NCBI GenBank assembly: GCA_015655015.1
Contig: JAATFV010000063.1
Location: 80,694 to 144,693, forward strand
Source: Chitinophagales bacterium
GTDB taxonomy: Bacteria > Bacteroidota > Bacteroidia > Chitinophagales > Chitinophagaceae
DNA: 64,000 bases
Direction of reading: 5' to 3'
Made by a program: the position numbers and the translations under genes. This document shows positions 1 to 64,000 of this stretch, piece after piece. The number at the start of each line of letters is the position of its first letter. Position 1 is the first letter of the stretch. A model generated the notes under the pieces. The model saw nothing but the letters and a program-made list of their open reading frames with translations, ran no database searches and was not told the DNA's origin.

Positions 1-81
1 CAGATCAGGGGCTTGTGGGATTGAGATCAGGGAACATAATCAGCAATCAGGGACTGTAATCAGATCTGGATAAAATAAGGA
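1..81. repeat. Imperfect ATCAGGG-type short repeats at the window edge
   Basis: The first 66 bases carry several copies of a short unit reading ATCAGGG or AATCAG (for example near 4, 26, 39 and 46). No reading frame is supported here. The spacing is irregular, so this is a degenerate short tandem duplication like others seen in this window and not a CRISPR array. It lies beyond the terminator of the outer-membrane protein gene to its right. Confidence 0.4.
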
Positions 82-120
82 TAAAAAATGCGGCCGGTCT
101 CATTTTCATGAGCCGGCCGC
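82..120 (-). terminator. Rho-independent terminator of the outer-membrane barrel gene
   Basis: A GC-rich hairpin with arms GCGGCCGG/CCGGCCGC extended by CTCAT/ATGAG, with one bulged T at 98 and a short loop near 104-107. A run of A at 83-88 becomes a U-run on the minus-strand transcript. It sits about 35 bases after the stop codon of the minus-strand gene ending at 154. Confidence 0.8.
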
Positions 121-153
121 AACTTTAATACCCCGTTTTTCTATCTACCGATC

Positions 154-825
154 TTAGAATGCAAAACCTACATAAACCGAAACACCTGCATTCTTCGAAT
201 TCTTTGTCAGGTCTCCGGAAAGGCTGCCCGATTTTCCGATCTTGCTCAGACCATAATTGTACCGGGCTCCCAGCGTAAAAGCGGATACATCAAATCCCAC
301 ACCACCTGCCAGACCTACATCCCAGCGATTGAAGTTGTCCGCCTTCAAATCGGTGGCGCCCTGGATCTCGCCATTGTCATCCACGTTCTTTACGTTGGCT
401 GAAACGAGATACCCTACATAGGGGCCTGCGTGAATGTTAAAATTCTTTGTAAGGTTCACCACAGCCAGAACGGGTAATTCTATATACCCCAGGTTGAAGC
501 GATATTCCCCATCACCCTGGACAAAATTGCTGTAAGTATCCTTTGCTCCTTTGATACTATACAATAATTCAGGCTGAATCGAGAAACCGGTAGTAAGAGG
601 CAGCTTAGCATAGACGCCTGCATTGAACCCCACTTTCGAATGTTCTTTCGATACATCGTCTACATACAGGTTGGTTAAGCTGATAGCACCCTTGATACCG
701 AATTTTGGAGTCAGCTTATCACCGCCCGTGATCGCCTGTTGCTCCTGGGCCCGGGCGCAAAGGCCGCTGACAGCCAAAGCTGACATAAAGAAGACACTCC
801 GCAGAATCATTACTTGCTTTTTCAT
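154..825 (-). CDS. Outer-membrane beta-barrel protein (PorT/OMP_b-brl type)
   Basis: This 223-residue protein starts with a signal peptide (KKQVMILRSVFFMSALAVSG, cleavage probably after CARAQ). It then shows alternating hydrophobic/polar strands typical of the small porin-like barrels of Bacteroidota: FGIKGAISLTNL near the start of the mature part, GFNAGVYAKLPL, IQPELLYSIKG, a glycine-rich GLAGGVGFDV segment, and a C-terminal SVYVGFAF that ends in an aromatic residue as outer-membrane barrels do. Its exact role is unknown; the family includes adhesins and structural barrels. It is transcribed divergently from ku, and the shared intergenic region holds back-to-back sigma-54-like sites. That arrangement suggests it belongs to the same stress response. 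Confidence 0.8.
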   Translation of the reverse strand: MKKQVMILRSVFFMSALAVSGLCARAQEQQAITGGDKLTPKFGIKGAISLTNLYVDDVSKEHSKVGFNAGVYAKLPLTTGFSIQPELLYSIKGAKDTYSNFVQGDGEYRFNLGYIELPVLAVVNLTKNFNIHAGPYVGYLVSANVKNVDDNGEIQGATDLKADNFNRWDVGLAGGVGFDVSAFTLGARYNYGLSKIGKSGSLSGDLTKNSKNAGVSVYVGFAF

Positions 826-868
826 GGTTACTTTTTTTCGTTACAGATTATTTGTTTGTTAGGCATTA

Positions 869-884
869 TTCAATTGTTATGCCC
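869..884 (-). promoter_or_regulatory. Sigma-54-like promoter element for the outer-membrane barrel gene
   Basis: Read on the minus strand the site is GGGCATAACAATTGAA: GG, ten bases, then GA where the sigma-54 consensus has GC. It lies 44 bases upstream of the start codon at 825. Its GGCATAA half forms a perfect 7-bp inverted repeat with that of the next site (877-883 and 890-896), so the two divergent genes share one control region. Confidence 0.45.
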
Positions 885-888
885 AGTC

Positions 889-904
889 TGGCATAAAACT
901 CGCT
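889..904 (+). promoter_or_regulatory. Sigma-54-like promoter element for ku
   Basis: The site reads TGGCATAAAACTCGCT, with GG and GC separated by exactly ten bases as in sigma-54 -24/-12 promoters. A start of transcription about 12 bases after the GC (near 915) would leave a leader of about 25 bases before the ATG at 941. Confidence 0.5.
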
Positions 905-940
905 GTTATCTAAAGAAATAGTTAATAAAATAGTTAATAT

Positions 941-1717
941 ATGAGAGCAATATGGACAGGGGCTATCGGCTTTGGCCTGGTAAACATCCCCATAAAAATA
1001 TACAGCGCCACAGAAGGCAGCGAACTGGATCTCGATATGCTGGATAAAAAAGACCATTCCCATATCAAATTCAAAAGAGTGAATGAGAACACCGGTAAGG
1101 AGGTCGCCTGGGATAACATTGTAAAGGGCTACAAGCTGGATGACCGGTACATCGTATTGACCGATGAAGATTTTGAGAAGGCGATGCCGGAGAAGACAAA
1201 GATCATTGAGCTAACGGAGTTCGTCCGCGAGACGGAAATCGATGGGATGTATTATGATACGCCTTATTACCTGGAGCCTGAAAAATCGGGAACGAAAGCA
1301 TATGTATTGTTGCGGGACGCCCTTCGCAAGACCGGCAAGGCAGGCTTTGGCAGCTTTGTATTGAGGAATAAAGAAAATCTTTGCCTGATCAGGGCGTTGG
1401 AGGATGTCCTCGTCCTGAACAAGATCCGCTGGTCCCAGGAGATCCGGTCGACCGAAGATCTGAAGATACCTGCGGGAACGCCTAAGCCGGCCGAAATGAA
1501 AATGGCGATCGAGCTGATAAATAGCCTTACCGGGAAATTCGATATCTCCAGCTATAAGGATACTTATACAGATCAATTGCTGAAAGTGATAAAAGCGAAA
1601 GCGAAGGGCGGCAGGCAGGCCAAAACTTCTCCTTTACGAGTGGTGCACTCTCCGAATAAAGATCTGCTGTCGCAGCTGAAAGCGAGCTTGCAGGGGAGAA
1701 AGAAAAAGGCGTCTTGA
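941..1717 (+). CDS. ku: Ku, non-homologous end-joining DNA-end-binding protein
   Basis: A 258-residue bacterial Ku. It opens with the family signature RAIWTGAIGFGLVNIPIKIY and contains the conserved core YYLEPEKSGTKAYVLLRDALRKTGKAGFG (in outline: YYLEP, then KAY, then GK.GFG) around residues 107-135, followed by the Lys-rich C-terminal tail (KASLQGRKKKAS) that helps DNA binding and LigD recruitment. Bacterial Ku homodimers ring broken DNA ends and recruit LigD, whose gene is in this window at 49407. The genes are about 48 kb apart, not adjacent as in many genomes, but both have TGGCAT-type upstream elements. Length and motifs are normal. Confidence 0.97.
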   Translation: MRAIWTGAIGFGLVNIPIKIYSATEGSELDLDMLDKKDHSHIKFKRVNENTGKEVAWDNIVKGYKLDDRYIVLTDEDFEKAMPEKTKIIELTEFVRETEIDGMYYDTPYYLEPEKSGTKAYVLLRDALRKTGKAGFGSFVLRNKENLCLIRALEDVLVLNKIRWSQEIRSTEDLKIPAGTPKPAEMKMAIELINSLTGKFDISSYKDTYTDQLLKVIKAKAKGGRQAKTSPLRVVHSPNKDLLSQLKASLQGRKKKAS

Positions 1718-1749
1718 AAGTTGAGTTGGCCGTCACAGCTCTGCCGCTC

Positions 1750-2655
1750 TCATTCCAGTACTCTTGATTCCCGCTTGAGGATGAATACCGCAGTATCGGA
1801 GACCTCGATGCTGCGCCCATGATCCATCGCATAGACCTTCGTAAATTCCGCTCCGAAATACAGGATGATCGAGGAATAATACACCCAGACAAGGATAACC
1901 ATAATGGAAGCGGCGGCTCCATACATAATACCGATATTTGAATTACCCAGATAAAGTCCGATGAGGAATTTCCCCAGTATAAAAAGCAGACCGGTAAAAA
2001 AAGCGCCAATGAAAGCATCTTTCCAGGCGATAATAGCATCCGGCAATATTTTGAAGATGATCGTGAACAGGATAATAACGGCCGCCAGGGTAAGGGTAAG
2101 GTTGGCCGCATAAAAAAAGTACAGCGTAAAACTGGAAAAATATTGCTTCAGGTAATTACTGAGCAGATCCATCAGCGAGTTGATGACCAGGGCTACCATG
2201 GAAATAAACCCGAAAGCAACGATAAGAGAAAAAGACAGCAATCGGTTCATGATGAGCTTTAACCAGCCTTTTTTAGGTTTGGCCTGTATCGACCAGATAT
2301 AATTGATGGAACCCTGTATCTCGGTAAAGACACCCGTGGCGCCGATCACTAAGATCACTCCGCCGATTATAGCGCCGGCGACAGTATGTTTGGATTGCTG
2401 GATGTTCTTTATAATATCCTGGATCTGTATGGCAGCATTGGCCCCCACCAGCCCTTTTACCTGTTCATAGATCCTCCCCTCGACGGCCTGTTGCCCCCAA
2501 AAAATACCCGCCAGCGAGATAACGACTATCAACAGGGGCCCCATGGCAAAGATGGTGGAATAGGATAAGGAAGCGCTTAGCTTAAACGCATTGTCTGTAT
2601 CGAATTCCACCGCTGCTTTTTTTATTACCTTCCAATAGACCGATAGTTTCTTCAT
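1750..2655 (-). CDS. YihY/BrkB family inner-membrane protein
   Basis: About 301 residues with six predicted membrane segments. Family features are KLSASLSYSTIFAMGPLLIVVISLAGI near the start, GATGVFTEIQGSINYIW in the middle, and YGAAASIMVILVWVYYSSIILYFGAEFTKVYA near the end. The family was once called ribonuclease BN, but that activity belongs to a different protein; its members are membrane proteins of uncertain role. The longer frame to 2700 adds VLSSNK twice, encoded by a direct repeat, and its ATG falls inside a sigma-54-like element. I therefore start at the MKKLSVYWK methionine (2655). It converges with ku. Confidence 0.88.
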   Translation of the reverse strand: MKKLSVYWKVIKKAAVEFDTDNAFKLSASLSYSTIFAMGPLLIVVISLAGIFWGQQAVEGRIYEQVKGLVGANAAIQIQDIIKNIQQSKHTVAGAIIGGVILVIGATGVFTEIQGSINYIWSIQAKPKKGWLKLIMNRLLSFSLIVAFGFISMVALVINSLMDLLSNYLKQYFSSFTLYFFYAANLTLTLAAVIILFTIIFKILPDAIIAWKDAFIGAFFTGLLFILGKFLIGLYLGNSNIGIMYGAAASIMVILVWVYYSSIILYFGAEFTKVYAMDHGRSIEVSDTAVFILKRESRVLE

Positions 2656-2697
2656 TGTTTTATTACTTGATAAGATTGCCTTATTACTTGATAAGAC
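2656..2697. repeat. Direct repeat in the yihY-like leader
   Basis: The segment TTATTACTTGATAAGA occurs twice in tandem (about 2660-2675 and 2681-2696), just upstream of the chosen start codon. It is one of several short tandem duplications found directly before start codons in this window. Confidence 0.7.
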
Positions 2698-2704
2698 CAT
2701 GCCA
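2689..2704 (-). promoter_or_regulatory. Sigma-54-like element upstream of the YihY gene
   Basis: Minus-strand TGGCATGGTCTTATCA. The -24-like half is exact (TGGCAT); the -12-like half is TC instead of GC. It overlaps the ATG at 2700, which argues against that start. Confidence 0.4.
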
Positions 2705-2810
2705 GTTTATTGATCCTGCCGGCGCCAATAGGGACCTTCCGGATGTAGAGTTTCTTCCCCAATATCGGGTAAAAAACGTTTTTACGGCGTTTATCCGCCT
2801 TTTAAATAAT

Positions 2811-2826
2811 TGGCAAGCATTTTTCA
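2811..2826 (+). promoter_or_regulatory. Sigma-54-like element upstream of the Lmo0937-type gene
   Basis: TGGCAAGCATTTTTCA, 45 bases before the ATG at 2871. GG and TC are ten bases apart, and the TTTTTC ending recurs at several other stress genes of the window. Confidence 0.45.
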
Positions 2827-2870
2827 TTATTAAGATCAGCAATCATTTTCCTAACGCTAAATTATATTTT

Positions 2871-3017
2871 ATGAGCGGTTTACTTTATCTGATAGCAGTC
2901 ATATTGATCATAGGTTGGATCTTAGGCGTGTTCGTATACAGCGTAGGCGGACTGATCCATGTATTGATCGTATTAGCGATCATCTCTCTGGTACTGGGTA
3001 TCATCAGGAGAGCATGA
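2871..3017 (+). CDS. Lmo0937-family small membrane protein
   Basis: A 48-residue, almost wholly hydrophobic protein: SGLLYLIAVILIIGWILGVF, then YSVGGLIHVLIVLAIISLVLG and a short basic end (IIRRA). This is the two-helix pattern of the Lmo0937 family of small membrane proteins, which are common among stress-induced genes in Bacteroidota. The ATG at 2871 is preferred because the family begins there and the longer upstream extension in the same frame is not membrane-like. A terminator follows at 3072. Function is unknown. Confidence 0.85.
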   Translation: MSGLLYLIAVILIIGWILGVFVYSVGGLIHVLIVLAIISLVLGIIRRA

Positions 3018-3071
3018 CCGGATCTGATCGGTTTCCAGGGTGTTAAAGGGATGGGGCGTTATCCCCCCGTG

Positions 3072-3096
3072 AAGCCGGTCATCGACCGGCTTTTTT
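3072..3096 (+). terminator. Rho-independent terminator after the Lmo0937-type gene
   Basis: Hairpin GCCGGTC-ATC-GACCGGC (3074-3090) followed directly by six T (3091-3096). Confidence 0.9.
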
Positions 3097-3140
3097 ATGT
3101 AGAGCGATATAGCAGAGCGATATAAAAGTATCGCGATATT

Positions 3141-3175
3141 AAAAAAAGCCATCCCGGATCCTCCCCGGAATGGCT
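3141..3175 (-). terminator. Rho-independent terminator of the first DUF892 gene
   Basis: Arms AGCCATCCCGG and CCGGAATGGCT pair with one wobble. Seven A at 3141-3147 give a U-run on the minus strand. It lies about 30 bases after the stop of the gene ending at 3208. Confidence 0.8.
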
Positions 3176-3207
3176 ATACCCACTCAACTTCTAACACACT
3201 GTCATTA

Positions 3208-3807
3208 TTATTTCTTTCCTTTCCGTTCGCTCTTATCTCCTTCCCCATTCTCCGTTTCCAGCGCCTGCCAGTTGACATTGTTTTCCGCAATATCCGTAAG
3301 GAGCGAATCGGCTGCCTTTTCTTCCTTCAACGTCTCTTCCAGCAGAGTAGCCACTTCATTCAGGTGCATATTGCTGGCAAGCTGTACCAGGGTGCCATAA
3401 GTGGCGATCTCATAATGTTCCACCTTTTGGGCGGCTGCGATCAGCGCTACATCGCGGGTCAGGCTGCCGGCCTCTGTCTCTTCCGTCATCTCATCCGCCT
3501 CTTTGGTCAACCCATCCATGGCCTCACATTTTACAGCCTGGGCCTTTTTTCCCATCAATTCAAAGGCCTTTTCCAATCGGGTAACATGTTCTTCCGTCTG
3601 AGCCAAATGGTCGTCAAAGCAATCCTGTAACTCTTCCGTAGTGGCCGCTTTTTTCATTTTGGGCAAGGCCTTGGTCAGATGCTTCTCCGCCCAATAGATA
3701 TCCTTTAACATGTCTAAGAATAATTCCTGCATCAGCGGACCCTGATCCTGAGTTTTTCCAGAACTGGTTGCAGGAGCTTTCCTTGTCTTTTCAGCTGTCT
3801 TTTGCAT
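3208..3807 (-). CDS. DUF892 (YciE/YciF-type) ferritin-like stress protein
   Basis: A 199-residue protein. After a short Lys/Thr-rich start comes the DUF892 four-helix bundle: LFLDMLKDIYWAEKHLTKAL (about residues 29-48), DHLAQTEEHVTRLEKAF, DVALIAAAQKVEHYEIATYG and LLEETLKEEKAADSLL. The Glu and His residues (E of WAEK, EEHV, E/H of KVEHYE, EEKAAD) fit the di-metal centre of ferritin-like proteins. The family responds to osmotic and oxidative stress, but its biochemistry is poorly known. The C-terminus is charged and disordered. A paralogue lies at 61471. A TGGCAT-type element sits upstream at 3879. Confidence 0.92.
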   Translation of the reverse strand: MQKTAEKTRKAPATSSGKTQDQGPLMQELFLDMLKDIYWAEKHLTKALPKMKKAATTEELQDCFDDHLAQTEEHVTRLEKAFELMGKKAQAVKCEAMDGLTKEADEMTEETEAGSLTRDVALIAAAQKVEHYEIATYGTLVQLASNMHLNEVATLLEETLKEEKAADSLLTDIAENNVNWQALETENGEGDKSERKGKK

Positions 3808-3878
3808 GTAATAAGTTTTAAGAATTTAATAATAAATGTTCGCAGGAGCGCGTCTTTGCTACTCTTACTTTAGCAGGT

Positions 3879-3894
3879 AGAAAAACATATGCCA
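3879..3894 (-). promoter_or_regulatory. Sigma-54-like element upstream of the first DUF892 gene
   Basis: Minus-strand TGGCATATGTTTTTCT, 72 bases upstream of the start codon. It matches TGGCATA-NN-TTTTT, a pattern present at five genes in the window (also 11141, 56688, 56903 and 58760). Confidence 0.5.
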
Positions 3895-3965
3895 GGGAAT
3901 TTATATGCGGAAAACGACATCGGAATGTGCAGTAATTTCCTCGAATGGGGGTGGGAATGTAAGTC

Positions 3966-3981
3966 TGGCTTAAAGCTTGTA
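3966..3981 (+). promoter_or_regulatory. Sigma-54-like element upstream of the MscS gene
   Basis: TGGCTTAAAGCTTGTA: GG and GT ten bases apart with a TTG -12 core, 45 bases before the ATG at 4027. Confidence 0.45.
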
Positions 3982-4026
3982 TCTTGAGGTCTGCGGATAC
4001 TTTAACCCTTTTTTAAGCTATTCACT

Positions 4027-5112
4027 ATGCCGGATCAATTTTTAAGTCAATTCGATCATTTCCCCGATTTTGTATGGGATGGCTTATTGGCAGGCGTGGC
4101 GATCGTCCTCGGCCTTCTCCTGAAGTGGGTGTTATCACTCGTGTTACGGAAAAAGCCAGCGGATGGCAAGCCTGCCTGGTCTGTCACCCGTTCTATCCTG
4201 TCCCGCCTCGGCAAGCCTTTTAGCTATTTCCTCCCCCTGCTGACGCTCAACTTTCTGCTTCCGCTGATGAAAGTAAGAGCCAGTGTTTACCCGGCCCTCA
4301 ATAAAACGGTGGAAATATTGCTGGCGGTCTCCTTTGCGAATGTATTGATCGGGTTGGTAAAGGTATTCGAGGACTATGTCTATCATTCTTTTGATATTAA
4401 TAAAGCCGACAATCTAAAAGAGCGGAAGATAAGGACGCAGCTGCAGTTCATCCGGAGGCTGGCTATCAGCGTGATCATTATCCTTACCGCCTGTGTTATC
4501 CTCCTCAGCTTTAACAATCTCCGGAAACTGGGGGCCGGCCTGCTTACCGGTGTGGGAGTAGGCGGTATCATTATCGGGTTTGCCGCCCAGAAATCCCTGG
4601 GCAACCTCCTGGCTGGCTTCCAGATAGCCTTTACGCAACCAATAAGGATCGATGACGTGCTGGTGGTGGAAGGGGAATGGGGCCGCGTAGAAGAGATCAC
4701 GCTTACTTATGTAGTCCTCAATATATGGGACCAGCGCAGGCTGATCCTGCCGATCAATTATTTTGTTGAAAAGCCTTTTCAGAACTGGACAAGGAATACG
4801 GCGGATATAATGGGAACCGTTTTTTTATACCTTGACTACACCGTCCCCCTGGATGCCCTACGTAAGGAGTTTACCAGGCTGCTCGAAATCAATCCCTTAT
4901 GGGACAAAAGAGTCAATGTCCTGCAGGTCACCAATACCAGCGAACGCACCATCGAGGTGCGGGCCCTGATGAGCGCCAGCAGTTCGGGGAATGCCTTTGA
5001 CCTGCGATGTGATATCCGGGAAGGATTGATAAAATATGTCCAGGTCCATTTTCCCGAAAGCTTCCCCGTGACCCGGGCTATCGTGGAAGGCGGACCGGTA
5101 AAGACGAATTAG
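4027..5112 (+). CDS. MscS-family mechanosensitive ion channel
   Basis: A 361-residue membrane protein with an N-terminal set of hydrophobic segments and the pore-lining helix TM3 around residues 171-190 (GAGLLTGVGVGGIIIGFAAQ), rich in Gly and Ala as in MscS. The beta domain follows (IRIDDVLVVEGEWGRVEEIT, then LPINYFVEKPFQNWTR). Such channels open under membrane tension and release solutes after osmotic downshock. The C-terminal domain is of usual size. It converges with the acidic-protein gene, overlapping it by four bases (5109-5112), and stands among other osmotic and desiccation stress genes. Confidence 0.94.
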   Translation: MPDQFLSQFDHFPDFVWDGLLAGVAIVLGLLLKWVLSLVLRKKPADGKPAWSVTRSILSRLGKPFSYFLPLLTLNFLLPLMKVRASVYPALNKTVEILLAVSFANVLIGLVKVFEDYVYHSFDINKADNLKERKIRTQLQFIRRLAISVIIILTACVILLSFNNLRKLGAGLLTGVGVGGIIIGFAAQKSLGNLLAGFQIAFTQPIRIDDVLVVEGEWGRVEEITLTYVVLNIWDQRRLILPINYFVEKPFQNWTRNTADIMGTVFLYLDYTVPLDALRKEFTRLLEINPLWDKRVNVLQVTNTSERTIEVRALMSASSSGNAFDLRCDIREGLIKYVQVHFPESFPVTRAIVEGGPVKTN

Positions 5113-5576
5113 TCGTTACTATCGCCATTATCGTCGTTGAGGCTGTATTCGTTATTCTCTTCATCCTCTTCGCCAATCTCCTCGTCGCTATCGTCTTCCT
5201 CCGCGCCCGGAACATCGAGGTCCTCTCCGGACAGGTCATCGCTTCGCTCGTTGAGCAGCGTACCATCATCATCCCGGTCATCCAGGGCGCCGGTGATCAG
5301 CGGGGCATCCTCGCTTTCAGCCTTGCGCCGGTCTATATTTGCCAGTACAGACCTTTCTTCGGGGGTGACATCTGCCTCTGTTCCCATTACAATACCGAGA
5401 TCATCCTTGCCATCAGCCTTGTTAATTGTCCTGTCACCTTCTTCATCAGCCGATGAGACCGTTGTATCGGCCATTTCTCCCAGGCGGGGCGGTTTAACGT
5501 TTTCCTGCCCGGGAATGTCTTTTACCTCAGGTAGATCGATGGTATTTTTTTCCGGATAATTATGATTTTTTGCCAT
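5109..5576 (-). CDS. Acidic, disordered hypothetical protein
   Basis: A 155-residue protein with no recognised domain. It is very rich in Asp and Glu, especially in the C-terminal third (LDVPGAEEDDSDEEIGEEDE), has no membrane segment and no signal peptide, and is probably disordered. The antisense Ser-rich frame over the same DNA is a shadow of these acidic codons. Strongly acidic disordered proteins are common among desiccation-protective proteins, and the neighbourhood would fit, but there is no direct evidence of function. Confidence 0.7.
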   Translation of the reverse strand: MAKNHNYPEKNTIDLPEVKDIPGQENVKPPRLGEMADTTVSSADEEGDRTINKADGKDDLGIVMGTEADVTPEERSVLANIDRRKAESEDAPLITGALDDRDDDGTLLNERSDDLSGEDLDVPGAEEDDSDEEIGEEDEENNEYSLNDDNGDSND

Positions 5577-5639
5577 ACTATCGTTGTTAAATGTTTGAGA
5601 TTATGCATGCACGTATCGTTGTTATTGATAAGCGCGTAG

Positions 5640-5939
5640 TTATTGTGATGAATCCACCGCGCCCCCAGCCTTAGGAGAAGGACGGACCCCGGCCTGGGCC
5701 GGCTTGACCGTGTTGGCGGTATCATTGCCCGGGGGCTGCGCTACTTTGTAGGAGGTGTCCGTTCCTCCGGCTCCGCCGGTAACAGGCGGACGGGTATCGA
5801 CTGCTTGCTGATAAGCTTCCTTACGCGCCCCGTTCTGTATCCAGTGCACGACAAGGGGACTGAGAATAGCTACCAATACGCAGAGTAAAAACCAGTTCCG
5901 TTGGGGAAAGCTCAGTTCTTTGTTGTTTGTATTTTCCAT
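5640..5939 (-). CDS. Hypothetical membrane-anchored protein with Pro-rich tail
   Basis: A 99-residue protein starting at ENTNNKELSFPQRNWF. One membrane helix (WFLLCVLVAILSPLVVHWI, about residues 15-34) is followed by a hydrophilic Pro/Gly/Thr-rich tail without a known domain. An upstream in-frame ATG at 5963 is less likely, because the sigma-54-like site at 5973-5988 would place the transcript start at about 5962. It may be co-transcribed with the acidic gene downstream (63-base gap). Function unknown. Confidence 0.65.
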   Translation of the reverse strand: MENTNNKELSFPQRNWFLLCVLVAILSPLVVHWIQNGARKEAYQQAVDTRPPVTGGAGGTDTSYKVAQPPGNDTANTVKPAQAGVRPSPKAGGAVDSSQ

Positions 5940-5972
5940 GATCCTTTCAGTTTTATCACTCATCTGTGATTA

Positions 5973-5988
5973 TGCAATTAGGATGCCC
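5973..5988 (-). promoter_or_regulatory. Sigma-54-like promoter upstream of the membrane-anchored protein
   Basis: Minus-strand GGGCATCCTAATTGCA: GG-N10-GC and a full TTGCA -12 core. Among the sites of this window it is one of the closest to the sigma-54 consensus. Confidence 0.5.
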
Positions 5989-6065
5989 CGGAAAAATCAG
6001 CATTATGCCCCCCGAAAAATCAGCATTATGCCCCCGGAAGAATCAGCATTATGCCCCTGAATCAG
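5983..6065. repeat. Tandem repeat of about 23 bp, 3.6 copies
   Basis: Units at 5983-6004, 6005-6027 and 6028-6050 read ATGCCCC(C)(C)GGAAAAATCAGCATT with small changes, and a partial fourth unit runs to 6065. There are no spacers, so it is not a CRISPR. Each unit carries GGGGCAT on the minus strand, the same -24-like half as in the adjoining promoter, so the repeat may be a multiplied upstream control element. Confidence 0.8.
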
Positions 6066-6283
6066 AAGAAAGCGTAATAAAAGACGGCAAACAATTGTAT
6101 AATCTAAATAAATAATATAAATAAGCTTTAATCTGTATAACAAACAACTCCAATCATTAGAAGTCAATCAATTCTCGATAAGCTAATCAATCATATTTAT
6201 AAAATCTTTAATTTAGCCCATAGGATAAGGTCTAAATCAGAGTCGACTCCAGACCCGGTATGTTCATACCGGGTTTTGTTTTT
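6066..6283 (+). ncRNA. Candidate small RNA ending at an orphan terminator
   Basis: This AT-rich stretch has no supported reading frame on either strand, yet on the plus strand it ends in a strong terminator: arms ACCCGGTATG/CATACCGGGT (6253-6262 and 6265-6274) with a two-base loop and a T-rich tail to 6283. Just before it, GGTCT and AGACC can pair around the palindrome GAGTCGACTC. No plus-strand gene exists for the terminator to serve, so a noncoding transcript is inferred. No clear promoter was found, and no known RNA family was recognised. Confidence 0.3.
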
Positions 6284-6288
6284 GCACT

Positions 6289-6318
6289 AAAAAAAGCCTG
6301 TAAGATATTTACAGGCTT
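6289..6318 (-). terminator. Rho-independent terminator of the uxaC operon
   Basis: Perfect 10-bp stem AAGCCTGTAA/TTACAGGCTT with a five-base loop. Seven A at 6289-6295 supply the U-run on the minus strand. It lies 27 bases after the uxaC stop codon. Confidence 0.9.
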
Positions 6319-6344
6319 CCTTGCAGTCTCTGGAAACAAAAAAA

Positions 6345-7775
6345 TTATTCCGTATACGCCCCCGCGTTTGCCGGCTGAAAATTAAAATATTGCCGGGCAT
6401 TATAATAACAAATATCCCTGACTATTTTCCCTACCCATTCCAGGTCATTGGGCAGCTCTCCATTGGTAATCTCTTCACCAAAAAGATTGCAAAGGATCCG
6501 GCGGAAATATTCATGCCGCGGAAAGGAAAGAAAGCTGCGGGAATCCGTCAACATCCCCACAAAGCGGCTTACCAGCCCCATATTGGACAGGGCATTGATC
6601 TGCCGGGTCATCCCATCTTTCTGGTCCATGAACCACCACGCTGAACCGAACTGTATCTTGCCGGCAACCGATCCATCGTTAAAATTACCGGTCATCGTTG
6701 CAATCAGCTCGTTATCGGCAGGATTGAGGTTATAGAGAATGGTCTTCGCCAGCTTATCTTCTTTGTCCAGCCGGTCCAGGAATTTCGCCAATGCCCTGCC
6801 TTGAGAAAAATCCCCGATCGAGTCCCATCCGGTGTCGGCGCCCAGGCGTTGCGACATACGGCTATTGTTATTCCGGAGAGCGCCCAGATGAAACTGCTGC
6901 ACCCACCCCTTCGCCCAATCCCATTCAGCGAAATGAACCAGCATGGCGGATTGGAAGGTACGACGCTCTTGCCCGCTGAGCCCCTTTCCAGCCCTCACCT
7001 TGTTAAAAGCTGTCTCTACCTCCACTCCGGTAAATTCTTCCACATAGATCTCTTCCAATCCATGGTCGGATACCGTACATCCTGCAGATGCAAAGAAATC
7101 ATGCCGGTTCTCCAGGGCGAGAAGGTAATCGTTAAAATTGGAGATCGCGATATTGGTAGCCCCTTCCAGCCTTTTTATGTAAGCGTTGAAGTTTTCCGGG
7201 TTGTCTACATTCATGGCATTATCCGGACGCCAGGCAGGCAATATGGGAATTTCGAAACCATCCTGCTTCAGCTTAAGATGATGCTCCAGGGAATCCACCG
7301 GGTCATCCGTCGTACAGACGGCGCCTACATTCATTTTCCGTAAAAGATTACGAACGGAATATTCTTTCGTCTGCAGTTTTTCCGTACAGGCATCATAGAT
7401 CGTCCTGGCAGTTTTTGCACTTACCATGTCGGGTATGTCGAAATAACGCTGCAGCTCCAGGTGTGTCCAGTGAAAAAGCGGATTGCGCAGAGTATAGGGA
7501 ACGGTCTCCGCCCATTTTTGAAATTTTTCCCAATCCGACGCATTCCCTGTAATAAAGCGTTCTTCCACTCCATTCGTCCGCATGGCGCGCCATTTATAAT
7601 GATCGCCATATAACCATGCCCGGGTGAGATTCTCAAACTGGTGATCCCCCGCAATCTGTTGCGGAGGCAAATGACAATGATAGTCTATGATCGGCATCTC
7701 TTTGGCATAATCATGATACAGCTGCTGAGCCGCCCTGGAATGCAGCAGAAAATTTTCATCTAAAAAATTTTTCAT
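6345..7775 (-). CDS. uxaC: Glucuronate isomerase UxaC
   Basis: A 476-residue protein of normal length for the family. It isomerises D-glucuronate to D-fructuronate (and D-galacturonate to D-tagaturonate), the entry step of hexuronate catabolism in the cytoplasm. Seen are the amidohydrolase-like IIDYHCHLPPQQIAGD (about residues 30-45), the conserved TDDPVDSLEHH (about 155-165), GALRNNNSRMSQRLGADTG in outline near 297, and the C-terminal TDSRSFLSFPRHEYFRRILC segment. It is the last gene of a minus-strand cluster after a GH105-type hydrolase and an oxidoreductase. That hydrolase would release unsaturated uronic acid from pectin fragments, which fits this enzyme. Confidence 0.97.
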   Translation of the reverse strand: MKNFLDENFLLHSRAAQQLYHDYAKEMPIIDYHCHLPPQQIAGDHQFENLTRAWLYGDHYKWRAMRTNGVEERFITGNASDWEKFQKWAETVPYTLRNPLFHWTHLELQRYFDIPDMVSAKTARTIYDACTEKLQTKEYSVRNLLRKMNVGAVCTTDDPVDSLEHHLKLKQDGFEIPILPAWRPDNAMNVDNPENFNAYIKRLEGATNIAISNFNDYLLALENRHDFFASAGCTVSDHGLEEIYVEEFTGVEVETAFNKVRAGKGLSGQERRTFQSAMLVHFAEWDWAKGWVQQFHLGALRNNNSRMSQRLGADTGWDSIGDFSQGRALAKFLDRLDKEDKLAKTILYNLNPADNELIATMTGNFNDGSVAGKIQFGSAWWFMDQKDGMTRQINALSNMGLVSRFVGMLTDSRSFLSFPRHEYFRRILCNLFGEEITNGELPNDLEWVGKIVRDICYYNARQYFNFQPANAGAYTE

Positions 7776-7843
7776 AACATCTTCTTTATAATTAGTACTC
7801 CTTAACCTTTTTTATCCGAAGATCAGCGCCCGAAAACGCTAAT

Positions 7844-9793
7844 TTAGCGCTTCGCCTGCTGTATGAGCCATTTGGCCAAATCCCTTGCCGCATTAAAATT
7901 CTCATATTCGGCAGGAAGTACCCTTCCGTCCGCGTATTCATTGTAGAACCAGGGGTCCCCTACCGCGAACACCGTGCCTTTGCCGACCCGGGCAACAGCC
8001 ATGATCACTTTTCCCCCATCCGTAAAATGGGCTTTTGCAGGAGACTTCAGCCGCAGGGTGCTCAGCTCCTTCATGTAAATTTTCTTAGTCGTTGTGAATA
8101 TCCTGTCCTGCGCCGGTATGGTAAAGGCCCCCATTTCGTATTGATTCCCCGTCACCTGGTGATAATTATCTTCATTAAAATGGATGCCAAACCGCTCTGC
8201 CAGCTTGTTGAAATGAGGGAATTCCGCATTGACGGAATCATTGCTCATCAGCAATAATACCCCGCCTGCCTCTACCCATTCATGGATGCTGCGGATCTCT
8301 TTGGGGCTTACATAATTGGGAGCAGGCACATCTTTGTCATTATCCGGGTCCACTATAATATAAAAGGACGCTTTTTTCAACCGTTCGGCCGTGGGCGCCA
8401 ATGGAAGGGTATCCGTACGCATCCCATATTGCCGGAAAATGTTTCCGAACAGGGAGAAACCGCTATTGGTCTGATCGTTCCAGGTGTAATGATAACGCAC
8501 CGACGCCCCGGTAATATCTTTATGGTATTCGTTGTTATAATAGTAGTCGAGCAGGACCGTTCTGCCTCTTCCTGTCATCAACCGGGGCAGCTGGTCTATT
8601 TCATCAGCCGCCAGCAGGAAAGCCCCCAGCCCCTTGGGATCGTCAGTCACCACTTTTTCACCGGTATAATATTGATAACTTCCATCCCGGTAGGGCTCGC
8701 CGCCCAATCCGCTCTCTCTGACAGTGCCCTGCAGCGCGGATTGACCACCGGCATCCGTAATAAAGAATTTTTTGACGATGCCTTCATAGCCTTTTTTAGC
8801 GGGGGAAAGATACGTGGCAGGCAGGTAACCCATCCGAACACCCTTCGCCAGGGTATAAACGAACATGGAACTGGCAGACGACTCGGGATAATTACCCGGA
8901 ACAGCCCCTTTGTCCAGGATATCCCACCACAGACCAGTACCGGCATCCTGCACTTTTTGTATGGCGGCGGCATAACGCTGGAGGATCGCCACCAGAGCCG
9001 CCCGGCCGGGATGTCCCGACGGAAAATAATCCAGTGCATCTACTACAGCCATCCCATACCACCCCATAGCGCGTCCCCAGAAATGAGGAGAAAGACCGGA
9101 CATCTTATCGGCCCATTTTTCCTGCCGCGACTCGTCCCAGCCATGATAGAGCAGGCCGGTCTTCGGATCGCGGGCATACCGCTCGATAGTGGTGAATTGC
9201 CGGGTGATATCATTAAAGGCCGTGTCCTCGTGGAAGAGAGCCGCATATTCGGAATAAAAAGGCTGGGCCATATACAGACCGTCCAGCCATACCTGCCGGT
9301 TGTACTTTTTCTTGTGCCAGAAGCTGCCTTCAGCAGTCCGGGGCTGATCCTTTAATTGCTGCCGTAAGATCGTAGCGGCTTTATAATATTTTTCCTGGTT
9401 GGTGACCTTGTATAATAATAACAGGATCCTTCCACCCGATATATTGTCCAGGCTGTAATCTTCCTGTTTATACGCAGCGATATTCCCATCCTTATCCACC
9501 AGCCGGTCCACTAAATGCTGTATATAGTTAAAATAACGGGCATTGCCGGTATTGTACCACAAGCCTTCCAGCCCTTTCCATACGACCGCCTCCTCGTAGT
9601 TCCATCCCGGGGTCCTGCCCTCCGCTGAATCCTTCCAGGTTGTCATGACCGTTGCGGCTATCGCGGAAGCTTCCGAATTTGGCTGTGACTGCGCCTGCGT
9701 GTGACTGTTGCAAAGAAAGAGGCAGGACAGCAGGATGACCTTGCTGAAAGAACGCAGAAATGGAAAAGGATCGCTCGTGATTATATGCTGCAT
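7844..9793 (-). CDS. GH105-type unsaturated rhamnogalacturonyl hydrolase with C-terminal DUF4350/ThuA-like domain
   Basis: About 649 residues. A signal peptide (FSKVILLSCLFLCNSHTQAQ) precedes a GH88/GH105 (alpha/alpha)6 barrel of about 350 residues, with VWLDGLYMAQPFYSEYA holding the likely catalytic Asp, then WGRAMGWYGMAVVDALD and GNYPESSASSMFVYTLAKG. The C-terminal 230 residues resemble a class-I glutaminase-like fold (SFYIIVDPDN, WVEAGGVLLLMSND, AVGDPWFYNEY). Enzymes of this family remove the 4,5-unsaturated uronyl residue from oligosaccharides made by pectate or rhamnogalacturonan lyases in the periplasm. The start at 9793 is chosen because an upstream 45-base extension (SDPFP repeated) comes from a short DNA duplication. 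Confidence 0.9.
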   Translation of the reverse strand: MQHIITSDPFPFLRSFSKVILLSCLFLCNSHTQAQSQPNSEASAIAATVMTTWKDSAEGRTPGWNYEEAVVWKGLEGLWYNTGNARYFNYIQHLVDRLVDKDGNIAAYKQEDYSLDNISGGRILLLLYKVTNQEKYYKAATILRQQLKDQPRTAEGSFWHKKKYNRQVWLDGLYMAQPFYSEYAALFHEDTAFNDITRQFTTIERYARDPKTGLLYHGWDESRQEKWADKMSGLSPHFWGRAMGWYGMAVVDALDYFPSGHPGRAALVAILQRYAAAIQKVQDAGTGLWWDILDKGAVPGNYPESSASSMFVYTLAKGVRMGYLPATYLSPAKKGYEGIVKKFFITDAGGQSALQGTVRESGLGGEPYRDGSYQYYTGEKVVTDDPKGLGAFLLAADEIDQLPRLMTGRGRTVLLDYYYNNEYHKDITGASVRYHYTWNDQTNSGFSLFGNIFRQYGMRTDTLPLAPTAERLKKASFYIIVDPDNDKDVPAPNYVSPKEIRSIHEWVEAGGVLLLMSNDSVNAEFPHFNKLAERFGIHFNEDNYHQVTGNQYEMGAFTIPAQDRIFTTTKKIYMKELSTLRLKSPAKAHFTDGGKVIMAVARVGKGTVFAVGDPWFYNEYADGRVLPAEYENFNAARDLAKWLIQQAKR

Positions 9794-9812
9794 AGGAAAA
9801 GGATCGCTCATT
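9758..9812. repeat. Direct repeat at the start of the GH105-type gene
   Basis: GGAAAAGGATCGCTC occurs twice (about 9759-9773 and 9795-9809), flanking the preferred start codon. If translated from the upstream ATG at 9838 it would give SDPFP twice. Confidence 0.7.
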
Positions 9813-9906
9813 GTTTTAGAGGGATATGGCATAGGCAAAATGTGTCATTTTTTTCCAATTGTAGATAGTATTTCATAAAGGTGGGAAACACCGGTATTGA
9901 CTGCGA

Positions 9907-10959
9907 TTACAGCGTCACCACCTTTTTATCTTTGCTGCTGAGATAAGCAGCCTCTATGATACGCAGGATATTAGTCCCGTCTTCCGGAGTTACAGGTACA
10001 GGCCCGTCATAACGTATAGCGGCATACATCCCGTCATAGAATTCTCCGTAATTCCCTTTGATAGATGGAATATATTCCCGGATCTCTTTCCCGTCCCTTT
10101 CCGTATGCAGGAGCCCTTTTGCACTTTCCGGCTCTACCCCCCAGTCTTCACCTTCCGGCATTTCGCCCAGTAAGAGATGCTGCTCCTGGGGATCTCCCTT
10201 GGGTTTGAGAAAAGTGCCCAGGGAACCGTAGAAAGCAAAAGCCGGCAGCGGCTCTCTCACGAGATAGCTCGACTTAAGCCTTACCCGCAAATTGCGCGCG
10301 GCCGGGTAGTACAACAGCACTTCCATGTAATCATCCACTTTGGAAACAGGTCGTATGATACCGATATCGGCGAATACCCCTTCCGGCATTCCGAATAATT
10401 GCAGGACCTGGTCTATCAGGTGAGAGCCCAGATCATAAAGCAGCCCCCTGCCAGGGCCGGGAGTTTCCTTATGCACTTTGTAGCTCAGCGCCGTGGTATA
10501 CCGGTCATAGTGGATCTCCGCCTCTACGATATGCCCCAACCAGCCGCCTTCTACGACCTGTCTCAGGGTCTTCGCATCGCTGTCATAACGCCTGCTCTGA
10601 TAAACGGATAATTTCTTCCCTGTCGTCTTAGCGAGGGCGGTCAATTCCTCCCCTTCTTTTACCGTAACGGCAAAAGGCTTTTCCACCACCACATGTTTAC
10701 CCGCCAGCAGCGCCTTTTTTGTATAGTCAAAATGGGTATAGTTCGGAGTATTCACCACCACCAGCTCAATAGCCGCATCCTCCAGGATCTCTTCCAGGGA
10801 ACGGTAAGTCCGGACATATGGATAAAGGGCCACGGCGAGGTTCTTCTCCCTTTCCCAGACCGCATACAAGTCAAAACCGGGATTCAGGTGCAGGAAGGGG
10901 GCATGGAACACCTTGCCGGACATTCCAAATGAGCACAAGGCTGTCTTAATAGGTACCAT
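9907..10959 (-). CDS. Gfo/Idh/MocA-family NAD(P)-dependent oxidoreductase
   Basis: A 350-residue protein with an N-terminal Rossmann fold (KTALCSFGMSGKVFHAPFLH, residues 5-24), the family motif EKPFAVTVKEGEEL (EKP near residue 93), and a C-terminal alpha/beta domain with the KVHKETPGPGRGLLYDLGSHLIDQ region (about 160-184). The last part holds the YDLG.H.ID signature of the scyllo-inositol or galactose dehydrogenase-like subgroup. It probably oxidises a sugar or polyol with NAD(P). It lies first in the pectin-linked minus-strand group, but about 110 bases separate it from the hydrolase, so co-transcription is only likely. Substrate unknown. Confidence 0.92.
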   Translation of the reverse strand: MVPIKTALCSFGMSGKVFHAPFLHLNPGFDLYAVWEREKNLAVALYPYVRTYRSLEEILEDAAIELVVVNTPNYTHFDYTKKALLAGKHVVVEKPFAVTVKEGEELTALAKTTGKKLSVYQSRRYDSDAKTLRQVVEGGWLGHIVEAEIHYDRYTTALSYKVHKETPGPGRGLLYDLGSHLIDQVLQLFGMPEGVFADIGIIRPVSKVDDYMEVLLYYPAARNLRVRLKSSYLVREPLPAFAFYGSLGTFLKPKGDPQEQHLLLGEMPEGEDWGVEPESAKGLLHTERDGKEIREYIPSIKGNYGEFYDGMYAAIRYDGPVPVTPEDGTNILRIIEAAYLSSKDKKVVTL

Positions 10960-11140
10960 ATTCTTAATTTACGTTGAACGGCCAATTTAATTGTTTGACC
11001 CGCCAATATTATGTCTTTTTACCGATCCGATCCCCCCAACTATGGTAAAATTTAGCGGACATCCCCAGGCAGCCGGCGAATCTGTAGATTAAATTCCCCG
11101 TACGGGTGACGATGGCCGAAGCTAACGTTTGGTCCGTGAA

Positions 11141-11156
11141 TGGCATATCTTTTTGA
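11141..11156 (+). promoter_or_regulatory. Sigma-54-like element upstream of the DUF72 gene
   Basis: TGGCATATCTTTTTGA, a full TGGCATA-NN-TTTTT match, 23 bases before the ATG at 11179. It overlaps the longer frame's ATG at 11140, supporting the later start. A short direct repeat (TTGAGCAT at 11153 and 11173) lies between it and the start codon. Confidence 0.45.
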
Positions 11157-11178
11157 GCATATGGTTTTAAATTTGAGC

Positions 11179-11973
11179 ATGAGGCTTAAAAAAGGCATAT
11201 TAAGAGCCGGCACCAGCAATGTGGTCGTTCCGGAAAAGAACAAAGCTGCTTTTCCGGCTGCCTTTCAGGCGAAGAGCCATCTTGAATATTATGCTTCTTT
11301 ATTTAACAGCGTGGAGATCAACCGGACCTTTTATAAGCTTCCCAAACCCGGGACCCTGGAAAAATGGGCCCAACAGGCGCCCGAAGACTTCCGGTTCACC
11401 GTGAAATTATGGAAAGAGATCACCCATGTAAGGGATCTTCGTTATAAGACAGAGGATGTGACTACTTTTATGCAGACAATAGCTCCGATAGGGCCGAAAA
11501 AAGGTTGTTTGCTGATCCAGTTTCCGGCGGGTTTGCATTCGGGAAATGCCGCTTCTCTTGAACAGCTACTGACGGATATTGCAGTCTTCAATCCCGATCC
11601 ATGCTGGAGAATAGCGGTAGAGTTCCGGAACAGGGAATGGTATAGTCCGGCAGTCTATACGCTGCTGGATAAGTACCATGCCGGCCTGGTCCAGCATGAT
11701 ATGCCTTTTAAAGGAGAGGACCCCATGGATCCGGAGGATCGGTTTGCATTGCACCCTCCCCTTCCTTCCGGGGCTGATTTTGTATTCAAACGGTATCATG
11801 GTCCAAAAGGCGATTATAAAGGAAGTTATGCTGCCTCTTTCCTGGAACAGGATGCTCTCGTCCTTACGAAATGGCTGGACCAGGGTAAGGATGTGTATGT
11901 CTATTTCAATAATACAGCAGCCGGAGATGCGCCGAAAGATGTAATGCTGCTAAATAAATTTATATATGGATAA
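11179..11973 (+). CDS. DUF72 domain protein
   Basis: About 264 residues. DUF72 proteins have a TIM-barrel-like fold and are related to YecE; their activity is not established. Family hallmarks seen are the start GILRAGTSNVVVPEKNK, YYASLFNSVEINRTFYKLPK (about residues 43-62), FRFTVKLWKEITHV, IAVEFRNREWY, and the terminal VYVYFNNTAAGDAPKDVMLLNKF. The in-frame ATG at 11140 lies within a promoter-like element, so the start at 11179 is preferred. It overlaps the next gene by eight bases. A decayed copy of its last codons lies at 13483. Confidence 0.92.
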   Translation: MRLKKGILRAGTSNVVVPEKNKAAFPAAFQAKSHLEYYASLFNSVEINRTFYKLPKPGTLEKWAQQAPEDFRFTVKLWKEITHVRDLRYKTEDVTTFMQTIAPIGPKKGCLLIQFPAGLHSGNAASLEQLLTDIAVFNPDPCWRIAVEFRNREWYSPAVYTLLDKYHAGLVQHDMPFKGEDPMDPEDRFALHPPLPSGADFVFKRYHGPKGDYKGSYAASFLEQDALVLTKWLDQGKDVYVYFNNTAAGDAPKDVMLLNKFIYG

Positions 11974-12211
11974 TACGAAAGAATTCAAGCTTGAGCTGGA
12001 CTTTGAGGGCAAACATTATTCCGGGTCTATCCTTCCGTCCGAAGAAAAAGACAATAAGAATTTTCCTGTTTTCTTCCGGATCACCATCGACGGCAGATTA
12101 TATGCCTATATCTGCTGCGGTCAGAGCGGCTGGCATGACCGGGATCAAAAGACGGGGCATAATGCGCTGATCAATGCTATTGGGGAGTATATACATGACT
12201 GGTACGGGTAG
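11966..12211 (+). CDS. Hypothetical 81-residue protein
   Basis: A small cytoplasmic protein with no recognised domain: an N-terminal KLELDFEGKHYSGSILPSEE, then FFRITIDGRLYAYICCGQSG and HNALINAIGEYIHDWYG. It looks like a single beta-rich domain ending in a helix. It overlaps the DUF72 gene by eight bases, so translational coupling is likely. Function unknown. Confidence 0.75.
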   Translation: MDNTKEFKLELDFEGKHYSGSILPSEEKDNKNFPVFFRITIDGRLYAYICCGQSGWHDRDQKTGHNALINAIGEYIHDWYG

Positions 12212-12223
12212 AAGAATGAATTT

Positions 12224-13369
12224 TTAAACAGAAGAATATGGATAATCTTTTAACCACTGCCAGAAGTTATCCCGATGAATTATCCTGGCTTCAGCCGGTT
12301 GATATGCTTCCATAAAGATCTTTGGAAATTTTGTTTTAGATGCTGGATTCCATTTAAATTCATATGCATACAATTTCCCATCTATTTCTTCAATATAGTC
12401 TACTTCTGCCTGAGCCTTGTTGCGCCAAAAATAAGTGTATCCGTAATAACCATTATAAGCCAGCAATTTCTTTCTTTCTGTTATCAGGTAATTTTCCCAC
12501 AAGGCTCCTATATCATTCCTATTTTCCGGAATACTATAATTACCTATCAGGGCATTTCGAATACCATTGTCGTAAAAATAGATTTTCTTTTTACGGTTTA
12601 TTTCGTTCCGTAGATTACCACTATGAGCTCCCAATCTGTAAACCACAAACACCTGTTCCAAAAGATGGATATAACTATCTATTGTTTTAGTGTCGGCACC
12701 GACTATTTGCGATAATTCATTCAGAGAGACTTCACTACCTATCTGCCACGCCAGCGCCTTCAGGATTTTTTCCAATAACAACGGTTTTTTTATACCGGTA
12801 AGAGCCAAAACGTCCTTATATAAATAACTACTGGTGAGGTTATTTAATATTTGCTGTGGATTGTCGGGATTGGTCACTATTTCCGGATACGTTCCAAATA
12901 TCAGATATCGTGATAGGCCACGTAACAGTTCCGGAGTTCCAATATGATTAATTAGTTCTCCGCAACTTATAGGATAAAGAAAATACTCCCATTTTCGCCC
13001 GGTCAAGGGTTCCTGGGTGAGATCGGCTATATTAAGAGCAGAAGAACCTGTCAGAATAAGCTGTATTTTTAATTCAGCGTCAATTATTTGCTTACAAATA
13101 CTTCCTATATCCTCAATCATTTGCGCTTCATCCAGAACGATTAGCTTTATGTCGCCAAAGCTTTGTATGAGCGTCGCAACATTATCATTTCGCCAAAGAC
13201 TGCGTGTGATGATCTCATCGCCGTTGAAGTAAATAAATTTATCGTTTGTCTTTCTGACGAGATCTTTTACCAAAGTAGTTTTTCCAACCTGTCTTGGTCC
13301 ATAAATTATAATCGCTTTTTTATAATCAAAGCGTTTAAGAAGATTGGGTTCAATTGTTCTATTAATCAT
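12224..13369 (-). CDS. AAA_14/DUF4143 ATPase with PD-(D/E)XK-like C-terminus
   Basis: About 381 residues. The ATPase part has Walker A GPRQVGKTT (about residues 24-32) and Walker B KLIVLDEAQMI (about 88-98). The DUF4143 part ends in a nuclease-like pattern, LWENYLITERKKL, AEVDYIEE, then YAYEFKW, where D and E-x-K fit a PD-(D/E)XK site. Such genes are abundant and often mobile in Bacteroidota; toxin-like or defence roles are proposed but not shown. The start at 13369 is chosen because the upstream ATG at 13399 overlaps an operator-like inverted repeat. The codon use is more AT-rich than its neighbours, which suggests acquisition. Confidence 0.9.
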   Translation of the reverse strand: MINRTIEPNLLKRFDYKKAIIIYGPRQVGKTTLVKDLVRKTNDKFIYFNGDEIITRSLWRNDNVATLIQSFGDIKLIVLDEAQMIEDIGSICKQIIDAELKIQLILTGSSALNIADLTQEPLTGRKWEYFLYPISCGELINHIGTPELLRGLSRYLIFGTYPEIVTNPDNPQQILNNLTSSYLYKDVLALTGIKKPLLLEKILKALAWQIGSEVSLNELSQIVGADTKTIDSYIHLLEQVFVVYRLGAHSGNLRNEINRKKKIYFYDNGIRNALIGNYSIPENRNDIGALWENYLITERKKLLAYNGYYGYTYFWRNKAQAEVDYIEEIDGKLYAYEFKWNPASKTKFPKIFMEAYQPAEARIIHRDNFWQWLKDYPYSSV

Positions 13370-13398
13370 TAGGGCATTCGTTTGTATAAAAATAGCCA

Positions 13399-13452
13399 TT
13401 TATGGAATACAATCCATAAAAAGACGTCTATTTATGGAATACAATCCACAAA
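13399..13452. promoter_or_regulatory. Paired operator-like inverted repeats upstream of the DUF4143 gene
   Basis: Site 1 (13399-13420) has arms TTTATGGA and TCCATAAA around ATACAA, a perfect 8-bp inverted repeat. Site 2 (13431-13452) is identical except for one base in the right arm (TCCACAAA). The centres are 32 bp apart, about three helical turns, which fits two dimers on one face of the DNA. The first site begins 30 bases upstream of the chosen start codon. Confidence 0.6.
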
Positions 13453-13482
13453 ATACCCAAATTAAAGCCTCAACAATCAAAT

Positions 13483-13535
13483 ATGTACGCCTATTTCAAT
13501 AATACCGCAGAAGGCGAAACCCGAAAGATATCAGG
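13483..13535 (+). pseudogene. Decayed 3' end of a second DUF72 gene
   Basis: The frame starting at 13483 reads YAYFNNTAEGETRK, closely matching VYVYFNNTAAGDAPKD, the end of the DUF72 protein encoded at 11179. At the DNA level the stretch CTATTTCAATAATAC is identical in both (near 11900 and 13490). Nothing upstream in this frame is DUF72-like and the downstream frame does not continue as the family does, so it is a remnant. It lies on the far side of the 81-residue and DUF4143 genes, in the same direction as the intact copy. Confidence 0.6.
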
Positions 13536-13539
13536 AGGC

Positions 13540-14502
13540 TCATCGATAATCATTATCTACAATAGCCGTCTTGTCATTCAGGGTGATCCTGGCGATCTCG
13601 TCCTTTCTCATAAATTTCACCCCCGGCTGTTTGGTCGCATAGGCCAGAAACTCATCTATCACTCTTACCTGTGCCGGTGTTCCGCTGATGCGGTCATGGG
13701 TGCTGAGGGACATCTGCCGTTTGCGGGTGGCGCCTTCTTCATAGAGCTGATCGAACTCCAGCCGGAGCTGCTCCCCAAATTGTTTCGACGAAAAATACCT
13801 GCCTTCCAGCAACTGTATATCATTACATCTTAACGTATAAGGTACGACAGCGAAATTCCTGCCATTGACCGGGATCAGGAAAGGTTCGTCCCTGCTGAGA
13901 TCGTCTATATGATAAGTAAAACCAAGCTCCTGCAGGATGGCCAGGGTGTTCTTACTCCTGCGCAGCCAGTTGCAGTTATACCCCAGCGTCGTTTGCCCCG
14001 TCACCTCCTTTATAAGATCCATACCCGCCTTTACAAAGGCCTTTTCCTGCTCATACGTCATGGTATACTGGGGCGTCCAGTTGAGTCCATGACCGGCTAT
14101 TTCATGTCCGCGTTGAACGATCTCCCGGGCCAGGGCAGGATTATGCCTGGCTGCCTCTCCGATCGTATGACTGGTCACCTTTATACCATATTTATCCCAT
14201 AAGTTCAGCAAACGTGGGATACCTTCCTTATATCCATACTGAAACCAGGTTTTGGCCGGCAGGTCTGTATACCCTTTTTCCAGGTTAGGGGGAAAGGGGC
14301 TGTCAAAGCCGGTTTCGGGCTCGCCGCCCGCTTCAAATTGCATAGAGACCGAAATAACCAAACGCGAGCCGTCGGGCCATCGTGACGGATCCTCTCCGGC
14401 CGGTTCTGATTTACTGCTGCCCGGAAAAAGGCTATTGGGCATAAGCAAGGAACCTGTCCCTAACAAAGCCGTACTTTTAATAAATTCCTTTCTTGATTGC
14501 AT
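13540..14502 (-). CDS. Polysaccharide deacetylase-family protein (PuuE/HP0310-like subgroup)
   Basis: A 320-residue protein with an export signal that resembles a Tat signal with RK in place of RR (QSRKEFIKSTALLGTGSLL). The NodB-like fold follows: RLVISVSMQFEAGGEPE (about residue 48), the GIKVTSHTIGEAARHNP segment, and GHEIAGHGLNW, which holds the conserved His pair. Near the end SLSTHDRISG carries the last family motif. The usual metal-binding Asp pair of motif 1 is replaced, as in the PuuE (allantoinase-like) branch, so the substrate may not be a polysaccharide. It stands alone between the DUF4143 gene and the TonB receptor. Confidence 0.85.
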   Translation of the reverse strand: MQSRKEFIKSTALLGTGSLLMPNSLFPGSSKSEPAGEDPSRWPDGSRLVISVSMQFEAGGEPETGFDSPFPPNLEKGYTDLPAKTWFQYGYKEGIPRLLNLWDKYGIKVTSHTIGEAARHNPALAREIVQRGHEIAGHGLNWTPQYTMTYEQEKAFVKAGMDLIKEVTGQTTLGYNCNWLRRSKNTLAILQELGFTYHIDDLSRDEPFLIPVNGRNFAVVPYTLRCNDIQLLEGRYFSSKQFGEQLRLEFDQLYEEGATRKRQMSLSTHDRISGTPAQVRVIDEFLAYATKQPGVKFMRKDEIARITLNDKTAIVDNDYR

Positions 14503-14651
14503 GTAATTCCTTTAATTGTTTACCATTCCGGGAAGCCGTCAGGCCCGGTATTACTTGTCGGTGATACAGGACAAAATTAGGATGCCCGGAAGAGGCCATT
14601 CCTGTAAAAAACAAAGAATACCTTGTAATTTTCATAGAAACGCGCCGGCAC

Positions 14652-17102
14652 CTACATCCTGAACTGCAACGTCACATAATATGCCCTTGCATCTGCCGGA
14701 ACGATACCCGGCCCCGGATAACTATCGGCCCTTCGCGTAAAATACTTCTGATTGGCAAGATTGTTCACCGATCCGGAAAGAGATAACATCCTGGTGATCC
14801 GGAAATCAGCCGAAAAGTCCATGACCGTATAGGCAGGTACTATGCCATTGATGCCATTATTGCTGGGCTTGGTGGCATCGGTGGCATCCCCGAACTGTCG
14901 CGCCGTGTATGAATATTGGAAGGTTGCGGAAAGCCTGTTTTTCTGGAAGTTGATCCCTGTCCTGAAAATAACGGGAGGCACGAACTCTACTTTTTTGTTT
15001 TCATAGGCCGATACCTTGCTGTTCACATACCTGGCATCGATGAAGGAAATATTGGTGAAGACGGATAATTTCGTTTTTTCGGCGCTGCCTCTTATCAGCT
15101 TCCAGATATCTGCCTCTGCAAAGGATTCCACCCCAAGGTTCCGTGACTTTGCTATATTGGTGGTGTATTGATAGGTGATAGACGATGTGTCTGTCAACCA
15201 GACAGTTCCTATCCTGTCGGCATAGTTGATGGCGAAAAGACTAAGGTCATAAGTAAATATATTGGAAACATGTCCGCGTACTCCGACGTCTGCAGAGTAA
15301 CCTTTTTCGTCTTTCAAATCCGGATCGACACGGAAATTGGGATTGACAATACTCATGTCATTGAAATTGATGGCGCGATAGTTCTGTGAGATGTTGGCAT
15401 AAAATTGCATTGAATTATTTTCATCATAGCTCAATCCTATTCCGCCGATCAGGAACGATCTTTTATTCAGCCTGTTCTCCGTTATCAATTCATTGGAAAT
15501 AACGTCGCCGGTATACATGCTTGCAAGATCCTGCTGAGGCTTGTTATAAAAGCCATCCGCTTTTGTATAAATATTTTCGTACCGTGCGCCCGGTATGATG
15601 CTGAGCCTGGAATTAATGCGAAAGATATTTTCGACGAACAGGGCGACGTTGTGATTGGGATAGGTGTACCTGGAGTAACTTAATGAATCATATGGATTGG
15701 ATTTGTCGAAAGCGAAATCCGATTTCGCACCGCCTGAGCCGGCATTGCCAAGGCCTATTTCCCTGTTGGTATGACCGCTGTAAAAACGTACGCCGCCGAG
15801 CAGAATGAAGGGGTTATCCTTTTTTGTATTATAGGTATACATCAGCCTGCTTTCGTTGCCCCAATTGGAATACCTGTCCGTGCGGTAATTCCGGGGACCG
15901 CCCTGGTCATTAACGGTGTTGATCGCTCCCAATGCGGAACGTTCAGCCAACAGCCCGAATAACCTCGAGTTGAATGTAAGGTTCCTGCTGATCGAATAGT
16001 CGAGCAATAAAGCTCCCAGGTTCCAGTCTACCCTAAACCAGTTCCTTGCTTTTGTGGATTGCCTTGGATCGGAGGAGAACATCCGATCGTTAAGTCCTCC
16101 CGGTTGATGTTCCAGGTAATCCATGTGCGTGTATTGTGCCGTGATCGACAATTTCGAGGTAACTCTCAAGGTTGCGGAAACATACCCTGTATTGACGTTG
16201 AACCGGGAATTCGGCCGCCATCCATTGCCTGACTTATGCTGGTAAAAAGCGAAATAATTCAGCTTGCCGACGGTTCCACCGACGCTGGTGGAGGTATTTA
16301 CAAAACCCCACGATCCACCCGTCAATCGCGAGACAACCCGGATTTTTTGGGTGTCGGTCCCACTGCTCATTTTAAAATTGATAATTCCGCCGAACTGCGT
16401 ACCATATTGAAGAGAAGCTGCTCCGCGGACGATCTCTATCCGTTCCAGCACTTCCGCCGGCGGAGTATAATAACTTTCAGGATATCCCAACGCATCGGCG
16501 CTGATATCATAGCCGTTCTGACGGGTGTTGAAATTGCTCACCCGGTTAGGGTCCAGCCCCCTCCCCCCGATCGCTAACTGTGTGCCCGCCCCGCCATCAT
16601 TCTCATAAATATTCAGCCCGGCTACTTTTGAATACAGTTGCCGGGAATTATTTGTCGCCGTGTTGGCGGTAAGATCTTTCAGTACGATCACTTCGCTTTT
16701 TTTGCCGGCATAAATACCCGCACCATCTACGTCTTTCAATCGTGTCATGCCGAATGTTTTTCCCGTTGCTTTCACGTTTACGGAGTCCAGGGTCGACATG
16801 TGAAGGTTCAAAACCACGGTGATCCGGATGTTCCCGTTTGCAACGACGACTGTTCGTTTCACGGTGTCGTATTCCAGCGAAGAAAAGAGGATGCTGTAAG
16901 CGCCTTGCGGGATATTCTTCATGGTAAAGTCGCCATTCCCGTCTGTCGTCGTGCAATAGTGCAGTGACGGAATGCACACTGTTGCCGCTGCGATCCCTTT
17001 ATTATCCCCTGCGGAGCTGACTTTTCCCGAAATAGCGGATAACTGGGCATTTACATGAAAGCAAAAGATGAAAAGGAATATTACCAGCGCTGATGTTCTC
17101 AT
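14652..17102 (-). CDS. TonB-dependent outer-membrane receptor (FecA-like)
   Basis: About 816 residues. A signal peptide (RTSALVIFLFIFCFHVNAQ) leads into a carboxypeptidase-regulatory-like beta domain (about 20-105). The plug domain follows, with NNSRQLYSKVAGLNIYEND, VERIEIVRGAASLQYGTQFG-like residues (VLERIEIVRGAASLQYG) and GGIINF. The rest is a 22-strand barrel ending in ARAYYVTLQFRM with a terminal aromatic region. It imports a large ligand, probably a ferric chelate, using TonB energy. It is the last gene of a minus-strand operon with DUF4856, imelysin and HTTM genes, starting 14 bases after the HTTM stop. The start at 17102 gives a proper signal peptide. Confidence 0.93.
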   Translation of the reverse strand: MRTSALVIFLFIFCFHVNAQLSAISGKVSSAGDNKGIAAATVCIPSLHYCTTTDGNGDFTMKNIPQGAYSILFSSLEYDTVKRTVVVANGNIRITVVLNLHMSTLDSVNVKATGKTFGMTRLKDVDGAGIYAGKKSEVIVLKDLTANTATNNSRQLYSKVAGLNIYENDGGAGTQLAIGGRGLDPNRVSNFNTRQNGYDISADALGYPESYYTPPAEVLERIEIVRGAASLQYGTQFGGIINFKMSSGTDTQKIRVVSRLTGGSWGFVNTSTSVGGTVGKLNYFAFYQHKSGNGWRPNSRFNVNTGYVSATLRVTSKLSITAQYTHMDYLEHQPGGLNDRMFSSDPRQSTKARNWFRVDWNLGALLLDYSISRNLTFNSRLFGLLAERSALGAINTVNDQGGPRNYRTDRYSNWGNESRLMYTYNTKKDNPFILLGGVRFYSGHTNREIGLGNAGSGGAKSDFAFDKSNPYDSLSYSRYTYPNHNVALFVENIFRINSRLSIIPGARYENIYTKADGFYNKPQQDLASMYTGDVISNELITENRLNKRSFLIGGIGLSYDENNSMQFYANISQNYRAINFNDMSIVNPNFRVDPDLKDEKGYSADVGVRGHVSNIFTYDLSLFAINYADRIGTVWLTDTSSITYQYTTNIAKSRNLGVESFAEADIWKLIRGSAEKTKLSVFTNISFIDARYVNSKVSAYENKKVEFVPPVIFRTGINFQKNRLSATFQYSYTARQFGDATDATKPSNNGINGIVPAYTVMDFSADFRITRMLSLSGSVNNLANQKYFTRRADSYPGPGIVPADARAYYVTLQFRM

Positions 17103-17116
17103 TTGAAAGAATGATT

Positions 17117-18448
17117 CTAATGAAACGGAAGTATCCATTTTTTGGGTAAAAAATTTTCCTGCTGTTGGGCCAGGTTAACGGTACTGTCTATAAAAAGCCT
17201 GCTGCCGCTGCCATTTAGCGTGACATAACTTTCAACCGTGATGATCGGGTCGTGTATGCCTTTTTTTTCATAGGTGTCATGCAAGTGATGGGCATATTGC
17301 AGGATCATATCCGGCTGGGTCTGCATCATTCTTTCCTGCAGTGGTGTCAGGAACTGGCCGTTCAGCACCTCCCACCGTCTTCCTGTCCGGGCGTCCCGCA
17401 CATAGAAGAACGCAGTACCTCCTTTTTCCATGAGCATTACACGCCATGAAAAACGATAGCCTTCTTCCGTCCAGAATAATTTCCCGGGATAAAGCAGGTA
17501 GCGAAACGGCACTGTCAGCTGCAGCAACAGGTATACCGTCAAAATGGAGTAGAGCGCCCTTTGAACGACAGGCGGGAAACGCAGACTTACGGCTTTTTCA
17601 TTTTCATGTAGTGATCTCCTGTCAAAAATTCCACGTAACCCGTTAATGAATTTCAAATGGAATTCTTCTGAAAAAAAGATGACGGTAACGAAGATCATGA
17701 TATAAGGGAACACGCCGATCTTGAATAACCAGCCTGTGACCAGGTGAAAGACGAGGACAAGGGCGTAGGCTATTTTCCTTGTCGGCGAATACAGTAATAA
17801 AAATCCTATCGACAGATCGAAAACCGCGCCGAACCAGCTGAAGACAAATGCCACCCATGTTTGCCTGAACAGCGGGCCGATGAGGGGCAGGCCTCCATTT
17901 GCAGGAAGCCACAGCCTCAATGGCATGGCCTCTGCCATCCAATCATGATTTAACTTGCTGATGCCCGCACAGAAATAAACAAGACAAAGCTGCCACTTGA
18001 ATATGTCGATCGTCCAGCGTGGGACCTGCGTGACCTTTAAGGAAGGCTTGCGGATCACATCCACGGAAAAATACCGGTGTGCAGGAACGAGCAGGAGCAG
18101 GAAAGAGATGAGGCTGACGAAGTAATAATGATTCAGGTAATAGGACTTGTCGATCAGCTCTACATAAACAAAACATAAGAAGAATGCGGTGATGGATATC
18201 CTGTAAAACAGCCCGATCATAACAAGGAATGCAGCCAGCGCCATCGTCACAAATACGATGTACATGGCTATTGGAGGCAAGGGCCGCACCCATTCAAACC
18301 CATAAAAAGGGAAATAGAACCTGGGAGCGACATAAAAATCGTGCACCCAGCCTTTCGCCATGAAACGTATCGTACTGAAAAGCATGATAGATCCGAATGC
18401 CATCCGTAGGACGGCAAGCGGTGCGATATGCCTGGTTCTAGTCTCCAT
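17117..18448 (-). CDS. HTTM-domain membrane protein (vitamin K-dependent gamma-carboxylase-like)
   Basis: A 443-residue protein with many membrane segments. Recognisable parts are LAVLRMAFGSIMLFSTIRF (residues 11-29), the HTTM core around YYLNHYYFVSLISFLLLLVPAHRYFSVD, and QLCLVYFCAGISKLNHDWMAEAMPLRLWL, where the conserved K and D/W residues lie. The C-terminal part (about residues 330-440) is soluble. The HTTM family is homologous to animal gamma-glutamyl carboxylase, but most bacterial members are uncharacterised. It overlaps the imelysin gene by 11 bases, so the two are translationally coupled. This makes it a firm part of a metal-uptake-type operon. Confidence 0.9.
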   Translation of the reverse strand: METRTRHIAPLAVLRMAFGSIMLFSTIRFMAKGWVHDFYVAPRFYFPFYGFEWVRPLPPIAMYIVFVTMALAAFLVMIGLFYRISITAFFLCFVYVELIDKSYYLNHYYFVSLISFLLLLVPAHRYFSVDVIRKPSLKVTQVPRWTIDIFKWQLCLVYFCAGISKLNHDWMAEAMPLRLWLPANGGLPLIGPLFRQTWVAFVFSWFGAVFDLSIGFLLLYSPTRKIAYALVLVFHLVTGWLFKIGVFPYIMIFVTVIFFSEEFHLKFINGLRGIFDRRSLHENEKAVSLRFPPVVQRALYSILTVYLLLQLTVPFRYLLYPGKLFWTEEGYRFSWRVMLMEKGGTAFFYVRDARTGRRWEVLNGQFLTPLQERMMQTQPDMILQYAHHLHDTYEKKGIHDPIITVESYVTLNGSGSRLFIDSTVNLAQQQENFLPKKWILPFH

Positions 18449-19577
18449 CGTTATCTCCGTAAGTTATCAGCACGCCTAATGCGGAAGGCATATCCGTTTT
18501 TAAAAGTGCGACCAGCCTTTGGCTCTGAGCGAATGCGGTGTTTGCACTGGCGGGATTGCTTTGGATGGTTTGTGAAAGCGGGTCCGGTACGGCCTGCAGA
18601 TCCGTAACATCCGATGCCAGGGCTGTTTTAATACTATCGCTCAGCAAGCCGCCGTTGTATTTCGCATTGGCATTTACCAGGTAGGTGATCAGTCCCAGAC
18701 CGTTCCCTCTTCCGCCCGTGCCGAGGAAAATGCCCTGCACCGCCCTGAGCTGGGCAAGCGCCAGCTGAACGGATATCCCGCTGTAATAGGCTTCCACCTC
18801 ATTTGGCAATACTGGCGAAACGGTTCCTACAGGGATCTTGCCGAGCGGAACGCCTAATCTTTCGTTTTTCAGGATCTCGAAGTCCTGGTCCAGGGAGTTG
18901 ATCAATAATCCTAAGGAGCTGGATACGTTGTTGCCGGCTCCGGTGAGGAACGTATTGATATAATTTCCGCCGCTTGCCGACCATGCATTTAACACGCTGT
19001 TCACCTCGTTCTTAATATCGGCAGAAACTGCCGCCAGGTATTTTTGACGGTTGGCTGCCTGTGCATCGGCAGTATAATTGGTCAGCGTATTGCCACCTGC
19101 GCTGAACAATAGATAGTCCAATGCCGGGAAGCCTTTTGCGGCTGTGTTTGCAAAAGTATTTATATTGGTGTTGCCGGCGGAGATATTGCTTTCTATCAGC
19201 GTAGTATTTGTAGGAAATATATTAAGGACGGTTAAAGTCGGCTGTGCGGTAGAGGCGGGTCCGAAGTAATCGAATTCGGAGGCCGACTGCCAGGCGATAT
19301 AAGCGTTCTTAAAAAGGGTTTGCAGGTTGGAAAACTTAGTGCTGTTGGGACTTGTATTAAAATCGCCGATCGCAGAATCCATTGAGCTGACTGCGGTGGC
19401 GAGGGATTGGTAGGCAGGCAGGATAATATTGTTGCCGAGATTGAGCAGGATAGTATCTTTCCCGCCGCCCGCAGATGGACCCGAACCGGAGCTGCCGCCG
19501 GATTTGCTGCAGGATAAACCGACCGCTGAAAGGACGACCGCTACAGCGGCCGGGACTAAGAGAGACTTGAGTTTCAT
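18438..19577 (-). CDS. Imelysin-family lipoprotein
   Basis: About 379 residues. A lipoprotein signal (KLKSLLVPAAVAVVLSAVGLSCSKSG) places it in the cell envelope, anchored at Cys 22 or so. The imelysin helical fold follows. Motifs include AYIAWQSASEFDYFGP (about residue 85) and the family's GFPALDYLLFS (about 145), the GxHxxE-like region being degenerate here. Imelysins are linked with iron regulation and uptake (IrpA, EfeO-like), though their function is not fully settled. The gene is second in a four-gene operon with DUF4856 upstream and HTTM downstream. The start at 19577 is fixed by the signal peptide. Confidence 0.9.
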   Translation of the reverse strand: MKLKSLLVPAAVAVVLSAVGLSCSKSGGSSGSGPSAGGGKDTILLNLGNNIILPAYQSLATAVSSMDSAIGDFNTSPNSTKFSNLQTLFKNAYIAWQSASEFDYFGPASTAQPTLTVLNIFPTNTTLIESNISAGNTNINTFANTAAKGFPALDYLLFSAGGNTLTNYTADAQAANRQKYLAAVSADIKNEVNSVLNAWSASGGNYINTFLTGAGNNVSSSLGLLINSLDQDFEILKNERLGVPLGKIPVGTVSPVLPNEVEAYYSGISVQLALAQLRAVQGIFLGTGGRGNGLGLITYLVNANAKYNGGLLSDSIKTALASDVTDLQAVPDPLSQTIQSNPASANTAFAQSQRLVALLKTDMPSALGVLITYGDNDGD

Positions 19578-19603
19578 ATATATATCATTTATGGTCGATA
19601 ATG

Positions 19604-19640
19604 CCGGATGAGGCGCCTGTTTCATAAGCGCCTCATCCGG
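19604..19640 (-). promoter_or_regulatory. Perfect 13-bp inverted repeat in the imelysin leader
   Basis: CCGGATGAGGCGC (19604-19616) pairs with GCGCCTCATCCGG (19628-19640) across an 11-base loop. No U-run follows on the minus strand, so it is not a standard terminator. It sits 27 bases upstream of the imelysin start codon, inside the operon, where it could stabilise the downstream message or tune expression between genes. Confidence 0.6.
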
Positions 19641-19651
19641 GTGAGTAAAAG

Positions 19652-19732
19652 GTTACGGGTCGATTACAGTTACCGGTCGACTCAGTTACGGTCTATTACA
19701 GTTACGGGTCGGCTCAGTTACGGTCTATTACA
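19652..19732. repeat. Five-unit tandem repeat of 16-17 bp between DUF4856 and imelysin genes
   Basis: Units begin at 19652, 19669, 19685, 19701 and 19717 and read GTTACgGGTCgatTACA in consensus. Units 2+3 and 4+5 are near-identical, so a 32-bp unit was duplicated after a first duplication. The last unit covers the stop codon of the DUF4856 gene. Confidence 0.85.
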
Positions 19733-20876
19733 GCAAAGGCAGCTGGGTGGCGGTGAAGCCATAAATCTGCCCTACCAGCTGGGCGATGGCGTTGGTTTTC
19801 GCTTCTATCTGCGCAATAGTCAGACCGGCGCTTGCCCCGACAAAACTATACAGGTTCGGGTTGTTGGGGTTCACGTTATCATACAATTGCAACAGCTGTG
19901 TAATCTGGGCGCTCGTGATGACCCTTTTCGGATTGGTGTTGTATATTAAATTGCGTACAAAACCCAGTGATTCGGACAGCGTGCCATAAGCAGCCACTGC
20001 GTCACCAGCTTCGATGTTGGTATTGGTCTCATGCATTTCCTGAACGATGGCGGCTGCATCCAGGGAATCATAGGTTGTGATCAGGAGGCTGGCCTGGGCC
20101 TTCATGGTAACAAGATCGTTATTGCTGATAGCTGCACGGCCTTTTAAATAGGCGTTCATGATAGAAGTATTCGAATGCAGCCCGGCATTTACCTGGTTGG
20201 AATAAGATCCGAAATAGCGTAATCCTGCTGTATTGGCAGGGAAATTCACCGGCACGCCGAAGAAACCAAACGCTGCGTCCCAATAATGTCCCAGCTTAGT
20301 GGTATCTGTAGTGCTGTTGATGGAATCTGTCATATAGACGTTCTGGACTTCGTTGGCGCACAATCCCATGATTGCCTTTTTGACCACCTGGCTGTAAAAG
20401 AACCCGTTGGGGGACAGCAGGTATTTCTTACTGGGGCTGGCCACGCTGGCAGCTACGCCTGCTATACCGGGAGCGGCAGTAAGAGAGGACTGGCTGTAGA
20501 GTCCTACGCTGTCAAAATAGTTCAACAGGTCGGTCTTCATCTGAGGAGAGCAATAATCGGCCAATTTGAGGCGGGAATTGTTCAGCTGAAGGGCGGAATC
20601 ATTGAAGTTGTTATTAACATTATTCAACATATCTGTCAGGGTCTGGGCGCTCACTACCGTATTGGGCGTTGTATTGGCAAGGTTGATCTTAGCGACGATC
20701 TGATCGGCCATCGCCAGGAGCACCAGTTGTCCCGAATAATTTGCATTGGTGAAATTATAGGTTGTCGGTACGGTATAGTTCGGGACCGAAGGAGAATTAT
20801 TATTATCCTTTTTACAGCTGCTGGTCACTAAAATAACGGATAAAGCGGTGAAGACTAACTTATTGATTCTTCTCAT
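19728..20876 (-). CDS. DUF4856 lipoprotein, first gene of the imelysin operon
   Basis: About 382 residues. A lipoprotein signal (RRINKLVFTALSVILVTSSCKKD) starts the protein. The DUF4856 body begins YTVPTTYNFTNANYSGQLVLLAMADQIV in outline and includes HYWDAAFGFFGVPVNFP (about residue 205) and LSESLGFVRNLIYN (about 320). DUF4856 is a Bacteroidota family repeatedly found beside imelysin and HTTM genes; it may be a distant imelysin-like helical protein. Its role is unknown but context suggests metal acquisition at the cell surface. The start at 20876 gives the lipobox; the longer frame lacks a signal peptide. Confidence 0.88.
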   Translation of the reverse strand: MRRINKLVFTALSVILVTSSCKKDNNNSPSVPNYTVPTTYNFTNANYSGQLVLLAMADQIVAKINLANTTPNTVVSAQTLTDMLNNVNNNFNDSALQLNNSRLKLADYCSPQMKTDLLNYFDSVGLYSQSSLTAAPGIAGVAASVASPSKKYLLSPNGFFYSQVVKKAIMGLCANEVQNVYMTDSINSTTDTTKLGHYWDAAFGFFGVPVNFPANTAGLRYFGSYSNQVNAGLHSNTSIMNAYLKGRAAISNNDLVTMKAQASLLITTYDSLDAAAIVQEMHETNTNIEAGDAVAAYGTLSESLGFVRNLIYNTNPKRVITSAQITQLLQLYDNVNPNNPNLYSFVGASAGLTIAQIEAKTNAIAQLVGQIYGFTATQLPLL

Positions 20877-20927
20877 ATTTACGTTTTTAAATTGATGGTG
20901 CAACATTACACTTCTCAGGCCCCATTC

Positions 20928-20966
20928 CATTTACGGTATCGGGAAACGCATTTACGGTATCGGGAA
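20928..20966. repeat. 18-bp direct repeat, candidate operator of the DUF4856-imelysin operon
   Basis: CATTTACGGTATCGGGAA occurs exactly at 20928-20945 and 20949-20966, a 21-bp period or two helical turns. It lies 52-90 bases upstream of the first gene of the operon, where a regulator could bind in tandem. It may equally be another upstream tandem duplication with no regulatory role. Confidence 0.55.
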
Positions 20967-21058
20967 CAATGGAAAAAAGAAGGAATTTATCCACAGCCAG
21001 GCAACTGATAGCGAAATAGTTGCGTTGCGGGCTTTTTCGATTTCGGGGACGAGGGTTC

Positions 21059-21709
21059 TCAGCCTACCAATAAGTTCCGGCAGACGGACTCGCTGAAAAT
21101 AGTGAGGCTGGTCCCATTTAATTTCACCTCTCTCGATTGATCGAATTCCCGGATGGCTATCACTTCGATGGCGGCGCCCAGGGCCAGTCCAATATCGTTC
21201 AGGTAGGTGAGAAAAGCAACATGATGGTCCAGCACTCCGCTCAGCTTATATTTCTTTCCTGCCGGACAGTCGGACAAAGGAAAGGCCTTATAGGATGGCA
21301 GCTTACCATCGGGATCGGGGATCGGCTCTCCATGCGGATCGAATTTCGGATTGCCCAGCATTTCATCGATGCGGGTGAAAAAGCGGTCCGATTGAATATG
21401 CTCCACCTGCTCGGCAATATCATGCACTTCCTCCCACCCCAGCCCCATGACATTTTTCAGGAAGAGCTCTGTCAACCGGTGTTTGCGTAAGATAAGCAAG
21501 GCCTGTTTCCTCCCTTTCTCCGTCAGCTCGATCGCCTTGTATTTCTCATACCGGATCATTTTCTTTTTAGCGAGGTTCTTCGCCATGCTGTTGACGCTGG
21601 GCATTTTAATGTCCAGGAGGCTGGCAATCCGTTTGACCGTAATAGGTTCATTACCCAGCGATAGCCGGTGCAAGGCCTTCAGGTAATTCTCTTCCGTCCA
21701 TGTCATCAT
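21059..21709 (-). CDS. DtxR/MntR-family metal-dependent transcriptional repressor
   Basis: A 216-residue protein. The winged helix-turn-helix domain (residues 1-65: TEENYLKALHRL, ITVKRIASLLDIKMPSVNSM, GRKQALLILRKHRLTELFL) is followed by the metal-binding dimerisation domain with GWEEVHDIAEQVEHIQSD (Glu and His ligands) and DEMLGNPKFDPHGEPIP. The C-terminus (about 145-216) is an SH3-like/FeoA-type domain. Such proteins bind DNA when loaded with Mn2+ or Fe2+ and shut down metal import. It is divergent from a TonB receptor whose promoter holds a palindrome of DtxR-operator type. Whether manganese or iron is sensed cannot be told from sequence. Confidence 0.95.
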   Translation of the reverse strand: MMTWTEENYLKALHRLSLGNEPITVKRIASLLDIKMPSVNSMAKNLAKKKMIRYEKYKAIELTEKGRKQALLILRKHRLTELFLKNVMGLGWEEVHDIAEQVEHIQSDRFFTRIDEMLGNPKFDPHGEPIPDPDGKLPSYKAFPLSDCPAGKKYKLSGVLDHHVAFLTYLNDIGLALGAAIEVIAIREFDQSREVKLNGTSLTIFSESVCRNLLVG

Positions 21710-21760
21710 ACTATAAAGATAAAGCCTTCCGGGTAATTGGGAGAAGCCTGGTAAAATATA

Positions 21761-21791
21761 TTTGTTAGATTAATCTAACTTTGTACTTTTG
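21761..21791 (+). promoter_or_regulatory. Bacteroidota-type promoter with an internal DtxR-like operator
   Basis: TTTG at 21761-21764 and TACTTTTG at 21784-21791 are 19 bases apart and match the Bacteroidota -33/-7 consensus (TTTG and TAnnTTTG). Between them lies TTAGATTAATCTAA (21765-21778), a perfect 14-bp palindrome that resembles DtxR/IdeR-family operators. A repressor bound there would block RNA polymerase. A second -7-like TAACTTTG overlaps at 21776. Confidence 0.75.
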
Positions 21792-21809
21792 AAGATATAA
21801 CAGCCAACC

Positions 21810-24128
21810 ATGAAAAAGAGGTTTCTCTCTCCAGCGGTCTTCCCGAAAGGGGGCATTTTACTGCTGTCTGTATTATTGCCGTTCGCGCCTGTAAGACTGC
21901 CCGCACAGGCGCCTGCAAGGACTTATCCGGCAAGGCCGGGGCCTAACGACACTACCCGGCTGCCGGGGGTCGACACGCTGAATGAAGTTATCATCACGGG
22001 AGTGTCCCGGGCAACGCTGGCAAGAAAAAGCCCTATTGCCATCACCACCGTCTCTTCCAGGGCAATCGACCGGACCGTGGAATCGAATATCATCGATGCG
22101 CTCGTGAAAAATGTGCCTGGCCTCCAAGCCGTGAAAACAGGCCCTAATATTTCAAAACCCTTTATCCGCGGGCTGGGCTATAACCGGGTGCTCACCTTAT
22201 ACGACGGGATCCGGCAGGAGGGACAGCAGTGGGGAGATGAACATGGGATCGAAGTGGACGCATACGCCATCGACCGGGCTGAAGTCATCAAAGGCCCGGC
22301 AAGCTTACTCTATGGCTCCGATGCGGTAGCAGGAGTCGTAAGCCTCTATCCCGCTATTCCCCATGAAAAAGATGGAAAGCTGCATGGACGCCTGCTGAGC
22401 GAATATCAAAGCAATAATGGCCTCCTTGGCAACGGTATCCGCCTGAGCCGAAGCAGCACTCATTGGCTGTGGACGATCCGGGGCTCGTACCGGCTGGCAA
22501 AGAACTATACGGACCGTATCGACGGAAGGGTATATAATACAGGCTTTGCCGAAAAAAATCTTTCCGCGATGACCGGTTATGTCTCCACCCGCGGGACCAC
22601 TTATCTGAACGCCACCCTGTACGATAATTTGCAGGGCATTCCCGATGGCAGCCGGGATTCGCTCACCCGGAAATTCACCCGGCAAATTTATGAAGGGGCC
22701 CGGGATACGCTTACGAACCGGCCGATCGTGCCCGATGCTGTGCTGAACTCCTATACGCTGAGCCCGCTGCATCAGCATATACAGCATTACCGGGTGTATG
22801 CCAATAATCATTACCAGCTGGGGAAGGGAGAAATAGAAACTACCCTGGGGTGGCAACAGAATATCCGCCGGGAATACGACCATCCCACCGCTCCCGAACA
22901 AGCGGGCCTCTATGTCCGGCTCAATACCATTAATTATGGCGTACGATATATCGCTCCGACGTTCGCGGGGCTGGAAATGACCGCGGGCGTCAATGGCATG
23001 GTGCAGGACAATAAAAGTAAGGACGCCACCGACTTCCCTATTCCGGATTACCGGTTGTCCGACATGGGCGGTTATCTCTATGGGAAATGGGCACGGAATA
23101 ATCTTGTCATCAGCGGCGGGCTGCGAACCGATCGCCGGACGATAAACGGACAGGCTCTTTATACCGGCATCGATCCAATTACCGGATTTGCCCGGCAGCT
23201 ATTCCCGCCTGACACGACCGGGGCCAGTCAGCCATTCACCGTCTTACACAAACAATTTACCGGATTCTCGCTAAGCGCCGGCGCCGCCTTCCAGCTTACG
23301 GGGAATATCAGCCTCAAGCTGAATATCGCCAGGGGGTATCGAAGCCCCAATATTACGGAGATCGCCTCCAATGGACTGGATCCCGGGGCGCATATTATTT
23401 ACCTGGGCAACCGCAATTTCGTTCCTGAATTCAGCTGGCAGCAGGACCTGGGCATCAGCGGGGACTTCCCCGCTATCACCTCCTCCTTTAGCCTATTCAA
23501 TAATTATATGCAGCATTATATTTACCTGGAGCAACTAACGAACGCACAAGGCTATCCGCTTACTGATGCGCAGGGCAATAAGACCTTTGAGTATCAACAG
23601 GCATCGGCACAACTCTATGGAGCGGAAGGACTATTTATCCTTCACCCGGTAGACTGGAAGGGTTTTAGTTTTTCCAATACCCTTGCCATCGTGTATGGAC
23701 TCAATAAGAAGAGCCAATACCGGAATAAAGGCAATGAAGGAGAATATCTGCCTTTTATTCCACCTGCCCAATGGCAAAGCAGCATCAGCCAGGAGTTCTC
23801 CACCCCTTCTAAATTATTTACCTCCGTCCGCGTAAAAGCTGAGCTGGAGTATAATGCGGCCCAGCACAGGTTCCTGGCGTTGTACCATACCGAAACGTTT
23901 AGCCCTGCCTACACCCTCCTCCATTTGTCGGCAGCCACAAATGTTTATTACGATAAAACTCATTTTCTAACAATTCAATTGCAGGTTAATAATTTACTAG
24001 ATAGGACATATCAAAATAATCTTAGCAGGTTGAAGTACTTTGAAAATTATTTGCAGTCCCCCGATGGACATCCTGGGATCTATAATATGGGAAGGAATCT
24101 ATGCATGAAATTGATTTGTCTTTTTTAA
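21810..24128 (+). CDS. TonB-dependent receptor under DtxR-type control
   Basis: A 772-residue outer-membrane receptor. A signal peptide (about residues 1-33, ending PVRLPAQA) is followed by a TonB-box-like region (LNEVIITGVSRATLA), a plug (NIIDALVKNVPGLQAVKTGP, FIRGLGYNRVLTLYDGIRQEG, VIKGPASLLYGSDAVAGVVS), and a beta barrel ending MGRNLCMKLICLF. The plug class resembles siderophore and cobalamin receptors. Its promoter carries the putative metal-repressor operator, so import of a metal chelate is likely. It is transcribed divergently from the regulator. The natural ligand is not evident. Confidence 0.93.
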   Translation: MKKRFLSPAVFPKGGILLLSVLLPFAPVRLPAQAPARTYPARPGPNDTTRLPGVDTLNEVIITGVSRATLARKSPIAITTVSSRAIDRTVESNIIDALVKNVPGLQAVKTGPNISKPFIRGLGYNRVLTLYDGIRQEGQQWGDEHGIEVDAYAIDRAEVIKGPASLLYGSDAVAGVVSLYPAIPHEKDGKLHGRLLSEYQSNNGLLGNGIRLSRSSTHWLWTIRGSYRLAKNYTDRIDGRVYNTGFAEKNLSAMTGYVSTRGTTYLNATLYDNLQGIPDGSRDSLTRKFTRQIYEGARDTLTNRPIVPDAVLNSYTLSPLHQHIQHYRVYANNHYQLGKGEIETTLGWQQNIRREYDHPTAPEQAGLYVRLNTINYGVRYIAPTFAGLEMTAGVNGMVQDNKSKDATDFPIPDYRLSDMGGYLYGKWARNNLVISGGLRTDRRTINGQALYTGIDPITGFARQLFPPDTTGASQPFTVLHKQFTGFSLSAGAAFQLTGNISLKLNIARGYRSPNITEIASNGLDPGAHIIYLGNRNFVPEFSWQQDLGISGDFPAITSSFSLFNNYMQHYIYLEQLTNAQGYPLTDAQGNKTFEYQQASAQLYGAEGLFILHPVDWKGFSFSNTLAIVYGLNKKSQYRNKGNEGEYLPFIPPAQWQSSISQEFSTPSKLFTSVRVKAELEYNAAQHRFLALYHTETFSPAYTLLHLSAATNVYYDKTHFLTIQLQVNNLLDRTYQNNLSRLKYFENYLQSPDGHPGIYNMGRNLCMKLICLF

Positions 24129-24477
24129 AAAATATTTAAGCAGCAAACCAATTGATTCTCAAATTGATCCTCTCGATTTTGCAAAACGTTATTCGCAAAA
24201 CTATCGATCGTTAGTTTTTATCTTTAAAAAAGTTATACCTTCATGCTTCCAAATAACAACTAATTGCAGCCTGACTATCCATTCAAAACATTTCCTGATA
24301 AGCGCTGTAGCTACATAATGCTATTGGAATCTTTAGCACAAAATTTCGCTCGCTGATCTACTTTCTTTTGTTTCCAATTATATTAATTATTTATCGTATC
24401 CGTCTCTATAGAATGCTATTTATCATTGGCTGAGGTCATTGCATTAGTAACTGCCTCCAAGGCACCAACCATTTAAG
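24129..24477. other. AT-rich intergenic region before the sigma factor gene
   Basis: This 349-base gap holds no supported gene on either strand. It should contain the promoter of the sigma/FecR/SusCD cassette, but no clear TAnnTTTG element could be placed. A TGGC...TTGC pair near 24427 has eleven instead of ten intervening bases and was not accepted as a sigma-54 site. Confidence 0.5.
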
Positions 24478-25068
24478 ATGAAAGATAATTCTTTCCCTGC
24501 AGAAATATTATTTGCAGCATTCAAATCCGGCGATGAAAAAGCATTCTCCGAATTGGTCTACCGATATTATAAGATTTTCTGTTTGCACGCTGACAAACAT
24601 CCTCATTTTAACCGTTCTTCAGAGGAAGTCGTCAATGATATCCTCTTTAACGTATGGAATAAACGGGAAGATTTCGATACGCTGCTGGATATGGTGAAAT
24701 ATGTTTATTGGGCAATAAAACTTTCAGGCAGAACCAACTTCCGTAATTTTTTACGGCGGCTAAAATTGCATAAGACGGCCTGGAAGGATCTTCCAAAAGC
24801 CGCAGAGAACGGGGCCAGAGTGGACAACCATGAAAAAATGAGAGCCATCTTCCGGCACCCGGATGCTAAATTATCCAAACTTAGCCAGGATATTCTTATC
24901 CTGTATTTTATCGAGGGCCTGTCTGTAGATGAAATAGCAGCAAAACTTACCCTATCTTCCAATAACGTGAGTGTTATAAAACACCGCGCTATCCAATTTT
25001 TAAGAGTGTTCTTCGAAAAGACCAGCCCTTCTTTCATATGGCTGCTGCTTATTATGGCTGTTTTCTAA
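24478..25068 (+). CDS. ECF sigma-70 factor (FecI-like)
   Basis: A 196-residue sigma factor of the Bacteroidota SusCD-linked class. Region 2 is at the N-terminus (FKSGDEKAFSELVYRYYKIF, then SSEEVVNDILFNVWNKRED). Region 4 lies at about residues 125-180 (LSQDILILYFIEGLSVDEIA, SSNNVSVIKHRAIQFLR). The C-terminus has a short hydrophobic segment, as often in this class. It would direct transcription of its own locus after a signal from the SusC receptor through FecR. The FecR gene follows after six bases in this frame's longest form and about 66 bases at the chosen start. Confidence 0.92.
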   Translation: MKDNSFPAEILFAAFKSGDEKAFSELVYRYYKIFCLHADKHPHFNRSSEEVVNDILFNVWNKREDFDTLLDMVKYVYWAIKLSGRTNFRNFLRRLKLHKTAWKDLPKAAENGARVDNHEKMRAIFRHPDAKLSKLSQDILILYFIEGLSVDEIAAKLTLSSNNVSVIKHRAIQFLRVFFEKTSPSFIWLLLIMAVF

Positions 25069-25134
25069 AAAAAAATGATTTATTGTAATTTCCGCCATTC
25101 CGGGAGCATATGGCCCGATAAAGAGAAGGCTGAC

Positions 25135-26334
25135 ATGCGGGAAGAACGATTAAAATATCTCCTTTATAAGTTTCTAAGTCACAGTCTGACCAATGAAGAA
25201 AGCCAGGAATTGGATAATTTTATTCGTATCCATCCTACTCTGTCCCAATTACGGGAAGACAAAGACGAATTGAATAAGGTCCTGTCAAGAATGGCCTCCA
25301 TCGATACCGGGACTAACCTTGAATTGGTACTATCCCGCATACATTCACAGCCGGTTTCCCGGAAGCGTGTAATACCAATGCGCATGAAGCCGCTGGTAGC
25401 AGCTGCTGTAGTGAGCACCATTTTGGCAGGAGCCTATTTTCTGTTGTCAAATCACCAACCGGATAAACAAGCTAAAATTGCAAATGCTGCTATTCCGGAA
25501 CTGGTTCCTCCCGGCAGAAACAGAGCGATCCTGAAGCTGGCAAGCGGAAAAGAGATTAATATGGATACCGTCTCTGACGGAAAAATGGTGATGGAAGGCA
25601 TTCCTAATATCATAAAAAAAGACAGCGGAACATTGACTTACGCTGGTTTGACTCCTTCTTTGCAGCAGAATACCGGCGAAGCAGACCTTAATAATATATT
25701 ATCCACCCCGAAGGCGGGTCAATTTGTAGTTGTTCTGGCTGATGGAACCAAAGTCTCACTCAATAATGCCTCTTCGTTAACCTATCCTACGGCTTTTACG
25801 GGAAAAACCAGGGAAGTGGAAGTTACAGGCGAAGCCTATTTTGAGGTGGCCCCAAATGCACATCAGCCCTTTTTGGTTCATAGAAAAGATCTTACCGTGG
25901 AAGTGTTAGGCACCGGCTTTAATATATCGGACTATAGCGATGAAAAGGGAGCTCGTATTACGCTGGAGACAGGGAAAATAAGGGTCAGCTATAAGGGCCA
26001 GAGCCGTATACTGGATTCTGTCAGACCTGTAGCCGCCGTTGGAGAAGAATCCCTGCAATACCAAAATGGGGACCCGGAAAAATATCTTTCCTGGAAAAAG
26101 GGAATCTTTTATTTTTCTTATGACAACCTGGCGGATGTCATGCGGCAAATAGGTCGCTGGTACAATATTATTACACATATATCCGGCGATCCTGACCCGC
26201 ATACATATACCGCAACGATACCCCGCAGTAACGACCTCGCGGCTACTTTAGAAATTCTTTCAAACAATAATGACAACGCCAAAAAGTACTTCCATTACTC
26301 TCTCATAGGGAATGAACTCTTTATTACAAGATAG
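25135..26334 (+). CDS. FecR-family anti-sigma factor
   Basis: About 399 residues. A cytoplasmic N-terminal domain (REERLKYLLYKFLSHSLTNE, residues 1-75) that would bind the sigma factor is followed by a single membrane helix (PLVAAAVVSTILAGAYFLLS, about 85-105) and a periplasmic FecR domain with VVLADGTKVSLNNASSLTYP, REVEVTGEAYFEV and LTVEVLGTGFNISDY. The C-terminal STN-like part (YDNLADVMRQIGRWYNI) meets the receptor's signalling domain. The start at 25135 is chosen because it follows a purine-rich AAGAGAAGG and begins where the family begins. Confidence 0.95.
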   Translation: MREERLKYLLYKFLSHSLTNEESQELDNFIRIHPTLSQLREDKDELNKVLSRMASIDTGTNLELVLSRIHSQPVSRKRVIPMRMKPLVAAAVVSTILAGAYFLLSNHQPDKQAKIANAAIPELVPPGRNRAILKLASGKEINMDTVSDGKMVMEGIPNIIKKDSGTLTYAGLTPSLQQNTGEADLNNILSTPKAGQFVVVLADGTKVSLNNASSLTYPTAFTGKTREVEVTGEAYFEVAPNAHQPFLVHRKDLTVEVLGTGFNISDYSDEKGARITLETGKIRVSYKGQSRILDSVRPVAAVGEESLQYQNGDPEKYLSWKKGIFYFSYDNLADVMRQIGRWYNIITHISGDPDPHTYTATIPRSNDLAATLEILSNNNDNAKKYFHYSLIGNELFITR

Positions 26335-26625
26335 TTCCATAACCATAAACCTGCATCCTTATCACAGACTAATCCTGAGAAACCAAAGATACCGCAAGGC
26401 GTCAATGGTTTCTCTTTGCTAATTCTTTAACCAAAAACCAGGTTTATGCACTCTCTCCTATGGCTTTATCATCCCGGATAAGTCACTTTCCTTTCAACTG
26501 AACATTCTGGAATTGCTACCAACACTTCCGGCCTATGTTAACAAAGTTCAAAAGATCGGTTAAGTCTATGATTAACATTATTGGTGGTTGATCAGTATTT
26601 TTTTATACCTAAAACTTTTAAGATT
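26335..26625 (+). other. Leader region between fecR and susC genes with a hairpin
   Basis: No gene is supported in this 291-base gap. GAGAAACCA (26377-26385) and TGGTTTCTC (26406-26414) form a perfect 9-bp stem across a 20-base loop. It lacks a strong T-run, so it may lower rather than end transcription from the regulatory genes into susC, or protect the susC message. Confidence 0.45.
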
Positions 26626-29600
26626 ATGCTTTCAAATTATCGGCACAAGCGGCCCAGGCTGCCTATGTGCCTGCTACTAATCGCCAGCCTGCTGCTGAGC
26701 GCAAGCACACATTCCCAATCGATTCATTTTTCTAAAAAAGACGCGATCCTGCAACACAAGCTTGCTTCAGTCTCCAGGCAGACCGGAATTTCCTTTGTAT
26801 GGACAGATAACGATCCCATACAAAAAAGTATCGTCGCGATGGAAGAGGATTATTTATCACTGGATGAATTTCTCAAACAGCTGGAAGCTATAGGGATCGA
26901 ATGTACCCGCTCCGGTGATAATCCAAAGCTAATCTGGTTAAAAAAAAGAGAAAGTCCGCCCCCGCCGGGAACAAGCTCACCAACGGAAGAAATCCTGCCA
27001 TGGGTGGAAGGATTAGTAAAAAATGAGAATGGGGAATACCTTGCAGGGATCACCGTCCTTATCAAAGGAGGCAAAAGAGCCGCTCAAACAGGTCCTAACG
27101 GAGGATTTGTATTCAACCAGGTGCCCGGCAACGCCGTGATTAGTCTGCATGGTGTAAATGTGGAAGGAATAGAAATAAATATCAATGGAAAGTCTATGCT
27201 GTTTATTACTATGAAAACCCATGTAGCCCCGCTGGCGGACTTCAACGTAAAGACTGTCGTGAACGACGGCTATCAGAAAGCGCTGAAAGAATATGCTACC
27301 GGCTCATACGGGATCGTCGATCGTTCCCTGATCAGCAGGAGCGCCGGCGCCAATATATTAGACCGGACGGAAAATCTGGTATCAGGTGTATTGGTCAACC
27401 ATGGAGGTCAGTCCTCCGACGGAAGCTCTCTTCCTGATGCTAAGATCATCCGGGGCATTAGTACTTTTTATGCTAATTCCAATCCACTGATTGTCGTTGA
27501 CAACCTGCCTTATGACGGAAATATCAACAATATAAATCCGGATGACATAGAGACTATCTTTTTCCTGAAAGATGCCTCAGCAGCCGCCATATGGGGCGCC
27601 AGAGCCGGCAATGGAGTGATCGTAATTACTACAAAGAAAGGGAAAACAGATCGTCTTCAGGTGACGTTCAACAATACTATTAGTTTCCAGTCAAGGCCTG
27701 ATGTATCCAATGTGCGGAGCATTTCCAGCGGGGATTATATAAATTTTGAGAAAGGCCTGTACCAACAGGACCCCTATGCGCTCAATTACACCGGGCCATT
27801 GGACTATTCACCTTTAACGCCTGTCACCAGGTTGCTACAGGCAGCCGGACAGGGTATTATTTCATCGCAGGAAGCCGATTCCCGGATAGAAGCCATGAAG
27901 CAATACGATGTTCGAAAAGATATTCAAAAATATTTCTACCGGAACAGCATCAATCAGCAATATTCTCTCCAGCTGTCTAAACGAACATCATGGGGTGACT
28001 ATTTTATGTCCGGCGGTCTGGATCGTAATCAATCGAATCTGGTAGGAAAGCGATACGACCGAATGACTTTCCGGGCACAAGGCAATTACCAGGTGAATAA
28101 AAATTTTCAGCTATCGGCCGGGATGAGCTATACCGGAACCGTCAACGAGAACGGCAACAACCCCGGATATAATTATATCAGTGTTCATAGTTCCAAAGGA
28201 TTTTATCCTTACGCCCGATTAGTGAATGATCAGGGGAATCCTCTGCCATTTTACGGCGACTATAATCCCGGGTACCTACAAAGAGCTTCGGCGTCGGGCC
28301 TGTTAAACTGGACATATGTCCCTATCAGAGATATCGCTGAAGAGAATAATAAAGTCAAAGACAACGATTATCTTTTGAACCTGGGAGTCCGATATAAGAT
28401 CATCCCCTCCCTATACCTGGAAGCGAAATATCAATTTGAAAAACAATCTGCTTCCGGAAATAATCTTCATTCTGCCTCTTCGTATTTCACGCGCGATCTG
28501 ATCAATAGGTACAGTCAGCCCGATCCTGGCGGCACTCAGATCGCCTACCCTATCCCTTTAGGAGGTATTTCGGACCTTAGCGACGACAATACGACCGTCC
28601 ACCAGGGAAGACTGCAGCTAAATTATAATAAATCATGGCAGGGGATACACGACCTCTCGTTGATCGGAGGTTATGAACGCAGGAGCCTTGTTACGACAGA
28701 TAACAGCATCCGCCAATATGGAATAGGCAATTCTTCCGGTCCCTTCCCTATTGGTGATAGTTTATACCCTGATTATGTAACGGGTACAATGGCAGCCGTT
28801 CCTAACGGCCCTGCTCCCGTTAAAAAAGTGGACCATTTTATCTCCTGGTTTGCAAAAGGCTCCTATACCTTTCACAACCTGTACACCCTTTCCGCCAGCA
28901 TCCGGAAGGATGAAGCTAATCTTTTTGGGGTGGAGACCAACAGGAAGGGAGTTCCGCTGTGGTCGGCAGGCGGAGCCTGGCACCTGAGTCATGAAGATTT
29001 CTTTCATTCCGACTGGCTATCGCTTCTCACCTTCCGGGCATCTCATGGACGCAGCGGGAACATATCAAGGCTGGCGACGGCTTACACAACAGCGCTCTAT
29101 ACTTCCGGACAGATCACCGGAACGACATACCCTACAGCAAGCATCATAAGCCCTCCGAATGCCCATCTTCGCTGGGAAATCGTAAAGATTACCAATTTCG
29201 GAATGGACTTCGTAACTAAAAACAGTGTGTTTAAAGGTACTGTTGAATACTACATTAAGAATGCCACTGATTTAATGGCGCCAGACTCAGCTGACCCAAC
29301 TTTGGGAATAATACAAAATCCCGGAAGCCTCTCTGTCTATTATGGAAATACAGCCTCGTTAAAAGGGAAAGGCGTAGACATTGAGCTTACCAGCCAGAAT
29401 CTGAATCCCCGTGGTAAATTCCAATGGATCACCAACTATATCTTCAGCTATTCCACCTCCCGGGTGACGAAATTATCGATACCGCCCGGTCTTGCTAATT
29501 CCTATTTGGGGCAGAATGATATCAATCCTGTATCAGGCAAACCGTTGCATGCCATTTATAGCTACAAATGGATGGGGCTGGATCCCAAAACCGGCGATCC

Positions 29601-30174
29601 CCAGGTGTCTTACAATGGCAGACCCAGCACGGAATATACTCCCGTTTACAGCAGTACCGGCCTGGACAGCATGGTGTATAACGGGCCCTCGCAGCCTACC
29701 ATTTTTGGTGCGTTAAGGAACAATTTCTCCTATCGTAATATTTCTTTCTCTTTTAATGTTTCTTACAAATTTGGATACTACTTTCGCAAGCCCGCCCTAT
29801 CGTATGGCGACTTGTCCACCAAATGGTCCGGTGATGCCAGTTATGCGCAACGCTGGCAAAAACCGGGGGATGAGAAAATAACGAATGTTCCATCCGTCGA
29901 TTATTCCGGCAATTTTTCCAGAGACAATATCTACGCCAACTCCTCGATCATGGTGGACAAAGCCGACAATATCCGATTGGATGATATAAATATCAGCTAC
30001 GATAAGGATCAGTTTCATCTGGGGAATTTACACTTCCGGCACCTCAGGGTCTTTATGTACGCCTCCAATCTCTGGCTGATATGGAAGGCCAACAAGGATA
30101 AATTTGATCCCTATTTCATAAATGTCCCTAAAGACGCCAAACGATATTCCTTCGGGCTGAATCTAACCTTTTAA
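26626..30174 (+). CDS. SusC/RagA-family TonB-linked outer-membrane protein with STN domain
   Basis: About 1,182 residues. A signal peptide (CLLLIASLLLSASTHSQS) leads to an STN signalling domain (HFSKKDAILQHKLASVSRQTG, about 40-110), then a carboxypeptidase-like domain (EGLVKNENGEYLAGITVLIK). The plug has the SusC signature region (LSGVLVNHGG-like, IIRGISTFYANSNPLIVVDN, FLKDASAAAIWGARAGNGVIVITTK). A large barrel ends SFGLNLTF. SusC proteins import oligosaccharides or peptides through the outer membrane with a SusD lid. The STN domain shows that ligand binding is signalled to the adjacent FecR and sigma factor. The start at 26626 gives the signal peptide. No carbohydrate enzyme adjoins, so the ligand is not clear. 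Confidence 0.96.
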   Translation: MLSNYRHKRPRLPMCLLLIASLLLSASTHSQSIHFSKKDAILQHKLASVSRQTGISFVWTDNDPIQKSIVAMEEDYLSLDEFLKQLEAIGIECTRSGDNPKLIWLKKRESPPPPGTSSPTEEILPWVEGLVKNENGEYLAGITVLIKGGKRAAQTGPNGGFVFNQVPGNAVISLHGVNVEGIEININGKSMLFITMKTHVAPLADFNVKTVVNDGYQKALKEYATGSYGIVDRSLISRSAGANILDRTENLVSGVLVNHGGQSSDGSSLPDAKIIRGISTFYANSNPLIVVDNLPYDGNINNINPDDIETIFFLKDASAAAIWGARAGNGVIVITTKKGKTDRLQVTFNNTISFQSRPDVSNVRSISSGDYINFEKGLYQQDPYALNYTGPLDYSPLTPVTRLLQAAGQGIISSQEADSRIEAMKQYDVRKDIQKYFYRNSINQQYSLQLSKRTSWGDYFMSGGLDRNQSNLVGKRYDRMTFRAQGNYQVNKNFQLSAGMSYTGTVNENGNNPGYNYISVHSSKGFYPYARLVNDQGNPLPFYGDYNPGYLQRASASGLLNWTYVPIRDIAEENNKVKDNDYLLNLGVRYKIIPSLYLEAKYQFEKQSASGNNLHSASSYFTRDLINRYSQPDPGGTQIAYPIPLGGISDLSDDNTTVHQGRLQLNYNKSWQGIHDLSLIGGYERRSLVTTDNSIRQYGIGNSSGPFPIGDSLYPDYVTGTMAAVPNGPAPVKKVDHFISWFAKGSYTFHNLYTLSASIRKDEANLFGVETNRKGVPLWSAGGAWHLSHEDFFHSDWLSLLTFRASHGRSGNISRLATAYTTALYTSGQITGTTYPTASIISPPNAHLRWEIVKITNFGMDFVTKNSVFKGTVEYYIKNATDLMAPDSADPTLGIIQNPGSLSVYYGNTASLKGKGVDIELTSQNLNPRGKFQWITNYIFSYSTSRVTKLSIPPGLANSYLGQNDINPVSGKPLHAIYSYKWMGLDPKTGDPQVSYNGRPSTEYTPVYSSTGLDSMVYNGPSQPTIFGALRNNFSYRNISFSFNVSYKFGYYFRKPALSYGDLSTKWSGDASYAQRWQKPGDEKITNVPSVDYSGNFSRDNIYANSSIMVDKADNIRLDDINISYDKDQFHLGNLHFRHLRVFMYASNLWLIWKANKDKFDPYFINVPKDAKRYSFGLNLTF

Positions 30175-30184
30175 ACCTATTGTC

Positions 30185-31558
30185 ATGCGTAATCCCATCC
30201 AACCATGCCTTTTTATCCTGCTATCGCTATTTTATTTCTCCTGCAGAAAAGATTTCCTGAATGTCAATCCCGATAACTCCTTTACCGTTCCCACAACTTT
30301 ACAGGATTGTCAGGCCCTGCTGGATAATCCTTTGGTCCTTAACGGGTGGGGGAATTCAGGTTATCCTTCATTGGGAGAGACCGGGTCTGATGACTATACC
30401 ACTACTTCCGGATTGTATAGCAATTATTCCGATATTGACCAGCAGGCAGTGATCTGGAGTCCTCAAATTTTCACCGGCCAGCAGGTGGATGACTGGGCAG
30501 TCACCTACCGTGCAGTTTTTACGGCTAATGATGTCCTAAGCACCTTAAGCAAAATAGACAGCGGAGGCAGCCAGGCTACTCCCTGGAAAAACATCCGCGG
30601 CTCCGCTCTTTTTTTCAGAGCATTTTCTTTTTATCAACTCGCTCAGATCTTCGCCCCCGCATATGACAGCGCGAAAGCCGCTGAGGATTGGGGCATCCCG
30701 CTTCGTTTGTCTTCGGATGTCAACGAGAAAATTTCCAGGGCTTCGGTGCAGCAAACCTATGACCAAATCCTACAGGACCTGTCACAGGCGAGAACCCTGT
30801 TGCCCAAAGACACCTTCGGACTTGCCACCCGGCCTTCCAGGGCGGCCATATTCGGGTTATTATCCCGGATATACCTGGACGCCCGTAATTATCCCCTGGC
30901 CTTACGGTATGCGGATTCCTGTCTGCAGCTGAATCATCAATTGATGACCTATGATACGATCCCGCCACCACCACCAATAAATCCATTTCCTTTCCATCGG
31001 TTCAATCCGGAAGTGATCTTCCATGCCGCGTACCTGGCCAGCGGTCCTTCGGCACCCTTCCGATCCTATGCAGATAGTCAGCTTGTGCAGACTTTCCAGG
31101 CAAATGACCTGCGGAAGAAACTATTCTTCCAGGGAAAATACTTTGTGGGCAGGTACGACGAAAAAGGCTACAATTTTTGCGGTGTCGCAGTCGATGAAAT
31201 GATGCTTACACGCGCAGAATGTTACGCCAGGGCCGGAAATACAACCGCGGCGATGGCGGATCTTAATACGCTGCTGCAAACAAGATGGGCGGCCGGCACC
31301 TTCATCCCCTTTACCGCCACTGATGCGACCGATGCGCTGCGCCAAATCCTCCCGGAAAGAAGGAAAGAGCTCTTATTCCGGGGGACCCGTTGGAGCGATC
31401 TCCGGAGGTTGAATAAAGATGCCAGGACGGCCTTGACATTGACCCGTACTGTTAATGGAAAAACGTTCACACTAACACCTGGTGATCCACGATGGGTCTA
31501 TCCCATTCCGGATGATGTACTTTCCTTCAATCCCGGTATGCCTCAGAATGCCCGATAA
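30185..31558 (+). CDS. SusD/RagB-family nutrient-binding lipoprotein
   Basis: A 457-residue lipoprotein (FILLSLFYFSCRKDFLNVNP; Cys about residue 19), starting 11 bases after susC. The TPR-like SusD fold is seen in FFRAFSFYQLAQIFAPAYD (about residues 140-158), RAAIFGLLSRIYLDARNYPLALRYAD, and the C-terminal DEMMLTRAECYARAGNTTAAMADLN and ERRKELLFRGTRWSDLRRLN. SusD caps the SusC barrel and binds substrate at the cell surface. Length is slightly short for the family. It probably ends the transcription unit; the next gene is convergent nine bases away. Confidence 0.95.
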   Translation: MRNPIQPCLFILLSLFYFSCRKDFLNVNPDNSFTVPTTLQDCQALLDNPLVLNGWGNSGYPSLGETGSDDYTTTSGLYSNYSDIDQQAVIWSPQIFTGQQVDDWAVTYRAVFTANDVLSTLSKIDSGGSQATPWKNIRGSALFFRAFSFYQLAQIFAPAYDSAKAAEDWGIPLRLSSDVNEKISRASVQQTYDQILQDLSQARTLLPKDTFGLATRPSRAAIFGLLSRIYLDARNYPLALRYADSCLQLNHQLMTYDTIPPPPPINPFPFHRFNPEVIFHAAYLASGPSAPFRSYADSQLVQTFQANDLRKKLFFQGKYFVGRYDEKGYNFCGVAVDEMMLTRAECYARAGNTTAAMADLNTLLQTRWAAGTFIPFTATDATDALRQILPERRKELLFRGTRWSDLRRLNKDARTALTLTRTVNGKTFTLTPGDPRWVYPIPDDVLSFNPGMPQNAR

Positions 31559-31566
31559 ATGACTGA

Positions 31567-31866
31567 TCAATATACGAACAAGCTAAAATCGACATAGAGT
31601 TCAAGTCCTGATGCTGAATAAGGAGGATGTGTGCCTGAATAGCCGGTGAAACCACCCGAGCAATAAGGTCCGGGCGCCCAATTAGTGCAGTAATAGGGAT
31701 CGGAAGGCAGGTATACCAGGGTATTCACCTTTTGGGGAACCCCCGTAAAACTGTCTAACGGGAACCAATATAACCCATTCCCCTTTTTTTCCGGACGAAA
31801 GGCTGTAAATGCAGATAAGGAAAGGGCCAATGCTACAGCGGCGAGCCCCCAGATTTTACGTTTCAT
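31567..31866 (-). CDS. DUF6520-like small exported protein
   Basis: A 99-residue protein with a signal peptide (KRKIWGLAAVALALSLSAFTAF) and a short mature part of about 75 residues. The mature part carries two cysteines in YYCTNWAPGPYCSGGFTGYSG and many aromatic residues. It fits the DUF6520 family of small secreted Bacteroidota proteins, which often stand beside MauE/DoxX-like membrane proteins, as here (10 bases downstream of one). A disulfide between the two Cys is plausible. Function unknown. Confidence 0.7.
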   Translation of the reverse strand: MKRKIWGLAAVALALSLSAFTAFRPEKKGNGLYWFPLDSFTGVPQKVNTLVYLPSDPYYCTNWAPGPYCSGGFTGYSGTHPPYSASGLELYVDFSLFVY

Positions 31867-31876
31867 AAATTACTAT

Positions 31877-32383
31877 TTAGAAAGATGAAGAAACAACATT
31901 GTTCAGCGACCTCTTCTCAAAGAGGCCCCCCATCAGGGAAAGAACTATAAAGAAAAGATTGAAAACCACATGCTGTCCCCAGGTTAACTCCTGTATCACC
32001 CCTCCACAGCTGCATGGCAGGTGGTATTTAAGGCCCAGCATAAGAAGAAGATAAACCGTGAAAATGACCAGCAGGCAAAAGGAAACATAGAACCCAATAC
32101 GCCTGATCCTGCCCGGGATCAGCAGAGCCGCTGCTATCCCTAATTCCAGCACCGGTACGATCCATACTATCCATCCGGCGAAATGTCGAATCCAGGGATA
32201 ACCTTCCAGCTGAAACCGGAACAGATGCCATCGGAAGAGCTTACTCGAAGCCGCATACACCCATAAAAGTATCAGTAAAAAGACGCAGACCTCTACAATA
32301 CTACTTTTCTTTTTTGCGATAAATGCTAAGGAGGGAAGCCCCTTAATGGTTCTTGCAGACATAACGATAGATTTGTACTCCAT
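31877..32383 (-). CDS. MauE/DoxX-like redox-associated membrane protein
   Basis: A 168-residue protein with four membrane segments (VEVCVFLLILLWVYAASSKL, GWIVWIVPVLELGIAAALLI, GFYVSFCLLVIFTVYLLLML, VVFNLFFIVLSLMGGLF). LPCSCGG at about residue 133 is the conserved Cys pair of the MauE family, which in methylamine dehydrogenase maturation is tied to disulfide formation. It is upstream of and probably co-transcribed with the cysteine-bearing DUF6520-like protein, a likely client. An inner start eight codons later is also possible. Confidence 0.82.
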   Translation of the reverse strand: MEYKSIVMSARTIKGLPSLAFIAKKKSSIVEVCVFLLILLWVYAASSKLFRWHLFRFQLEGYPWIRHFAGWIVWIVPVLELGIAAALLIPGRIRRIGFYVSFCLLVIFTVYLLLMLGLKYHLPCSCGGVIQELTWGQHVVFNLFFIVLSLMGGLFEKRSLNNVVSSSF

Positions 32384-32466
32384 GAATACTAAATGGAAGG
32401 TCGTTAGAATCTTAGAACCGAGGCCGCAAAAACCGGGAAGTAATTGTCCGATTACTTAAATCCAAG

Positions 32467-32868
32467 TTACGAAGAGAAGAAAGGTGTTTCCAAATCAGGG
32501 GGTGTGACTTTCGGCAGCATTTGTGTTACTTTTAGCCGGCCGTTTTTTTTCCGGTATTGATCGGGGGAGAGGCCCGTCCGCTCTTTGAACACCTTATTAA
32601 AGCTGCGGACTTTTTTATACCCGCACTGCCCTGCGATGGACTTTACCGGTTCATCCGTCTCCCGCAATAAGATAGCGGCCTTCTCCAAACGCTGCTGCAG
32701 GATGTATGCATGCAGCGAAGTCCCGAAGATTTCCCGGAACAACTCCTGCAGCTTGGTCTTATTGATGGAAAAATGCCTGCAAATGAATGCCACCGGCATT
32801 TCCCGGTGGAGATTGCCGTCAATAAATTCCCTGATCTGCAGGAGCAGGCCGATGTCCTTTTGATTCAT
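32467..32868 (-). CDS. AraC-family transcriptional regulator, DNA-binding domain only
   Basis: A 133-residue protein that is almost entirely an AraC/XylS double helix-turn-helix: NLHREMPVAFICRHFSINKT and KLQELFREIFGTSLHAYIL, then ILLRETDEPVKSIAGQCGYK, and VRSFNKVFKERTGLSPDQYRK with the family signature. There is no N-terminal ligand domain, so it may be controlled by level only or by a partner. It lies upstream of the MauE/DUF6520 pair, separated by about 80 bases, and may regulate them. Confidence 0.92.
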   Translation of the reverse strand: MNQKDIGLLLQIREFIDGNLHREMPVAFICRHFSINKTKLQELFREIFGTSLHAYILQQRLEKAAILLRETDEPVKSIAGQCGYKKVRSFNKVFKERTGLSPDQYRKKNGRLKVTQMLPKVTPPDLETPFFSS

Positions 32869-33007
32869 CGTAAGAAAGGTTTAAGAGTTCATAGTCTTTC
32901 CATGGATATCAAAAGGAGAACCGGTCCTATAAAAAAGGTAAGGTTAATTTTTTATTTTCTAAAAGTAAATTGGAGCTGGTAAGTATTTACTTGTATGATT
33001 AAAATAC

Positions 33008-33901
33008 TTATCCCTTCTTTTTCTTCAGAGGGGGCTTGGGCTTGCTTATTTCGGCTGTAAGGATAGACTGAGGATGTTCGCTTATATAAATTCCGCCATG
33101 TTTCAGTCTGCCTTTCCCATTCTTCTTGGTCCAGAAGGAAAGGGCAAAAGGAGTATTAAGCTGCCCGCCGGTATAACTGACGCTGAATCTCACATCCGCC
33201 CCCCGGCCATACTTGTCGCCGCCGACAAGACCGATGGGCGTTCCGGCCTCCACCACCTGTCCGGGCTTAACAAAAGCCCCATCCTTTTTGAAGATACCAT
33301 ACTGACCGAAAGAGCAATCGCCGTGGACAATTTCTATAAAATTCCAGCTTCCTGTAGTGGTGAGGCCGGCATCATTCTCTGTATTGCTCACATCCACCGC
33401 AGTCACTATACCTCGCCGGGCTGAATAGATCGTATCGCCCGATTTCATTTTCAGCCGGATGGTAAAGCTGCTATCCCCCTCCGCAGCGGCCCCGGCCCCA
33501 TTCCCCCTCGTATTCCATACTTCATAAGCCTGCGCTTCCTTCCCGGGAGCTATAGGCAACAAATACGTGAACTCCGGATTGACCGCAGGATGGAGGCATC
33601 CTTTCCGGTAGCTGCTTTTATAGTTGAGCTGTACATCCTTCCCTTTATCGGGCGACACTGTGAATAATTTATTCAGGCCCGGCCGCACTTCCCCTTCATA
33701 AGGCAGGGAATGGTCCGATTGCGCGTTTTTCAGGGTAGTGAACTCTACTGTCACCACATAATCACAATAAGCCCTGTTCATACAGGAAAAAATATAATTG
33801 CCCTGCCTGTCCAGGGTGTAACTGACTTCGATCACTTTCTGGGAAAATAAAGAGGACTGCAGGGCAAAAAGTGCAGCGAACAGCAAAAATATATTTTTCA
33901 T
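33008..33901 (-). CDS. Degenerate M23/LytM-type peptidase-like exported protein
   Basis: A 297-residue protein with a signal peptide (KNIFLLFAALFALQSSLFSQ), an N-terminal beta-rich part, and a lysostaphin-like domain at about residues 145-260 (YSARRGIVTAVDVSN, NFIEIVHGDCSFGQYGIFKK, VKPGQVVEAGTPIGLVGG). In active M23 enzymes a first His with Asp and a final H-x-H bind zinc. Here the last motif is DVRFSVSY and only the middle His remains, so it is probably not a peptidase. It could bind peptidoglycan or regulate an amidase, as LytM-domain EnvC/NlpD proteins do. The C-terminus is Lys/Pro-rich. Confidence 0.8.
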   Translation of the reverse strand: MKNIFLLFAALFALQSSLFSQKVIEVSYTLDRQGNYIFSCMNRAYCDYVVTVEFTTLKNAQSDHSLPYEGEVRPGLNKLFTVSPDKGKDVQLNYKSSYRKGCLHPAVNPEFTYLLPIAPGKEAQAYEVWNTRGNGAGAAAEGDSSFTIRLKMKSGDTIYSARRGIVTAVDVSNTENDAGLTTTGSWNFIEIVHGDCSFGQYGIFKKDGAFVKPGQVVEAGTPIGLVGGDKYGRGADVRFSVSYTGGQLNTPFALSFWTKKNGKGRLKHGGIYISEHPQSILTAEISKPKPPLKKKKG

Positions 33902-34018
33902 CCTATGACTTTAGGCATCCAATATACAAACTTTTTTATCAGGCCGGGACTATCCGTTTATGCTATAATAATTTATAGAACCCTTGACAAGATTGAGGGA
34001 GGCCGAAAATCCAAAGAC

Positions 34019-34630
34019 TCATATTTTTTTTCGAGCACGTCTCCTGGATGACATTTCCGTATATATGAGATTTTGATCCATGTGCTCAAACGCTTTTATT
34101 GACATACCGACGAAAGAAGCCAGATGTTTCACCGGCACGCGGGTGAGTAAATCAGGAGACTCCTGGCGGAGATAATCGTACCGGCGAGAAGTCATATTAG
34201 CATGATTCAACTTATCCTGCTTATCCATCCGGACCATATCATTCATCATCATGACCATTAAATGATAATTAAATTCGACAAATTTTTTTATTAACCGATC
34301 TACCAGATCTGCCGGGAATGCCCATAAGACAGAGTCTTCTAATGCCTCGATGACCGTGTTGTATTCGTCTAATTTCCCTAAGATTTCCTCAATGGAGACA
34401 ACAAAATCATTTTCCTTTTTAAACCAAATAGTAACTTGCCTTGGCCCCACATTCAAAAAACCTCTTATAAGACCACGCTCCAAAAAATAAATATGATCAC
34501 AAAGAGTGCCCTCTTGCTGAATAATATCGTTCTTTTTGAAAGTGACAGGTTTAACGTTTTCGCGTAGATACAACTCCAGTTCAGGAGCCATTCTTTTGTG
34601 GCTTTTCAGGACTTTCATGTACTGTTCCAT
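34019..34630 (-). CDS. Crp/Fnr-family transcriptional regulator
   Basis: About 203 residues. The cyclic-nucleotide-binding-like beta roll occupies the first 120 residues (FKKNDIIQQEGTLCDHIYFL, ERGLIRGFLNVG). A C-terminal helix-turn-helix follows (RVPVKHLASFVGMSIKAFEH). Most Bacteroidota members of this type bind no known nucleotide. The start at 34630 (EQYMKVLKSHKRM) is preferred, since the longer frame adds residues outside the family pattern. It is divergent from a small lipoprotein gene at 34831. Confidence 0.88.
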   Translation of the reverse strand: MEQYMKVLKSHKRMAPELELYLRENVKPVTFKKNDIIQQEGTLCDHIYFLERGLIRGFLNVGPRQVTIWFKKENDFVVSIEEILGKLDEYNTVIEALEDSVLWAFPADLVDRLIKKFVEFNYHLMVMMMNDMVRMDKQDKLNHANMTSRRYDYLRQESPDLLTRVPVKHLASFVGMSIKAFEHMDQNLIYTEMSSRRRARKKI

Positions 34631-34830
34631 AGTAGTTGGTAATATTTTATGATTCAATGTATAAATAAAAACTAAAAGGTCGTAATGTTTGTCCATGGGA
34701 TAATTGAATGCACTTATACCACAGCGTAAGTTTACTTATACCTACAAATTTGATTGGATTTCCAATTTTTTATTGCTCTACCTCCAGCTATCTTGTAAGC
34801 CATATTTATATAATCAATAAAACTTACAAA

Positions 34831-34992
34831 ATGAGAATCAATTTAATTTTGTCTTCAGCCTCTATCCTACTTATTGTCGCCGGCTGTCAGAAAAATAAAA
34901 TTTTTAGCGTAAACCCGTCGGCGAAGACAGAGACTGGCACGGCAATCTGGTGGACAAGTACGGCATTCGGTGGATGTGAATATATAAGGTAA
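34831..34992 (+). CDS. Small lipoprotein of 53 residues
   Basis: A lipoprotein signal (RINLILSSASILLIVAGCQK, lipobox VAGC) is followed by only about 34 residues, ending IWWTSTAFGGCEYIR. No family was recognised. The mature part has an aromatic WW pair and one Cys near the end. It is divergent from the Crp-type regulator and converges with the EthD gene. Real expression is uncertain, but the lipobox is good. Confidence 0.55.
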   Translation: MRINLILSSASILLIVAGCQKNKIFSVNPSAKTETGTAIWWTSTAFGGCEYIR

Positions 34993-35003
34993 GGCGGAAT
35001 GCA

Positions 35004-35318
35004 TCAAACTTCTGTTGTATCATATAGGTAAATCTGAACATCATCGTCGTTCGGGGCAAGTATTCTCCTGTCTGCGGCACATTGCTTACCGATCTCGCTC
35101 GCGAAGGCTTGCCGCATGGTCTCCATATCCTCAAAATAGAGGTTTCCGATTAAGAAGACCTTATTATGCCCTGTGGTAGACATAATCGGCGACCTGCTGA
35201 TCTCATATTTCTGCAATCCTGGTAGTCGCTTAGCCAGCGGAATATGTACATTAAAATAGTGCTGCTCAAAGGCCGCCTTATCGGCCGGTGCTCTGTAGAT
35301 AACGGTCATTTTTGCCAT
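35004..35318 (-). CDS. EthD-family protein
   Basis: A 104-residue ferredoxin-like-fold protein. AKMTVIYRAPADKAAFEQHY, FNVHIPLAKRLPGLQKYEIS and YFEDMETMRQAFASEIGK match EthD, a family of small dimeric alpha/beta-barrel proteins with varied or unknown roles in degradation pathways. It starts 11 bases after the GlxA-type regulator gene, so the two form an operon. Confidence 0.9.
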   Translation of the reverse strand: MAKMTVIYRAPADKAAFEQHYFNVHIPLAKRLPGLQKYEISRSPIMSTTGHNKVFLIGNLYFEDMETMRQAFASEIGKQCAADRRILAPNDDDVQIYLYDTTEV

Positions 35319-35329
35319 GGTTGGGTAGT

Positions 35330-36292
35330 TTATACTGCGTTTTTGTTATAACGATTGCGGTATTCGAGCGGCGAAAGCCCTGTGATGTTGCGGAATACTT
35401 CCCTGAAAGCTTTAAGATCCGAATAGCCCACCTCGTACATCACTTCATTAATTGTTTTTCGGCTGGTCTCAAATGCTTTCTTGGCGGTTTCGATCTTTAC
35501 GCGCTGTGCGTATTCCAAAGGTGTATTGCCGGTTGCCTTGATAAAACGCCGGTCAAAGTTGCGTCTGCCGATTGCAAAACTGGCGGCCAGGCGTTCGGTG
35601 GATATTCTTTCATCTGGCCTGCTTTCGATATAAGCCTGTGCTTTTTTAATCAGCTCATCATTATGCGTTTTTTGTCCCTTAAATACAATGAATGATGACT
35701 GACTCTGCCGGTCGATTTCGATCTGGAAAACCTTTGCGCAAAAGATCGCCGTTTCGCGGCCGTAATATTTCTCCACCAGGTAAAGAATGAGATTAAGGAA
35801 TGAATAAGCGCCCCCGTTGGTATAGATTCCCTGTTCATCGGTGATAAGTTGATCGGGCTGCACATTCACCTTGGGATACAATCGTTTGAGTTGATCTGCG
35901 GCAGACCAATGCGTCGAGCAACTTTTACCGTCCAGTAAACCGGCAGCAGCCAGTAAATAGGCCCCGGTGCAAATACTGGCGATGTCGGCACCCTGCCGGT
36001 ATTGCCGGCCGATCCAGTCGATCAGTTCACCGTTGGCGGCAGTTGCACGCTCATAGTTGTGGTTCAGCGAGGGAATGATCACCAGGTCGGTTCTTTGAAT
36101 CTGCGTAATATGTTTATGCGGCCTGGCGGTAAACAACCCACCGTAAAAGTCCACCGTTTGGGAAATACCGGCCAGTTCAACCTGGAATATGGCTTTGTGA
36201 AAGGCATTGGCCCTGCTGAATATCTTATAAGCCCCCACAATGCTGCTCAGGTTATTCTCGCCGTCAGGAACCAGGATGGTCAGGTGTTTCAT
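35330..36292 (-). CDS. GlxA-family transcriptional regulator (DJ-1/PfpI plus AraC domains)
   Basis: About 320 residues. The N-terminal DJ-1/PfpI-like domain runs to about residue 190 (KHLTILVPDGENNLSSIVGA, GADIASICTGAYLLAAAGLL with the nucleophile-elbow Cys, and KSCSTHWSAADQL). The C-terminal AraC double helix-turn-helix follows (ISTERLAASFAIGRRNFDRR, INEVMYEVGYSDLKAFREVF, and TGLSPLEYRNRY). Such regulators respond to small metabolites. The start at 36292 begins the domain directly. It is divergent from a DinB gene and upstream of EthD. Confidence 0.93.
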   Translation of the reverse strand: MKHLTILVPDGENNLSSIVGAYKIFSRANAFHKAIFQVELAGISQTVDFYGGLFTARPHKHITQIQRTDLVIIPSLNHNYERATAANGELIDWIGRQYRQGADIASICTGAYLLAAAGLLDGKSCSTHWSAADQLKRLYPKVNVQPDQLITDEQGIYTNGGAYSFLNLILYLVEKYYGRETAIFCAKVFQIEIDRQSQSSFIVFKGQKTHNDELIKKAQAYIESRPDERISTERLAASFAIGRRNFDRRFIKATGNTPLEYAQRVKIETAKKAFETSRKTINEVMYEVGYSDLKAFREVFRNITGLSPLEYRNRYNKNAV

Positions 36293-36397
36293 TCGATTTC
36301 TTTCTACAAATATAAGGCAAGGCCATGTCCAAATCAACCCGTCAGATTGTCTAAATGACGCCATGTCCGTCTCATTTTCCGGTAATATATTTGTACC

Positions 36398-37024
36398 ATG
36401 AAAAGGATAAGCATCTGGCTGCTAACGGGATTGTTAGGCCTGGGCGGTCAGGAAAGCATTGCGCAACAAAACAAAACAAAGATGACCCAAAAGGAAATAG
36501 ACTACGCCATTCAATTCTTACAGGAAACCGAGTCAGATGTCTTCCATTCGGTAAAACGGTTGAGCGACGTGCAATTAAAATTCAAGCCAGCGCCGGACAA
36601 ATGGAGCGTGGAAGAATGCGTCAAACATATTGCCGCAGCAGAAAAGGAACTTTGGGCAATGGCGGAAGCGGTGCTCCAACAACCGGCAAATCCGGAAAAA
36701 AAGATAGGGATCCAGTTTACCGACGAAGCATTGGTCAATGCAGTAGAAGACCGCTCACATAAGTCGAAGACTTTTGCAGCGCTGGAGCCGGCCAATTCAC
36801 CTTACAAAACAGCAGCCGAGGCGCTTCAGGCATTTAAAGAGAACCGCGAAAAACTGATCGCTTTTGTGAAAAACACGCAAATAGAACTACGCAATCATGT
36901 ACTGGAGCTACCTGTGGGTACCTATGATGCCTACCAGTTTATCCTGCTTATATCGGCGCATAGCAACCGGCACACGCAGCAGATAAAAGAGGTAAAGGCA
37001 TGTAGTGATTTCCCAAAAAGTTGA
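36398..37024 (+). CDS. DinB-like domain protein with signal peptide
   Basis: A 208-residue protein. A short signal peptide (KRISIWLLTGLLGLGGQESI, ending IAQQ) precedes a DinB four-helix bundle: LKFKPAPDKWSVEECVKHIA (about residues 59-78) with the metal-ligand His, and a final HSNRHTQQI with further His ligands. DinB-like enzymes include thiol-dependent metalloenzymes. TATATTTG at 36386-36393 matches the Bacteroidota -7 box; it is so close to the ATG that the message would be nearly leaderless. A yjbQ remnant follows directly in the same frame. Confidence 0.87.
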   Translation: MKRISIWLLTGLLGLGGQESIAQQNKTKMTQKEIDYAIQFLQETESDVFHSVKRLSDVQLKFKPAPDKWSVEECVKHIAAAEKELWAMAEAVLQQPANPEKKIGIQFTDEALVNAVEDRSHKSKTFAALEPANSPYKTAAEALQAFKENREKLIAFVKNTQIELRNHVLELPVGTYDAYQFILLISAHSNRHTQQIKEVKACSDFPKS

Positions 37025-37219
37025 TGCGATTATCTCCATGATGAAGAAGGACCGGATGACATGCCGGCACATCTGAAAACAGCCCTCCTGGGGAGTTCGG
37101 TCCTGATCCCGATTGCCGGAGGAGCGCTGGCCCTGGGAACCTGGCAGGGCATCTACCTTTGCGAACACCGCAACCAGGGAGGGAACCGACAGCTGGTCAT
37201 TACCTGTTGGGGAGAATAA
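37025..37219 (+). pseudogene. 5'-truncated yjbQ (UPF0047) remnant
   Basis: Starting right after the DinB stop codon and in the same frame, 64 codons read CDYLHDEEGPDDMPAHLKTA, then LLGSSVLIPIAGGALALGTW, then QGIYLCEHRNQGGNRQLVIT, CWGE and a stop. This is the C-terminal half of YjbQ, a family linked to thiamin phosphate synthesis. The N-terminal half is missing and there is no start codon, so the gene is broken. The coincidence of frame and border with the DinB stop suggests a deletion that joined the two genes. Confidence 0.85.
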
Positions 37220-37228
37220 TGCTAAAGC

Positions 37229-37630
37229 TCAAAGAGGATTTTCGTCGAATAGCCGTTGGACCAGCGCCGAATCGAGATAGGCCCTTACTTCCACGATCTT
37301 GCCCTCGGCAAATCTCGCCAGCCAGCAATATTGATTATCAAACCGGAGGCCATTTTTGGCCGTCGTCAGCGAGGAGAGCTCGACTACAGCCCAATGTCCA
37401 AAGACCATCACATTCGTAACCTCCAGCTGCGTTCCCCGGGGCAGGATCTTTTCCAGTTTTTCAAAGGTGCCGGCAAGAAAATCCGCCTTGCTGTGATAAT
37501 GCCCGGCCAGGGGATGGCTTCCCTGCACGATCCAGTCTACATCATCCGCCACACGTACAAAGAAATCAGCGCCATCACTGCCTTCCAGGTGTTTGAAGAT
37601 ATCCCGGACGATTACAGGGGTAAGTGTCAT
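37229..37630 (-). CDS. SnoaL-like (NTF2-fold) protein
   Basis: A 133-residue single-domain protein with the NTF2-like pattern: VRDIFKHLEGSDGADFFVRV, VDWIVQGSHPLAGHYHSKADF, VFGHWAVVELSSL and NQYCWLARFAEGKIVEVRAY. SnoaL-like proteins range from polyketide cyclases to ligand-binding proteins; no specific role can be given. It converges with the yjbQ remnant, nine bases away. Confidence 0.9.
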   Translation of the reverse strand: MTLTPVIVRDIFKHLEGSDGADFFVRVADDVDWIVQGSHPLAGHYHSKADFLAGTFEKLEKILPRGTQLEVTNVMVFGHWAVVELSSLTTAKNGLRFDNQYCWLARFAEGKIVEVRAYLDSALVQRLFDENPL

Positions 37631-37789
37631 ATCTCCTCTTTTTTTAATGACAAGGGTGCAAAATCTATTCCATGCGGAACGCCTGTTTGCTCCCTACAAC
37701 CTACTCAGTTTGAGTAAAGTATTCCCCTTCAACGGTTAATATATACTCATTTTCGCCTTGAAAGAGGCATATACGGATCTGGCATTAAA

Positions 37790-37805
37790 TTTCTTACAGA
37801 CAACC
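37790..37805 (+). promoter_or_regulatory. TGGCAT-type element upstream of the small lipoprotein gene
   Basis: TGGCATTAAATTTCTT, 29 bases before the ATG at 37834. The -24-like half is exact, but the -12-like half is weak (CT in place of GC). A near copy, TGACATTAAATTTAAT, lies upstream of the second DUF892 gene at 61409. Confidence 0.35.
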
Positions 37806-37833
37806 TATGCGATCACCCCACTAAAATAAGTCT

Positions 37834-38004
37834 ATGAAGAATTTAACGATAGCTATTTTCACCTTGCTGCTGATCTTTGCCTTTAGCAGCTGTGCTGTGG
37901 TAGGAGGTATTTTCAAAGCCGGTGTATGGGTAGGAGTCCTGGTTGTAGTGGGAATCCTTGCCCTCATTATGTTCCTTATTTCCAAAATGTCTAATAAGAA
38001 TTAA
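37834..38004 (+). CDS. Small lipoprotein with a C-terminal membrane helix
   Basis: A 56-residue protein: signal KNLTIAIFTLLLIFAFSSCA with a lipobox Cys at about residue 20, then a second hydrophobic segment (VWVGVLVVVGILALIMFLIS) and a basic end. Similar short proteins are common next to stress genes in Bacteroidota and are unnamed. Its stop codon directly abuts the GTG start of the next gene, so the two are translationally coupled. Confidence 0.75.
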   Translation: MKNLTIAIFTLLLIFAFSSCAVVGGIFKAGVWVGVLVVVGILALIMFLISKMSNKN

Positions 38005-39189
38005 GTGGCTACTCTACATCGCACCAAAAAAAGGAAGATCGTATTTATTATCCTGGGGACTCTGCTGGTATTGCTCATTGCCCTGCGGATCGCATTACCC
38101 TATATCCTGCTAAAGGTGGTAAACCGCCAGTTGACACTGATCAAAGGATATTATGGCCATGTCGATGATATCGATGTAGCCCTGATCAGGGGCGCTTACA
38201 CGATCAAGAGGATCAAACTGGATAAAGTAGGTGGGAAAATCCCCGTTCCTTTCTTTTCGGCGGATGCCATCGACCTCGCCATCGAATGGAAGGCTATCTT
38301 CCATGGCGCCATCGTAGGCAAGATCCGGGTAGAGCGCCCGATATTGAATTTCGTCAAGGGCCCTACGGAAGCCACCTCGCAGACTAAGATCGATTCCAGC
38401 TGGACGGATGTCGTCGATAACCTGATGCCGCTTAAGATCAACCGGCTGGAGATCAACCGGGGAGAGATCCACTACCGCGACTTTTACAGCAATCCTAAGA
38501 TCGACATTTTCACCAAACAGGTCCATATCCTGGCGGAAAATTTATCCAATGCCCGGCATAACAAAGAGCTGATGCCTTCCACTGCGGAGGCGACCGCATC
38601 CGTATACGGGGGAGAGGCTAAATTGCATATGAAGCTAAATGTCCTGAGCAAAATACCCGTATTCGAGGCAAAGGCGGAGCTGATGTCCCTCGATATCACC
38701 AATCTGAACAATTTTCTCCAGGCCTATGCCAATTTTGATGTGAAACAGGGATCGATCAGCATTTATATGGAAGCGGCTACGAAGGATAACGTCATTAAAG
38801 GATATGCAAAGCCCATCATCAAGGACCTGAAAGTGGTCAACTGGAAAGAGGACAAGGGCCACCCCCTGAAGATCGCCTGGGAGGCTGTTATCGGCGGGGT
38901 AGCCTGGGTCTTTAAGAATCATGGCAAAGACCAGCTGGCTACGAAAGCTGAATTCGAAGGTAATCTGAAGGAGCCTGATTTCAATATATGGTCGATCATT
39001 GGTCAGGTACTGCACAATGCCTTCATTCAGGCCCTCTACCCTTCTTTGGAGAATTCGATCAGCATCAATTCCGTTAAGGCTGAACCGGATAAAAAACCAA
39101 AGACCTTTTTGGGGAAGATCTTCCATCATTCAGGGAAGAAGAAAGAGAAGAAAGAGAAGAAAGAGAAGAAAGAGAAGAAAGAGAAATGA
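38005..39189 (+). CDS. DUF748/AsmA-like envelope protein with Lys/Glu repeat tail
   Basis: A 394-residue protein starting at a GTG that abuts the previous stop codon. One N-terminal membrane helix (IVFIILGTLLVLLIALRIAL) anchors a periplasmic beta-rich domain of the DUF748/AsmA type (GYYGHVDDIDVALIRGAYTI, IDLAIEWKAIFHGAIVGKIR, RLEINRGEIHYRDFYSNPKI). AsmA-like proteins are thought to help move phospholipids or aid outer-membrane biogenesis. The last 18 or so residues repeat KEK, encoded by a 9-bp tandem repeat at 39136-39186, which is prone to slippage. Confidence 0.85.
   Translation: MATLHRTKKRKIVFIILGTLLVLLIALRIALPYILLKVVNRQLTLIKGYYGHVDDIDVALIRGAYTIKRIKLDKVGGKIPVPFFSADAIDLAIEWKAIFHGAIVGKIRVERPILNFVKGPTEATSQTKIDSSWTDVVDNLMPLKINRLEINRGEIHYRDFYSNPKIDIFTKQVHILAENLSNARHNKELMPSTAEATASVYGGEAKLHMKLNVLSKIPVFEAKAELMSLDITNLNNFLQAYANFDVKQGSISIYMEAATKDNVIKGYAKPIIKDLKVVNWKEDKGHPLKIAWEAVIGGVAWVFKNHGKDQLATKAEFEGNLKEPDFNIWSIIGQVLHNAFIQALYPSLENSISINSVKAEPDKKPKTFLGKIFHHSGKKKEKKEKKEKKEKKEK
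39136..39186 (+). repeat. 9-bp tandem repeat encoding a KEK tail
   Basis: About five copies of AAGAAAGAG with little variation close the DUF748-like gene. Copy-number change by slippage would keep the frame and alter the length of the basic tail. Confidence 0.85.
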
Positions 39190-39220
39190 GAATATTAGGC
39201 CTGTACCAGACATAATTCTG

Positions 39221-40762
39221 TCATTCCATTTCTTTCACCAGGTAATCGTTTACTTTCCTGTCCTCCGAAGAAAAGCTGATGCCGATGGCTACCTTCTTCC
39301 GTTTATCTGCCTGGTATGGCTGCAAATATCCTTTTCCCAATATCTGGTCAAGGGCTTTTGGGGCAGTGGCGTTCAGTTTTAGCTCTATTGCATAGATATG
39401 AGTAGCCGTTTGTATAAGCGCATCGCAGCGGCCGACGGAACTATGCACTTCACTTTGAATATCCACCCCCAGTTTTTTAAATGTCAGGTGCACGATGATA
39501 TGGAAGATGGATTCGCTGTCCGCCTTCCAGTGATCGTAAGGGATGGTGGAGATCAATGCATTCAGGTGCTGTATGAGACCTGGAATATCCCCGGCCAACA
39601 ACGCTGCTCCCAGATCTCCTGTCAAAGCCATCGAATCGCCCGGGTATACTTCCCGGTATGCACTCAGCAAGGCATCCAGCAAGCTGGATGCTACTTCCTT
39701 ATTGGGATAATCCAATTCATAGGTTCGCATTTGAGGATCATAATCTTTGATGGTCAGGTAACCTGTTTGGAAAAGTAACGGCGCCGGGTCAATATGTTCG
39801 ATATCGAAATTATCCAGAACAGTCTCTCCCAGCCGGAGTCCTTCAAACCTGAATTCTTTCCTTCTTGTTATCTGTTTCACCAGGAAAGTAGGGGTACCTG
39901 TCTGAAACCAGAAATTACTGAACCGGCCTTGCTTCATAAAGCATAATATGGAAAATGGGTTATATAATGTATGCTCTCCTCCCCAGGAGTAACCGTTGTA
40001 CCATTCTTTTACCCTTTTAATCAAGGCCGGTCTATCCATCTTGAATTTTATGGCGAGACGATCCAGGTCTTCTGTAAAATATTTTTCCAGCTCGGCCTGT
40101 GTAATGCCGACCAGGTCGTTCATCGTTTCGGACATAGAGATATCTTCCAGATTATTCAGGTCGGAAAAGATGCTCACTTTAGTGAACTTGCTCACCCCGG
40201 TGATCAGCAGCAAACGGATGTGCTCGTCGGCATCTTTCAGGACGGAATAGAAACTTTTAAAAATGGAGCGATTTTCCTTCGCCCGGGGCAGATCGTCAAG
40301 ATAGTCTATAATTGGTTTGTCATATTCATCTATCAGAATAACCACTTTATCAATCACAGCGACTTTTTCGATCAGCTCTCTGAACTTTTCTTTAAGGTTG
40401 TTATCTTCCTTTAAATAGATATTAAAATCCCCGGCTATCATGCCCAGCTCCCGGCTAATGGCTTCTGTCAGGCCACGCTCTCCATAAGCCATCTGGCTAA
40501 ACTTAAGATGGATCACCGGGTGCTTTTGCTCCCAGTTCCAGTTATGCTCTATCCAAAGTCCCCGGAACAGCTCTTTGCTCCCTCCAAATATCTCTTTAAT
40601 GGTAGAAAGTAATAAGGATTTTCCGAATCGTCGCGGACGGCTCAGGAAATAATATTTTCCGGATTCAATAAGAGTATGGATCAGGCAGGTCTTGTCTATA
40701 TACAAAAAGCCACCTTCCTGTATGCTCCTGAAATCCTGTAAGCCGATCGGGTATTTGCGCAT
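39221..40762 (-). CDS. AAA-ATPase_like protein with PD-(D/E)XK nuclease-like C-terminus
   Basis: About 513 residues. The N-terminal AAA part (RKYPIGLQDFRSIQEGGFLY, then SRPRRFGKSLLLSTIKEIF with a Walker-A-like GKS, and KVVILIDEYDKPI as Walker B) is followed by a C-terminal PD-(D/E)XK_9 domain (DIQSEVHSSVGRCDALIQT, then HIYAIELKLNATAPKALDQI, where D and E-x-K are the likely metal site). This family is highly multiplied in Bacteroidota, and its role is unknown. The start at 40762 begins at the family's RKYPIG motif. It is divergent from the GHKL gene. Confidence 0.92.
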   Translation of the reverse strand: MRKYPIGLQDFRSIQEGGFLYIDKTCLIHTLIESGKYYFLSRPRRFGKSLLLSTIKEIFGGSKELFRGLWIEHNWNWEQKHPVIHLKFSQMAYGERGLTEAISRELGMIAGDFNIYLKEDNNLKEKFRELIEKVAVIDKVVILIDEYDKPIIDYLDDLPRAKENRSIFKSFYSVLKDADEHIRLLLITGVSKFTKVSIFSDLNNLEDISMSETMNDLVGITQAELEKYFTEDLDRLAIKFKMDRPALIKRVKEWYNGYSWGGEHTLYNPFSILCFMKQGRFSNFWFQTGTPTFLVKQITRRKEFRFEGLRLGETVLDNFDIEHIDPAPLLFQTGYLTIKDYDPQMRTYELDYPNKEVASSLLDALLSAYREVYPGDSMALTGDLGAALLAGDIPGLIQHLNALISTIPYDHWKADSESIFHIIVHLTFKKLGVDIQSEVHSSVGRCDALIQTATHIYAIELKLNATAPKALDQILGKGYLQPYQADKRKKVAIGISFSSEDRKVNDYLVKEME

Positions 40763-40859
40763 GGCGCCAAAGCTACTAAAAAATCCGCCAGTCCAAAATA
40801 GAAGGCGTTCGCCTAAAAACGAAAGGCTCATAGTTGGAAGATTAAGAATAATCCACCAG

Positions 40860-40884
40860 AATACTAATTAATTTAGTATTTTTG
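40860..40884 (+). promoter_or_regulatory. Palindromic promoter region of the GHKL ATPase gene
   Basis: AATACTAA and TTAGTATT form a perfect 8-bp inverted repeat with a five-base centre (40860-40880). It overlaps TATTTTTG (40877-40884), a match to the Bacteroidota -7 box. The ATG at 40889 is only four bases further on, so the message would be almost leaderless. A protein bound to the palindrome would block this promoter. Confidence 0.6.
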
Positions 40885-40888
40885 CCCT

Positions 40889-42988
40889 ATGAAACATACC
40901 CGGCAATTATCCACTCATTCCAGGGTAGTGAAAGATCTGCTCACCAAATACAAAGATACTTTCACCGCCTTCTGCGAACTATTGAATAATTCACTCCAGG
41001 CCAAAGCAACACAAATCGACCTGAGAATAGAATACGTCAGCACCAGCGCCTATAAAGCCCCATTAATAAAAATAGAGCTGACCGACAACGGAACCGGAGT
41101 GGCCGCCTCGGAGTTCGAAGACAAAATCCTTTTGATCGGCACCGACGTCAAAAAGGACGGACAAGGCATCGGAAGATTCGGAGCCCTGCAGATCGGCGAA
41201 AAGATGACCATCGAGACCGTCGCGTACGATCCGGAAAACAAACATTTCTCCCGCGTGGAGTTCCCCCTGGACTCCTCGAAAATATCCTCTACCCTGGCAA
41301 AAGTGAATTTTGAATACGACGTAGAGATCCTGAAAAAAAAGGTCAGCTCCTATTATAAAGTCACGATCGAAAAGATTCATCATAACAAACAAGGAAAGAT
41401 CGCCCTGAAAAATAAGATCTCGGAAAAATTCAACAGCGATGCCATCCGACAATCGATCTTTGAAAAATACCCCCTGCAGATCTTCAACAGGGAAGTAAAA
41501 TTCACCGTAAATGACGCCCCCCTCAATCCCTCCGATTTTGTCATTGGCGCCCCAACGATCAAAAAGAGCTTATATGTCGATATCAAAGGCGCCGAACACC
41601 CTTTCGACTTTCATTTTTACCAGGTAAAAAGCAACCTCCATAAAGTAAAAGTCTTCTTCTACGTAGAAAATGCCGGCATCAAAATCGTAGCCCATGAGTT
41701 CACCTATTCCTCGGACTGGTACACACCGGACCTGGGAACCTGGTTTATCTACCTCGACTCCCCCTTTTTCAATACCGGCCTGTTCCGGAATATCGACCTC
41801 GACTCCCTGGGCGACGAAGAAATAAAACAATTAAAGGAATTCATCAAGGATACCATCAATAATTTTTTCAAGGCCAATAACCGGCGCTTTGAAAAATTCA
41901 TCACCGAGCTGGAGAAAGACGCCGCCTACCCTGACTCCTTCGATTCCCCGATCGCCCAATCCAGGGAATTACTGTTTCAAAAGATAGCATATATCGTAGA
42001 AGACGAATACAAACTGCTCGACCAGAAAAATGAAAAAATAAGATCCCTCTTCTACTCCCTGCTGGATAAATCCCTGGCTAATGGACATGTGGAAGAAATA
42101 TTTTCCAAAGTCGTTACCCTGTCCGCTCCGAACATGGAGAAATTTCACCAGCTGCTGGAAAAGACAGAGCTGGAAAACGTCATTAGCTTTTCGAGCGCTG
42201 TAGCCAACAAGCTGGAATTCCTGGACTTCCTCCATGAGCTGACCTATGGCCGCCTGGCCGATATCTTACTGGAAAGAAGCCAGCTCCACAAGATCATTGA
42301 AAAAGAGCTGTGGCTTTTCGGAGAAGCCTATAACGGGTCCCGGCATCTCTGGTCCGACAAGAAAATAGGAAATATCCTGGCTGAGCTGCGGGAAAAATAT
42401 TTCAATTATGAACCCACTGCTGCCGATGACAACCTGATCAGCCCGGAAGAATACACCGGAGCAAATGCCAACGGAAGAACACCGCCTGTCGAAGGACTGG
42501 ACAATATAACAGATCTCTTCTTCTTAAATGAAAAGATCCTGGACAATGAAGACAGGGAGATCATGGTGGTAGAATTAAAATCCCCCAAATGCGCCATCGG
42601 GAAAAAAGAGCTTCAACAGATAGATGACTATGCATTTACCGTAGAGTCCTTTCCGGGACTGCCCAAAGAAAATACCCGCTACAAATTCATCCTGATCTCT
42701 TCCCGCCTGACCGCTTATGCCAAATCTAAAATGAGATCGAGCCGGGAAAAATACAATGAGCCCTTTCTGTATGACCGGAAGGCAGAAAAGAACATCGACG
42801 TGCTGGTGATGGAATGGTCGGAGCTGATCGCCCTCAACCGCCGCAAACTGGACTATTTATCAACTAAGCTTGAAATAAAGAATAAAAGTCTAAAAGAAAA
42901 ATTCGAGTCCGAATATGCCGGCATCATCAATGAGAAAGTTTCGGCGCGGCTGACAAAGAGCAAGGCTGATAAGAAAATAACCGCCTAA
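40889..42988 (+). CDS. GHKL (MORC/Hsp90-like) ATPase with PD-(D/E)XK-like C-terminal domain
   Basis: A 699-residue protein. The N-terminal GHKL ATPase shows all boxes: FCELLNNSLQAKATQIDLRI (N box, about residues 31-50), IELTDNGTGV (G1), GQGIGRFGALQIGEKM (G2). A middle S5-like and helical region follows. At about 540-580 come TDLFFLNEKI, EIMVVELKSPK and KKELQQIDDYA, a D...E-x-K...Q pattern of a PD-(D/E)XK nuclease. Prokaryotic MORC-like ATPases have been linked with restriction and defence systems. A stand-alone ATPase-nuclease chain therefore could be a phage-defence effector, but this is inference. It is divergent from another ATPase-nuclease gene. Confidence 0.85.
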   Translation: MKHTRQLSTHSRVVKDLLTKYKDTFTAFCELLNNSLQAKATQIDLRIEYVSTSAYKAPLIKIELTDNGTGVAASEFEDKILLIGTDVKKDGQGIGRFGALQIGEKMTIETVAYDPENKHFSRVEFPLDSSKISSTLAKVNFEYDVEILKKKVSSYYKVTIEKIHHNKQGKIALKNKISEKFNSDAIRQSIFEKYPLQIFNREVKFTVNDAPLNPSDFVIGAPTIKKSLYVDIKGAEHPFDFHFYQVKSNLHKVKVFFYVENAGIKIVAHEFTYSSDWYTPDLGTWFIYLDSPFFNTGLFRNIDLDSLGDEEIKQLKEFIKDTINNFFKANNRRFEKFITELEKDAAYPDSFDSPIAQSRELLFQKIAYIVEDEYKLLDQKNEKIRSLFYSLLDKSLANGHVEEIFSKVVTLSAPNMEKFHQLLEKTELENVISFSSAVANKLEFLDFLHELTYGRLADILLERSQLHKIIEKELWLFGEAYNGSRHLWSDKKIGNILAELREKYFNYEPTAADDNLISPEEYTGANANGRTPPVEGLDNITDLFFLNEKILDNEDREIMVVELKSPKCAIGKKELQQIDDYAFTVESFPGLPKENTRYKFILISSRLTAYAKSKMRSSREKYNEPFLYDRKAEKNIDVLVMEWSELIALNRRKLDYLSTKLEIKNKSLKEKFESEYAGIINEKVSARLTKSKADKKITA

Positions 42989-43054
42989 AAAAAGCCCCGC
43001 AGGATCCTGCGGGGCGCTACTATAAAAAAGCTCCGGAATGGATCCGGAGCTTTT
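42987..43054. terminator. Two back-to-back bidirectional terminators
   Basis: The first hairpin (42994-43015) is a perfect palindrome with arms GCCCCGCAGGA/TCCTGCGGGGC and an A-run before it. The second has arms AGCTCCGGA (43029-43037) and TCCGGAGCT (43043-43051) with A-run 43024-43029 and T-run 43051-43054. They separate the convergent GHKL and OmpA-type genes. Confidence 0.9.
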
Positions 43055-43060
43055 AATTCC

Positions 43061-45277
43061 TTAACGCATTCTCACTCCTTTCTTTTCCTCCGTCTGATTA
43101 ATATTGCGGATCACCACCTCTACCCTTCTGTTACACTGTCTTCCTGCGTCCGTCTTATTATCACAGATAGGATTGTCCTTGCCAAATCCACGGACAACCA
43201 CCCTTGACTTATCCACTCCGGCTGCGATCAGTGCATTAGCGACCGCCTGGGCCCGTGCCCTGGAAAGGCGTTTGTTCACCGCTACACTACCCTTGCTGTC
43301 CGTATAACCGTCGACATAGAAGTTAGAATTAGGTATTCCCTCGTTCATCACCTGGGCCGCATGCCGCAGAATAGTGTCCGACTCATGCCGGATCGTAGCC
43401 TTGCCATAATCAAAGAGGATATTCTTGAATTCCGCCGTTATCTGCAGCACTACCTTTTCGATAGGGCAACCATGGGTGGAGACAGGCCCGGGCTCATTGG
43501 GACAAAGATCCACATCATCCGGTACGCCATCTCCATCCGTATCCGGTACAGGACATCCCTGGTATTTTGCGACACCAGCCACAGTAGGACACTTGTCATC
43601 CTTATCCGGGATACCATCTCCATCCGTATCGGGACAGCCATCGAATTTTTTCAGTCCGGGCACCGTCTTACAGGAATCCTCTTCATCATTCACCCCATCT
43701 CCATCCGTATCCGGTATCGGGCAGCCATTGTACCTTTTAACACCAGCCACCGTCTTACAGGAATCTTCTTCATCATTGATCCCATCCCCATCCGTATCTG
43801 GTATGGGACACCCCTGATAACGAGCCAGACCGGCCACCAGCGGACATTTGTCTACGTCATCGTAGACGCCGTCCTTATCCGTATCCGGCTTGAGCTTTTT
43901 CTTGTACTGCATCCCAAAATGGAACCCTACGTGCAGATCGGCCTGTTTGGAATCATGCACGAGCGCAGAAAGCACGCTGCCCGATCCGATGAAGAAAGGT
44001 CCTACCCGAAAGGCCACCCCTGCATTGAACTTGGTCAGGTCATTATAGCTCAACGGCAGCTCAACGCTGAACAGGTGGTTCTCCCACCGGGGAGTTACGC
44101 TGTACGCGTTGTAATAATATAAATTAAGCGGGCCACTCTTATTCACCGTCCACTGACCGGCCGCATTTACGCCCCAGCCTCCTCCAAAAAGATAATCGAT
44201 ATTTCCCTGTATGGTGGTCGGCAGGTCGACATTATACGAACCGCTCTGGCTGGTGCCTGTAAAATAAGGGCTCGCATCCAGGATGCCTTTATAATCCTTC
44301 ACAGATTTGCCGGCAAACTGACTCAGCGGAAACTGACCCACCGGGTTAGGCGGTACATTTACCGTATAGGTAGATGCCGCATTCGAGCTCTTGTTGAACG
44401 AGATCCTTCCCACATCCAGCAGGGAAGCAGCAATTCTTAATTTATACTTATTGGCAAACCGGTCGGTCTCATACATGGAATAATCGGCAGATGGCCTGTA
44501 CTCATATACAAACCCGATATCTCCGCCGGCGCCATGCCCGTTGAACTTAAAGAAGTCCTTGAATTTGTAATCCGAAAAGTTGGCATCCGTAGTATTGATA
44601 GCCAGGCCGCCCGTAGTATTGGTGAGATAAGCATTACCGTTCCCATCCACCGTGCCCGCCAGGCCATTGGTGGAAAGATACGAGTCCGCCGTACCCGCGA
44701 TATACTTTAACGTGATCCCTCCTTTAAAAAAGTTGTGACTTCCCTTATTGGTGAAGACCTGCCCGATCGATCCGCCGATCTCTGTCCAACCTGTCGCATG
44801 GACCATCATGCTGCTATTGAAGTTGAAAGGCAGCCCGGTAGTAGTATTGCCCCCGTCAAGAATCGCCCCCGCCAGATTGCCGTCTATATTGCGGCCATTG
44901 GCGAAAACCCGGGAACGGGTGGTAAACGCAAGAGAAGTCTTGGGACTCAGACTGAACATAACTGACGGTCCCATTACATCCACATAAGCAAGACTGTTGA
45001 CATTGTTGCTGCCCCTTAATAATTTCGATTTTAAAGAATCAGCGCTGAAAGACCGGGTTATATCACTAAATCGAAGACCAGAATGATTGGTTCCTACAAA
45101 ACCATTAATGGCAAAAACATTGACATCCCATTTGTAACGATTATCTGCAATATAAGCTGGATTGAAAAAGACGCCGTTGACGCCTGTGTAATTGCCCGTT
45201 CGATAGCCGGGGAAAGTTTGTGCATACGTAGTCATCGTCGCAATAACGAAGATGAATAGGAAAAGGTGCTTTCTCAT
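43061..45277 (-). CDS. DUF5723 barrel protein with TSP3 repeats and OmpA C-terminal domain
   Basis: A 738-residue outer-membrane protein. Signal peptide (LFLFIFVIATMTTYAQ), a DUF5723-like N-terminal beta barrel (about 20-470; GVNGVFFNPAYIADNRYKWD is typical), five calcium-binding thrombospondin type 3 repeats (470-605; DTDGDGINDEEDSC, DTDGDGIPDKDDKCP and relatives), and an OmpA-like peptidoglycan-binding domain (about 620-730; GYTDSKGSVAVNKRLSRARA, then CNRRVEVVI). It links outer membrane and cell wall. The repeats are near-identical at DNA level and could recombine. A sigma-54-like element lies 33 bases upstream. Confidence 0.93.
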   Translation of the reverse strand: MRKHLFLFIFVIATMTTYAQTFPGYRTGNYTGVNGVFFNPAYIADNRYKWDVNVFAINGFVGTNHSGLRFSDITRSFSADSLKSKLLRGSNNVNSLAYVDVMGPSVMFSLSPKTSLAFTTRSRVFANGRNIDGNLAGAILDGGNTTTGLPFNFNSSMMVHATGWTEIGGSIGQVFTNKGSHNFFKGGITLKYIAGTADSYLSTNGLAGTVDGNGNAYLTNTTGGLAINTTDANFSDYKFKDFFKFNGHGAGGDIGFVYEYRPSADYSMYETDRFANKYKLRIAASLLDVGRISFNKSSNAASTYTVNVPPNPVGQFPLSQFAGKSVKDYKGILDASPYFTGTSQSGSYNVDLPTTIQGNIDYLFGGGWGVNAAGQWTVNKSGPLNLYYYNAYSVTPRWENHLFSVELPLSYNDLTKFNAGVAFRVGPFFIGSGSVLSALVHDSKQADLHVGFHFGMQYKKKLKPDTDKDGVYDDVDKCPLVAGLARYQGCPIPDTDGDGINDEEDSCKTVAGVKRYNGCPIPDTDGDGVNDEEDSCKTVPGLKKFDGCPDTDGDGIPDKDDKCPTVAGVAKYQGCPVPDTDGDGVPDDVDLCPNEPGPVSTHGCPIEKVVLQITAEFKNILFDYGKATIRHESDTILRHAAQVMNEGIPNSNFYVDGYTDSKGSVAVNKRLSRARAQAVANALIAAGVDKSRVVVRGFGKDNPICDNKTDAGRQCNRRVEVVIRNINQTEEKKGVRMR

Positions 45278-45309
45278 AAAGTTTTCTTTTTATAGTTAAA
45301 TACCTGATA

Positions 45310-45325
45310 TTCAAATGCTATGCCA
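45310..45325 (-). promoter_or_regulatory. Sigma-54-like promoter of the OmpA-type gene
   Basis: Minus-strand TGGCATAGCATTTGAA: TGGCAT, and TTTG placed as in sigma-54 -12 elements, with A in place of the final C. Confidence 0.5.
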
Positions 45326-45509
45326 CGCGAGTTTTATCAGGATCTAACACAGATTGACCATCTTTGGGGTGTTGATTCTACAAAATGATGTTTTCAGTAT
45401 CTCAATCTCCGGGACAGGCAGATTGCCTTGTTCACCCTCCATCATCTTTTGTAGAAAAAGCCCTACAACGGGAATTGTTTTCTACAATCGTTAATCTGTC
45501 ATCAGAAAT
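45326..45509. other. Intergenic stretch with an imperfect inverted repeat
   Basis: No gene is supported. TCTACAAAATGATG near 45377 and the reverse complement of TCTACAAAAGATGATG near 45440 can pair, leaving a loop of about 50 bases. The meaning is unclear. Confidence 0.35.
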
Positions 45510-46709
45510 TTATCGGGAAAAACTAAACAGGCCGGCATCCGGATCTTTTCTCCCGGTGATCGATCTTTCAATCATCCCGGCAGCCATCATGCTAAAGGTG
45601 ATCCCATTGCCCCCGAAACCCAGGGCGAAATAAGTATGCGGTCTCCCCGGCAGGGAACCGATATAGGGAAGTCCGTCTTTCGTAGAAGCAAAAGCGCCGG
45701 CCCATTTGAAATCCGTTTTGAAGTCCAGCGCGGGAAATAATTTTCCAAAGGAAGATTCCAGGGCGCGCGCCTTACCCGAAAGCGACTTTTGTCTTTTTCG
45801 TGGATCGGAAAAATCATCGTCCTTGCCGCCGATAAGGATACGCTTGTCCGGCGTCGTCCGGAGATAAAGATAGGGTCTCGCCGTCTCCCAGATAAGGGAA
45901 TTGCGAAACCAAAAATGATCGTTCTCAAAAGGCTCGCTGACAATGGCATAAGTAGAATGGATCGTCTGTACTTTTTGCGGGATATAAACGCCGGACTCAT
46001 ACCCGCATGCAATAACGAGCTTACGGGCTTTTATCCTTTTCCCATCCGCAGCGATCAGCTCCACTCCTCTCCTGTGTTCGACGACGGATTTTATTTCCGT
46101 ATGGTCGTATACCCGGATACCCTGTCGCCTGCAATCATGCAGCAGGGCGTGTGTCAGCGAATACGCTTTGACTTCCGCCCCATCACGGGAAAAAAGCGCT
46201 GCATCCTTCTCAAATCCGAATTTATTTTTTACTTCCTCTTTCTCCAGCCATTGCAGGGATATACCGATCGCCTTGCGGGCTTTGTATTCCTTTCGCAGAT
46301 CAGCCGCATCTTTTTTGAAAGAGGCATATTGAAGGCTGGGCCTGCGTTTAAATCCCGCTTCCGGCAATTTCTGACAGATCTTTCCCAGGTCGGAAATAGA
46401 TTGCAGGCAAAGCAGGTAACTTCTTGCTGCGTCGCGGGGCCCTACTTTCGCAGAGAGCTCTGTCAGCGGAGTATCGATCTCATATTGTAAAAGAGCCGTG
46501 CTGGCAGCCGTGCTGCCAAGTCCTACATGTCTTTTATCTACCACTACGACCTTCAGGCCAGCCTTGCAAAGATGCCAGGCGGCCAGGGCGCCGCTGATGC
46601 CCGCTCCCATTACCACCACTTCCGTATGGATATCATGCGGAAGAGATGGATAAGACCGGATAATTCCCTCATCCAGCAGCCAGAAGGGATAGTCGGTGCG
46701 GAGATCCAC
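45510..46709 (-). CDS. FAD-dependent oxidoreductase (DAO family)
   Basis: A 399-residue protein with a dinucleotide-binding start at about residue 31 (EVVVMGAGISGALAAWHLCK, GxGxxG), VVVDKRHVGLGSTAASTALL after it, and the C-terminal FAD contact GLPYIGSLPGRPHTYFALGF, then GGNGITFSM. It belongs with glycine/D-amino-acid oxidase-like enzymes, and the substrate is unknown. Its start codon lies immediately after the DUF6496 stop, so it is coupled in the pyrophosphatase, DUF6496, oxidoreductase operon. The last residues are normal for the family. Confidence 0.92.
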   Translation of the reverse strand: MDLRTDYPFWLLDEGIIRSYPSLPHDIHTEVVVMGAGISGALAAWHLCKAGLKVVVVDKRHVGLGSTAASTALLQYEIDTPLTELSAKVGPRDAARSYLLCLQSISDLGKICQKLPEAGFKRRPSLQYASFKKDAADLRKEYKARKAIGISLQWLEKEEVKNKFGFEKDAALFSRDGAEVKAYSLTHALLHDCRRQGIRVYDHTEIKSVVEHRRGVELIAADGKRIKARKLVIACGYESGVYIPQKVQTIHSTYAIVSEPFENDHFWFRNSLIWETARPYLYLRTTPDKRILIGGKDDDFSDPRKRQKSLSGKARALESSFGKLFPALDFKTDFKWAGAFASTKDGLPYIGSLPGRPHTYFALGFGGNGITFSMMAAGMIERSITGRKDPDAGLFSFSR

Positions 46710-46961
46710 CTATTTGGAGCTCTTTTTAGGGGAAGATTTTTTGGCGGCTGTCCGGCCGGAAGTTTTTTTGGCAGGCGCGCCGGCACTCTTTTTTGCAGGT
46801 ACTTTCGCTCCTTCCTTCCGGGCTTCGGAAAGACCAATGGCAATAGCCTGCTTGCGGCTCGTAACCTTTTTACCGCTCCTCCCGCTTTTCAACGTTCCTG
46901 CTTTTTCTTCGTGCATGGCTCTTTCGACCTTGTCGCCTGCTTTTTTTGAATACTTAGCCAT
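46710..46961 (-). CDS. DUF6496 small basic protein, histone H1-like tail
   Basis: An 83-residue, strongly basic protein. The first half (AKYSKKAGDKVERAMHEEKA, then GRSGKKVTSRKQAIAIGLSE) fits DUF6496. The C-terminal half is Lys/Ala/Ser-rich (KKSAGAPAKKTSGRTAAKKS), as in histone H1-like or nucleoid proteins. DNA binding is plausible but not shown. It stands between pyrophosphatase (45 bases upstream) and the FAD enzyme, which begins on the next base. Confidence 0.85.
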   Translation of the reverse strand: MAKYSKKAGDKVERAMHEEKAGTLKSGRSGKKVTSRKQAIAIGLSEARKEGAKVPAKKSAGAPAKKTSGRTAAKKSSPKKSSK

Positions 46962-47006
46962 AAAATTGATTTTATTGAGTTAGTAAATATAAAGCCCCTT
47001 CCACCC

Positions 47007-47486
47007 TCATGCATCGATCAGGCTCATCGCTTCCTTCCTGTACATCTTCTTCATCGTCTTGAACTCCTTTCCTTCAATCCGGTTGTAGTTAATAAAAAAC
47101 TGTTCCAGCTCATTGAGGATATTATCCGGCAGATCGCTGATCGTCCTGATCTTTTCAAAAATATTGCTGCATTTAGGAATGGCGAGGAAGCGGTCATTCC
47201 TAATCAGCTTCTTTTTACCCTTCTCTTCCGACTGCTCGGCCTTGATCCCGCCAATAATCCGGCATTTGATCATGATACCGGGAAAACTGCAGAATTCAGA
47301 GATCACGATGACATCGAGAGGATCGCCATCCTCCCCCTTTGTATCCGGGATAAACCCAAAATCATAAGGGAACACCATACCCGAAGGCAATATCTTTTTC
47401 AGCTTGAAAAAATGGGAGGCAGGATCATAATCATATTTCTGGGCGCTGCCTTTCGGGGTCTCGATAACTACATCTACACAGTCCAT
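47007..47486 (-). CDS. ppa: Inorganic pyrophosphatase (soluble, family I)
   Basis: A 159-residue enzyme that hydrolyses pyrophosphate to two phosphates. Seen are the substrate-binding KYDYDPASHFFKLKKILPSG, YPYDFGFIP-like FPYDFGFIPDT, and the signature DGDPLDVIVI with three metal-binding Asp (about residues 56-64). The C-terminal part (FKTMKKMYRKEAMSLID) is family-like, though this branch is shorter than the E. coli enzyme. It heads a small operon and shares its upstream region with DUF421. Being in a stress block, it may be an accessory rather than the housekeeping copy. Confidence 0.93.
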   Translation of the reverse strand: MDCVDVVIETPKGSAQKYDYDPASHFFKLKKILPSGMVFPYDFGFIPDTKGEDGDPLDVIVISEFCSFPGIMIKCRIIGGIKAEQSEEKGKKKLIRNDRFLAIPKCSNIFEKIRTISDLPDNILNELEQFFINYNRIEGKEFKTMKKMYRKEAMSLIDA

Positions 47487-47498
47487 AGATTTCTTTTT

Positions 47499-47556
47499 TT
47501 TAATAACAAAAGATCTTACAAGATCTTATTGTTAAAAAACCGGGCCATTATTTGAT
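47499..47556. promoter_or_regulatory. Shared divergent control region of ppa and the DUF421 gene
   Basis: Two overlapping sigma-54-like sites point in opposite directions: TGGCCCGGTTTTTTAA on the minus strand (47532-47547, for ppa) and CGGGCCATTATTTGAT on the plus strand (47541-47556, for DUF421). Both have GG ten bases before the -12-like dinucleotide (TA and GA). On the ppa side the palindrome AAGATCTT occurs twice (about 47507 and 47518), giving a hairpin or paired operator. Confidence 0.4.
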
Positions 47557-47580
47557 AGATCCTTCAACAAACAGCAACTT

Positions 47581-48069
47581 ATGGAATGGACGGATATCTT
47601 TTTCGGGCATGGGACCGATCTGAACAGCCTTCAGATGAGCGCCCGGGCGGTCCTGATCTTTTTTATCACCTTACTGCTGCTGCGCATCGCGGGCATCAGG
47701 ACCTTCGGGAAGAAGTCGGCCTTTGATAATGTGATCACCATCCTGCTGGGGTCCATCCTGAGCCGGGCAGTGGTAGGGGCATCGCCCTTCCTTGCTACCT
47801 CCGTCGGATGCCTCGCCTTTGTGCTGGTACACCGGCTGCTGGCCTTTCTCAGCTTTCGCAACGACTGGATCGGCCGGCTTATCAAAGGAGAAAAGTCTTC
47901 TCTCTATACCCGAGGGAAGGAAAATGAGGCAAATATGAAAGGCGCCCATATCAGCCAAAAAGACCTGCTGGAAGGAATTCGCCTGAAAATAAATGAAAAC
48001 TCCTTCGAAGCCGTAGAAGAGATCTTCATCGAAAGGAATGGGGAGCTCAGCGTTATTAAAAAGAAGTAA
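47581..48069 (+). CDS. DUF421 (YetF-like) membrane protein
   Basis: A 162-residue protein. Two or three N-terminal membrane helices (ARAVLIFFITLLLLRIAGIR, then FDNVITILLGSILSRAVVGA) contain RTFGKKSAFDNV and LGS, typical of the family. The cytoplasmic C-terminus (ISQKDLLEGIRLKINENSFE, EIFIERNGELSVI) is the short form of the DUF421 domain. Such proteins occur in stress and spore operons, and their activity is unknown. Confidence 0.92.
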   Translation: MEWTDIFFGHGTDLNSLQMSARAVLIFFITLLLLRIAGIRTFGKKSAFDNVITILLGSILSRAVVGASPFLATSVGCLAFVLVHRLLAFLSFRNDWIGRLIKGEKSSLYTRGKENEANMKGAHISQKDLLEGIRLKINENSFEAVEEIFIERNGELSVIKKK

Positions 48070-48199
48070 CCGGCCATCCCGCCCGGAAGATTTAACGCGG
48101 TCACAGAAAAGCATTAGTACGGTTACACGGAAGCATTAAGCCTGGCCACCTGGCGGCATTTAGCACCGCCGTCCGGAAATAGTTGGCCTGCCGGAATGT

Positions 48200-48215
48200 T
48201 AGCATGCCGTTTGCA
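48200..48215 (+). promoter_or_regulatory. Sigma-54-like element upstream of the SRPBCC gene
   Basis: TAGCATGCCGTTTGCA differs from TGGCAYGNNNTTTGCA only at the second base (A for G). It lies 21 bases before the ATG at 48237, so the leader would be very short. Confidence 0.4.
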
Positions 48216-48236
48216 TGATCGATATATAAATTCCTT

Positions 48237-48905
48237 ATGACACAGGATACCTCCGCTTTCAGCAAAACAACAAATATAGGCAAGACCGAACGGATGATCT
48301 CCGCCATTGCCGGCTCCTTATTACTCTATAAGATCACTAAAAAACATAAGTCAGACACCCTCCTGCTCCTGGCAGGCGGTTATCTCCTATACCGGGCCAC
48401 TTCCGGCAATTGCCCGATCCACTCTCTTTTTAGCGGTAAGGGAAGCGATCATCCCCGTAATGTCAATGTAAGGGCCAGCGTGATCGTGAACAGGCCAAGG
48501 GCGGAAGTATATGCCTTCTGGAGAAAACTGGAGAACCTCCCTTTGTTCATGAAACACCTGGACAGCGTTGACGAAATAGATGAATACACCTCTGCCTGGA
48601 AAGTAAAGATACCGGGAGGACTGGGGCATATCCGCTGGGAAGCGGAGATCGTCAAAGAAGAAGAAGGCACTGTCCTGTCCTGGCAGTCCGTGGAAGGTTC
48701 AGCCATTAAAAATGCGGGTAAGATCAACTTCTCAGACACCCCGGCCCAGGGCACCCGGATCGACGCCCTCATCTCCTATCATGCCCCACTGGGGAAATTC
48801 GGGGAAGGCATCTCTCACCTATTGACCCCGGTATTCAGCGAAATGATCCAAAATGACATCCTGAGCTTCAAACGTTACATAGAAGATCCCCAAACCACCT
48901 TATAG
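48237..48905 (+). CDS. DUF2892 plus SRPBCC-domain protein
   Basis: A 222-residue protein. The first 65 residues form a DUF2892-like membrane hairpin (NIGKTERMISAIAGSLLLYK, DTLLLLAGGYLLYRATSGNC). A START/SRPBCC domain follows (about 80-220: VRASVIVNRPRAEVYAFWRK, LENLPLFMKHLDSVDEID, GHIRWEAEIVKEEEGTVLSW). This is the cyclase/dehydrase-like group with a hydrophobic pocket, which may bind a lipid or other ligand at the membrane. It stands alone between DUF421 and LigD and shares the TGGCAT-type control. Confidence 0.9.
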   Translation: MTQDTSAFSKTTNIGKTERMISAIAGSLLLYKITKKHKSDTLLLLAGGYLLYRATSGNCPIHSLFSGKGSDHPRNVNVRASVIVNRPRAEVYAFWRKLENLPLFMKHLDSVDEIDEYTSAWKVKIPGGLGHIRWEAEIVKEEEGTVLSWQSVEGSAIKNAGKINFSDTPAQGTRIDALISYHAPLGKFGEGISHLLTPVFSEMIQNDILSFKRYIEDPQTTL

Positions 48906-48930
48906 TGTAATAATTTCCACAATCTACCAG

Positions 48931-49221
48931 TCATTTGTTCCCCCGGGATCGCCCGGCCTCTTCTGATTTCTCAATGGCCCTCCCCACCAGCTCGCTTAAA
49001 TGCGTAGGCTGCTCCGTATCCAGATGAACCCATTTATCCTTTTTTTTCTTAATTTTCATGACAGGAAGGATCGACCCTTCCTTTTGCGCGGCCGTCCGGA
49101 AATTACTGATGATATAATAAGGATCCGAATGATGCAGCTCCACCCGGGCGATAAGGTGTAAGACGACAGGGGTCTTTTCAAGCTGAATATCAAATTCTAT
49201 AACATATGAATCGGCTATCAT
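48931..49221 (-). CDS. Hypothetical 96-residue protein
   Basis: A small soluble protein with no recognised domain. It has a beta-rich N-terminal half (SYVIEFDIQLEKTPVVLHLI) and a basic, charged C-terminus (MKIKKKKDKWVHLDTEQPTH, then EKSEEAGRSRGNK). It converges with the SRPBCC gene and is divergent from ligD. The start at 49221 (second Met of the frame) is a guess. Confidence 0.65.
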   Translation of the reverse strand: MIADSYVIEFDIQLEKTPVVLHLIARVELHHSDPYYIISNFRTAAQKEGSILPVMKIKKKKDKWVHLDTEQPTHLSELVGRAIEKSEEAGRSRGNK

Positions 49222-49319
49222 ACACAATAGTTTTTGTTATACAATTTGCAGGGGTCAGTCTGGAAAATCCTTTAGAAAAAAGTATGCCTTTTTTTAAACA
49301 GGTAATTTCTTCCGGGGGA

Positions 49320-49335
49320 TGGCATTTCTTTTGTC
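49320..49335 (+). promoter_or_regulatory. Sigma-54-like element upstream of ligD
   Basis: TGGCATTTCTTTTGTC: GG and GT ten bases apart, TTTG core present. It lies 72 bases before the ATG at 49407, upstream of a tandem duplication in the leader. Confidence 0.45.
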
Positions 49336-49345
49336 TCTTTTTAAG

Positions 49346-49384
49346 TCAGTTACTTTTAGGTCAGTTACTTTTAGGTCAGTTTCC
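49346..49384. repeat. Tandem duplication in the ligD leader
   Basis: GTCAGTTACTTTTAG occurs twice in tandem (from about 49344 and 49359), followed by a third partial GTCAGTTTCC. It lies 23-60 bases before the ligD start codon. Confidence 0.8.
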
Positions 49385-49406
49385 ATAAAAACATTGGCTG
49401 AAACTT

Positions 49407-52244
49407 ATGCCCTTACAAGAATATAAAAAGAAGCGGTCTTTTACAAAGACCCCGGAACCTCAGGGCGGACGGCCTTCGGGAACGGCGCTGCAATTTGTCG
49501 TGCAGAAACATGCAGCATCCCACCTGCATTATGATTTCCGCCTGGAAATGGAAGGAGTCCTGAAAAGCTGGGCCGTTCCGAAAGGACCATCCATGAACCC
49601 GGCGGACAAGCGGCTGGCCATGCAGGTAGAGGATCATCCCTTTGGCTATAAGGATTTCGAAGGCATCATACCCGCCGGGAACTATGGGGCAGGGACCGTA
49701 ATGGTATGGGATGAAGGGACCTATGAACCGCTGGAAAAAACAAAAGGGACCAGGGCTGACCAGGACCGGGAACTACGGAAAGAATTGCAGGCCGGCTCCC
49801 TGAAATTCCGCCTGAACGGAAAAAAGCTCAAAGGAGAGTTTGCCCTGGTGAAGACCCACGGAATGGGCGAAAATTCCTGGCTGCTGATCAAACATAAAGA
49901 TCAATATGCTACAAATGCCGCCATCACCAATGAAGACAAATCGGTGTTATCCCGAAAAACACTGGAACAGATAACTAAGAATCCCCACGCTAAAGAATGG
50001 AAGAGCAACAGGCAGGACGGTGATGCCGGTGCTGCCGGAAAGACAAGCAAGAACAACGCAAAAACAAAAAAGAGCAGCGCAGAAACAAAAAAGAACAACG
50101 CAAAAAATAACCCAAAGACAAAAAATGAAGAAACTATAGAAAAGACAGCCAAAAAAGGAAAAGCGAAAGCAGACCTTGCCGCCCCTTCCGCCATCAAGGC
50201 GGGACGCAAAGCCCCGATGCCTAAAGACCTCGCCCCCATGCTGGCGACCCTGGTGGACACCCCTCCCGCAGAGGAAGGCTGGTCATACGAGGTGAAATGG
50301 GATGGATACCGGGCACTCGCCTATCTGAAAAAAAATTCCGTGGAGCTCCGCTCCCGGAATAATAAATCCTTTAATGAAAAATTCTACCCGGTCTATAACG
50401 CCCTGCAGGCTTGGGGCATCAACGCTATTCTCGACGGAGAGATCGTAGTGATCGATGAAAAGGGACAGTCCAGCTTCGGCGCCCTGCAAAACTGGCGCAG
50501 TGAAGCCGACGGACAGCTGATCTATTATCTGTTCGACCTCCTCTGGCTGGAAGGAAAAGACCTTATGGAACTTTCCCTGACAGAACGAAGAGAGCTGCTG
50601 AGATCCCTGGCGCCGGAAGAAGGGATCCTCCGGATCAGCGAGAACTTCCAGACCAGCGGAAAAGAGTTCTTCGCCGCTGCACAAAAAATGGGCCTGGAAG
50701 GCATCATAGCCAAAAAAGAGGACAGCCTGTATACTCCCGGCGCCCGCTCCCGGGAATGGCTGAAGATCAAAACGGCGAACAGACAGGAAGTGGTGATCGG
50801 CGGCTATACGCTTAACAAGGGTAGCAGCAAGTTATTCAGCTCCCTGCTGGTAGGCGTTTTTGAAAAGGGACACCTGCAATACACCGGCAAGATCGGTACA
50901 GGCTTCAACGATAAAATGCAAAAAGAGATGCTGCGGCAGTTCAAGCCCCTGGTACAGAAAAGATCCCCTTTCAGCTCCGTACCGGATATTAACAAGCCGT
51001 CCCGCTTCCGCCCCGACCCACCAACAGCAACGGCCGTATGGCTGAAGCCAAAATTATTGTGCGAAGTGTCCTTCCGGGAGATGACGGAAGATGGAGTCAT
51101 GCGGCATCCCTCTTTCGAAGGCATGCGGGAAGATAAGGATCCCAAAGAGGTAAGGCGGGAAAAGGCCTTGCCTGTGGAAGAGGTCCTGGAGGAGACCAGT
51201 CCGAAAATAAAAACCAAAAAAGGTGCAGTAAAAGTGAAAACAGCAAGCGTAACACCCATCGAAAAATCGATCCTCGTCCCCGCCATAACCGGGGACCGGA
51301 AGAGCTTACTCAACCCTTCCGACGAATCCCAGGTAAGATCCATCCAGGGACACGAACTCTCCTTTACCCATCTTAGCAAAGTCTTCTGGCCAAAAGAGAA
51401 ATTCACGAAAAGAGACCTCCTCAATTACTACTACCAGGTAGCGCCCTACATGCTGCCCTACCTCAAAGACAGGCCGCAATCACTGAACAGATACCCGAAC
51501 GGCATCCTGGGAAAAAGCTTCTACCAGAAGGACGTAAAAGGAAAAGTCCCGGACTGGATAGCCACCTTTCCCTACCACAGCGCGGAAGATGACCGGGATA
51601 AAGAATTCCTGGTTTGCACGGATGAGGCAAGCCTTCTCTACATGGCCGCATTAGGCTGTATAGAGATCAATCCCTGGAGCAGCCGGGTACAGGCCCCCGA
51701 CCAGCCTGACTGGTGTATCATCGACCTCGACCCGGATAAGAAGACTCCCTTTGACAAAGTGATCGAAGCTGCCCTGGTCACCCGGGATGTACTGCAAACA
51801 GCAGGAGTCACCTCCTTTTGCAAAACGTCCGGCTCTACCGGCCTGCATATCTATTTCCCGCTGGGAGCTAAATATACTTATGAGCATTCGAAAGAATTTG
51901 CCCGGCTGATCGTAACTATCGTTCAATCGGAAATCCCCTCCTATACCAGCCTCGAACGCACCGTCCGCGACCGGAAAGGAAAAATGTACCTGGATTTTTT
52001 ACAGAACCGCCCGCAGGCTACCATTGCCGCCCCCTATTCGGTCAGGCCCAAGCCGGGAGCTACGGTGTCCACCCCTCTACACTGGGAGGAAGTCAAAAAA
52101 GGATTGAAAATGCAGGATTTCACCTTACAGAATGTTCCCGCCAGACTAAAATCCATCGGAGATATTTTCAAGCCTGTACTGGGGAAGGGTATCCAGATGG
52201 AAAAGGCGCTGAAACTCCTGGAAGGCTTGAAAAAAAGCAGCTGA
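49407..52244 (+). CDS. ligD: Multifunctional DNA ligase D for non-homologous end joining
   Basis: A 945-residue protein in the order phosphoesterase, ligase, polymerase. The 3'-phosphoesterase domain (about 1-190) has QKHAASHLHYDFRLEMEGVL and AMQVEDHPFGYKDFEG. A Lys/Asn-rich linker spans about 205-270. The ATP-dependent ligase (about 275-590) has the nucleotidyl-transfer motif EVKWDGYRAL with the active Lys near 296, ILDGEIVV and GLEGIIAKKEDS. The primase-polymerase (about 645-940) has FTHLSKVFWPKEKFTKRDLL, and IIDLDPDKK with catalytic Asp near 770. Ku at 941 is its partner. The enzyme trims, fills and seals double-strand breaks. It is coupled to a KTSC gene two bases downstream. Confidence 0.98.
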   Translation: MPLQEYKKKRSFTKTPEPQGGRPSGTALQFVVQKHAASHLHYDFRLEMEGVLKSWAVPKGPSMNPADKRLAMQVEDHPFGYKDFEGIIPAGNYGAGTVMVWDEGTYEPLEKTKGTRADQDRELRKELQAGSLKFRLNGKKLKGEFALVKTHGMGENSWLLIKHKDQYATNAAITNEDKSVLSRKTLEQITKNPHAKEWKSNRQDGDAGAAGKTSKNNAKTKKSSAETKKNNAKNNPKTKNEETIEKTAKKGKAKADLAAPSAIKAGRKAPMPKDLAPMLATLVDTPPAEEGWSYEVKWDGYRALAYLKKNSVELRSRNNKSFNEKFYPVYNALQAWGINAILDGEIVVIDEKGQSSFGALQNWRSEADGQLIYYLFDLLWLEGKDLMELSLTERRELLRSLAPEEGILRISENFQTSGKEFFAAAQKMGLEGIIAKKEDSLYTPGARSREWLKIKTANRQEVVIGGYTLNKGSSKLFSSLLVGVFEKGHLQYTGKIGTGFNDKMQKEMLRQFKPLVQKRSPFSSVPDINKPSRFRPDPPTATAVWLKPKLLCEVSFREMTEDGVMRHPSFEGMREDKDPKEVRREKALPVEEVLEETSPKIKTKKGAVKVKTASVTPIEKSILVPAITGDRKSLLNPSDESQVRSIQGHELSFTHLSKVFWPKEKFTKRDLLNYYYQVAPYMLPYLKDRPQSLNRYPNGILGKSFYQKDVKGKVPDWIATFPYHSAEDDRDKEFLVCTDEASLLYMAALGCIEINPWSSRVQAPDQPDWCIIDLDPDKKTPFDKVIEAALVTRDVLQTAGVTSFCKTSGSTGLHIYFPLGAKYTYEHSKEFARLIVTIVQSEIPSYTSLERTVRDRKGKMYLDFLQNRPQATIAAPYSVRPKPGATVSTPLHWEEVKKGLKMQDFTLQNVPARLKSIGDIFKPVLGKGIQMEKALKLLEGLKKSS

Positions 52245-52246
52245 CC

Positions 52247-52444
52247 ATGCCATCGTCCGTCGTTCATACCATGCGATATGACCACAAGTCGAAAACACTG
52301 AGAATAATTTTCGTCTCCGGAATGGTATATGATTACCTCAACGTTCCGGAAAAGGTATACGAAGAAATGAAGGGATCGGGGTCAAAAGGGACATTTTTAA
52401 ACCAGCGTATCAAGACAAAGTTCCGTTTCAGAAAAATAGAATGA
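52247..52444 (+). CDS. KTSC-domain protein
   Basis: A 65-residue protein made of one KTSC domain: SSVVHTMRYDHKSKTLRIIF, SGMVYDYLNVPEKVYEEMKG, then SGSKGTFLNQRIKTKFRFRK, with the GTFLNQ motif. KTSC domains occur alone or fused to lysyl-tRNA synthetase and may bind nucleic acid. It starts two bases after the ligD stop codon, so the two are co-expressed, which hints at a DNA-end or repair accessory role. That role is inference. Confidence 0.93.
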   Translation: MPSSVVHTMRYDHKSKTLRIIFVSGMVYDYLNVPEKVYEEMKGSGSKGTFLNQRIKTKFRFRKIE

Positions 52445-52473
52445 GCCCGTCATGCCCGACGACACACCCAGGC

Positions 52474-54168
52474 TCATGCCGTATACTTATTCCCGATGAA
52501 ATCCACGATATGTTTTAATGAAGCTCCCGGGTCTTTCATACCTTCCGCCTCTGCCCCCACCCTTGCCAATTCTTCATCATGAACAGTATCCCGGAACCAT
52601 TTCGTATAATCCTTCCGATGCAGATGGAACAGCCAGGTATCGGAGTCGATCCCTTCCGCGAGATGTTTAAAGAGCAGTAAATTATTTGCTTTCAGATGGA
52701 GCTTGTTCTGCGGACCCGTAAAAACAAAACTGTTGCCGCCCATATCGCCCTGCGCATATTTCTTTTTATGCCGTTGCTGCAACTGAAGGGGAAGGCGAAA
52801 TTTCGCTTTATAAGGCGGCCGGGTATCATCCCGCTCCCATATACAGATCTCATCCTCTGCCAGGGAAGGGATATTTGCCGGAACAGGTATCCCCAATCTC
52901 CCGCAAAATTGTTCAAAAGGATAAGAAGGGTTCTTCCCGATGGTAAGAAGCATACCGATCTTTGAAAGCATCGCAGGTCCAAGAGCGTGCGGAGAAGTAC
53001 TGATCAGGATGAAATTATTAAAGTCATCCGGCAGCCAATCCAATGAAACTTCCGGAGCCGTAGGCACCAGGTGATGGGCTTCATCCAGCAGCAGCCAGTG
53101 CGGATGACCGTAGCGGCGTCGCATGTCCAGCAGCGCCGGCATCAGCCGGACAAAAAAAGCCGGTCTGTCAGCCAAAGGGATGGACAGGGTGCAAATTACC
53201 AGGTTTTGTACCGGATCTTTCAGCAATTCTTTTATTTCTTCGATGGATGGCAGCGAAGTGCCACTCCCCAGCACGACCGAATCAGGCAGCTCCAGGTAGT
53301 CCCCTTCCGGGTCTACCAGACAGAATTGATACCCCTTGCTGACCAGGCTTTCGATAATTGATAGGGTGAAGGTAGTCTTTCCGCTGCCCGACACCCCTGA
53401 AAGCAGGATCCCGCTGCGATAGGGGCAGATGGCAAAGGCATGCCCCTCCTCTTCAGTACCCAGCTCCAGGTAATGCCGGGACAATCTCCCATTGAGGAAG
53501 GAAAGGTCATTTGCTATGAGCCCATCGATCAATTCATTTACCCCATTCCCATGCGCTGCATCCGTTACCCAGTCCGACACCGCTTTCAGGGCCGGAAGGG
53601 CGTTACTCACCGCCACGGAACATTCCGCCGCCTGCAACAGGGCGCTGTCATTTTCGGCATCGCCTACCGCAACAGTATTATGCAGGGACAGGTGCAATAC
53701 ACGAAGAAGGGCCTGGAGACCCGTCGCCTTATTGATCCCGGACGGCAATATCATGACCGCTCCCTTGTTGAAGATGACCTGCCGTTCGATACCGCAAGTC
53801 TTGATCGTATCCAGCACCGCTTGCTCATAAGGCTCCCACGTCGCTATGATCACTTTACCGACCGAGATGGGATGAACGCCTTTCTCCTGCAGGGCCCGTA
53901 CAAAGGCCAGGTCCGGCGCCGGCCCTAACATCGTCTCTTTCCCGGTAGCCGTCTCGTGAATAAGGGCGCCGTTCTCTGCGACGATATAATCGAAGATCTT
54001 ATAACCGGGAAAAACGACTACCAGGTCTTTCATCTCCCTGCCGGTAACCAGTATTCCCTTTCTCCCCGCACCCTGCAGCTGCTTCAGTTTTTCCATGACA
54101 GCTTCTGTCACCAGCCCCTGGTTGGCCAGGGTGCCATCATAATCCGTTGCTAATACCAGGTAACGCAT
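52474..54168 (-). CDS. Fusion of HAD-IIB phosphatase and HerA/DUF87-like ATPase
   Basis: A 564-residue protein. Residues 1-230 are a HAD phosphatase of the Cof/sucrose-phosphatase type: LATDYDGTLANQG (nucleophile Asp near 9), GILVTGREM, and HNTVAVGDAENDSALLQ. Residues 250-530 are a RecA-like ATPase of the HerA/DUF87 class: GILLSGVSGSGKTTFTLSII (Walker A) and HPHWLLLDEAHHLVP (Walker B). This pairing of a sugar-phosphatase-like enzyme with a DNA-translocase-like ATPase is unusual. It follows glgX by 84 bases and likely shares its operon, so a sugar-phosphate substrate is conceivable. Function unknown. Confidence 0.85.
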   Translation of the reverse strand: MRYLVLATDYDGTLANQGLVTEAVMEKLKQLQGAGRKGILVTGREMKDLVVVFPGYKIFDYIVAENGALIHETATGKETMLGPAPDLAFVRALQEKGVHPISVGKVIIATWEPYEQAVLDTIKTCGIERQVIFNKGAVMILPSGINKATGLQALLRVLHLSLHNTVAVGDAENDSALLQAAECSVAVSNALPALKAVSDWVTDAAHGNGVNELIDGLIANDLSFLNGRLSRHYLELGTEEEGHAFAICPYRSGILLSGVSGSGKTTFTLSIIESLVSKGYQFCLVDPEGDYLELPDSVVLGSGTSLPSIEEIKELLKDPVQNLVICTLSIPLADRPAFFVRLMPALLDMRRRYGHPHWLLLDEAHHLVPTAPEVSLDWLPDDFNNFILISTSPHALGPAMLSKIGMLLTIGKNPSYPFEQFCGRLGIPVPANIPSLAEDEICIWERDDTRPPYKAKFRLPLQLQQRHKKKYAQGDMGGNSFVFTGPQNKLHLKANNLLLFKHLAEGIDSDTWLFHLHRKDYTKWFRDTVHDEELARVGAEAEGMKDPGASLKHIVDFIGNKYTA

Positions 54169-54252
54169 AATTCTTTATGAGATATCTTTCAAAAAGAGGG
54201 CCAGGATGATGGTTTCTGCCGGCCCTGTTCGCCGGTTGCTGCGCCGCCGGAT

Positions 54253-56490
54253 CTATCCTTTGCGCGAGCATTGCAACAGAAGAATCGTGTGGTCTTCTAC
54301 CGTAATGGTTTCCCCGGCGTCATAACTTGCCTTTGTCTTTGGGGCGGCAGATAGGACCCTGGCGCCAGCTGAGATCGCGGCCTGGCCGCTTTCACCCTTT
54401 GTTGCGGCAGATACTGCCGGCGTTGCCAGTAAAGCAGGCTCAGGCGGGGTCACCTTTTCAGCAGGGCGCGAAAAGCCGGTCTCAATCACTTTTTTCCATT
54501 CCCTGCCGAATTTTTCTTCCGGAAGGGTAAAATCCACCGGCCCGTAGTGTGCATTGAAAATAATATAAAAGCTGTCGTCTACAAGAGGCTGATTGTTCTG
54601 ATCCACCGTATTCAGGCCTCTGCCATTCAGGAATATTCCCAGGGATTTGGCGAAATCCTTTTTCCAATGATCTTCCGACATTTCCATCCCCTCGGGAATG
54701 AACCAGGCTATGTCCGTCAGCCCCCTTTTTCGGACAGGCCTGCCTTTGAACCAGTGCTTGCGGCTGAATACAGGATGCTCCTTTCGAAACTGGATCAGCC
54801 GGGAAGTGAACGCTATGAGTTCCCGGTCAGCCTTTTCCCAATTGATCCAGGAGATCTCATTATCCTGGCAATAGGCATTGTTATTCCCTTTCTGTGTATG
54901 GCCGGCCTCATCTCCGGCCCGGAGCATAGGCACTCCCTGGGAAAGCAGCAGCGTGGCTAAAAAATTCCGTTTCTGGCGATTCCGGTACCAGTTGATGCTC
55001 TTATCATCTGTCGGCCCCTCCGCACCTGCATTGGAGGAACGGTTGTCATCCGCCCCATCCTTATTGTCTTCTCCATTCGCCTCGTTATGTTTTTCATTAT
55101 AAGACACCAGGTCATTGAGCGTGAAGCCGTCATGAGCGGTGATGAAATTAATGCTGGCCGTAGGGTTACGGTTGTCATTCTTATACAGATCAGAGCTGCC
55201 GGTAAATCGTTCGGCAAACTCCGCCAGCATGCTATCCGCTCCCCGCCAATAGTCCCGCATACAGTCCCGGTATTTGCCGTTCCATTCCGCCCAGCCCGGA
55301 GGGAACTGACCGATCTGGTAACCGCCCTCTCCTACGTCCCAGGGTTCGGCGATCAGCTTCACCTGGGAAATAACAGGGTCCTGGTAAATGATATTAAAGA
55401 AAGCGCCCAGCCGGTTGACATCGTGTAGTTCGCGCGCCAGGGAAGCAGCCAGGTCGAACCGGAAACCATCCACATGCATTTCCTGCACCCAGTACCGGAG
55501 ACTGTCCATGATCATCATGAGCACACTCGGCAACCGGGTATTCAGCGTATTACCCGTACCGGTATAATCGAAGTAAAATCGCTTATCTTCCGCCAGCCGG
55601 TAGTATTCCACATTATCGATCCCCTTATAGGCAAGGGTGGGGCCCTTTTCGTTACCCTCCGCCGTATGATTATAAACCACATCGAGAAATACCTCGATCC
55701 CGGCCTTATGCAGCTCTTTCACCATCGTCTTGAATTCACGGACCTGGCCGCCAACGTCTTCGCCGCTATAGAAGCGTATTTCCGGCGCAAAGAACCCGAT
55801 GGTATTATACCCCCAATAGTTAGTAAGCCCCTTGTCCTGTAAGTGCCGGTCGCTGATAGACTGGTGAACGGGCATCAGCTCGATGGCCGTTATACCCAGT
55901 TTCTTCAAGTGATCAATAACAGCAGGATGGGCCAGGGCGGCATAGGTGCCTTTTATTTCCTCCGGGATACCCGGAAAAAGTTTCGTGAACCCTTTTACAT
56001 GAGCTTCATAAATGATCGTATTATGATAGGCTATCTTCGGCGCCTTGTCATTTTCCCAGTCGAAATGATGATCGATGACAGCCGATTTCGGCGCCGCTGC
56101 TGCATCATCCGTCTCGTCGAAGCTGAGATCATCATCCCCTATTTTATAGCCATACAGCGAATCCTGCCACTCCACGATACTGCAGACGGCTTTGGAATAA
56201 GGATCGAGCAGCAGTTTGTTCGGATTGAAACGGTGGCCGTTTGGAGGTTCATAAGGGCCATACACCCGGTAACCGTATAACTGACCCGGGGAGAGATCCG
56301 GAACATAACCATGCCATACATCATGAGACCGTTCGCTGAATTTGATACGGGTAAACTCTTTCTCTCCTTTCGCTGCGTGAAACAAACATAACTCAACGCC
56401 TGTTGCATTATGGGAATAAAGGGCGAAGTTGACGCCTTTACCGTCCCAAAAGGCTCCCAGCGGATAGGGATTGCCTGGATAGATAGTCAT
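54253..56490 (-). CDS. glgX: Glycogen debranching enzyme GlgX-type (GH13)
   Basis: A 745-residue enzyme that cleaves alpha-1,6 branches of glycogen. An N-terminal CBM48 (NPYPLGAFWDGKGVNFALYS, residues 6-25) precedes the GH13 barrel with DVVYNHTAEG, GFRFDLAASL (nucleophile Asp), KLIAEPWDVGEGGYQIGQF (acid/base Glu) and NFITAHDGFTLNDLV. Near residues 685-730 an Ala/Pro-rich insertion (PEPALLATPAVSAATKGESG and on) interrupts the C-terminal beta domain, which is odd for the family. With the GH15 enzyme at 59344 it could turn glycogen into free sugars or protective trehalose under stress. It lies in a transcription unit with a small lipoprotein and the HAD/ATPase fusion. Confidence 0.95.
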   Translation of the reverse strand: MTIYPGNPYPLGAFWDGKGVNFALYSHNATGVELCLFHAAKGEKEFTRIKFSERSHDVWHGYVPDLSPGQLYGYRVYGPYEPPNGHRFNPNKLLLDPYSKAVCSIVEWQDSLYGYKIGDDDLSFDETDDAAAAPKSAVIDHHFDWENDKAPKIAYHNTIIYEAHVKGFTKLFPGIPEEIKGTYAALAHPAVIDHLKKLGITAIELMPVHQSISDRHLQDKGLTNYWGYNTIGFFAPEIRFYSGEDVGGQVREFKTMVKELHKAGIEVFLDVVYNHTAEGNEKGPTLAYKGIDNVEYYRLAEDKRFYFDYTGTGNTLNTRLPSVLMMIMDSLRYWVQEMHVDGFRFDLAASLARELHDVNRLGAFFNIIYQDPVISQVKLIAEPWDVGEGGYQIGQFPPGWAEWNGKYRDCMRDYWRGADSMLAEFAERFTGSSDLYKNDNRNPTASINFITAHDGFTLNDLVSYNEKHNEANGEDNKDGADDNRSSNAGAEGPTDDKSINWYRNRQKRNFLATLLLSQGVPMLRAGDEAGHTQKGNNNAYCQDNEISWINWEKADRELIAFTSRLIQFRKEHPVFSRKHWFKGRPVRKRGLTDIAWFIPEGMEMSEDHWKKDFAKSLGIFLNGRGLNTVDQNNQPLVDDSFYIIFNAHYGPVDFTLPEEKFGREWKKVIETGFSRPAEKVTPPEPALLATPAVSAATKGESGQAAISAGARVLSAAPKTKASYDAGETITVEDHTILLLQCSRKG

Positions 56491-56562
56491 AATTATGGTT
56501 AATAACCGGTGGGTGGTTTATTATCGGTGGTTAGTTTAGGGAACATTTTCTTTATTCGCCGG

Positions 56563-56661
56563 TCACAGCTCTCTTACAGCATTTGACTGTCCGCTATTAT
56601 TACAGCTAAAGCAACCGGAGGCGACGGCAAAGAAAAGATAATAAATAAGTAAGTTTTTCAT
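56563..56661 (-). CDS. Very small lipoprotein of 32 residues
   Basis: The frame reads KNLLIYYLFFAVASGCFSCN and then NSGQSNAVREL after the first Met. It has a lipoprotein signal with Cys 17 (ASGC) or Cys 20, leaving a mature peptide of only 12-15 residues. This is the size of entericidin-like lipoproteins, but the sequence is not clearly of that family. It starts 27 bases after a TGGCATAATTTTTT element and leads towards glgX, which begins 72 bases downstream. It may be a real stress lipoprotein or a leader. Confidence 0.5.
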   Translation of the reverse strand: MKNLLIYYLFFAVASGCFSCNNSGQSNAVREL

Positions 56662-56687
56662 ATTCAGAAGGTTTTAAGCTATCCAGC

Positions 56688-56703
56688 TGAAAAAATTATG
56701 CCA
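56688..56703 (-). promoter_or_regulatory. TGGCATAATTTTTT element driving the small lipoprotein and glgX
   Basis: Minus-strand TGGCATAATTTTTTCA. The 14-base core TGGCATAATTTTTT is identical at 56903 (plus) and 58760 (minus). As a sigma-54-like site it has TC in place of GC at -12. Confidence 0.55.
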
Positions 56704-56902
56704 TCAGCACCGGCTTCAACGAATAGGCAACTCCCGGAATTACTCACACCAGTCCATGAGCCGTTCCCCGATGGCCTCTGCCGATCGACGGCCTTCTTCT
56801 TTCTTTTCGGGCGGCTGGCTATTGCGGTAGACATATCTTAATTGATTTATAGATGTTAATAGTAATTAAAAAATTATACCACGGCCTTGCTGAGCCCGGG
56901 GC
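56704..56902. other. Intergenic region between the glgX unit and the KGG gene
   Basis: No supported gene. A minus-strand frame near 56763-56836 reads PEKKEEGRRSAEAIGERLMD and looks protein-like, but it has no start codon. The region lies between two inverted copies of the TGGCATAATTTTTT element that fire outward. Confidence 0.4.
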
Positions 56903-56918
56903 TGGCATAATTTTTTCG
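56903..56918 (+). promoter_or_regulatory. TGGCATAATTTTTT element upstream of the KGG gene
   Basis: TGGCATAATTTTTTCG, 64 bases before the ATG at 56982; inverted copy of the site at 56688. Confidence 0.55.
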
Positions 56919-56981
56919 GCGGATGTGTTCGAAGCGCTTCGATTTTTTTCAACCTAATTAATCATCCAAAAATTTAAAGGT

Positions 56982-57866
56982 ATGAGTACGAGAAATTCAG
57001 GCAGACGTGGATTTGCGTCGATGGAACCCGAGGAACGACGCCGTATTGCTCAGCGTGGAGGCCAGGCCTCACATGGCGGACAGGGACATTATGAAAATGA
57101 CTATGAAGAGGATTATGACGATGAGGAAGGAGAAGATGAATATGGAGATGGTAATCATCCGTCTTCCCGCTATCATGATTACGAGGACGAGGGCGAAGAC
57201 GATGAAGATTATGATGAGGAGGATGAAGACGAGGATTATCAGCAGCCTTATTCCCGATATGAAGAGGATGAGGACGATGACTACGATAATAACCGGCAAC
57301 GCAGGGGCAGAGACAATGAATACGAATCTTCAGGGAGGGGAAGATCTTCTGACCGTGGACAATCCTCGGAAGGGAATCATCAGGGCGGCGGCCGCGGATT
57401 TGCTTCCATGGATCGCGACCGGGTAAGACGGATCGCCAGTGAAGGAGGGCGTGCCCGCCATGACAGCCGGGGAAGAAGCCATGACAATGGTGGAAATGGC
57501 CGTTCCGGCGGCAACCGCTCGGGAGATTCCGACAGAAGACGGTCTTCCTCTTCAGAAAGAGATCAGCATTCCTCCTCCGAAAGAGGCGGCAGCTCTTCTT
57601 CCGGGAGAGGCGGTAGTTCTTCTTCCGAAAGAGGGCGTTCTTCCCAGTCATCCGGCAGGGGACATTCATCCAGGTCATCCTCCGGCAGGGGACGGTCATC
57701 CGGTAATTCTTCCGGCGACAGCCATTCCAGTTCTTCCTCCCGGGGTCATTCCGGTAATTCCGGTCAGCAACGTAATGCAAGCGGACAATTCACCAGCCGG
57801 TCCGGACGGTCTGGTTATGGCAGCCGTTCCAATTCCAGCAGCGGCCGCAGCTCCCGCAGCAGATAA
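56982..57866 (+). CDS. Disordered stress protein with two KGG motifs, acidic block and Arg/Gly/Ser-rich tail
   Basis: A 294-residue low-complexity protein. Two copies of the KGG (Con-10/GsiB-type) stress motif lie at about residues 7-32 (RRGFASMEPEERRRIAQRGG) and 136-161 (GRGFASMDRDRVRRIASEGG). Between them is an acidic block (about 38-110) with runs of Asp, Glu and Tyr. The last 130 residues are Ser/Arg/Gly-rich (GRGGSSSSERGRSSQSSGRG) with a QFTSRSG element. KGG proteins are linked to desiccation and general stress. The alternation of acidic and Arg/Gly blocks would favour self-association into condensates or binding to nucleic acids; this is inference. Other frames here are shadows of the repeats. 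Confidence 0.85.
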   Translation: MSTRNSGRRGFASMEPEERRRIAQRGGQASHGGQGHYENDYEEDYDDEEGEDEYGDGNHPSSRYHDYEDEGEDDEDYDEEDEDEDYQQPYSRYEEDEDDDYDNNRQRRGRDNEYESSGRGRSSDRGQSSEGNHQGGGRGFASMDRDRVRRIASEGGRARHDSRGRSHDNGGNGRSGGNRSGDSDRRRSSSSERDQHSSSERGGSSSSGRGGSSSSERGRSSQSSGRGHSSRSSSGRGRSSGNSSGDSHSSSSSRGHSGNSGQQRNASGQFTSRSGRSGYGSRSNSSSGRSSRSR

Positions 57867-57892
57867 TTTTGTTTAGCGATGACTTCTATACA

Positions 57893-57930
57893 TAAGAAAT
57901 AGAGTCCCGGCGGGCTCTATTTCTTATTTT
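57893..57930. terminator. Bidirectional terminator between the KGG and DUF481 genes
   Basis: Arms TAAGAAATAGAG (57893-57904) and CTCTATTTCTTA (57915-57926) form a perfect 12-bp stem with a ten-base loop, followed by T-rich sequence. The two genes converge here. Confidence 0.75.
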
Positions 57931-58748
57931 TATTTATTGATGGTCAGTCCAAAATTTAACAGGGTATTCTCACTTCGCGTCCGGGTGAACCTGTTATAAG
58001 TGTAGGCAATCGTAAAATTCAGCCATTTATACAGTTTGACCGAAGCCGAGGCATTGAATTTAAAGATGTAATCATTCCAGCGTGAAAGAGAATTCTGGAG
58101 GAAGGCGGTGCCATCCAGCGAATACATATCCCGGATGACCCAATGCGTAAAGACCCGGAAAGAATTCCTCACTGCCTGGTATCGGTCCCTTTGATAAATA
58201 TTGCCATTGGGCCCTCCATACAGGCTATCATACAGATCTCCCTTTTCATAGAGAAGGCCATCGCTGATATTTATGAATGTCTTTTTCTTATCGAGCACGT
58301 TGTATCCACCCCCCAATCCGGTCTGCAGCTGATGGTTGATCAATAAGGAAACACTCGTGTTATAAGTAGCCAGTCCCCAGTAATAAAAATGCGGCATGGT
58401 TCCGTACAGGTTGAAATCCAGCGTTGTCGAGACATCGTTATTGGTGAGTATATGAGACTGCTTGCCATAGATCCAGCTGCTATTGAGATTGAGCGTGGAA
58501 TTTTTTTTGGACACGCTGGCCTTAAAAGCATTGTTTAGAACATAGGATTGCAGGGAATTGGTAGTATTAATAGTGCCCGTAGCTGCATAATTCAGATGAT
58601 AGCTGATAGTGTCGTCCCTGTGTGTGGAATCGGAATTCTTCGCTTTCGGAGGGACGGTATCCTTTACCGGCGGGCTTCCCGGGTCTCCATCCTGGCAGAA
58701 AACATGAAACGGAATAAGCAACAATAAGATCGGGATGATCAATTTCAT
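57930..58748 (-). CDS. DUF481 outer-membrane barrel protein
   Basis: About 272 residues. A signal peptide (KLIIPILLLLIPFHVFCQ) and a short Pro/Asp-rich linker precede a DUF481 (YdiY-like) beta barrel: LNYAATGTINTTNSLQSYVL, STLNLNSSWIYGKQSHILTN, and the end YTYNRFTRTRSENTLLNFGL with alternating residues. The family is induced by acid or osmotic stress in some bacteria. The first ATG of the frame is at 58763, but it lies within a TGGCAT-type element (58760-58775). I therefore prefer 58748, though this leaves almost no leader. Confidence 0.82.
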   Translation of the reverse strand: MKLIIPILLLLIPFHVFCQDGDPGSPPVKDTVPPKAKNSDSTHRDDTISYHLNYAATGTINTTNSLQSYVLNNAFKASVSKKNSTLNLNSSWIYGKQSHILTNNDVSTTLDFNLYGTMPHFYYWGLATYNTSVSLLINHQLQTGLGGGYNVLDKKKTFINISDGLLYEKGDLYDSLYGGPNGNIYQRDRYQAVRNSFRVFTHWVIRDMYSLDGTAFLQNSLSRWNDYIFKFNASASVKLYKWLNFTIAYTYNRFTRTRSENTLLNFGLTINK

Positions 58749-58759
58749 GGAAGGTGTCT

Positions 58760-58775
58760 TCAAAAAATTATGCCA
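58760..58775 (-). promoter_or_regulatory. TGGCATAATTTTTT element at the DUF481 gene
   Basis: Minus-strand TGGCATAATTTTTTGA, the third exact copy of the 14-base core. It sits closer to the start codon than elsewhere. Confidence 0.45.
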
Positions 58776-58824
58776 GAAAGCGAAGGGCGCATCATCAAGG
58801 ACATTATCGTTCCCTCCATCTCTA

Positions 58825-58840
58825 TGGCATTAGCCTTGCA
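58825..58840 (+). promoter_or_regulatory. Near-consensus sigma-54 promoter of the DUF3175 gene
   Basis: TGGCATTAGCCTTGCA has TGGCAT at -24, exactly five bases, then TTGCA at -12 (GG-N10-GC). It is the best sigma-54 match in the window. The transcript would start near 58851, leaving a 63-base leader before the ATG at 58914. Confidence 0.7.
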
Positions 58841-58913
58841 GGGGAGCATATAGTATCTGACGACACCATATGGTTCAAATCATCTATTCAATTAAAATAT
58901 TAAAAATAAAACT

Positions 58914-59357
58914 ATGACGACAGCAAAAAATAGTTCTTCCGCTAAAAGGAACCCAAGGAAGACCGCCGCAGCAAAAAGCAGGAATAAAAAGGCTGCTGCG
59001 AAAGGTAAGAAGACGCCGGGCAAGCGGAAATGGTCCGCCGCTGTAACCGGGCACAGCGACGCGCTGGACCTTAAAAAAGGAGTCTTCACCTCCGACGATC
59101 CCCAAAAGATAGCCCGGTCCCTGGAAAAGTCAGCGGAAGAGAGCCATCGGAAAAAAGGAAGCTCCCGCCAGTCGGCCGCATCCATGCTGAACTTTTACAT
59201 CAACCGGGCAGGTAAAAATCTTCCAGCCTCGAAAAAGAAGACCCTGAACAAGGCAAAGGAAGAGTTAAAAGAAATATCTTCTAAAAAAGAGAAAACTGAT
59301 AAAAAGAAATCCGCTAACGAAAAATCCGCCAGGCCAAAAAAAACTAAAAAAGCCTGA
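58914..59357 (+). CDS. DUF3175 protein with basic flanks
   Basis: A 147-residue protein. The DUF3175 core at about 38-112 reads RKWSAAVTGHSDALDLKKGV, FTSDDPQKIARSLEKSAEES and SAASMLNFYINRAGKNLPAS. Lys/Ala-rich tails on both sides suggest DNA or RNA contact. DUF3175 genes often accompany LigD, Ku and other stress genes in soil bacteria, and the function is unknown. The gene converges with GH15 and overlaps it by 14 bases. Confidence 0.93.
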   Translation: MTTAKNSSSAKRNPRKTAAAKSRNKKAAAKGKKTPGKRKWSAAVTGHSDALDLKKGVFTSDDPQKIARSLEKSAEESHRKKGSSRQSAASMLNFYINRAGKNLPASKKKTLNKAKEELKEISSKKEKTDKKKSANEKSARPKKTKKA

Positions 59358-61239
59358 GACCATCGGAATCAACATTCTTATTTCTGTTATCATCCAATTG
59401 TTTGTTGAGGTTATAGGCAGCGCTGATAAGCCCCAGGTGTGTAAAAGCCTGGGGAAAATTGCCCAGGTGCTGGCCTTCAAAACCCAATTGCTCGGAATAA
59501 AGTCCCAGGTGATTGGCATATCCCAGCATCTTTTCAAAGTAAAACCGGGATTTATCCAATTGCCCCGAACGGGACAAACATTCCACGTACCAGAAAGTAC
59601 ACATGGAAAAAGTACCTTCCCTGCTTACGATACCATCGGTATGCGTATCGATCAGACCATCGGGCGCCGCCAGTTCCGGCCTGTAACGATAGACCAGGGA
59701 ATCGGTGACCAGCTCCTCTTCAATCCTTTTTAAAGTGGACATCCAGCGGGGATCTTTGGGACTGATAAAGCGGACAAGAGGCATTAACAAGGCGGATGCA
59801 TCTACGGTAGAGGAACCGGGGAACTGCATAAACGCCCCTTTCTCCTCATCCCAAAAGTCCGTGAAGATGCTGTCATAGATCTTATCCCGTTCCGTCTTCC
59901 AGTTGCCATTCCGGGGAAAAGAGCGGGTTTCCGCTATCTTCATCGCCCTGTCCAGGGCCACCCAGCAGGAAAGACGGGAATAAAGGAAATCTTTTCTGCC
60001 TCCTCGTACCTCCCATATTCCATCATCCGGCTGATTCCAGTTATTGCTCAGCCATTCAATTTGTTTTTCCAGGTCTTTCCAGAAATCGTAGGAAATGGGT
60101 TCTACATGCTTGTTATACAAAAAAACCGAATCCATTAGTTCTCCATAAATATCCAGTTGAAGCTGCCCGTAGGCATCATTGCCGATCCGGACCGGCGAAG
60201 ACTGACAATACCCTTCAAAATTATCCAGGGTATACTCCTTCAGCTGGCGCTCGCCATTGATCGAATACATGATCCCCAACCTTTCCTGTCCCTTGATGTC
60301 CCGGCAGGCCTTCTCCACCCAGTTCATAAAAGCTCCTGCTTCTTTCGTATATCCAAGGCGTATAAAAGAATAAACCGTAAAGGAAGCATCCCGTATCCAG
60401 GTATAACGATAGTCCCAGTTACGCTGTCCGCCGATGCTCTCCGGAAGACCGAACGTAGGAGCCGCTATAATAGACCCATACCTGGCCGAAGTGAGTAATT
60501 TCAGCACCAGGGCCGACCGGTGAACGGTCTCCATCCATCTTCCTTTATAAATGGACCGGGAGACCCAGTCTTTCCAGTAGTTCACCGTCCGGAAGATGAT
60601 TTGTTTTATAAAACCTGGAAAATCGTCCTGTCCGGCCGTCTCATTCGCAGCATCTTCCAGGAGAAAGTCAACAGTCTGACCGGCGTTGAGCGTGAATTCC
60701 GCCATGACATCCCTGTCATTGATCTGTAAAGGCACACTGCTCTTTAATCGTAATATCAGGGCGTTTTCTCCTTCCTGCTTGAAAAGTATCTCATTAGGAC
60801 CCAGCTGCTCCAGGATATGGCCACTTTTTCCATAGTTAAACCGGGGACAGCATTGCAGCTTGTATTTCACCTCTCCCCGCACGGAGGTAAGCCGGCGGAC
60901 CAGCTTCTTTCCATCCTGTGCATCAGGGGACACCGGCATCAGATCCATTATTTCCCCCACCCCCTCCGAAGAAAGAAAACGGGTAAGCAATACATTGGTA
61001 TCCGGCAGATAAAGCTGTTTGGTCTTCATCTTCCTGAACTCCGGGTTTATGGAAAAGAAACCACCTTTCTTCTCGTCCAAAAGAGAGGAAAATATACTGG
61101 GGGAATCGAATTGAGGAAAACACATAAAATCAATGGAACCATTGAGACCCACGAGGGCTACCGTATTCAGGTCGCCGATAATACCATAATTTTCAATTGG
61201 TTGATAACTCACCGGAACAGTTTTTGTGTGCAGTAGCAA
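59344..61239 (-). CDS. GH15-family glucoamylase/trehalase-like enzyme
   Basis: A 631-residue cytoplasmic protein. The N-terminal domain starts YQPIENYGIIGDLNTVALVG and NGSIDFMCFPQFDSPSIFSS. The (alpha/alpha)6 barrel has LPESIGGQRNWDYRYTWIRD (about residue 268), WEVRGGRKDFLYSRLSCWVA (catalytic Glu) and EGTFSMCTFWYVECLSRSGQ. Members hydrolyse alpha-glucosides; some bacterial ones are trehalases. Overall length matches these. In a stress context with GlgX it may free glucose from glycogen or adjust trehalose level. A TGGCGCG-type element lies upstream. Confidence 0.94.
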   Translation of the reverse strand: MLLHTKTVPVSYQPIENYGIIGDLNTVALVGLNGSIDFMCFPQFDSPSIFSSLLDEKKGGFFSINPEFRKMKTKQLYLPDTNVLLTRFLSSEGVGEIMDLMPVSPDAQDGKKLVRRLTSVRGEVKYKLQCCPRFNYGKSGHILEQLGPNEILFKQEGENALILRLKSSVPLQINDRDVMAEFTLNAGQTVDFLLEDAANETAGQDDFPGFIKQIIFRTVNYWKDWVSRSIYKGRWMETVHRSALVLKLLTSARYGSIIAAPTFGLPESIGGQRNWDYRYTWIRDASFTVYSFIRLGYTKEAGAFMNWVEKACRDIKGQERLGIMYSINGERQLKEYTLDNFEGYCQSSPVRIGNDAYGQLQLDIYGELMDSVFLYNKHVEPISYDFWKDLEKQIEWLSNNWNQPDDGIWEVRGGRKDFLYSRLSCWVALDRAMKIAETRSFPRNGNWKTERDKIYDSIFTDFWDEEKGAFMQFPGSSTVDASALLMPLVRFISPKDPRWMSTLKRIEEELVTDSLVYRYRPELAAPDGLIDTHTDGIVSREGTFSMCTFWYVECLSRSGQLDKSRFYFEKMLGYANHLGLYSEQLGFEGQHLGNFPQAFTHLGLISAAYNLNKQLDDNRNKNVDSDGLRLF

Positions 61240-61264
61240 AAACTATTCCTGCCCTTCTTTCTCC

Positions 61265-61280
61265 GGAAAAAATCGCGCCA
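61265..61280 (-). promoter_or_regulatory. Sigma-54-like element upstream of the GH15 gene
   Basis: Minus-strand TGGCGCGATTTTTTCC: GG ten bases before TC, T-tract as in the other members. The start codon lies 26 bases downstream. Confidence 0.45.
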
Positions 61281-61408
61281 TGCCGCTTCCGGATCGCCCC
61301 ACTCCGGCCAACGACCAAACCGGGTATATGAATTGCATTCATCTTATAAACTCAAATTATTTTTTATGGATTTTCCCGAAAGACATTCCCCCTGACTCAT
61401 TACCTCAC

Positions 61409-61424
61409 TGACATTAAATTTAAT
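61409..61424 (+). promoter_or_regulatory. Weak TGGCAT-type element upstream of the second DUF892 gene
   Basis: TGACATTAAATTTAAT, with one G changed to A, otherwise nearly the same as TGGCATTAAATTTCTT at 37790. It lies 47 bases before the ATG at 61471. Confidence 0.25.
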
Positions 61425-61470
61425 TGCATAAAGCAGTATAACTTTTTCTTAACCAATAAAAAATAGCATC

Positions 61471-62394
61471 ATGAGATCGAAAACACCATCTAAATCGGCC
61501 AATAGCAATAAGGCAAGGGGTGCAGCCGATAAAAGGCAAAGTGCAGGATCCTCAGGCCGGCAGCAGGGATCTGCAGGAAGAAATGAGAGCAGCGCGAACG
61601 GAAGAGCACAGGAACGTTCTGCGGGAAGCCGTTCTGAAAATGTCTCCGGAAGAGGACAGCAGCCTACCGGAGAAAGAGTATCCCAGGGTTCTGCCGAAAG
61701 GTCGGGCTCCGGTGCGGGGAATGCAAAAAAAGAGAGCGGAGCATCCGGTTCGGGAGGTTCACCACAGGGAGAGTCTCCCCTGGAGAAATTTTTCCTGGCC
61801 CAGCTAAAGGACATTTATTATGCCGAGCAAAAGATTACCCGGTCCCTTCCCAAAATGCAGGAAGCTGCTACCACCGAAGAATTAAAAGATGCCTTCGAAG
61901 ATCATTTGCACCAGACGCAACGCCATGTCAAACGCCTGGAAAAAGTATTCCAGACCCTGAATAAAAAAGCAGAAGGCGAAAAATGCGAAGCCATAGAAGG
62001 AATTGCCCGGGAAGTAGATTCAATTATAGAAGAGACAGAGGAAGGCACTTTCACCCGGGATGCCGCCCTGATCATTGCCGCTCAGAAAGTGGAACATTAC
62101 GAGATTGCCACCTATGGGGGACTGGTCCAGCTTGCTATCACCATGGGACTCCATGATGCGGCAGATCTGCTGGACAAGACGCTGATCGAAGAAGAGGATA
62201 CGGACTCCCTGCTCACGGAGATCGCAGAGAACCAGATAAATCTCCGGGCCGAACATGAGGGCAACCAGTATAGCTGGGACCAGAAAGATCAGGAGGAAAC
62301 GGATGAGGCGGAAGAAGAGGACGAAACAGAGGAAGAAGAGGAAGGAAATAAGGCGGGCAAAAAAGGCCAGCCGATATATGCCGGGATCCATTAG
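61471..62394 (+). CDS. DUF892 ferritin-like protein with long disordered ends
   Basis: A 307-residue protein, about 100 longer than its paralogue at 3208. Residues 1-100 are Ser/Gly/Arg-rich and disordered (SSGRQQGSAGRNESSANGRA and similar). The DUF892 bundle follows at about 105-262 (FFLAQLKDIYYAEQKITRSL, DHLHQTQRHVKRLEKVFQTL, AALIIAAQKVEHYEIATYGG, LLDKTLIEEEDTDSLLTEI). The last 40 residues are Asp/Glu-rich. It may store or detoxify iron or peroxide as other ferritin-like proteins do. The disordered arms resemble those of the KGG protein nearby. Confidence 0.9.
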   Translation: MRSKTPSKSANSNKARGAADKRQSAGSSGRQQGSAGRNESSANGRAQERSAGSRSENVSGRGQQPTGERVSQGSAERSGSGAGNAKKESGASGSGGSPQGESPLEKFFLAQLKDIYYAEQKITRSLPKMQEAATTEELKDAFEDHLHQTQRHVKRLEKVFQTLNKKAEGEKCEAIEGIAREVDSIIEETEEGTFTRDAALIIAAQKVEHYEIATYGGLVQLAITMGLHDAADLLDKTLIEEEDTDSLLTEIAENQINLRAEHEGNQYSWDQKDQEETDEAEEEDETEEEEEGNKAGKKGQPIYAGIH

Positions 62395-62408
62395 ACCGCT
62401 CTCGTTGA

Positions 62409-62599
62409 ATGCGCAACAACTCCGTCTATGCGGCCCTGGCCGCCAATATCGCCATGGGCCTGCCAGGTTCATTGCCGGAGGAATCACCGGAAGTTCAGCT
62501 ATGATCTCAGAAGCTGTTCATTCACCGGTGGACTCCGTCAATGAACTTTTATTATTATATGATGTCCATCGAAGCATTCTATGGTATCCATCGAAGTAA
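62409..62599 (+). pseudogene. Frameshifted, truncated CDF-family cation efflux gene
   Basis: From the ATG at 62409 the frame reads RNNSVYAALAANIAMGL, then it fails. From about 62460 the next frame (+1 shift) continues RFIAGGITGSSAMISEAVHS, then PVDSVNELLLLYDVHRSILW and a stop at 62599. Together these are the first transmembrane region of cation diffusion facilitators (TGSSAM.SEA.HS.VD is the family signature). The remaining 230 or so residues are absent. The gene is thus both frameshifted and truncated. It begins 15 bases after the DUF892 stop. Confidence 0.88.
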
Positions 62600-62672
62600 C
62601 CGGCAAAAAGATAAGACCTAATCTTTCGGTTGATCCGCCAACGGCTCCGGTCAGGTAAAAATATATTTTTAA

Positions 62673-62680
62673 TAGTTTTG
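62673..62680 (+). promoter_or_regulatory. Possible -7 promoter element of the orphan FecR gene
   Basis: TAGTTTTG matches the Bacteroidota -7 consensus TAnnTTTG and lies 45 bases before the ATG at 62725. No good -33 TTTG was found. Confidence 0.35.
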
Positions 62681-62724
62681 GTACTGTCGCCCTTTTCTCT
62701 TGTCCTTATATAAAGGGCATTCCC

Positions 62725-63858
62725 ATGCAGGAAGATAGATTTTGGTCTTTAGCCAGTTTGAAAGTCTCCGGAGAGGCCAGTGAAGAAGAACTGGCTGAGC
62801 TGGATAAATGGTTAGCGCAATATCCGGAGATGGTCCTGCGTCTGGAAGTATATACCAATATCTGGCGCCAGAAACATCCCGGTCTGCCGGTAAATAATGA
62901 ATATGCTTATAACAGGCACCTGCAAAGGCTAAGCAATCACCTATCAGCACCTGCCCTGCAATATGCTTCTTCGGAAGTGCATGCACCATCACGGGAAGAG
63001 GAGGAAGCCGGCAAGCCCATTCCCCGCAAACAGGCCCGTACCTTACGAATAGCTATCCTCACCGCGGCAGCAGCGGCAGCAGTGCTGGGGATCATCTTCC
63101 TCCCGGGACTTTTCGGCAGAACAACTGTCCATAAAGGTGTCATCTCCAATAATACCATCAGTACCCGCCCGGGCTCCAGATCAAAAGTGCAATTACCCGA
63201 TGGTACGCAGGTATGGCTGAATTCCGATAGCCGGCTCACGTATAACCAGGGGTTTCCGGCAGATTCCAGGGAAGTACAGCTAACGGGAGAAGCTTATTTC
63301 GACGTAGCAAAGGATAAGAGCCATCCCTTTGTTATCCATACTTCCACCGTCGATATCAAAGTCCTGGGAACCTCCTTTAATGTGAAATCCTATGAGAATG
63401 AACGAAACACCGAAACGGCCCTCTTCCAGGGCTCGATACAGGTTAGCCCGCACAACAATCCGGAACAAAAGATCCTGCTGAAGCCCGACCAGAAACTCAT
63501 CGTGCAGAACAACAAGCTGTCCGTAACAGGTATTTCACCCGGGCCGGCTAAAAACAATACCGACGAACCGCTCATCACCCTTGGCAAAGTACATTTTCAA
63601 AAAAAAGACAGCAGCGCTACAGAGACTCTGTGGATGAAAAATCAGCTGGCGCTTGACGGCGCTGCGCTGGATGAAGTGGCGCTGCAGATAGAACGCTGGT
63701 ATGGCGTGAAAGTGGTTATTACAGATGAACGGCTGAAGAGCATCCACTATAACGCCGTCTTCGAAGATGAAAGCCTGCAGCAGGTCCTGGAGGCCCTTCG
63801 GCTCAGCGGTAACTTTACCTATACGATCCACAAAAAAGAAGTCACGATAACGCCCTGA
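62725..63858 (+). CDS. FecR-family anti-sigma factor without adjacent sigma gene
   Basis: A 377-residue protein. The N-terminal sigma-binding region (FWSLASLKVSGEASEEELAE, residues 6-25) is followed by a membrane helix at about 105-128 (RIAILTAAAAAAVLGIIFLP). The periplasmic FecR domain has VQLPDGTQVWLNSDSRLTYN, REVQLTGEAYFDVAKDKSHP and VDIKVLGTSFNVKSYENERN. A C-terminal STN-like part ends the protein. No sigma factor gene lies upstream, where a DUF892 gene and a broken CDF gene are found instead. A SusC gene may follow beyond the window. Confidence 0.94.
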   Translation: MQEDRFWSLASLKVSGEASEEELAELDKWLAQYPEMVLRLEVYTNIWRQKHPGLPVNNEYAYNRHLQRLSNHLSAPALQYASSEVHAPSREEEEAGKPIPRKQARTLRIAILTAAAAAAVLGIIFLPGLFGRTTVHKGVISNNTISTRPGSRSKVQLPDGTQVWLNSDSRLTYNQGFPADSREVQLTGEAYFDVAKDKSHPFVIHTSTVDIKVLGTSFNVKSYENERNTETALFQGSIQVSPHNNPEQKILLKPDQKLIVQNNKLSVTGISPGPAKNNTDEPLITLGKVHFQKKDSSATETLWMKNQLALDGAALDEVALQIERWYGVKVVITDERLKSIHYNAVFEDESLQQVLEALRLSGNFTYTIHKKEVTITP

Positions 63859-64000
63859 ATGATCTTGAGACAGTAAGCTATCCGTCGGAGAAACTGACAT
63901 TATATTAAGATCAACTATTGTCATTAAAACGATTGTCAAACCCAAAATTGCCGCTCATGAAAAAAGTTACCTGATAACACGATCTCCTGGCTAACAGCCC
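63859..64000. other. Right window edge, no gene supported
   Basis: An ATG at 63958 opens KKVT and stops at once. No reading frame of useful length begins here. A receptor gene would be expected to the right of the FecR gene. Confidence 0.5.

Follow-up and report, generated by a model that had tools for sequence, protein, structure and literature searches.

The window analysed here, a stretch of 64,000 nucleotides from the genome of a Chitinophagales bacterium, probably one of the Chitinophagaceae, opens on the last 24 bases (1-24, plus strand) of a sigma-54 gene, rpoN2, the whole of which occupies C140:79293-80717 (474 aa), with the remainder just upstream of the window. It is the second of two rpoN genes in the genome and ends 916 bases before ku. 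An OMP beta-barrel gene, a predicted regulon member (154-825, minus; PF13568), is preceded by the -24/-12 element GGGCATAACAATTGAA (869-884, minus), which recurs as NGGCA[CT][AG]ACAATTGA in all five of the relatives' rows listed. The divergent ku gene (941-1717, plus; PF02735) follows the element TGGCATAAAACTCGCT (889-904, plus), with counterparts recognised by eye in L241, L242, L244, L245 and L251. Next come a BrkB-family membrane protein gene (1750-2655, minus; PF03631; putative start at 2655) and a gene for a small DUF5670 protein (2871-3017, plus; PF18919; putative start), transcribed away from the elements TGGCATGGTCTTATCA (2689-2704, minus) and TGGCAAGCATTTTTCA (2811-2826, plus), respectively. 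A candidate activator-binding (UAS) dyad, TGTAGAGTTTCTTCCCCA (2744-2761), lies between the two elements. In the rows of 11 relatives, the brkB element reads TGGCATGGTCTT in L243, L245, L247 and L248 and TGGCATGGTATT in L249, a dyad of the TGTAGAGTTTCTTCCCCA type is conserved between the two elements in 8, and TGGCAAGCATTTTTC stands before the DUF5670 gene in 8. The DUF892 (YciF-like) gene (3208-3807, minus; PF05974) has the element TGGCATATGTTTTTCT (3879-3894, minus), and elements of the same type precede the DUF892 genes of L093, L094 and L225; none was seen in the aligned row of the near relative L248. Footprints with Puia/Flavitalea relatives back the elements at the window's start.

Further into the window, the element TGGCATATCTTTTTGA (11141-11156, plus) belongs to a DUF72 gene (ORF 11140-11973; true start probably near 11179), with a near-match to the dyad, TGTAGATTAAATTCCCCG (11083-11100; 11 of 12), 40 bp before its -24. 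The element TGGCATAGCATTTGAA (45310-45325, minus) of a DUF5723-OmpA gene (43061-45277) is accompanied by the near-matches TGGGGTGTTGATTCTACA (45365-45382) and TGTAGAAAAAGCCCTACA (45450-45467), both 11 of 12. Elements were also located for an isoamylase-type gene (54253-56490; TGGCATAATTTTTTCA, 56688-56703, minus), a KGG stress-repeat gene (56982-57866; TGGCATAATTTTTTCG, 56903-56918, plus), a DUF481 gene (57930-58763, with an actual start that probably lies further in; TGGCATAATTTTTTGA, 58760-58775, minus) and a DUF3175 gene (58914-59357), whose canonical sigma-54 element TGGCATTAGCCTTGCA (58825-58840, plus) is the only perfect TGGCAYN5TTGCW within the window. Three sites have intermediate support: TGGCATTAAATTTCTT (37780-37795, plus), about 210 bp before ORF 38005 (DUF748), TAGCATGCCGTTTGCA (48200-48215, plus) before a polyketide-cyclase-like gene (48237-48905), and TGGCATTTCTTTTGTC (49320-49335, plus) of ligD (49407-52244, plus), which encodes ligase, phosphoesterase and polymerase domains. 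Five are individually unsupported, namely a weak element (3966-3981, plus) before an MscS-type channel gene (4027-5112), GGGCATCCTAATTGCA (5973-5988, minus) before ORF 5640-5963, the sites at 47532 (minus) and 47541 (plus), and TGGCGCGATTTTTTCC (61265-61280, minus) before a GH15 gene (59344-61239).

The preliminary description of this DNA had placed a TGGCAT-type element before about twenty genes. All 19 sequences that it listed are present, one of them at 37780 instead of 37790, and its counts of eleven exact TGGCAT hexamers, five TGGCATA-NN-TTTTT sites and four sites with GC at -12 are correct. The sigma-54 -24 motif TGGCA[CT] is found as exact TGGCAT in 11 of the 19 sites. The -12 TTGC, in which GC is spaced ten bases from GG, is not the rule: GC is absent from 15 of 19. 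The -12 is relaxed, as had been proposed, and in most cases consists of TTT and then A, C or G. Because this GC is mostly missing, both in the window and before ku in relatives, the elements are named sigma-54-like.

Regarding the claim that such sites exceed chance, TGGCAT itself is not enriched across the window (46 observed, 42.06 expected from shuffles, sd 6.76); what is non-random is the position of the element and its extension. The pattern [TG]GGCA[TC]N5TT[TG] occurs 11 times in the 6.49 kb of intergenic DNA of the window and twice in coding DNA, compared with 4 times in 32.6 kb intergenic and 19 times in coding DNA among 400 kb from the genome's other contigs (p = 2e-6, for a pattern shaped by the sites themselves). 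Genome-wide (8.11 Mb), the scan for TGGCAT-N3-TTTTT returned 16 matches, 6 of them on contig C140 (144.7 kb, 1.8% of the genome; p = 2e-7), and five of these six lie in the window, all at gene starts; the reversed control gave 10 matches genome-wide. The canonical TGGCAYN5TTGCW showed no excess over its reversed control in the genome (9 each). The Fisher tests in this analysis take no account of kinship among the genomes.

The proposed reading of the sites as one sigma-54-type regulon is supported, and 11 of the 19 sites are well supported individually. Probably only these 11 or so best sites are real, and 3966, 5973, 47532, 47541, 61265 and perhaps 37780, 48200 and 49320 arose by chance; the weaker sites have no independent support in this analysis, and TGGCAYN5TTGCW with up to two mismatches is not enriched over the whole window (62 matches against 54.96 expected). 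The loci of syntenic relatives, on the other hand, span just the first kilobases of the window, and the weaker sites beyond lie outside their individual reach. If these sites are due to chance, the regulon is smaller than first thought, which is compatible with a sigma-54 reading of the others.

The element recurs across related species. In intergenic DNA of 20 relatives, TGGCA[TC]-N3-4-TTTT was found 17 times in rpoN2 flanks and once in other stretches of the same genomes (p = 3e-4), and four permuted patterns were flat in the same DNA (0-2 against 0-4). Chance clustering in A+T-rich intergenic DNA, to which the lack of enrichment of TGGCAT alone might point, is extremely improbable in view of these flat controls and of the concentration of genome matches on C140. 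TGGCA[TC]-N3-4-TTTT was also found 14 times in 49.3 kb from 20 activator-bearing stretches of genomes lacking RpoN2, the comparator being 1 in 42.3 kb from control stretches of the RpoN2-bearing relatives. A comparison of upstream regions with no preset pattern ranked GGCA-N5-TTTT first of 1013 gapped words present in at least 10 foreground regions (27 of 557 foreground regions against 1 of 420). The TGGCAT-type element is real. Equal frequency inside genes, which the preliminary description had named as speaking against its proposal, is not what the counts show, either for coding DNA or for control stretches. By eye, genome-wide counts of TGGCATNNNTTTTT were no higher in genomes with RpoN2 than in those without.

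Upstream of ku we surveyed 78 loci, covering 34 of the 47 Ku genomes that lack RpoN2. At 33-66 nt upstream of the predicted start, a match to [TGA]GGCA..TT begins in 22 of 44 loci, which come from 43 RpoN2 genomes that have Ku, and in 14 of the 34 loci from the other genomes; over the remainder of the about 400 nt inspected at each locus, 10 matches were counted. Genomes lacking RpoN2 bear the element upstream of ku as well. It is missing from at least half of the ku loci surveyed, and the element that precedes ku in the window departs from the survey pattern. Among the 35 ku elements listed, which come from many genera, 30 lie 35-44 nt before ku. Directly after the T-run, 17 of 22 RpoN2 loci and 4 of 13 others have an A (p = 0.012, leaving out G144, the inclusion of which adds one A to the latter group). 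In the window's own strongest sites the T-run continues with C or G.

The ku elements also bear on another reading, in which the element is no sigma-54 promoter but either an operator or a form of the primary promoter of Bacteroidota, which consists of a -33 TTTG and a -7 box TAnnTTTG. The TAnnTTTT part of that box is visible inside TGGCATAnnTTTTT, the reading of five window sites, and the -12 GC is mostly missing from the elements. In the 35 ku elements, however, GGCA is conserved, whereas position 6 can be T or C and position 7 any base, and therefore the TA of the -7 box is not conserved in relatives. In both island sets, the most frequent base at positions 11-13, counted from TGG, is T, which corresponds to the -24/-12 geometry, and an operator or primary promoter would not explain why the element is linked to rpoN2 and a GAFTGA activator. 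We regard this alternative as unlikely. The sigma-54-type reading of the elements, with a degenerate -12, is supported.

The absence of rpoN, which had been named as counting against a sigma-54 regulon, does not apply to a genome with two rpoN genes, one near ku. RpoN2 has all three Sigma54 domains, AID, CBD and DBD (PF00309, 4.2e-8; PF04963, 9.8e-35; PF04552, 2.1e-48), and the RpoN box ARRTVAKYRE; A[..]TVAKYR was matched in 54 of 78 named rpoN2 loci and not in the other 24. In 66 of these 78 loci the next gene is, by best match, an NtrC-type activator, and RpoN2 is almost confined to genomes with this activator (50 of 51). Within 10 kb of rpoN2 lie ku in 23 and brkB in 37 of 80 loci. The activator that goes with ku, for which the preliminary description had advised a search, exists in the genome itself (C34:1239-2648), unlinked to rpoN2 on C140; it has a Sigma54_activat AAA+ domain, GAFTGA and a Fis-type HTH, the layout being taken from Pfam on the orthologue L102. 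G[AS]FTGA is present in 38 of 38 orthologues, and the conserved DNA-binding helix DRKTLYNK in 18 of 18 rpoN2-linked and 20 of 20 other orthologues but in only 1 of 10 activators of this genome. Ku was found in 85 of 105 genomes with an activator orthologue and in 5 of 90 without (56 of 65 against 1 of 15 for genomes of at least 4.5 Mb; 29 of 40 against 4 of 75 for smaller ones).

The regulon might also depend on sigma-54 and yet be read by the general RpoN1, with specificity from the activator alone and RpoN2 otherwise employed or redundant. Of the 195 genomes, nearly all have an RpoN1-type gene, and activator, Ku and element persist in genomes without RpoN2. Against this stand the near-constant company of RpoN2 and the activator, their adjacency, the proximity to ku and brkB, and the A after the T-run at RpoN2 ku loci, which hints at a shifted -12. 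We consider reading by RpoN1 a possible but less probable arrangement.

The dyad is a candidate enhancer. TGTAGA-N6-TCTACA with up to two mismatches occurs 27 and 12 times in the intergenic DNA of the two island sets, compared with 1 and 2 in controls, and with a spacer of 5 or 7 only 1-3 and 0-1 times; the two-mismatch dyad is also somewhat more frequent in the coding DNA that flanks rpoN2 (25 against 6). Of the TGKRGA-N6-TCYMCA dyads, only 4 of the 17 located in rpoN2 flanks and neither of the 2 in the other islands, but 5 of the 6 at Puia-like loci, are followed by an element at most 250 bp downstream. The exact dyad is modestly commoner with the activator (60 in 105 genomes against 19 in 90, activator genomes tending to be larger; reversed control 23 and 12). 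Only three promoter regions of the window contain a dyad that scores 11-12 of 12; near the strongest elements (56688, 56903 and 58760) no score exceeds 8 of 12, and 5 of the window's 9 intergenic near-dyads (at least 10 of 12) lie away from any element.

Taken together, we put at roughly three in four the probability that the elements before ku, ligD and the neighbouring stress genes are sigma-54 promoters that depend on an enhancer and have a degenerate -12; RpoN2 and the NtrC-type activator from C34 are the factors predicted to act on them. RpoN2 (or RpoN1) would bind the -24/-12 element and the activator the upstream TGTAGA-N6-TCTACA-like dyads; a kinase encoded beside the activator may sense stress and phosphorylate it, upon which its ATPase would open the promoters and the end-joining, envelope and storage-sugar genes would rise together. 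A role of the gene set in desiccation or osmotic protection is suggested by the gene families. More tentatively, and with somewhat less than even odds, soil Bacteroidota may possess a general stress response in which a dedicated RpoN2, a PAS-kinase relay and the DRKTLYNK activator use a promoter (TGGCAY-N4-5-TTT) and an enhancer (TGTAGA-N6-TCTACA) of their own, shielded from RpoN1, and couple end joining to envelope and desiccation protection, as sigma-B, RpoS or EcfG do elsewhere. If the main reading is right, control of a DNA-repair and stress regulon has passed, in Bacteroidota, to a sigma-54 paralogue that has an activator of its own and a relaxed -12; how this phylum governs end joining then becomes directly testable, and the promoter and enhancer code could be used to find regulon members in many genera. 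The open-licence collection searched, which leaves most subscription papers outside, yielded no paper joining NHEJ, rpoN and ligD, none on Chitinophagaceae together with sigma54 and none linking general stress response, Bacteroidetes, sigma factor and EcfG.

Several known systems resemble the proposed one. It shares with sigma-54 (RpoN) and NtrC-family activators the three sigma-54 domains, the RpoN box, the -24 TGGCA[CT], an activator with receiver, AAA+ domain with GAFTGA and Fis-type HTH, and dyads upstream of some elements; it differs from the classic systems in a -12 of TTT plus A, C or G instead of TTGC and in its end-joining and stress targets. RtcR controls an RNA-repair operon (PMC7790460). 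That control is likewise sigma-54 dependent. There too a nucleic-acid repair operon is under a sigma-54-type activator, but RtcR acts on RNA repair, on a single operon and through a CARF-type sensor. As in Rhodobacter sphaeroides and Bradyrhizobium japonicum, which have specialised RpoN paralogues, a second rpoN stands beside a general one. RpoN paralogue promoters are reported to differ at -11 or -12 (PMC3162934; PMC12316311). Unlike those paralogues, rpoN2 typically has an activator and kinases of its own next in line, lies near ku and brkB, and belongs to Bacteroidota, not to Alphaproteobacteria. In other bacteria end joining is governed by general stress sigma factors, EcfG/RpoE2 in rhizobia, RpoS in pseudomonads and sigma-G in Bacillus. 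The grouping of ku and ligD with envelope, storage-sugar and other stress genes is common to those systems and to the one described here, which would nevertheless employ sigma-54 and an activator ATPase where the others rely on a sigma-70-family factor.

All 19 TGGCAT-type elements named in the preliminary description were found in the window sequence, and their coordinates stood except for one, given as 37790, which lies at 37780. An overall TGGCAT excess had to be rejected, with 46 copies in the whole window against 42.06 in shuffles, and counts likewise ruled out an overall enrichment of the canonical sigma-54 consensus. The unusual feature is rather the extended element at gene starts than TGGCAT alone. 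The pattern [TG]GGCA[TC]N5TT[TG] occurs 11 times in the 6.49 kb of intergenic DNA of the window and twice in coding sequence, and so is not equally frequent inside genes; 400 kb from other contigs of the same genome hold 4 copies in 32.6 kb of intergenic DNA and 19 in coding sequence. Scanning of the 8.11-Mb genome gave 16 matches to TGGCAT-N3-TTTTT and 10 to the reversed control, and the 144.7-kb contig of the window (C140) has six of the former, five of them inside the window (p = 2e-7). On the minus strand at 5989-6038, two GGGGGCATAATGCTGATTTTTC-like units that include -24-like GGGCAT words lie directly upstream of the 5973 element, and at 49345-49384 GTCAGTTACTTTTAG stands in a short tandem repeat between the ligD element and its gene. 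The window also contains, at 39221-42988, an AAA-like/PDDEXK_9 ATPase-nuclease gene adjoining that of a HATPase_c_3 protein, one segment of which weakly resembles HSDR_N; the two may form a defence pair. At 52474-54168 the window encodes an AAA/DUF87-like ATPase domain fused with a HAD-type hydrolase.

The genome does encode the kind of sigma factor invoked for these sites: two sigma-54 genes are full, and a third match is short and weak. One full gene, on contig C170, represents the general type; the other, rpoN2, lies at C140:79293-80717. The window, which starts at C140:80694, opens with the last 24 bases of rpoN2, and ku starts 916 further bases past the end of that gene. RpoN2 retains the AID, CBD and DBD domains (Pfam) and shares 34% identity with the C170 protein. 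It was identified in 51 of 195 genomes of the family (40-100% identity to the reference protein P0001), well separated from general-type RpoN, which reaches 34-37% among the matches listed. Among the genera are Puia, Flavitalea, Flavisolibacter, Niastella, Segetibacter, Longitalea, Paraflavitalea and Taibaiella, and RpoN2 also occurs in Ohtaekwangia (Cytophagales). Judged by these relatives, the genome under study probably belongs to the Chitinophagaceae. Three genomes (G092, G097, G156) carry two RpoN2-type genes each (at least 40% identity to P0001).

A candidate for the enhancer-binding activator that such promoters call for was found as well. Among 78 rpoN2 genes located within 80 named loci, the following gene has an NtrC-type activator as its best match in 66, and 50 of the 51 RpoN2 genomes hold both proteins. 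The loci extend up to 10 kb per side (62 exceed 19 kb); 37 of them include brkB, 23 ku, 9 DUF892 and 7 ligD, and ku immediately follows rpoN2 in three of the 80. At L243, L246 and L247, ku lies in the same direction directly after rpoN2, whose 3' end forms the sequence upstream of ku. According to Pfam, at three loci (L102, L105, L092) the activator comprises receiver, AAA+ and Fis HTH domains, and the kinases are PAS histidine kinases, a hybrid receiver-PAS kinase and a divergent CHASE3 kinase. In the genome under study the rpoN2-activator linkage is broken and the orthologue, L010, lies on contig C34. When all ten full activators of this genome were compared, L010 was 50-55% identical to each of the 18 linked activators, and the next two listed for each reached at most about 40%. 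An earlier assignment to L008 on C140 (window position -72676), which came from a comparison limited to C140 proteins, was thereby rejected. L010 contains GAFTGA, and the HTH helix DRKTLYNK, which the other nine activators of the genome lack, is shared by this copy and by all 18 linked and all 20 unlinked orthologues. Adjoining L010 are a candidate lone-receiver ORF (27% identity to the activator's own receiver) and a second predicted ORF with 40% identity to the hybrid kinase. About 100 bp upstream of the activator gene, TGGCAAGATGTTTCG is found at L159:2750 on the minus strand, through which the activator might control its own gene.

Activator orthologues were detected in 105 of the 195 genomes. 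With kinship ignored, Ku is present in 85 of these 105 and in 5 of the 90 genomes lacking the activator, and the association, read in the same way, appears both in large genomes (56/65 vs 1/15) and in small ones (29/40 vs 4/75). The cut-off was a best E-value of about 1e-115 or lower, where no wide gap occurs; three genomes with matches of 41-44% identity (G031, G192, G157) were scored as activator-lacking, and their inclusion gives 87/108 vs 3/87.

In 20 relatives, 17 intergenic copies of TGGCA[TC]N3-4TTTT were counted in 51.7 kb of rpoN2 flanks and one in 42.3 kb of other stretches. Twenty activator-bearing stretches from genomes without RpoN2, for which the control stretches come from other genomes, hold 14 copies in 49.3 kb, and permuted patterns gave 0-4 intergenic matches in each set. 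The element is thus not a mark of RpoN2 genomes only, as genomes without RpoN2 also have it. With no preset pattern, GGCA-N5-TTTT emerged as the most enriched of 1013 gapped words (ranked only if present in at least 10 of the 557 foreground upstream regions, which include those of the window), occurring in 27/557 foreground vs 1/420 background regions. Of 44 ku loci in RpoN2 genomes, 22 have an element that begins 33-66 nt before the predicted start, as do 14 of 34 other loci (16 and 12, respectively, by a stricter pattern), in a survey where one region is merely 9 nt long (G166) and two genomes are 69-76% complete (G144, G148); elsewhere in the examined ku upstream regions the pattern has 10 matches. 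The ku element of the window matches neither the main nor the stricter pattern used before ku.

A candidate binding site for the activator is the dyad TGTAGA-N6-TCTACA, both arms of which also surfaced in the upstream-word comparison made without a preset pattern. When spacers of 0-20 were scanned, exact arms were 6 bases apart in 5 of 5 intergenic cases in the rpoN2 flanks, and no such pair was found in the control stretches. With up to two mismatches, the rpoN2 flanks and the other activator-bearing stretches hold 27 and 12 intergenic copies vs 1 and 2 in the two control sets (coding copies: 25 and 8 vs 6 and 5), and spacers of 5 or 7 or permuted arms gave 0-4. At two loci from two genera (L098, L092) the ku element is preceded by a dyad whose start lies 50-51 bp ahead of it. 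In the window, a dyad at 2744-2761 has the divergent elements of brkB and DUF5670 on either side; among 11 Puia/Flavitalea rows, several of them short and all read by eye, a dyad of this type is seen in 8, the DUF5670 element in 8 and the brkB element in 5. Near-match dyads (11/12) precede the DUF72 and DUF5723-OmpA elements. Several counts speak against the dyad as the enhancer. None above 8/12 was found at the three strongest elements (56688, 56903, 58760), and five of nine intergenic near-dyads of the window lie away from any element. In the rpoN2 flanks, the 250 bp downstream of the dyad are free of an element in 13 of 17 cases, which slightly lowers our confidence in the overall reading. 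The form TGKRGA-N6-TCYMCA, broadened after the footprints were known so that counts for the window and the Puia/Flavitalea-like loci L241-L252 are partly circular, has 17 intergenic copies in rpoN2 flanks, 2 in the other islands and 6 in L241-L252, with 0 and 1 in controls; the genome under study holds 11 (reversed control, 3). Over 195 genomes the exact dyad is a weak discriminator, modestly commoner with the activator: 60 copies in 105 activator genomes vs 19 in the 90 others (reversed control, 23 and 12), at least 13 of the 60 lying no more than 5 kb from rpoN2 or from the activator gene. At L371 (G000:C173:14448-14465) the perfect palindrome TGGGGAATATATTCCCCA, followed after 14 bp by TGGCAAAATTGTTCA, stands 90 bp before an RsbRD_N-STAS gene, a possible link to a stressosome-like sensor.

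Judged from sequence comparison, the likely order of events is that a kinase relay would phosphorylate the activator, which would then sit on the dyad and drive ATP-dependent opening of the sigma-54 promoter, so that ku, ligD, brkB, DUF892, DUF5670, OmpA-like and storage-sugar genes would be expressed jointly, presumably upon a stress signal. The promoter does not pass the textbook -12 GC test, hence our term sigma-54-like; action as a sigma-54 promoter is the best explanation of the element. The main argument that RpoN1 may read it too is its presence in genomes that lack RpoN2. In the open-licence literature we found no paper joining NHEJ with rpoN and ligD or pairing Chitinophagaceae with sigma54, and the main text of PMC12316311 has no COG1273, 'end-joining' or 'Sphingobacteri'. 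The base after the T-run before ku is A at 17/22 RpoN2 loci vs 4/13 others (p = 0.012; G144 excluded), and at island sites in 18/24 vs 13/29 (p = 0.049), a hint that RpoN2 might prefer TTTA; however, the strong sites of the window itself read TTTC and TTTG. In Rhodobacter and Bradyrhizobium, promoters of RpoN paralogues are reported (PMC3162934) to differ at -11 or -12.
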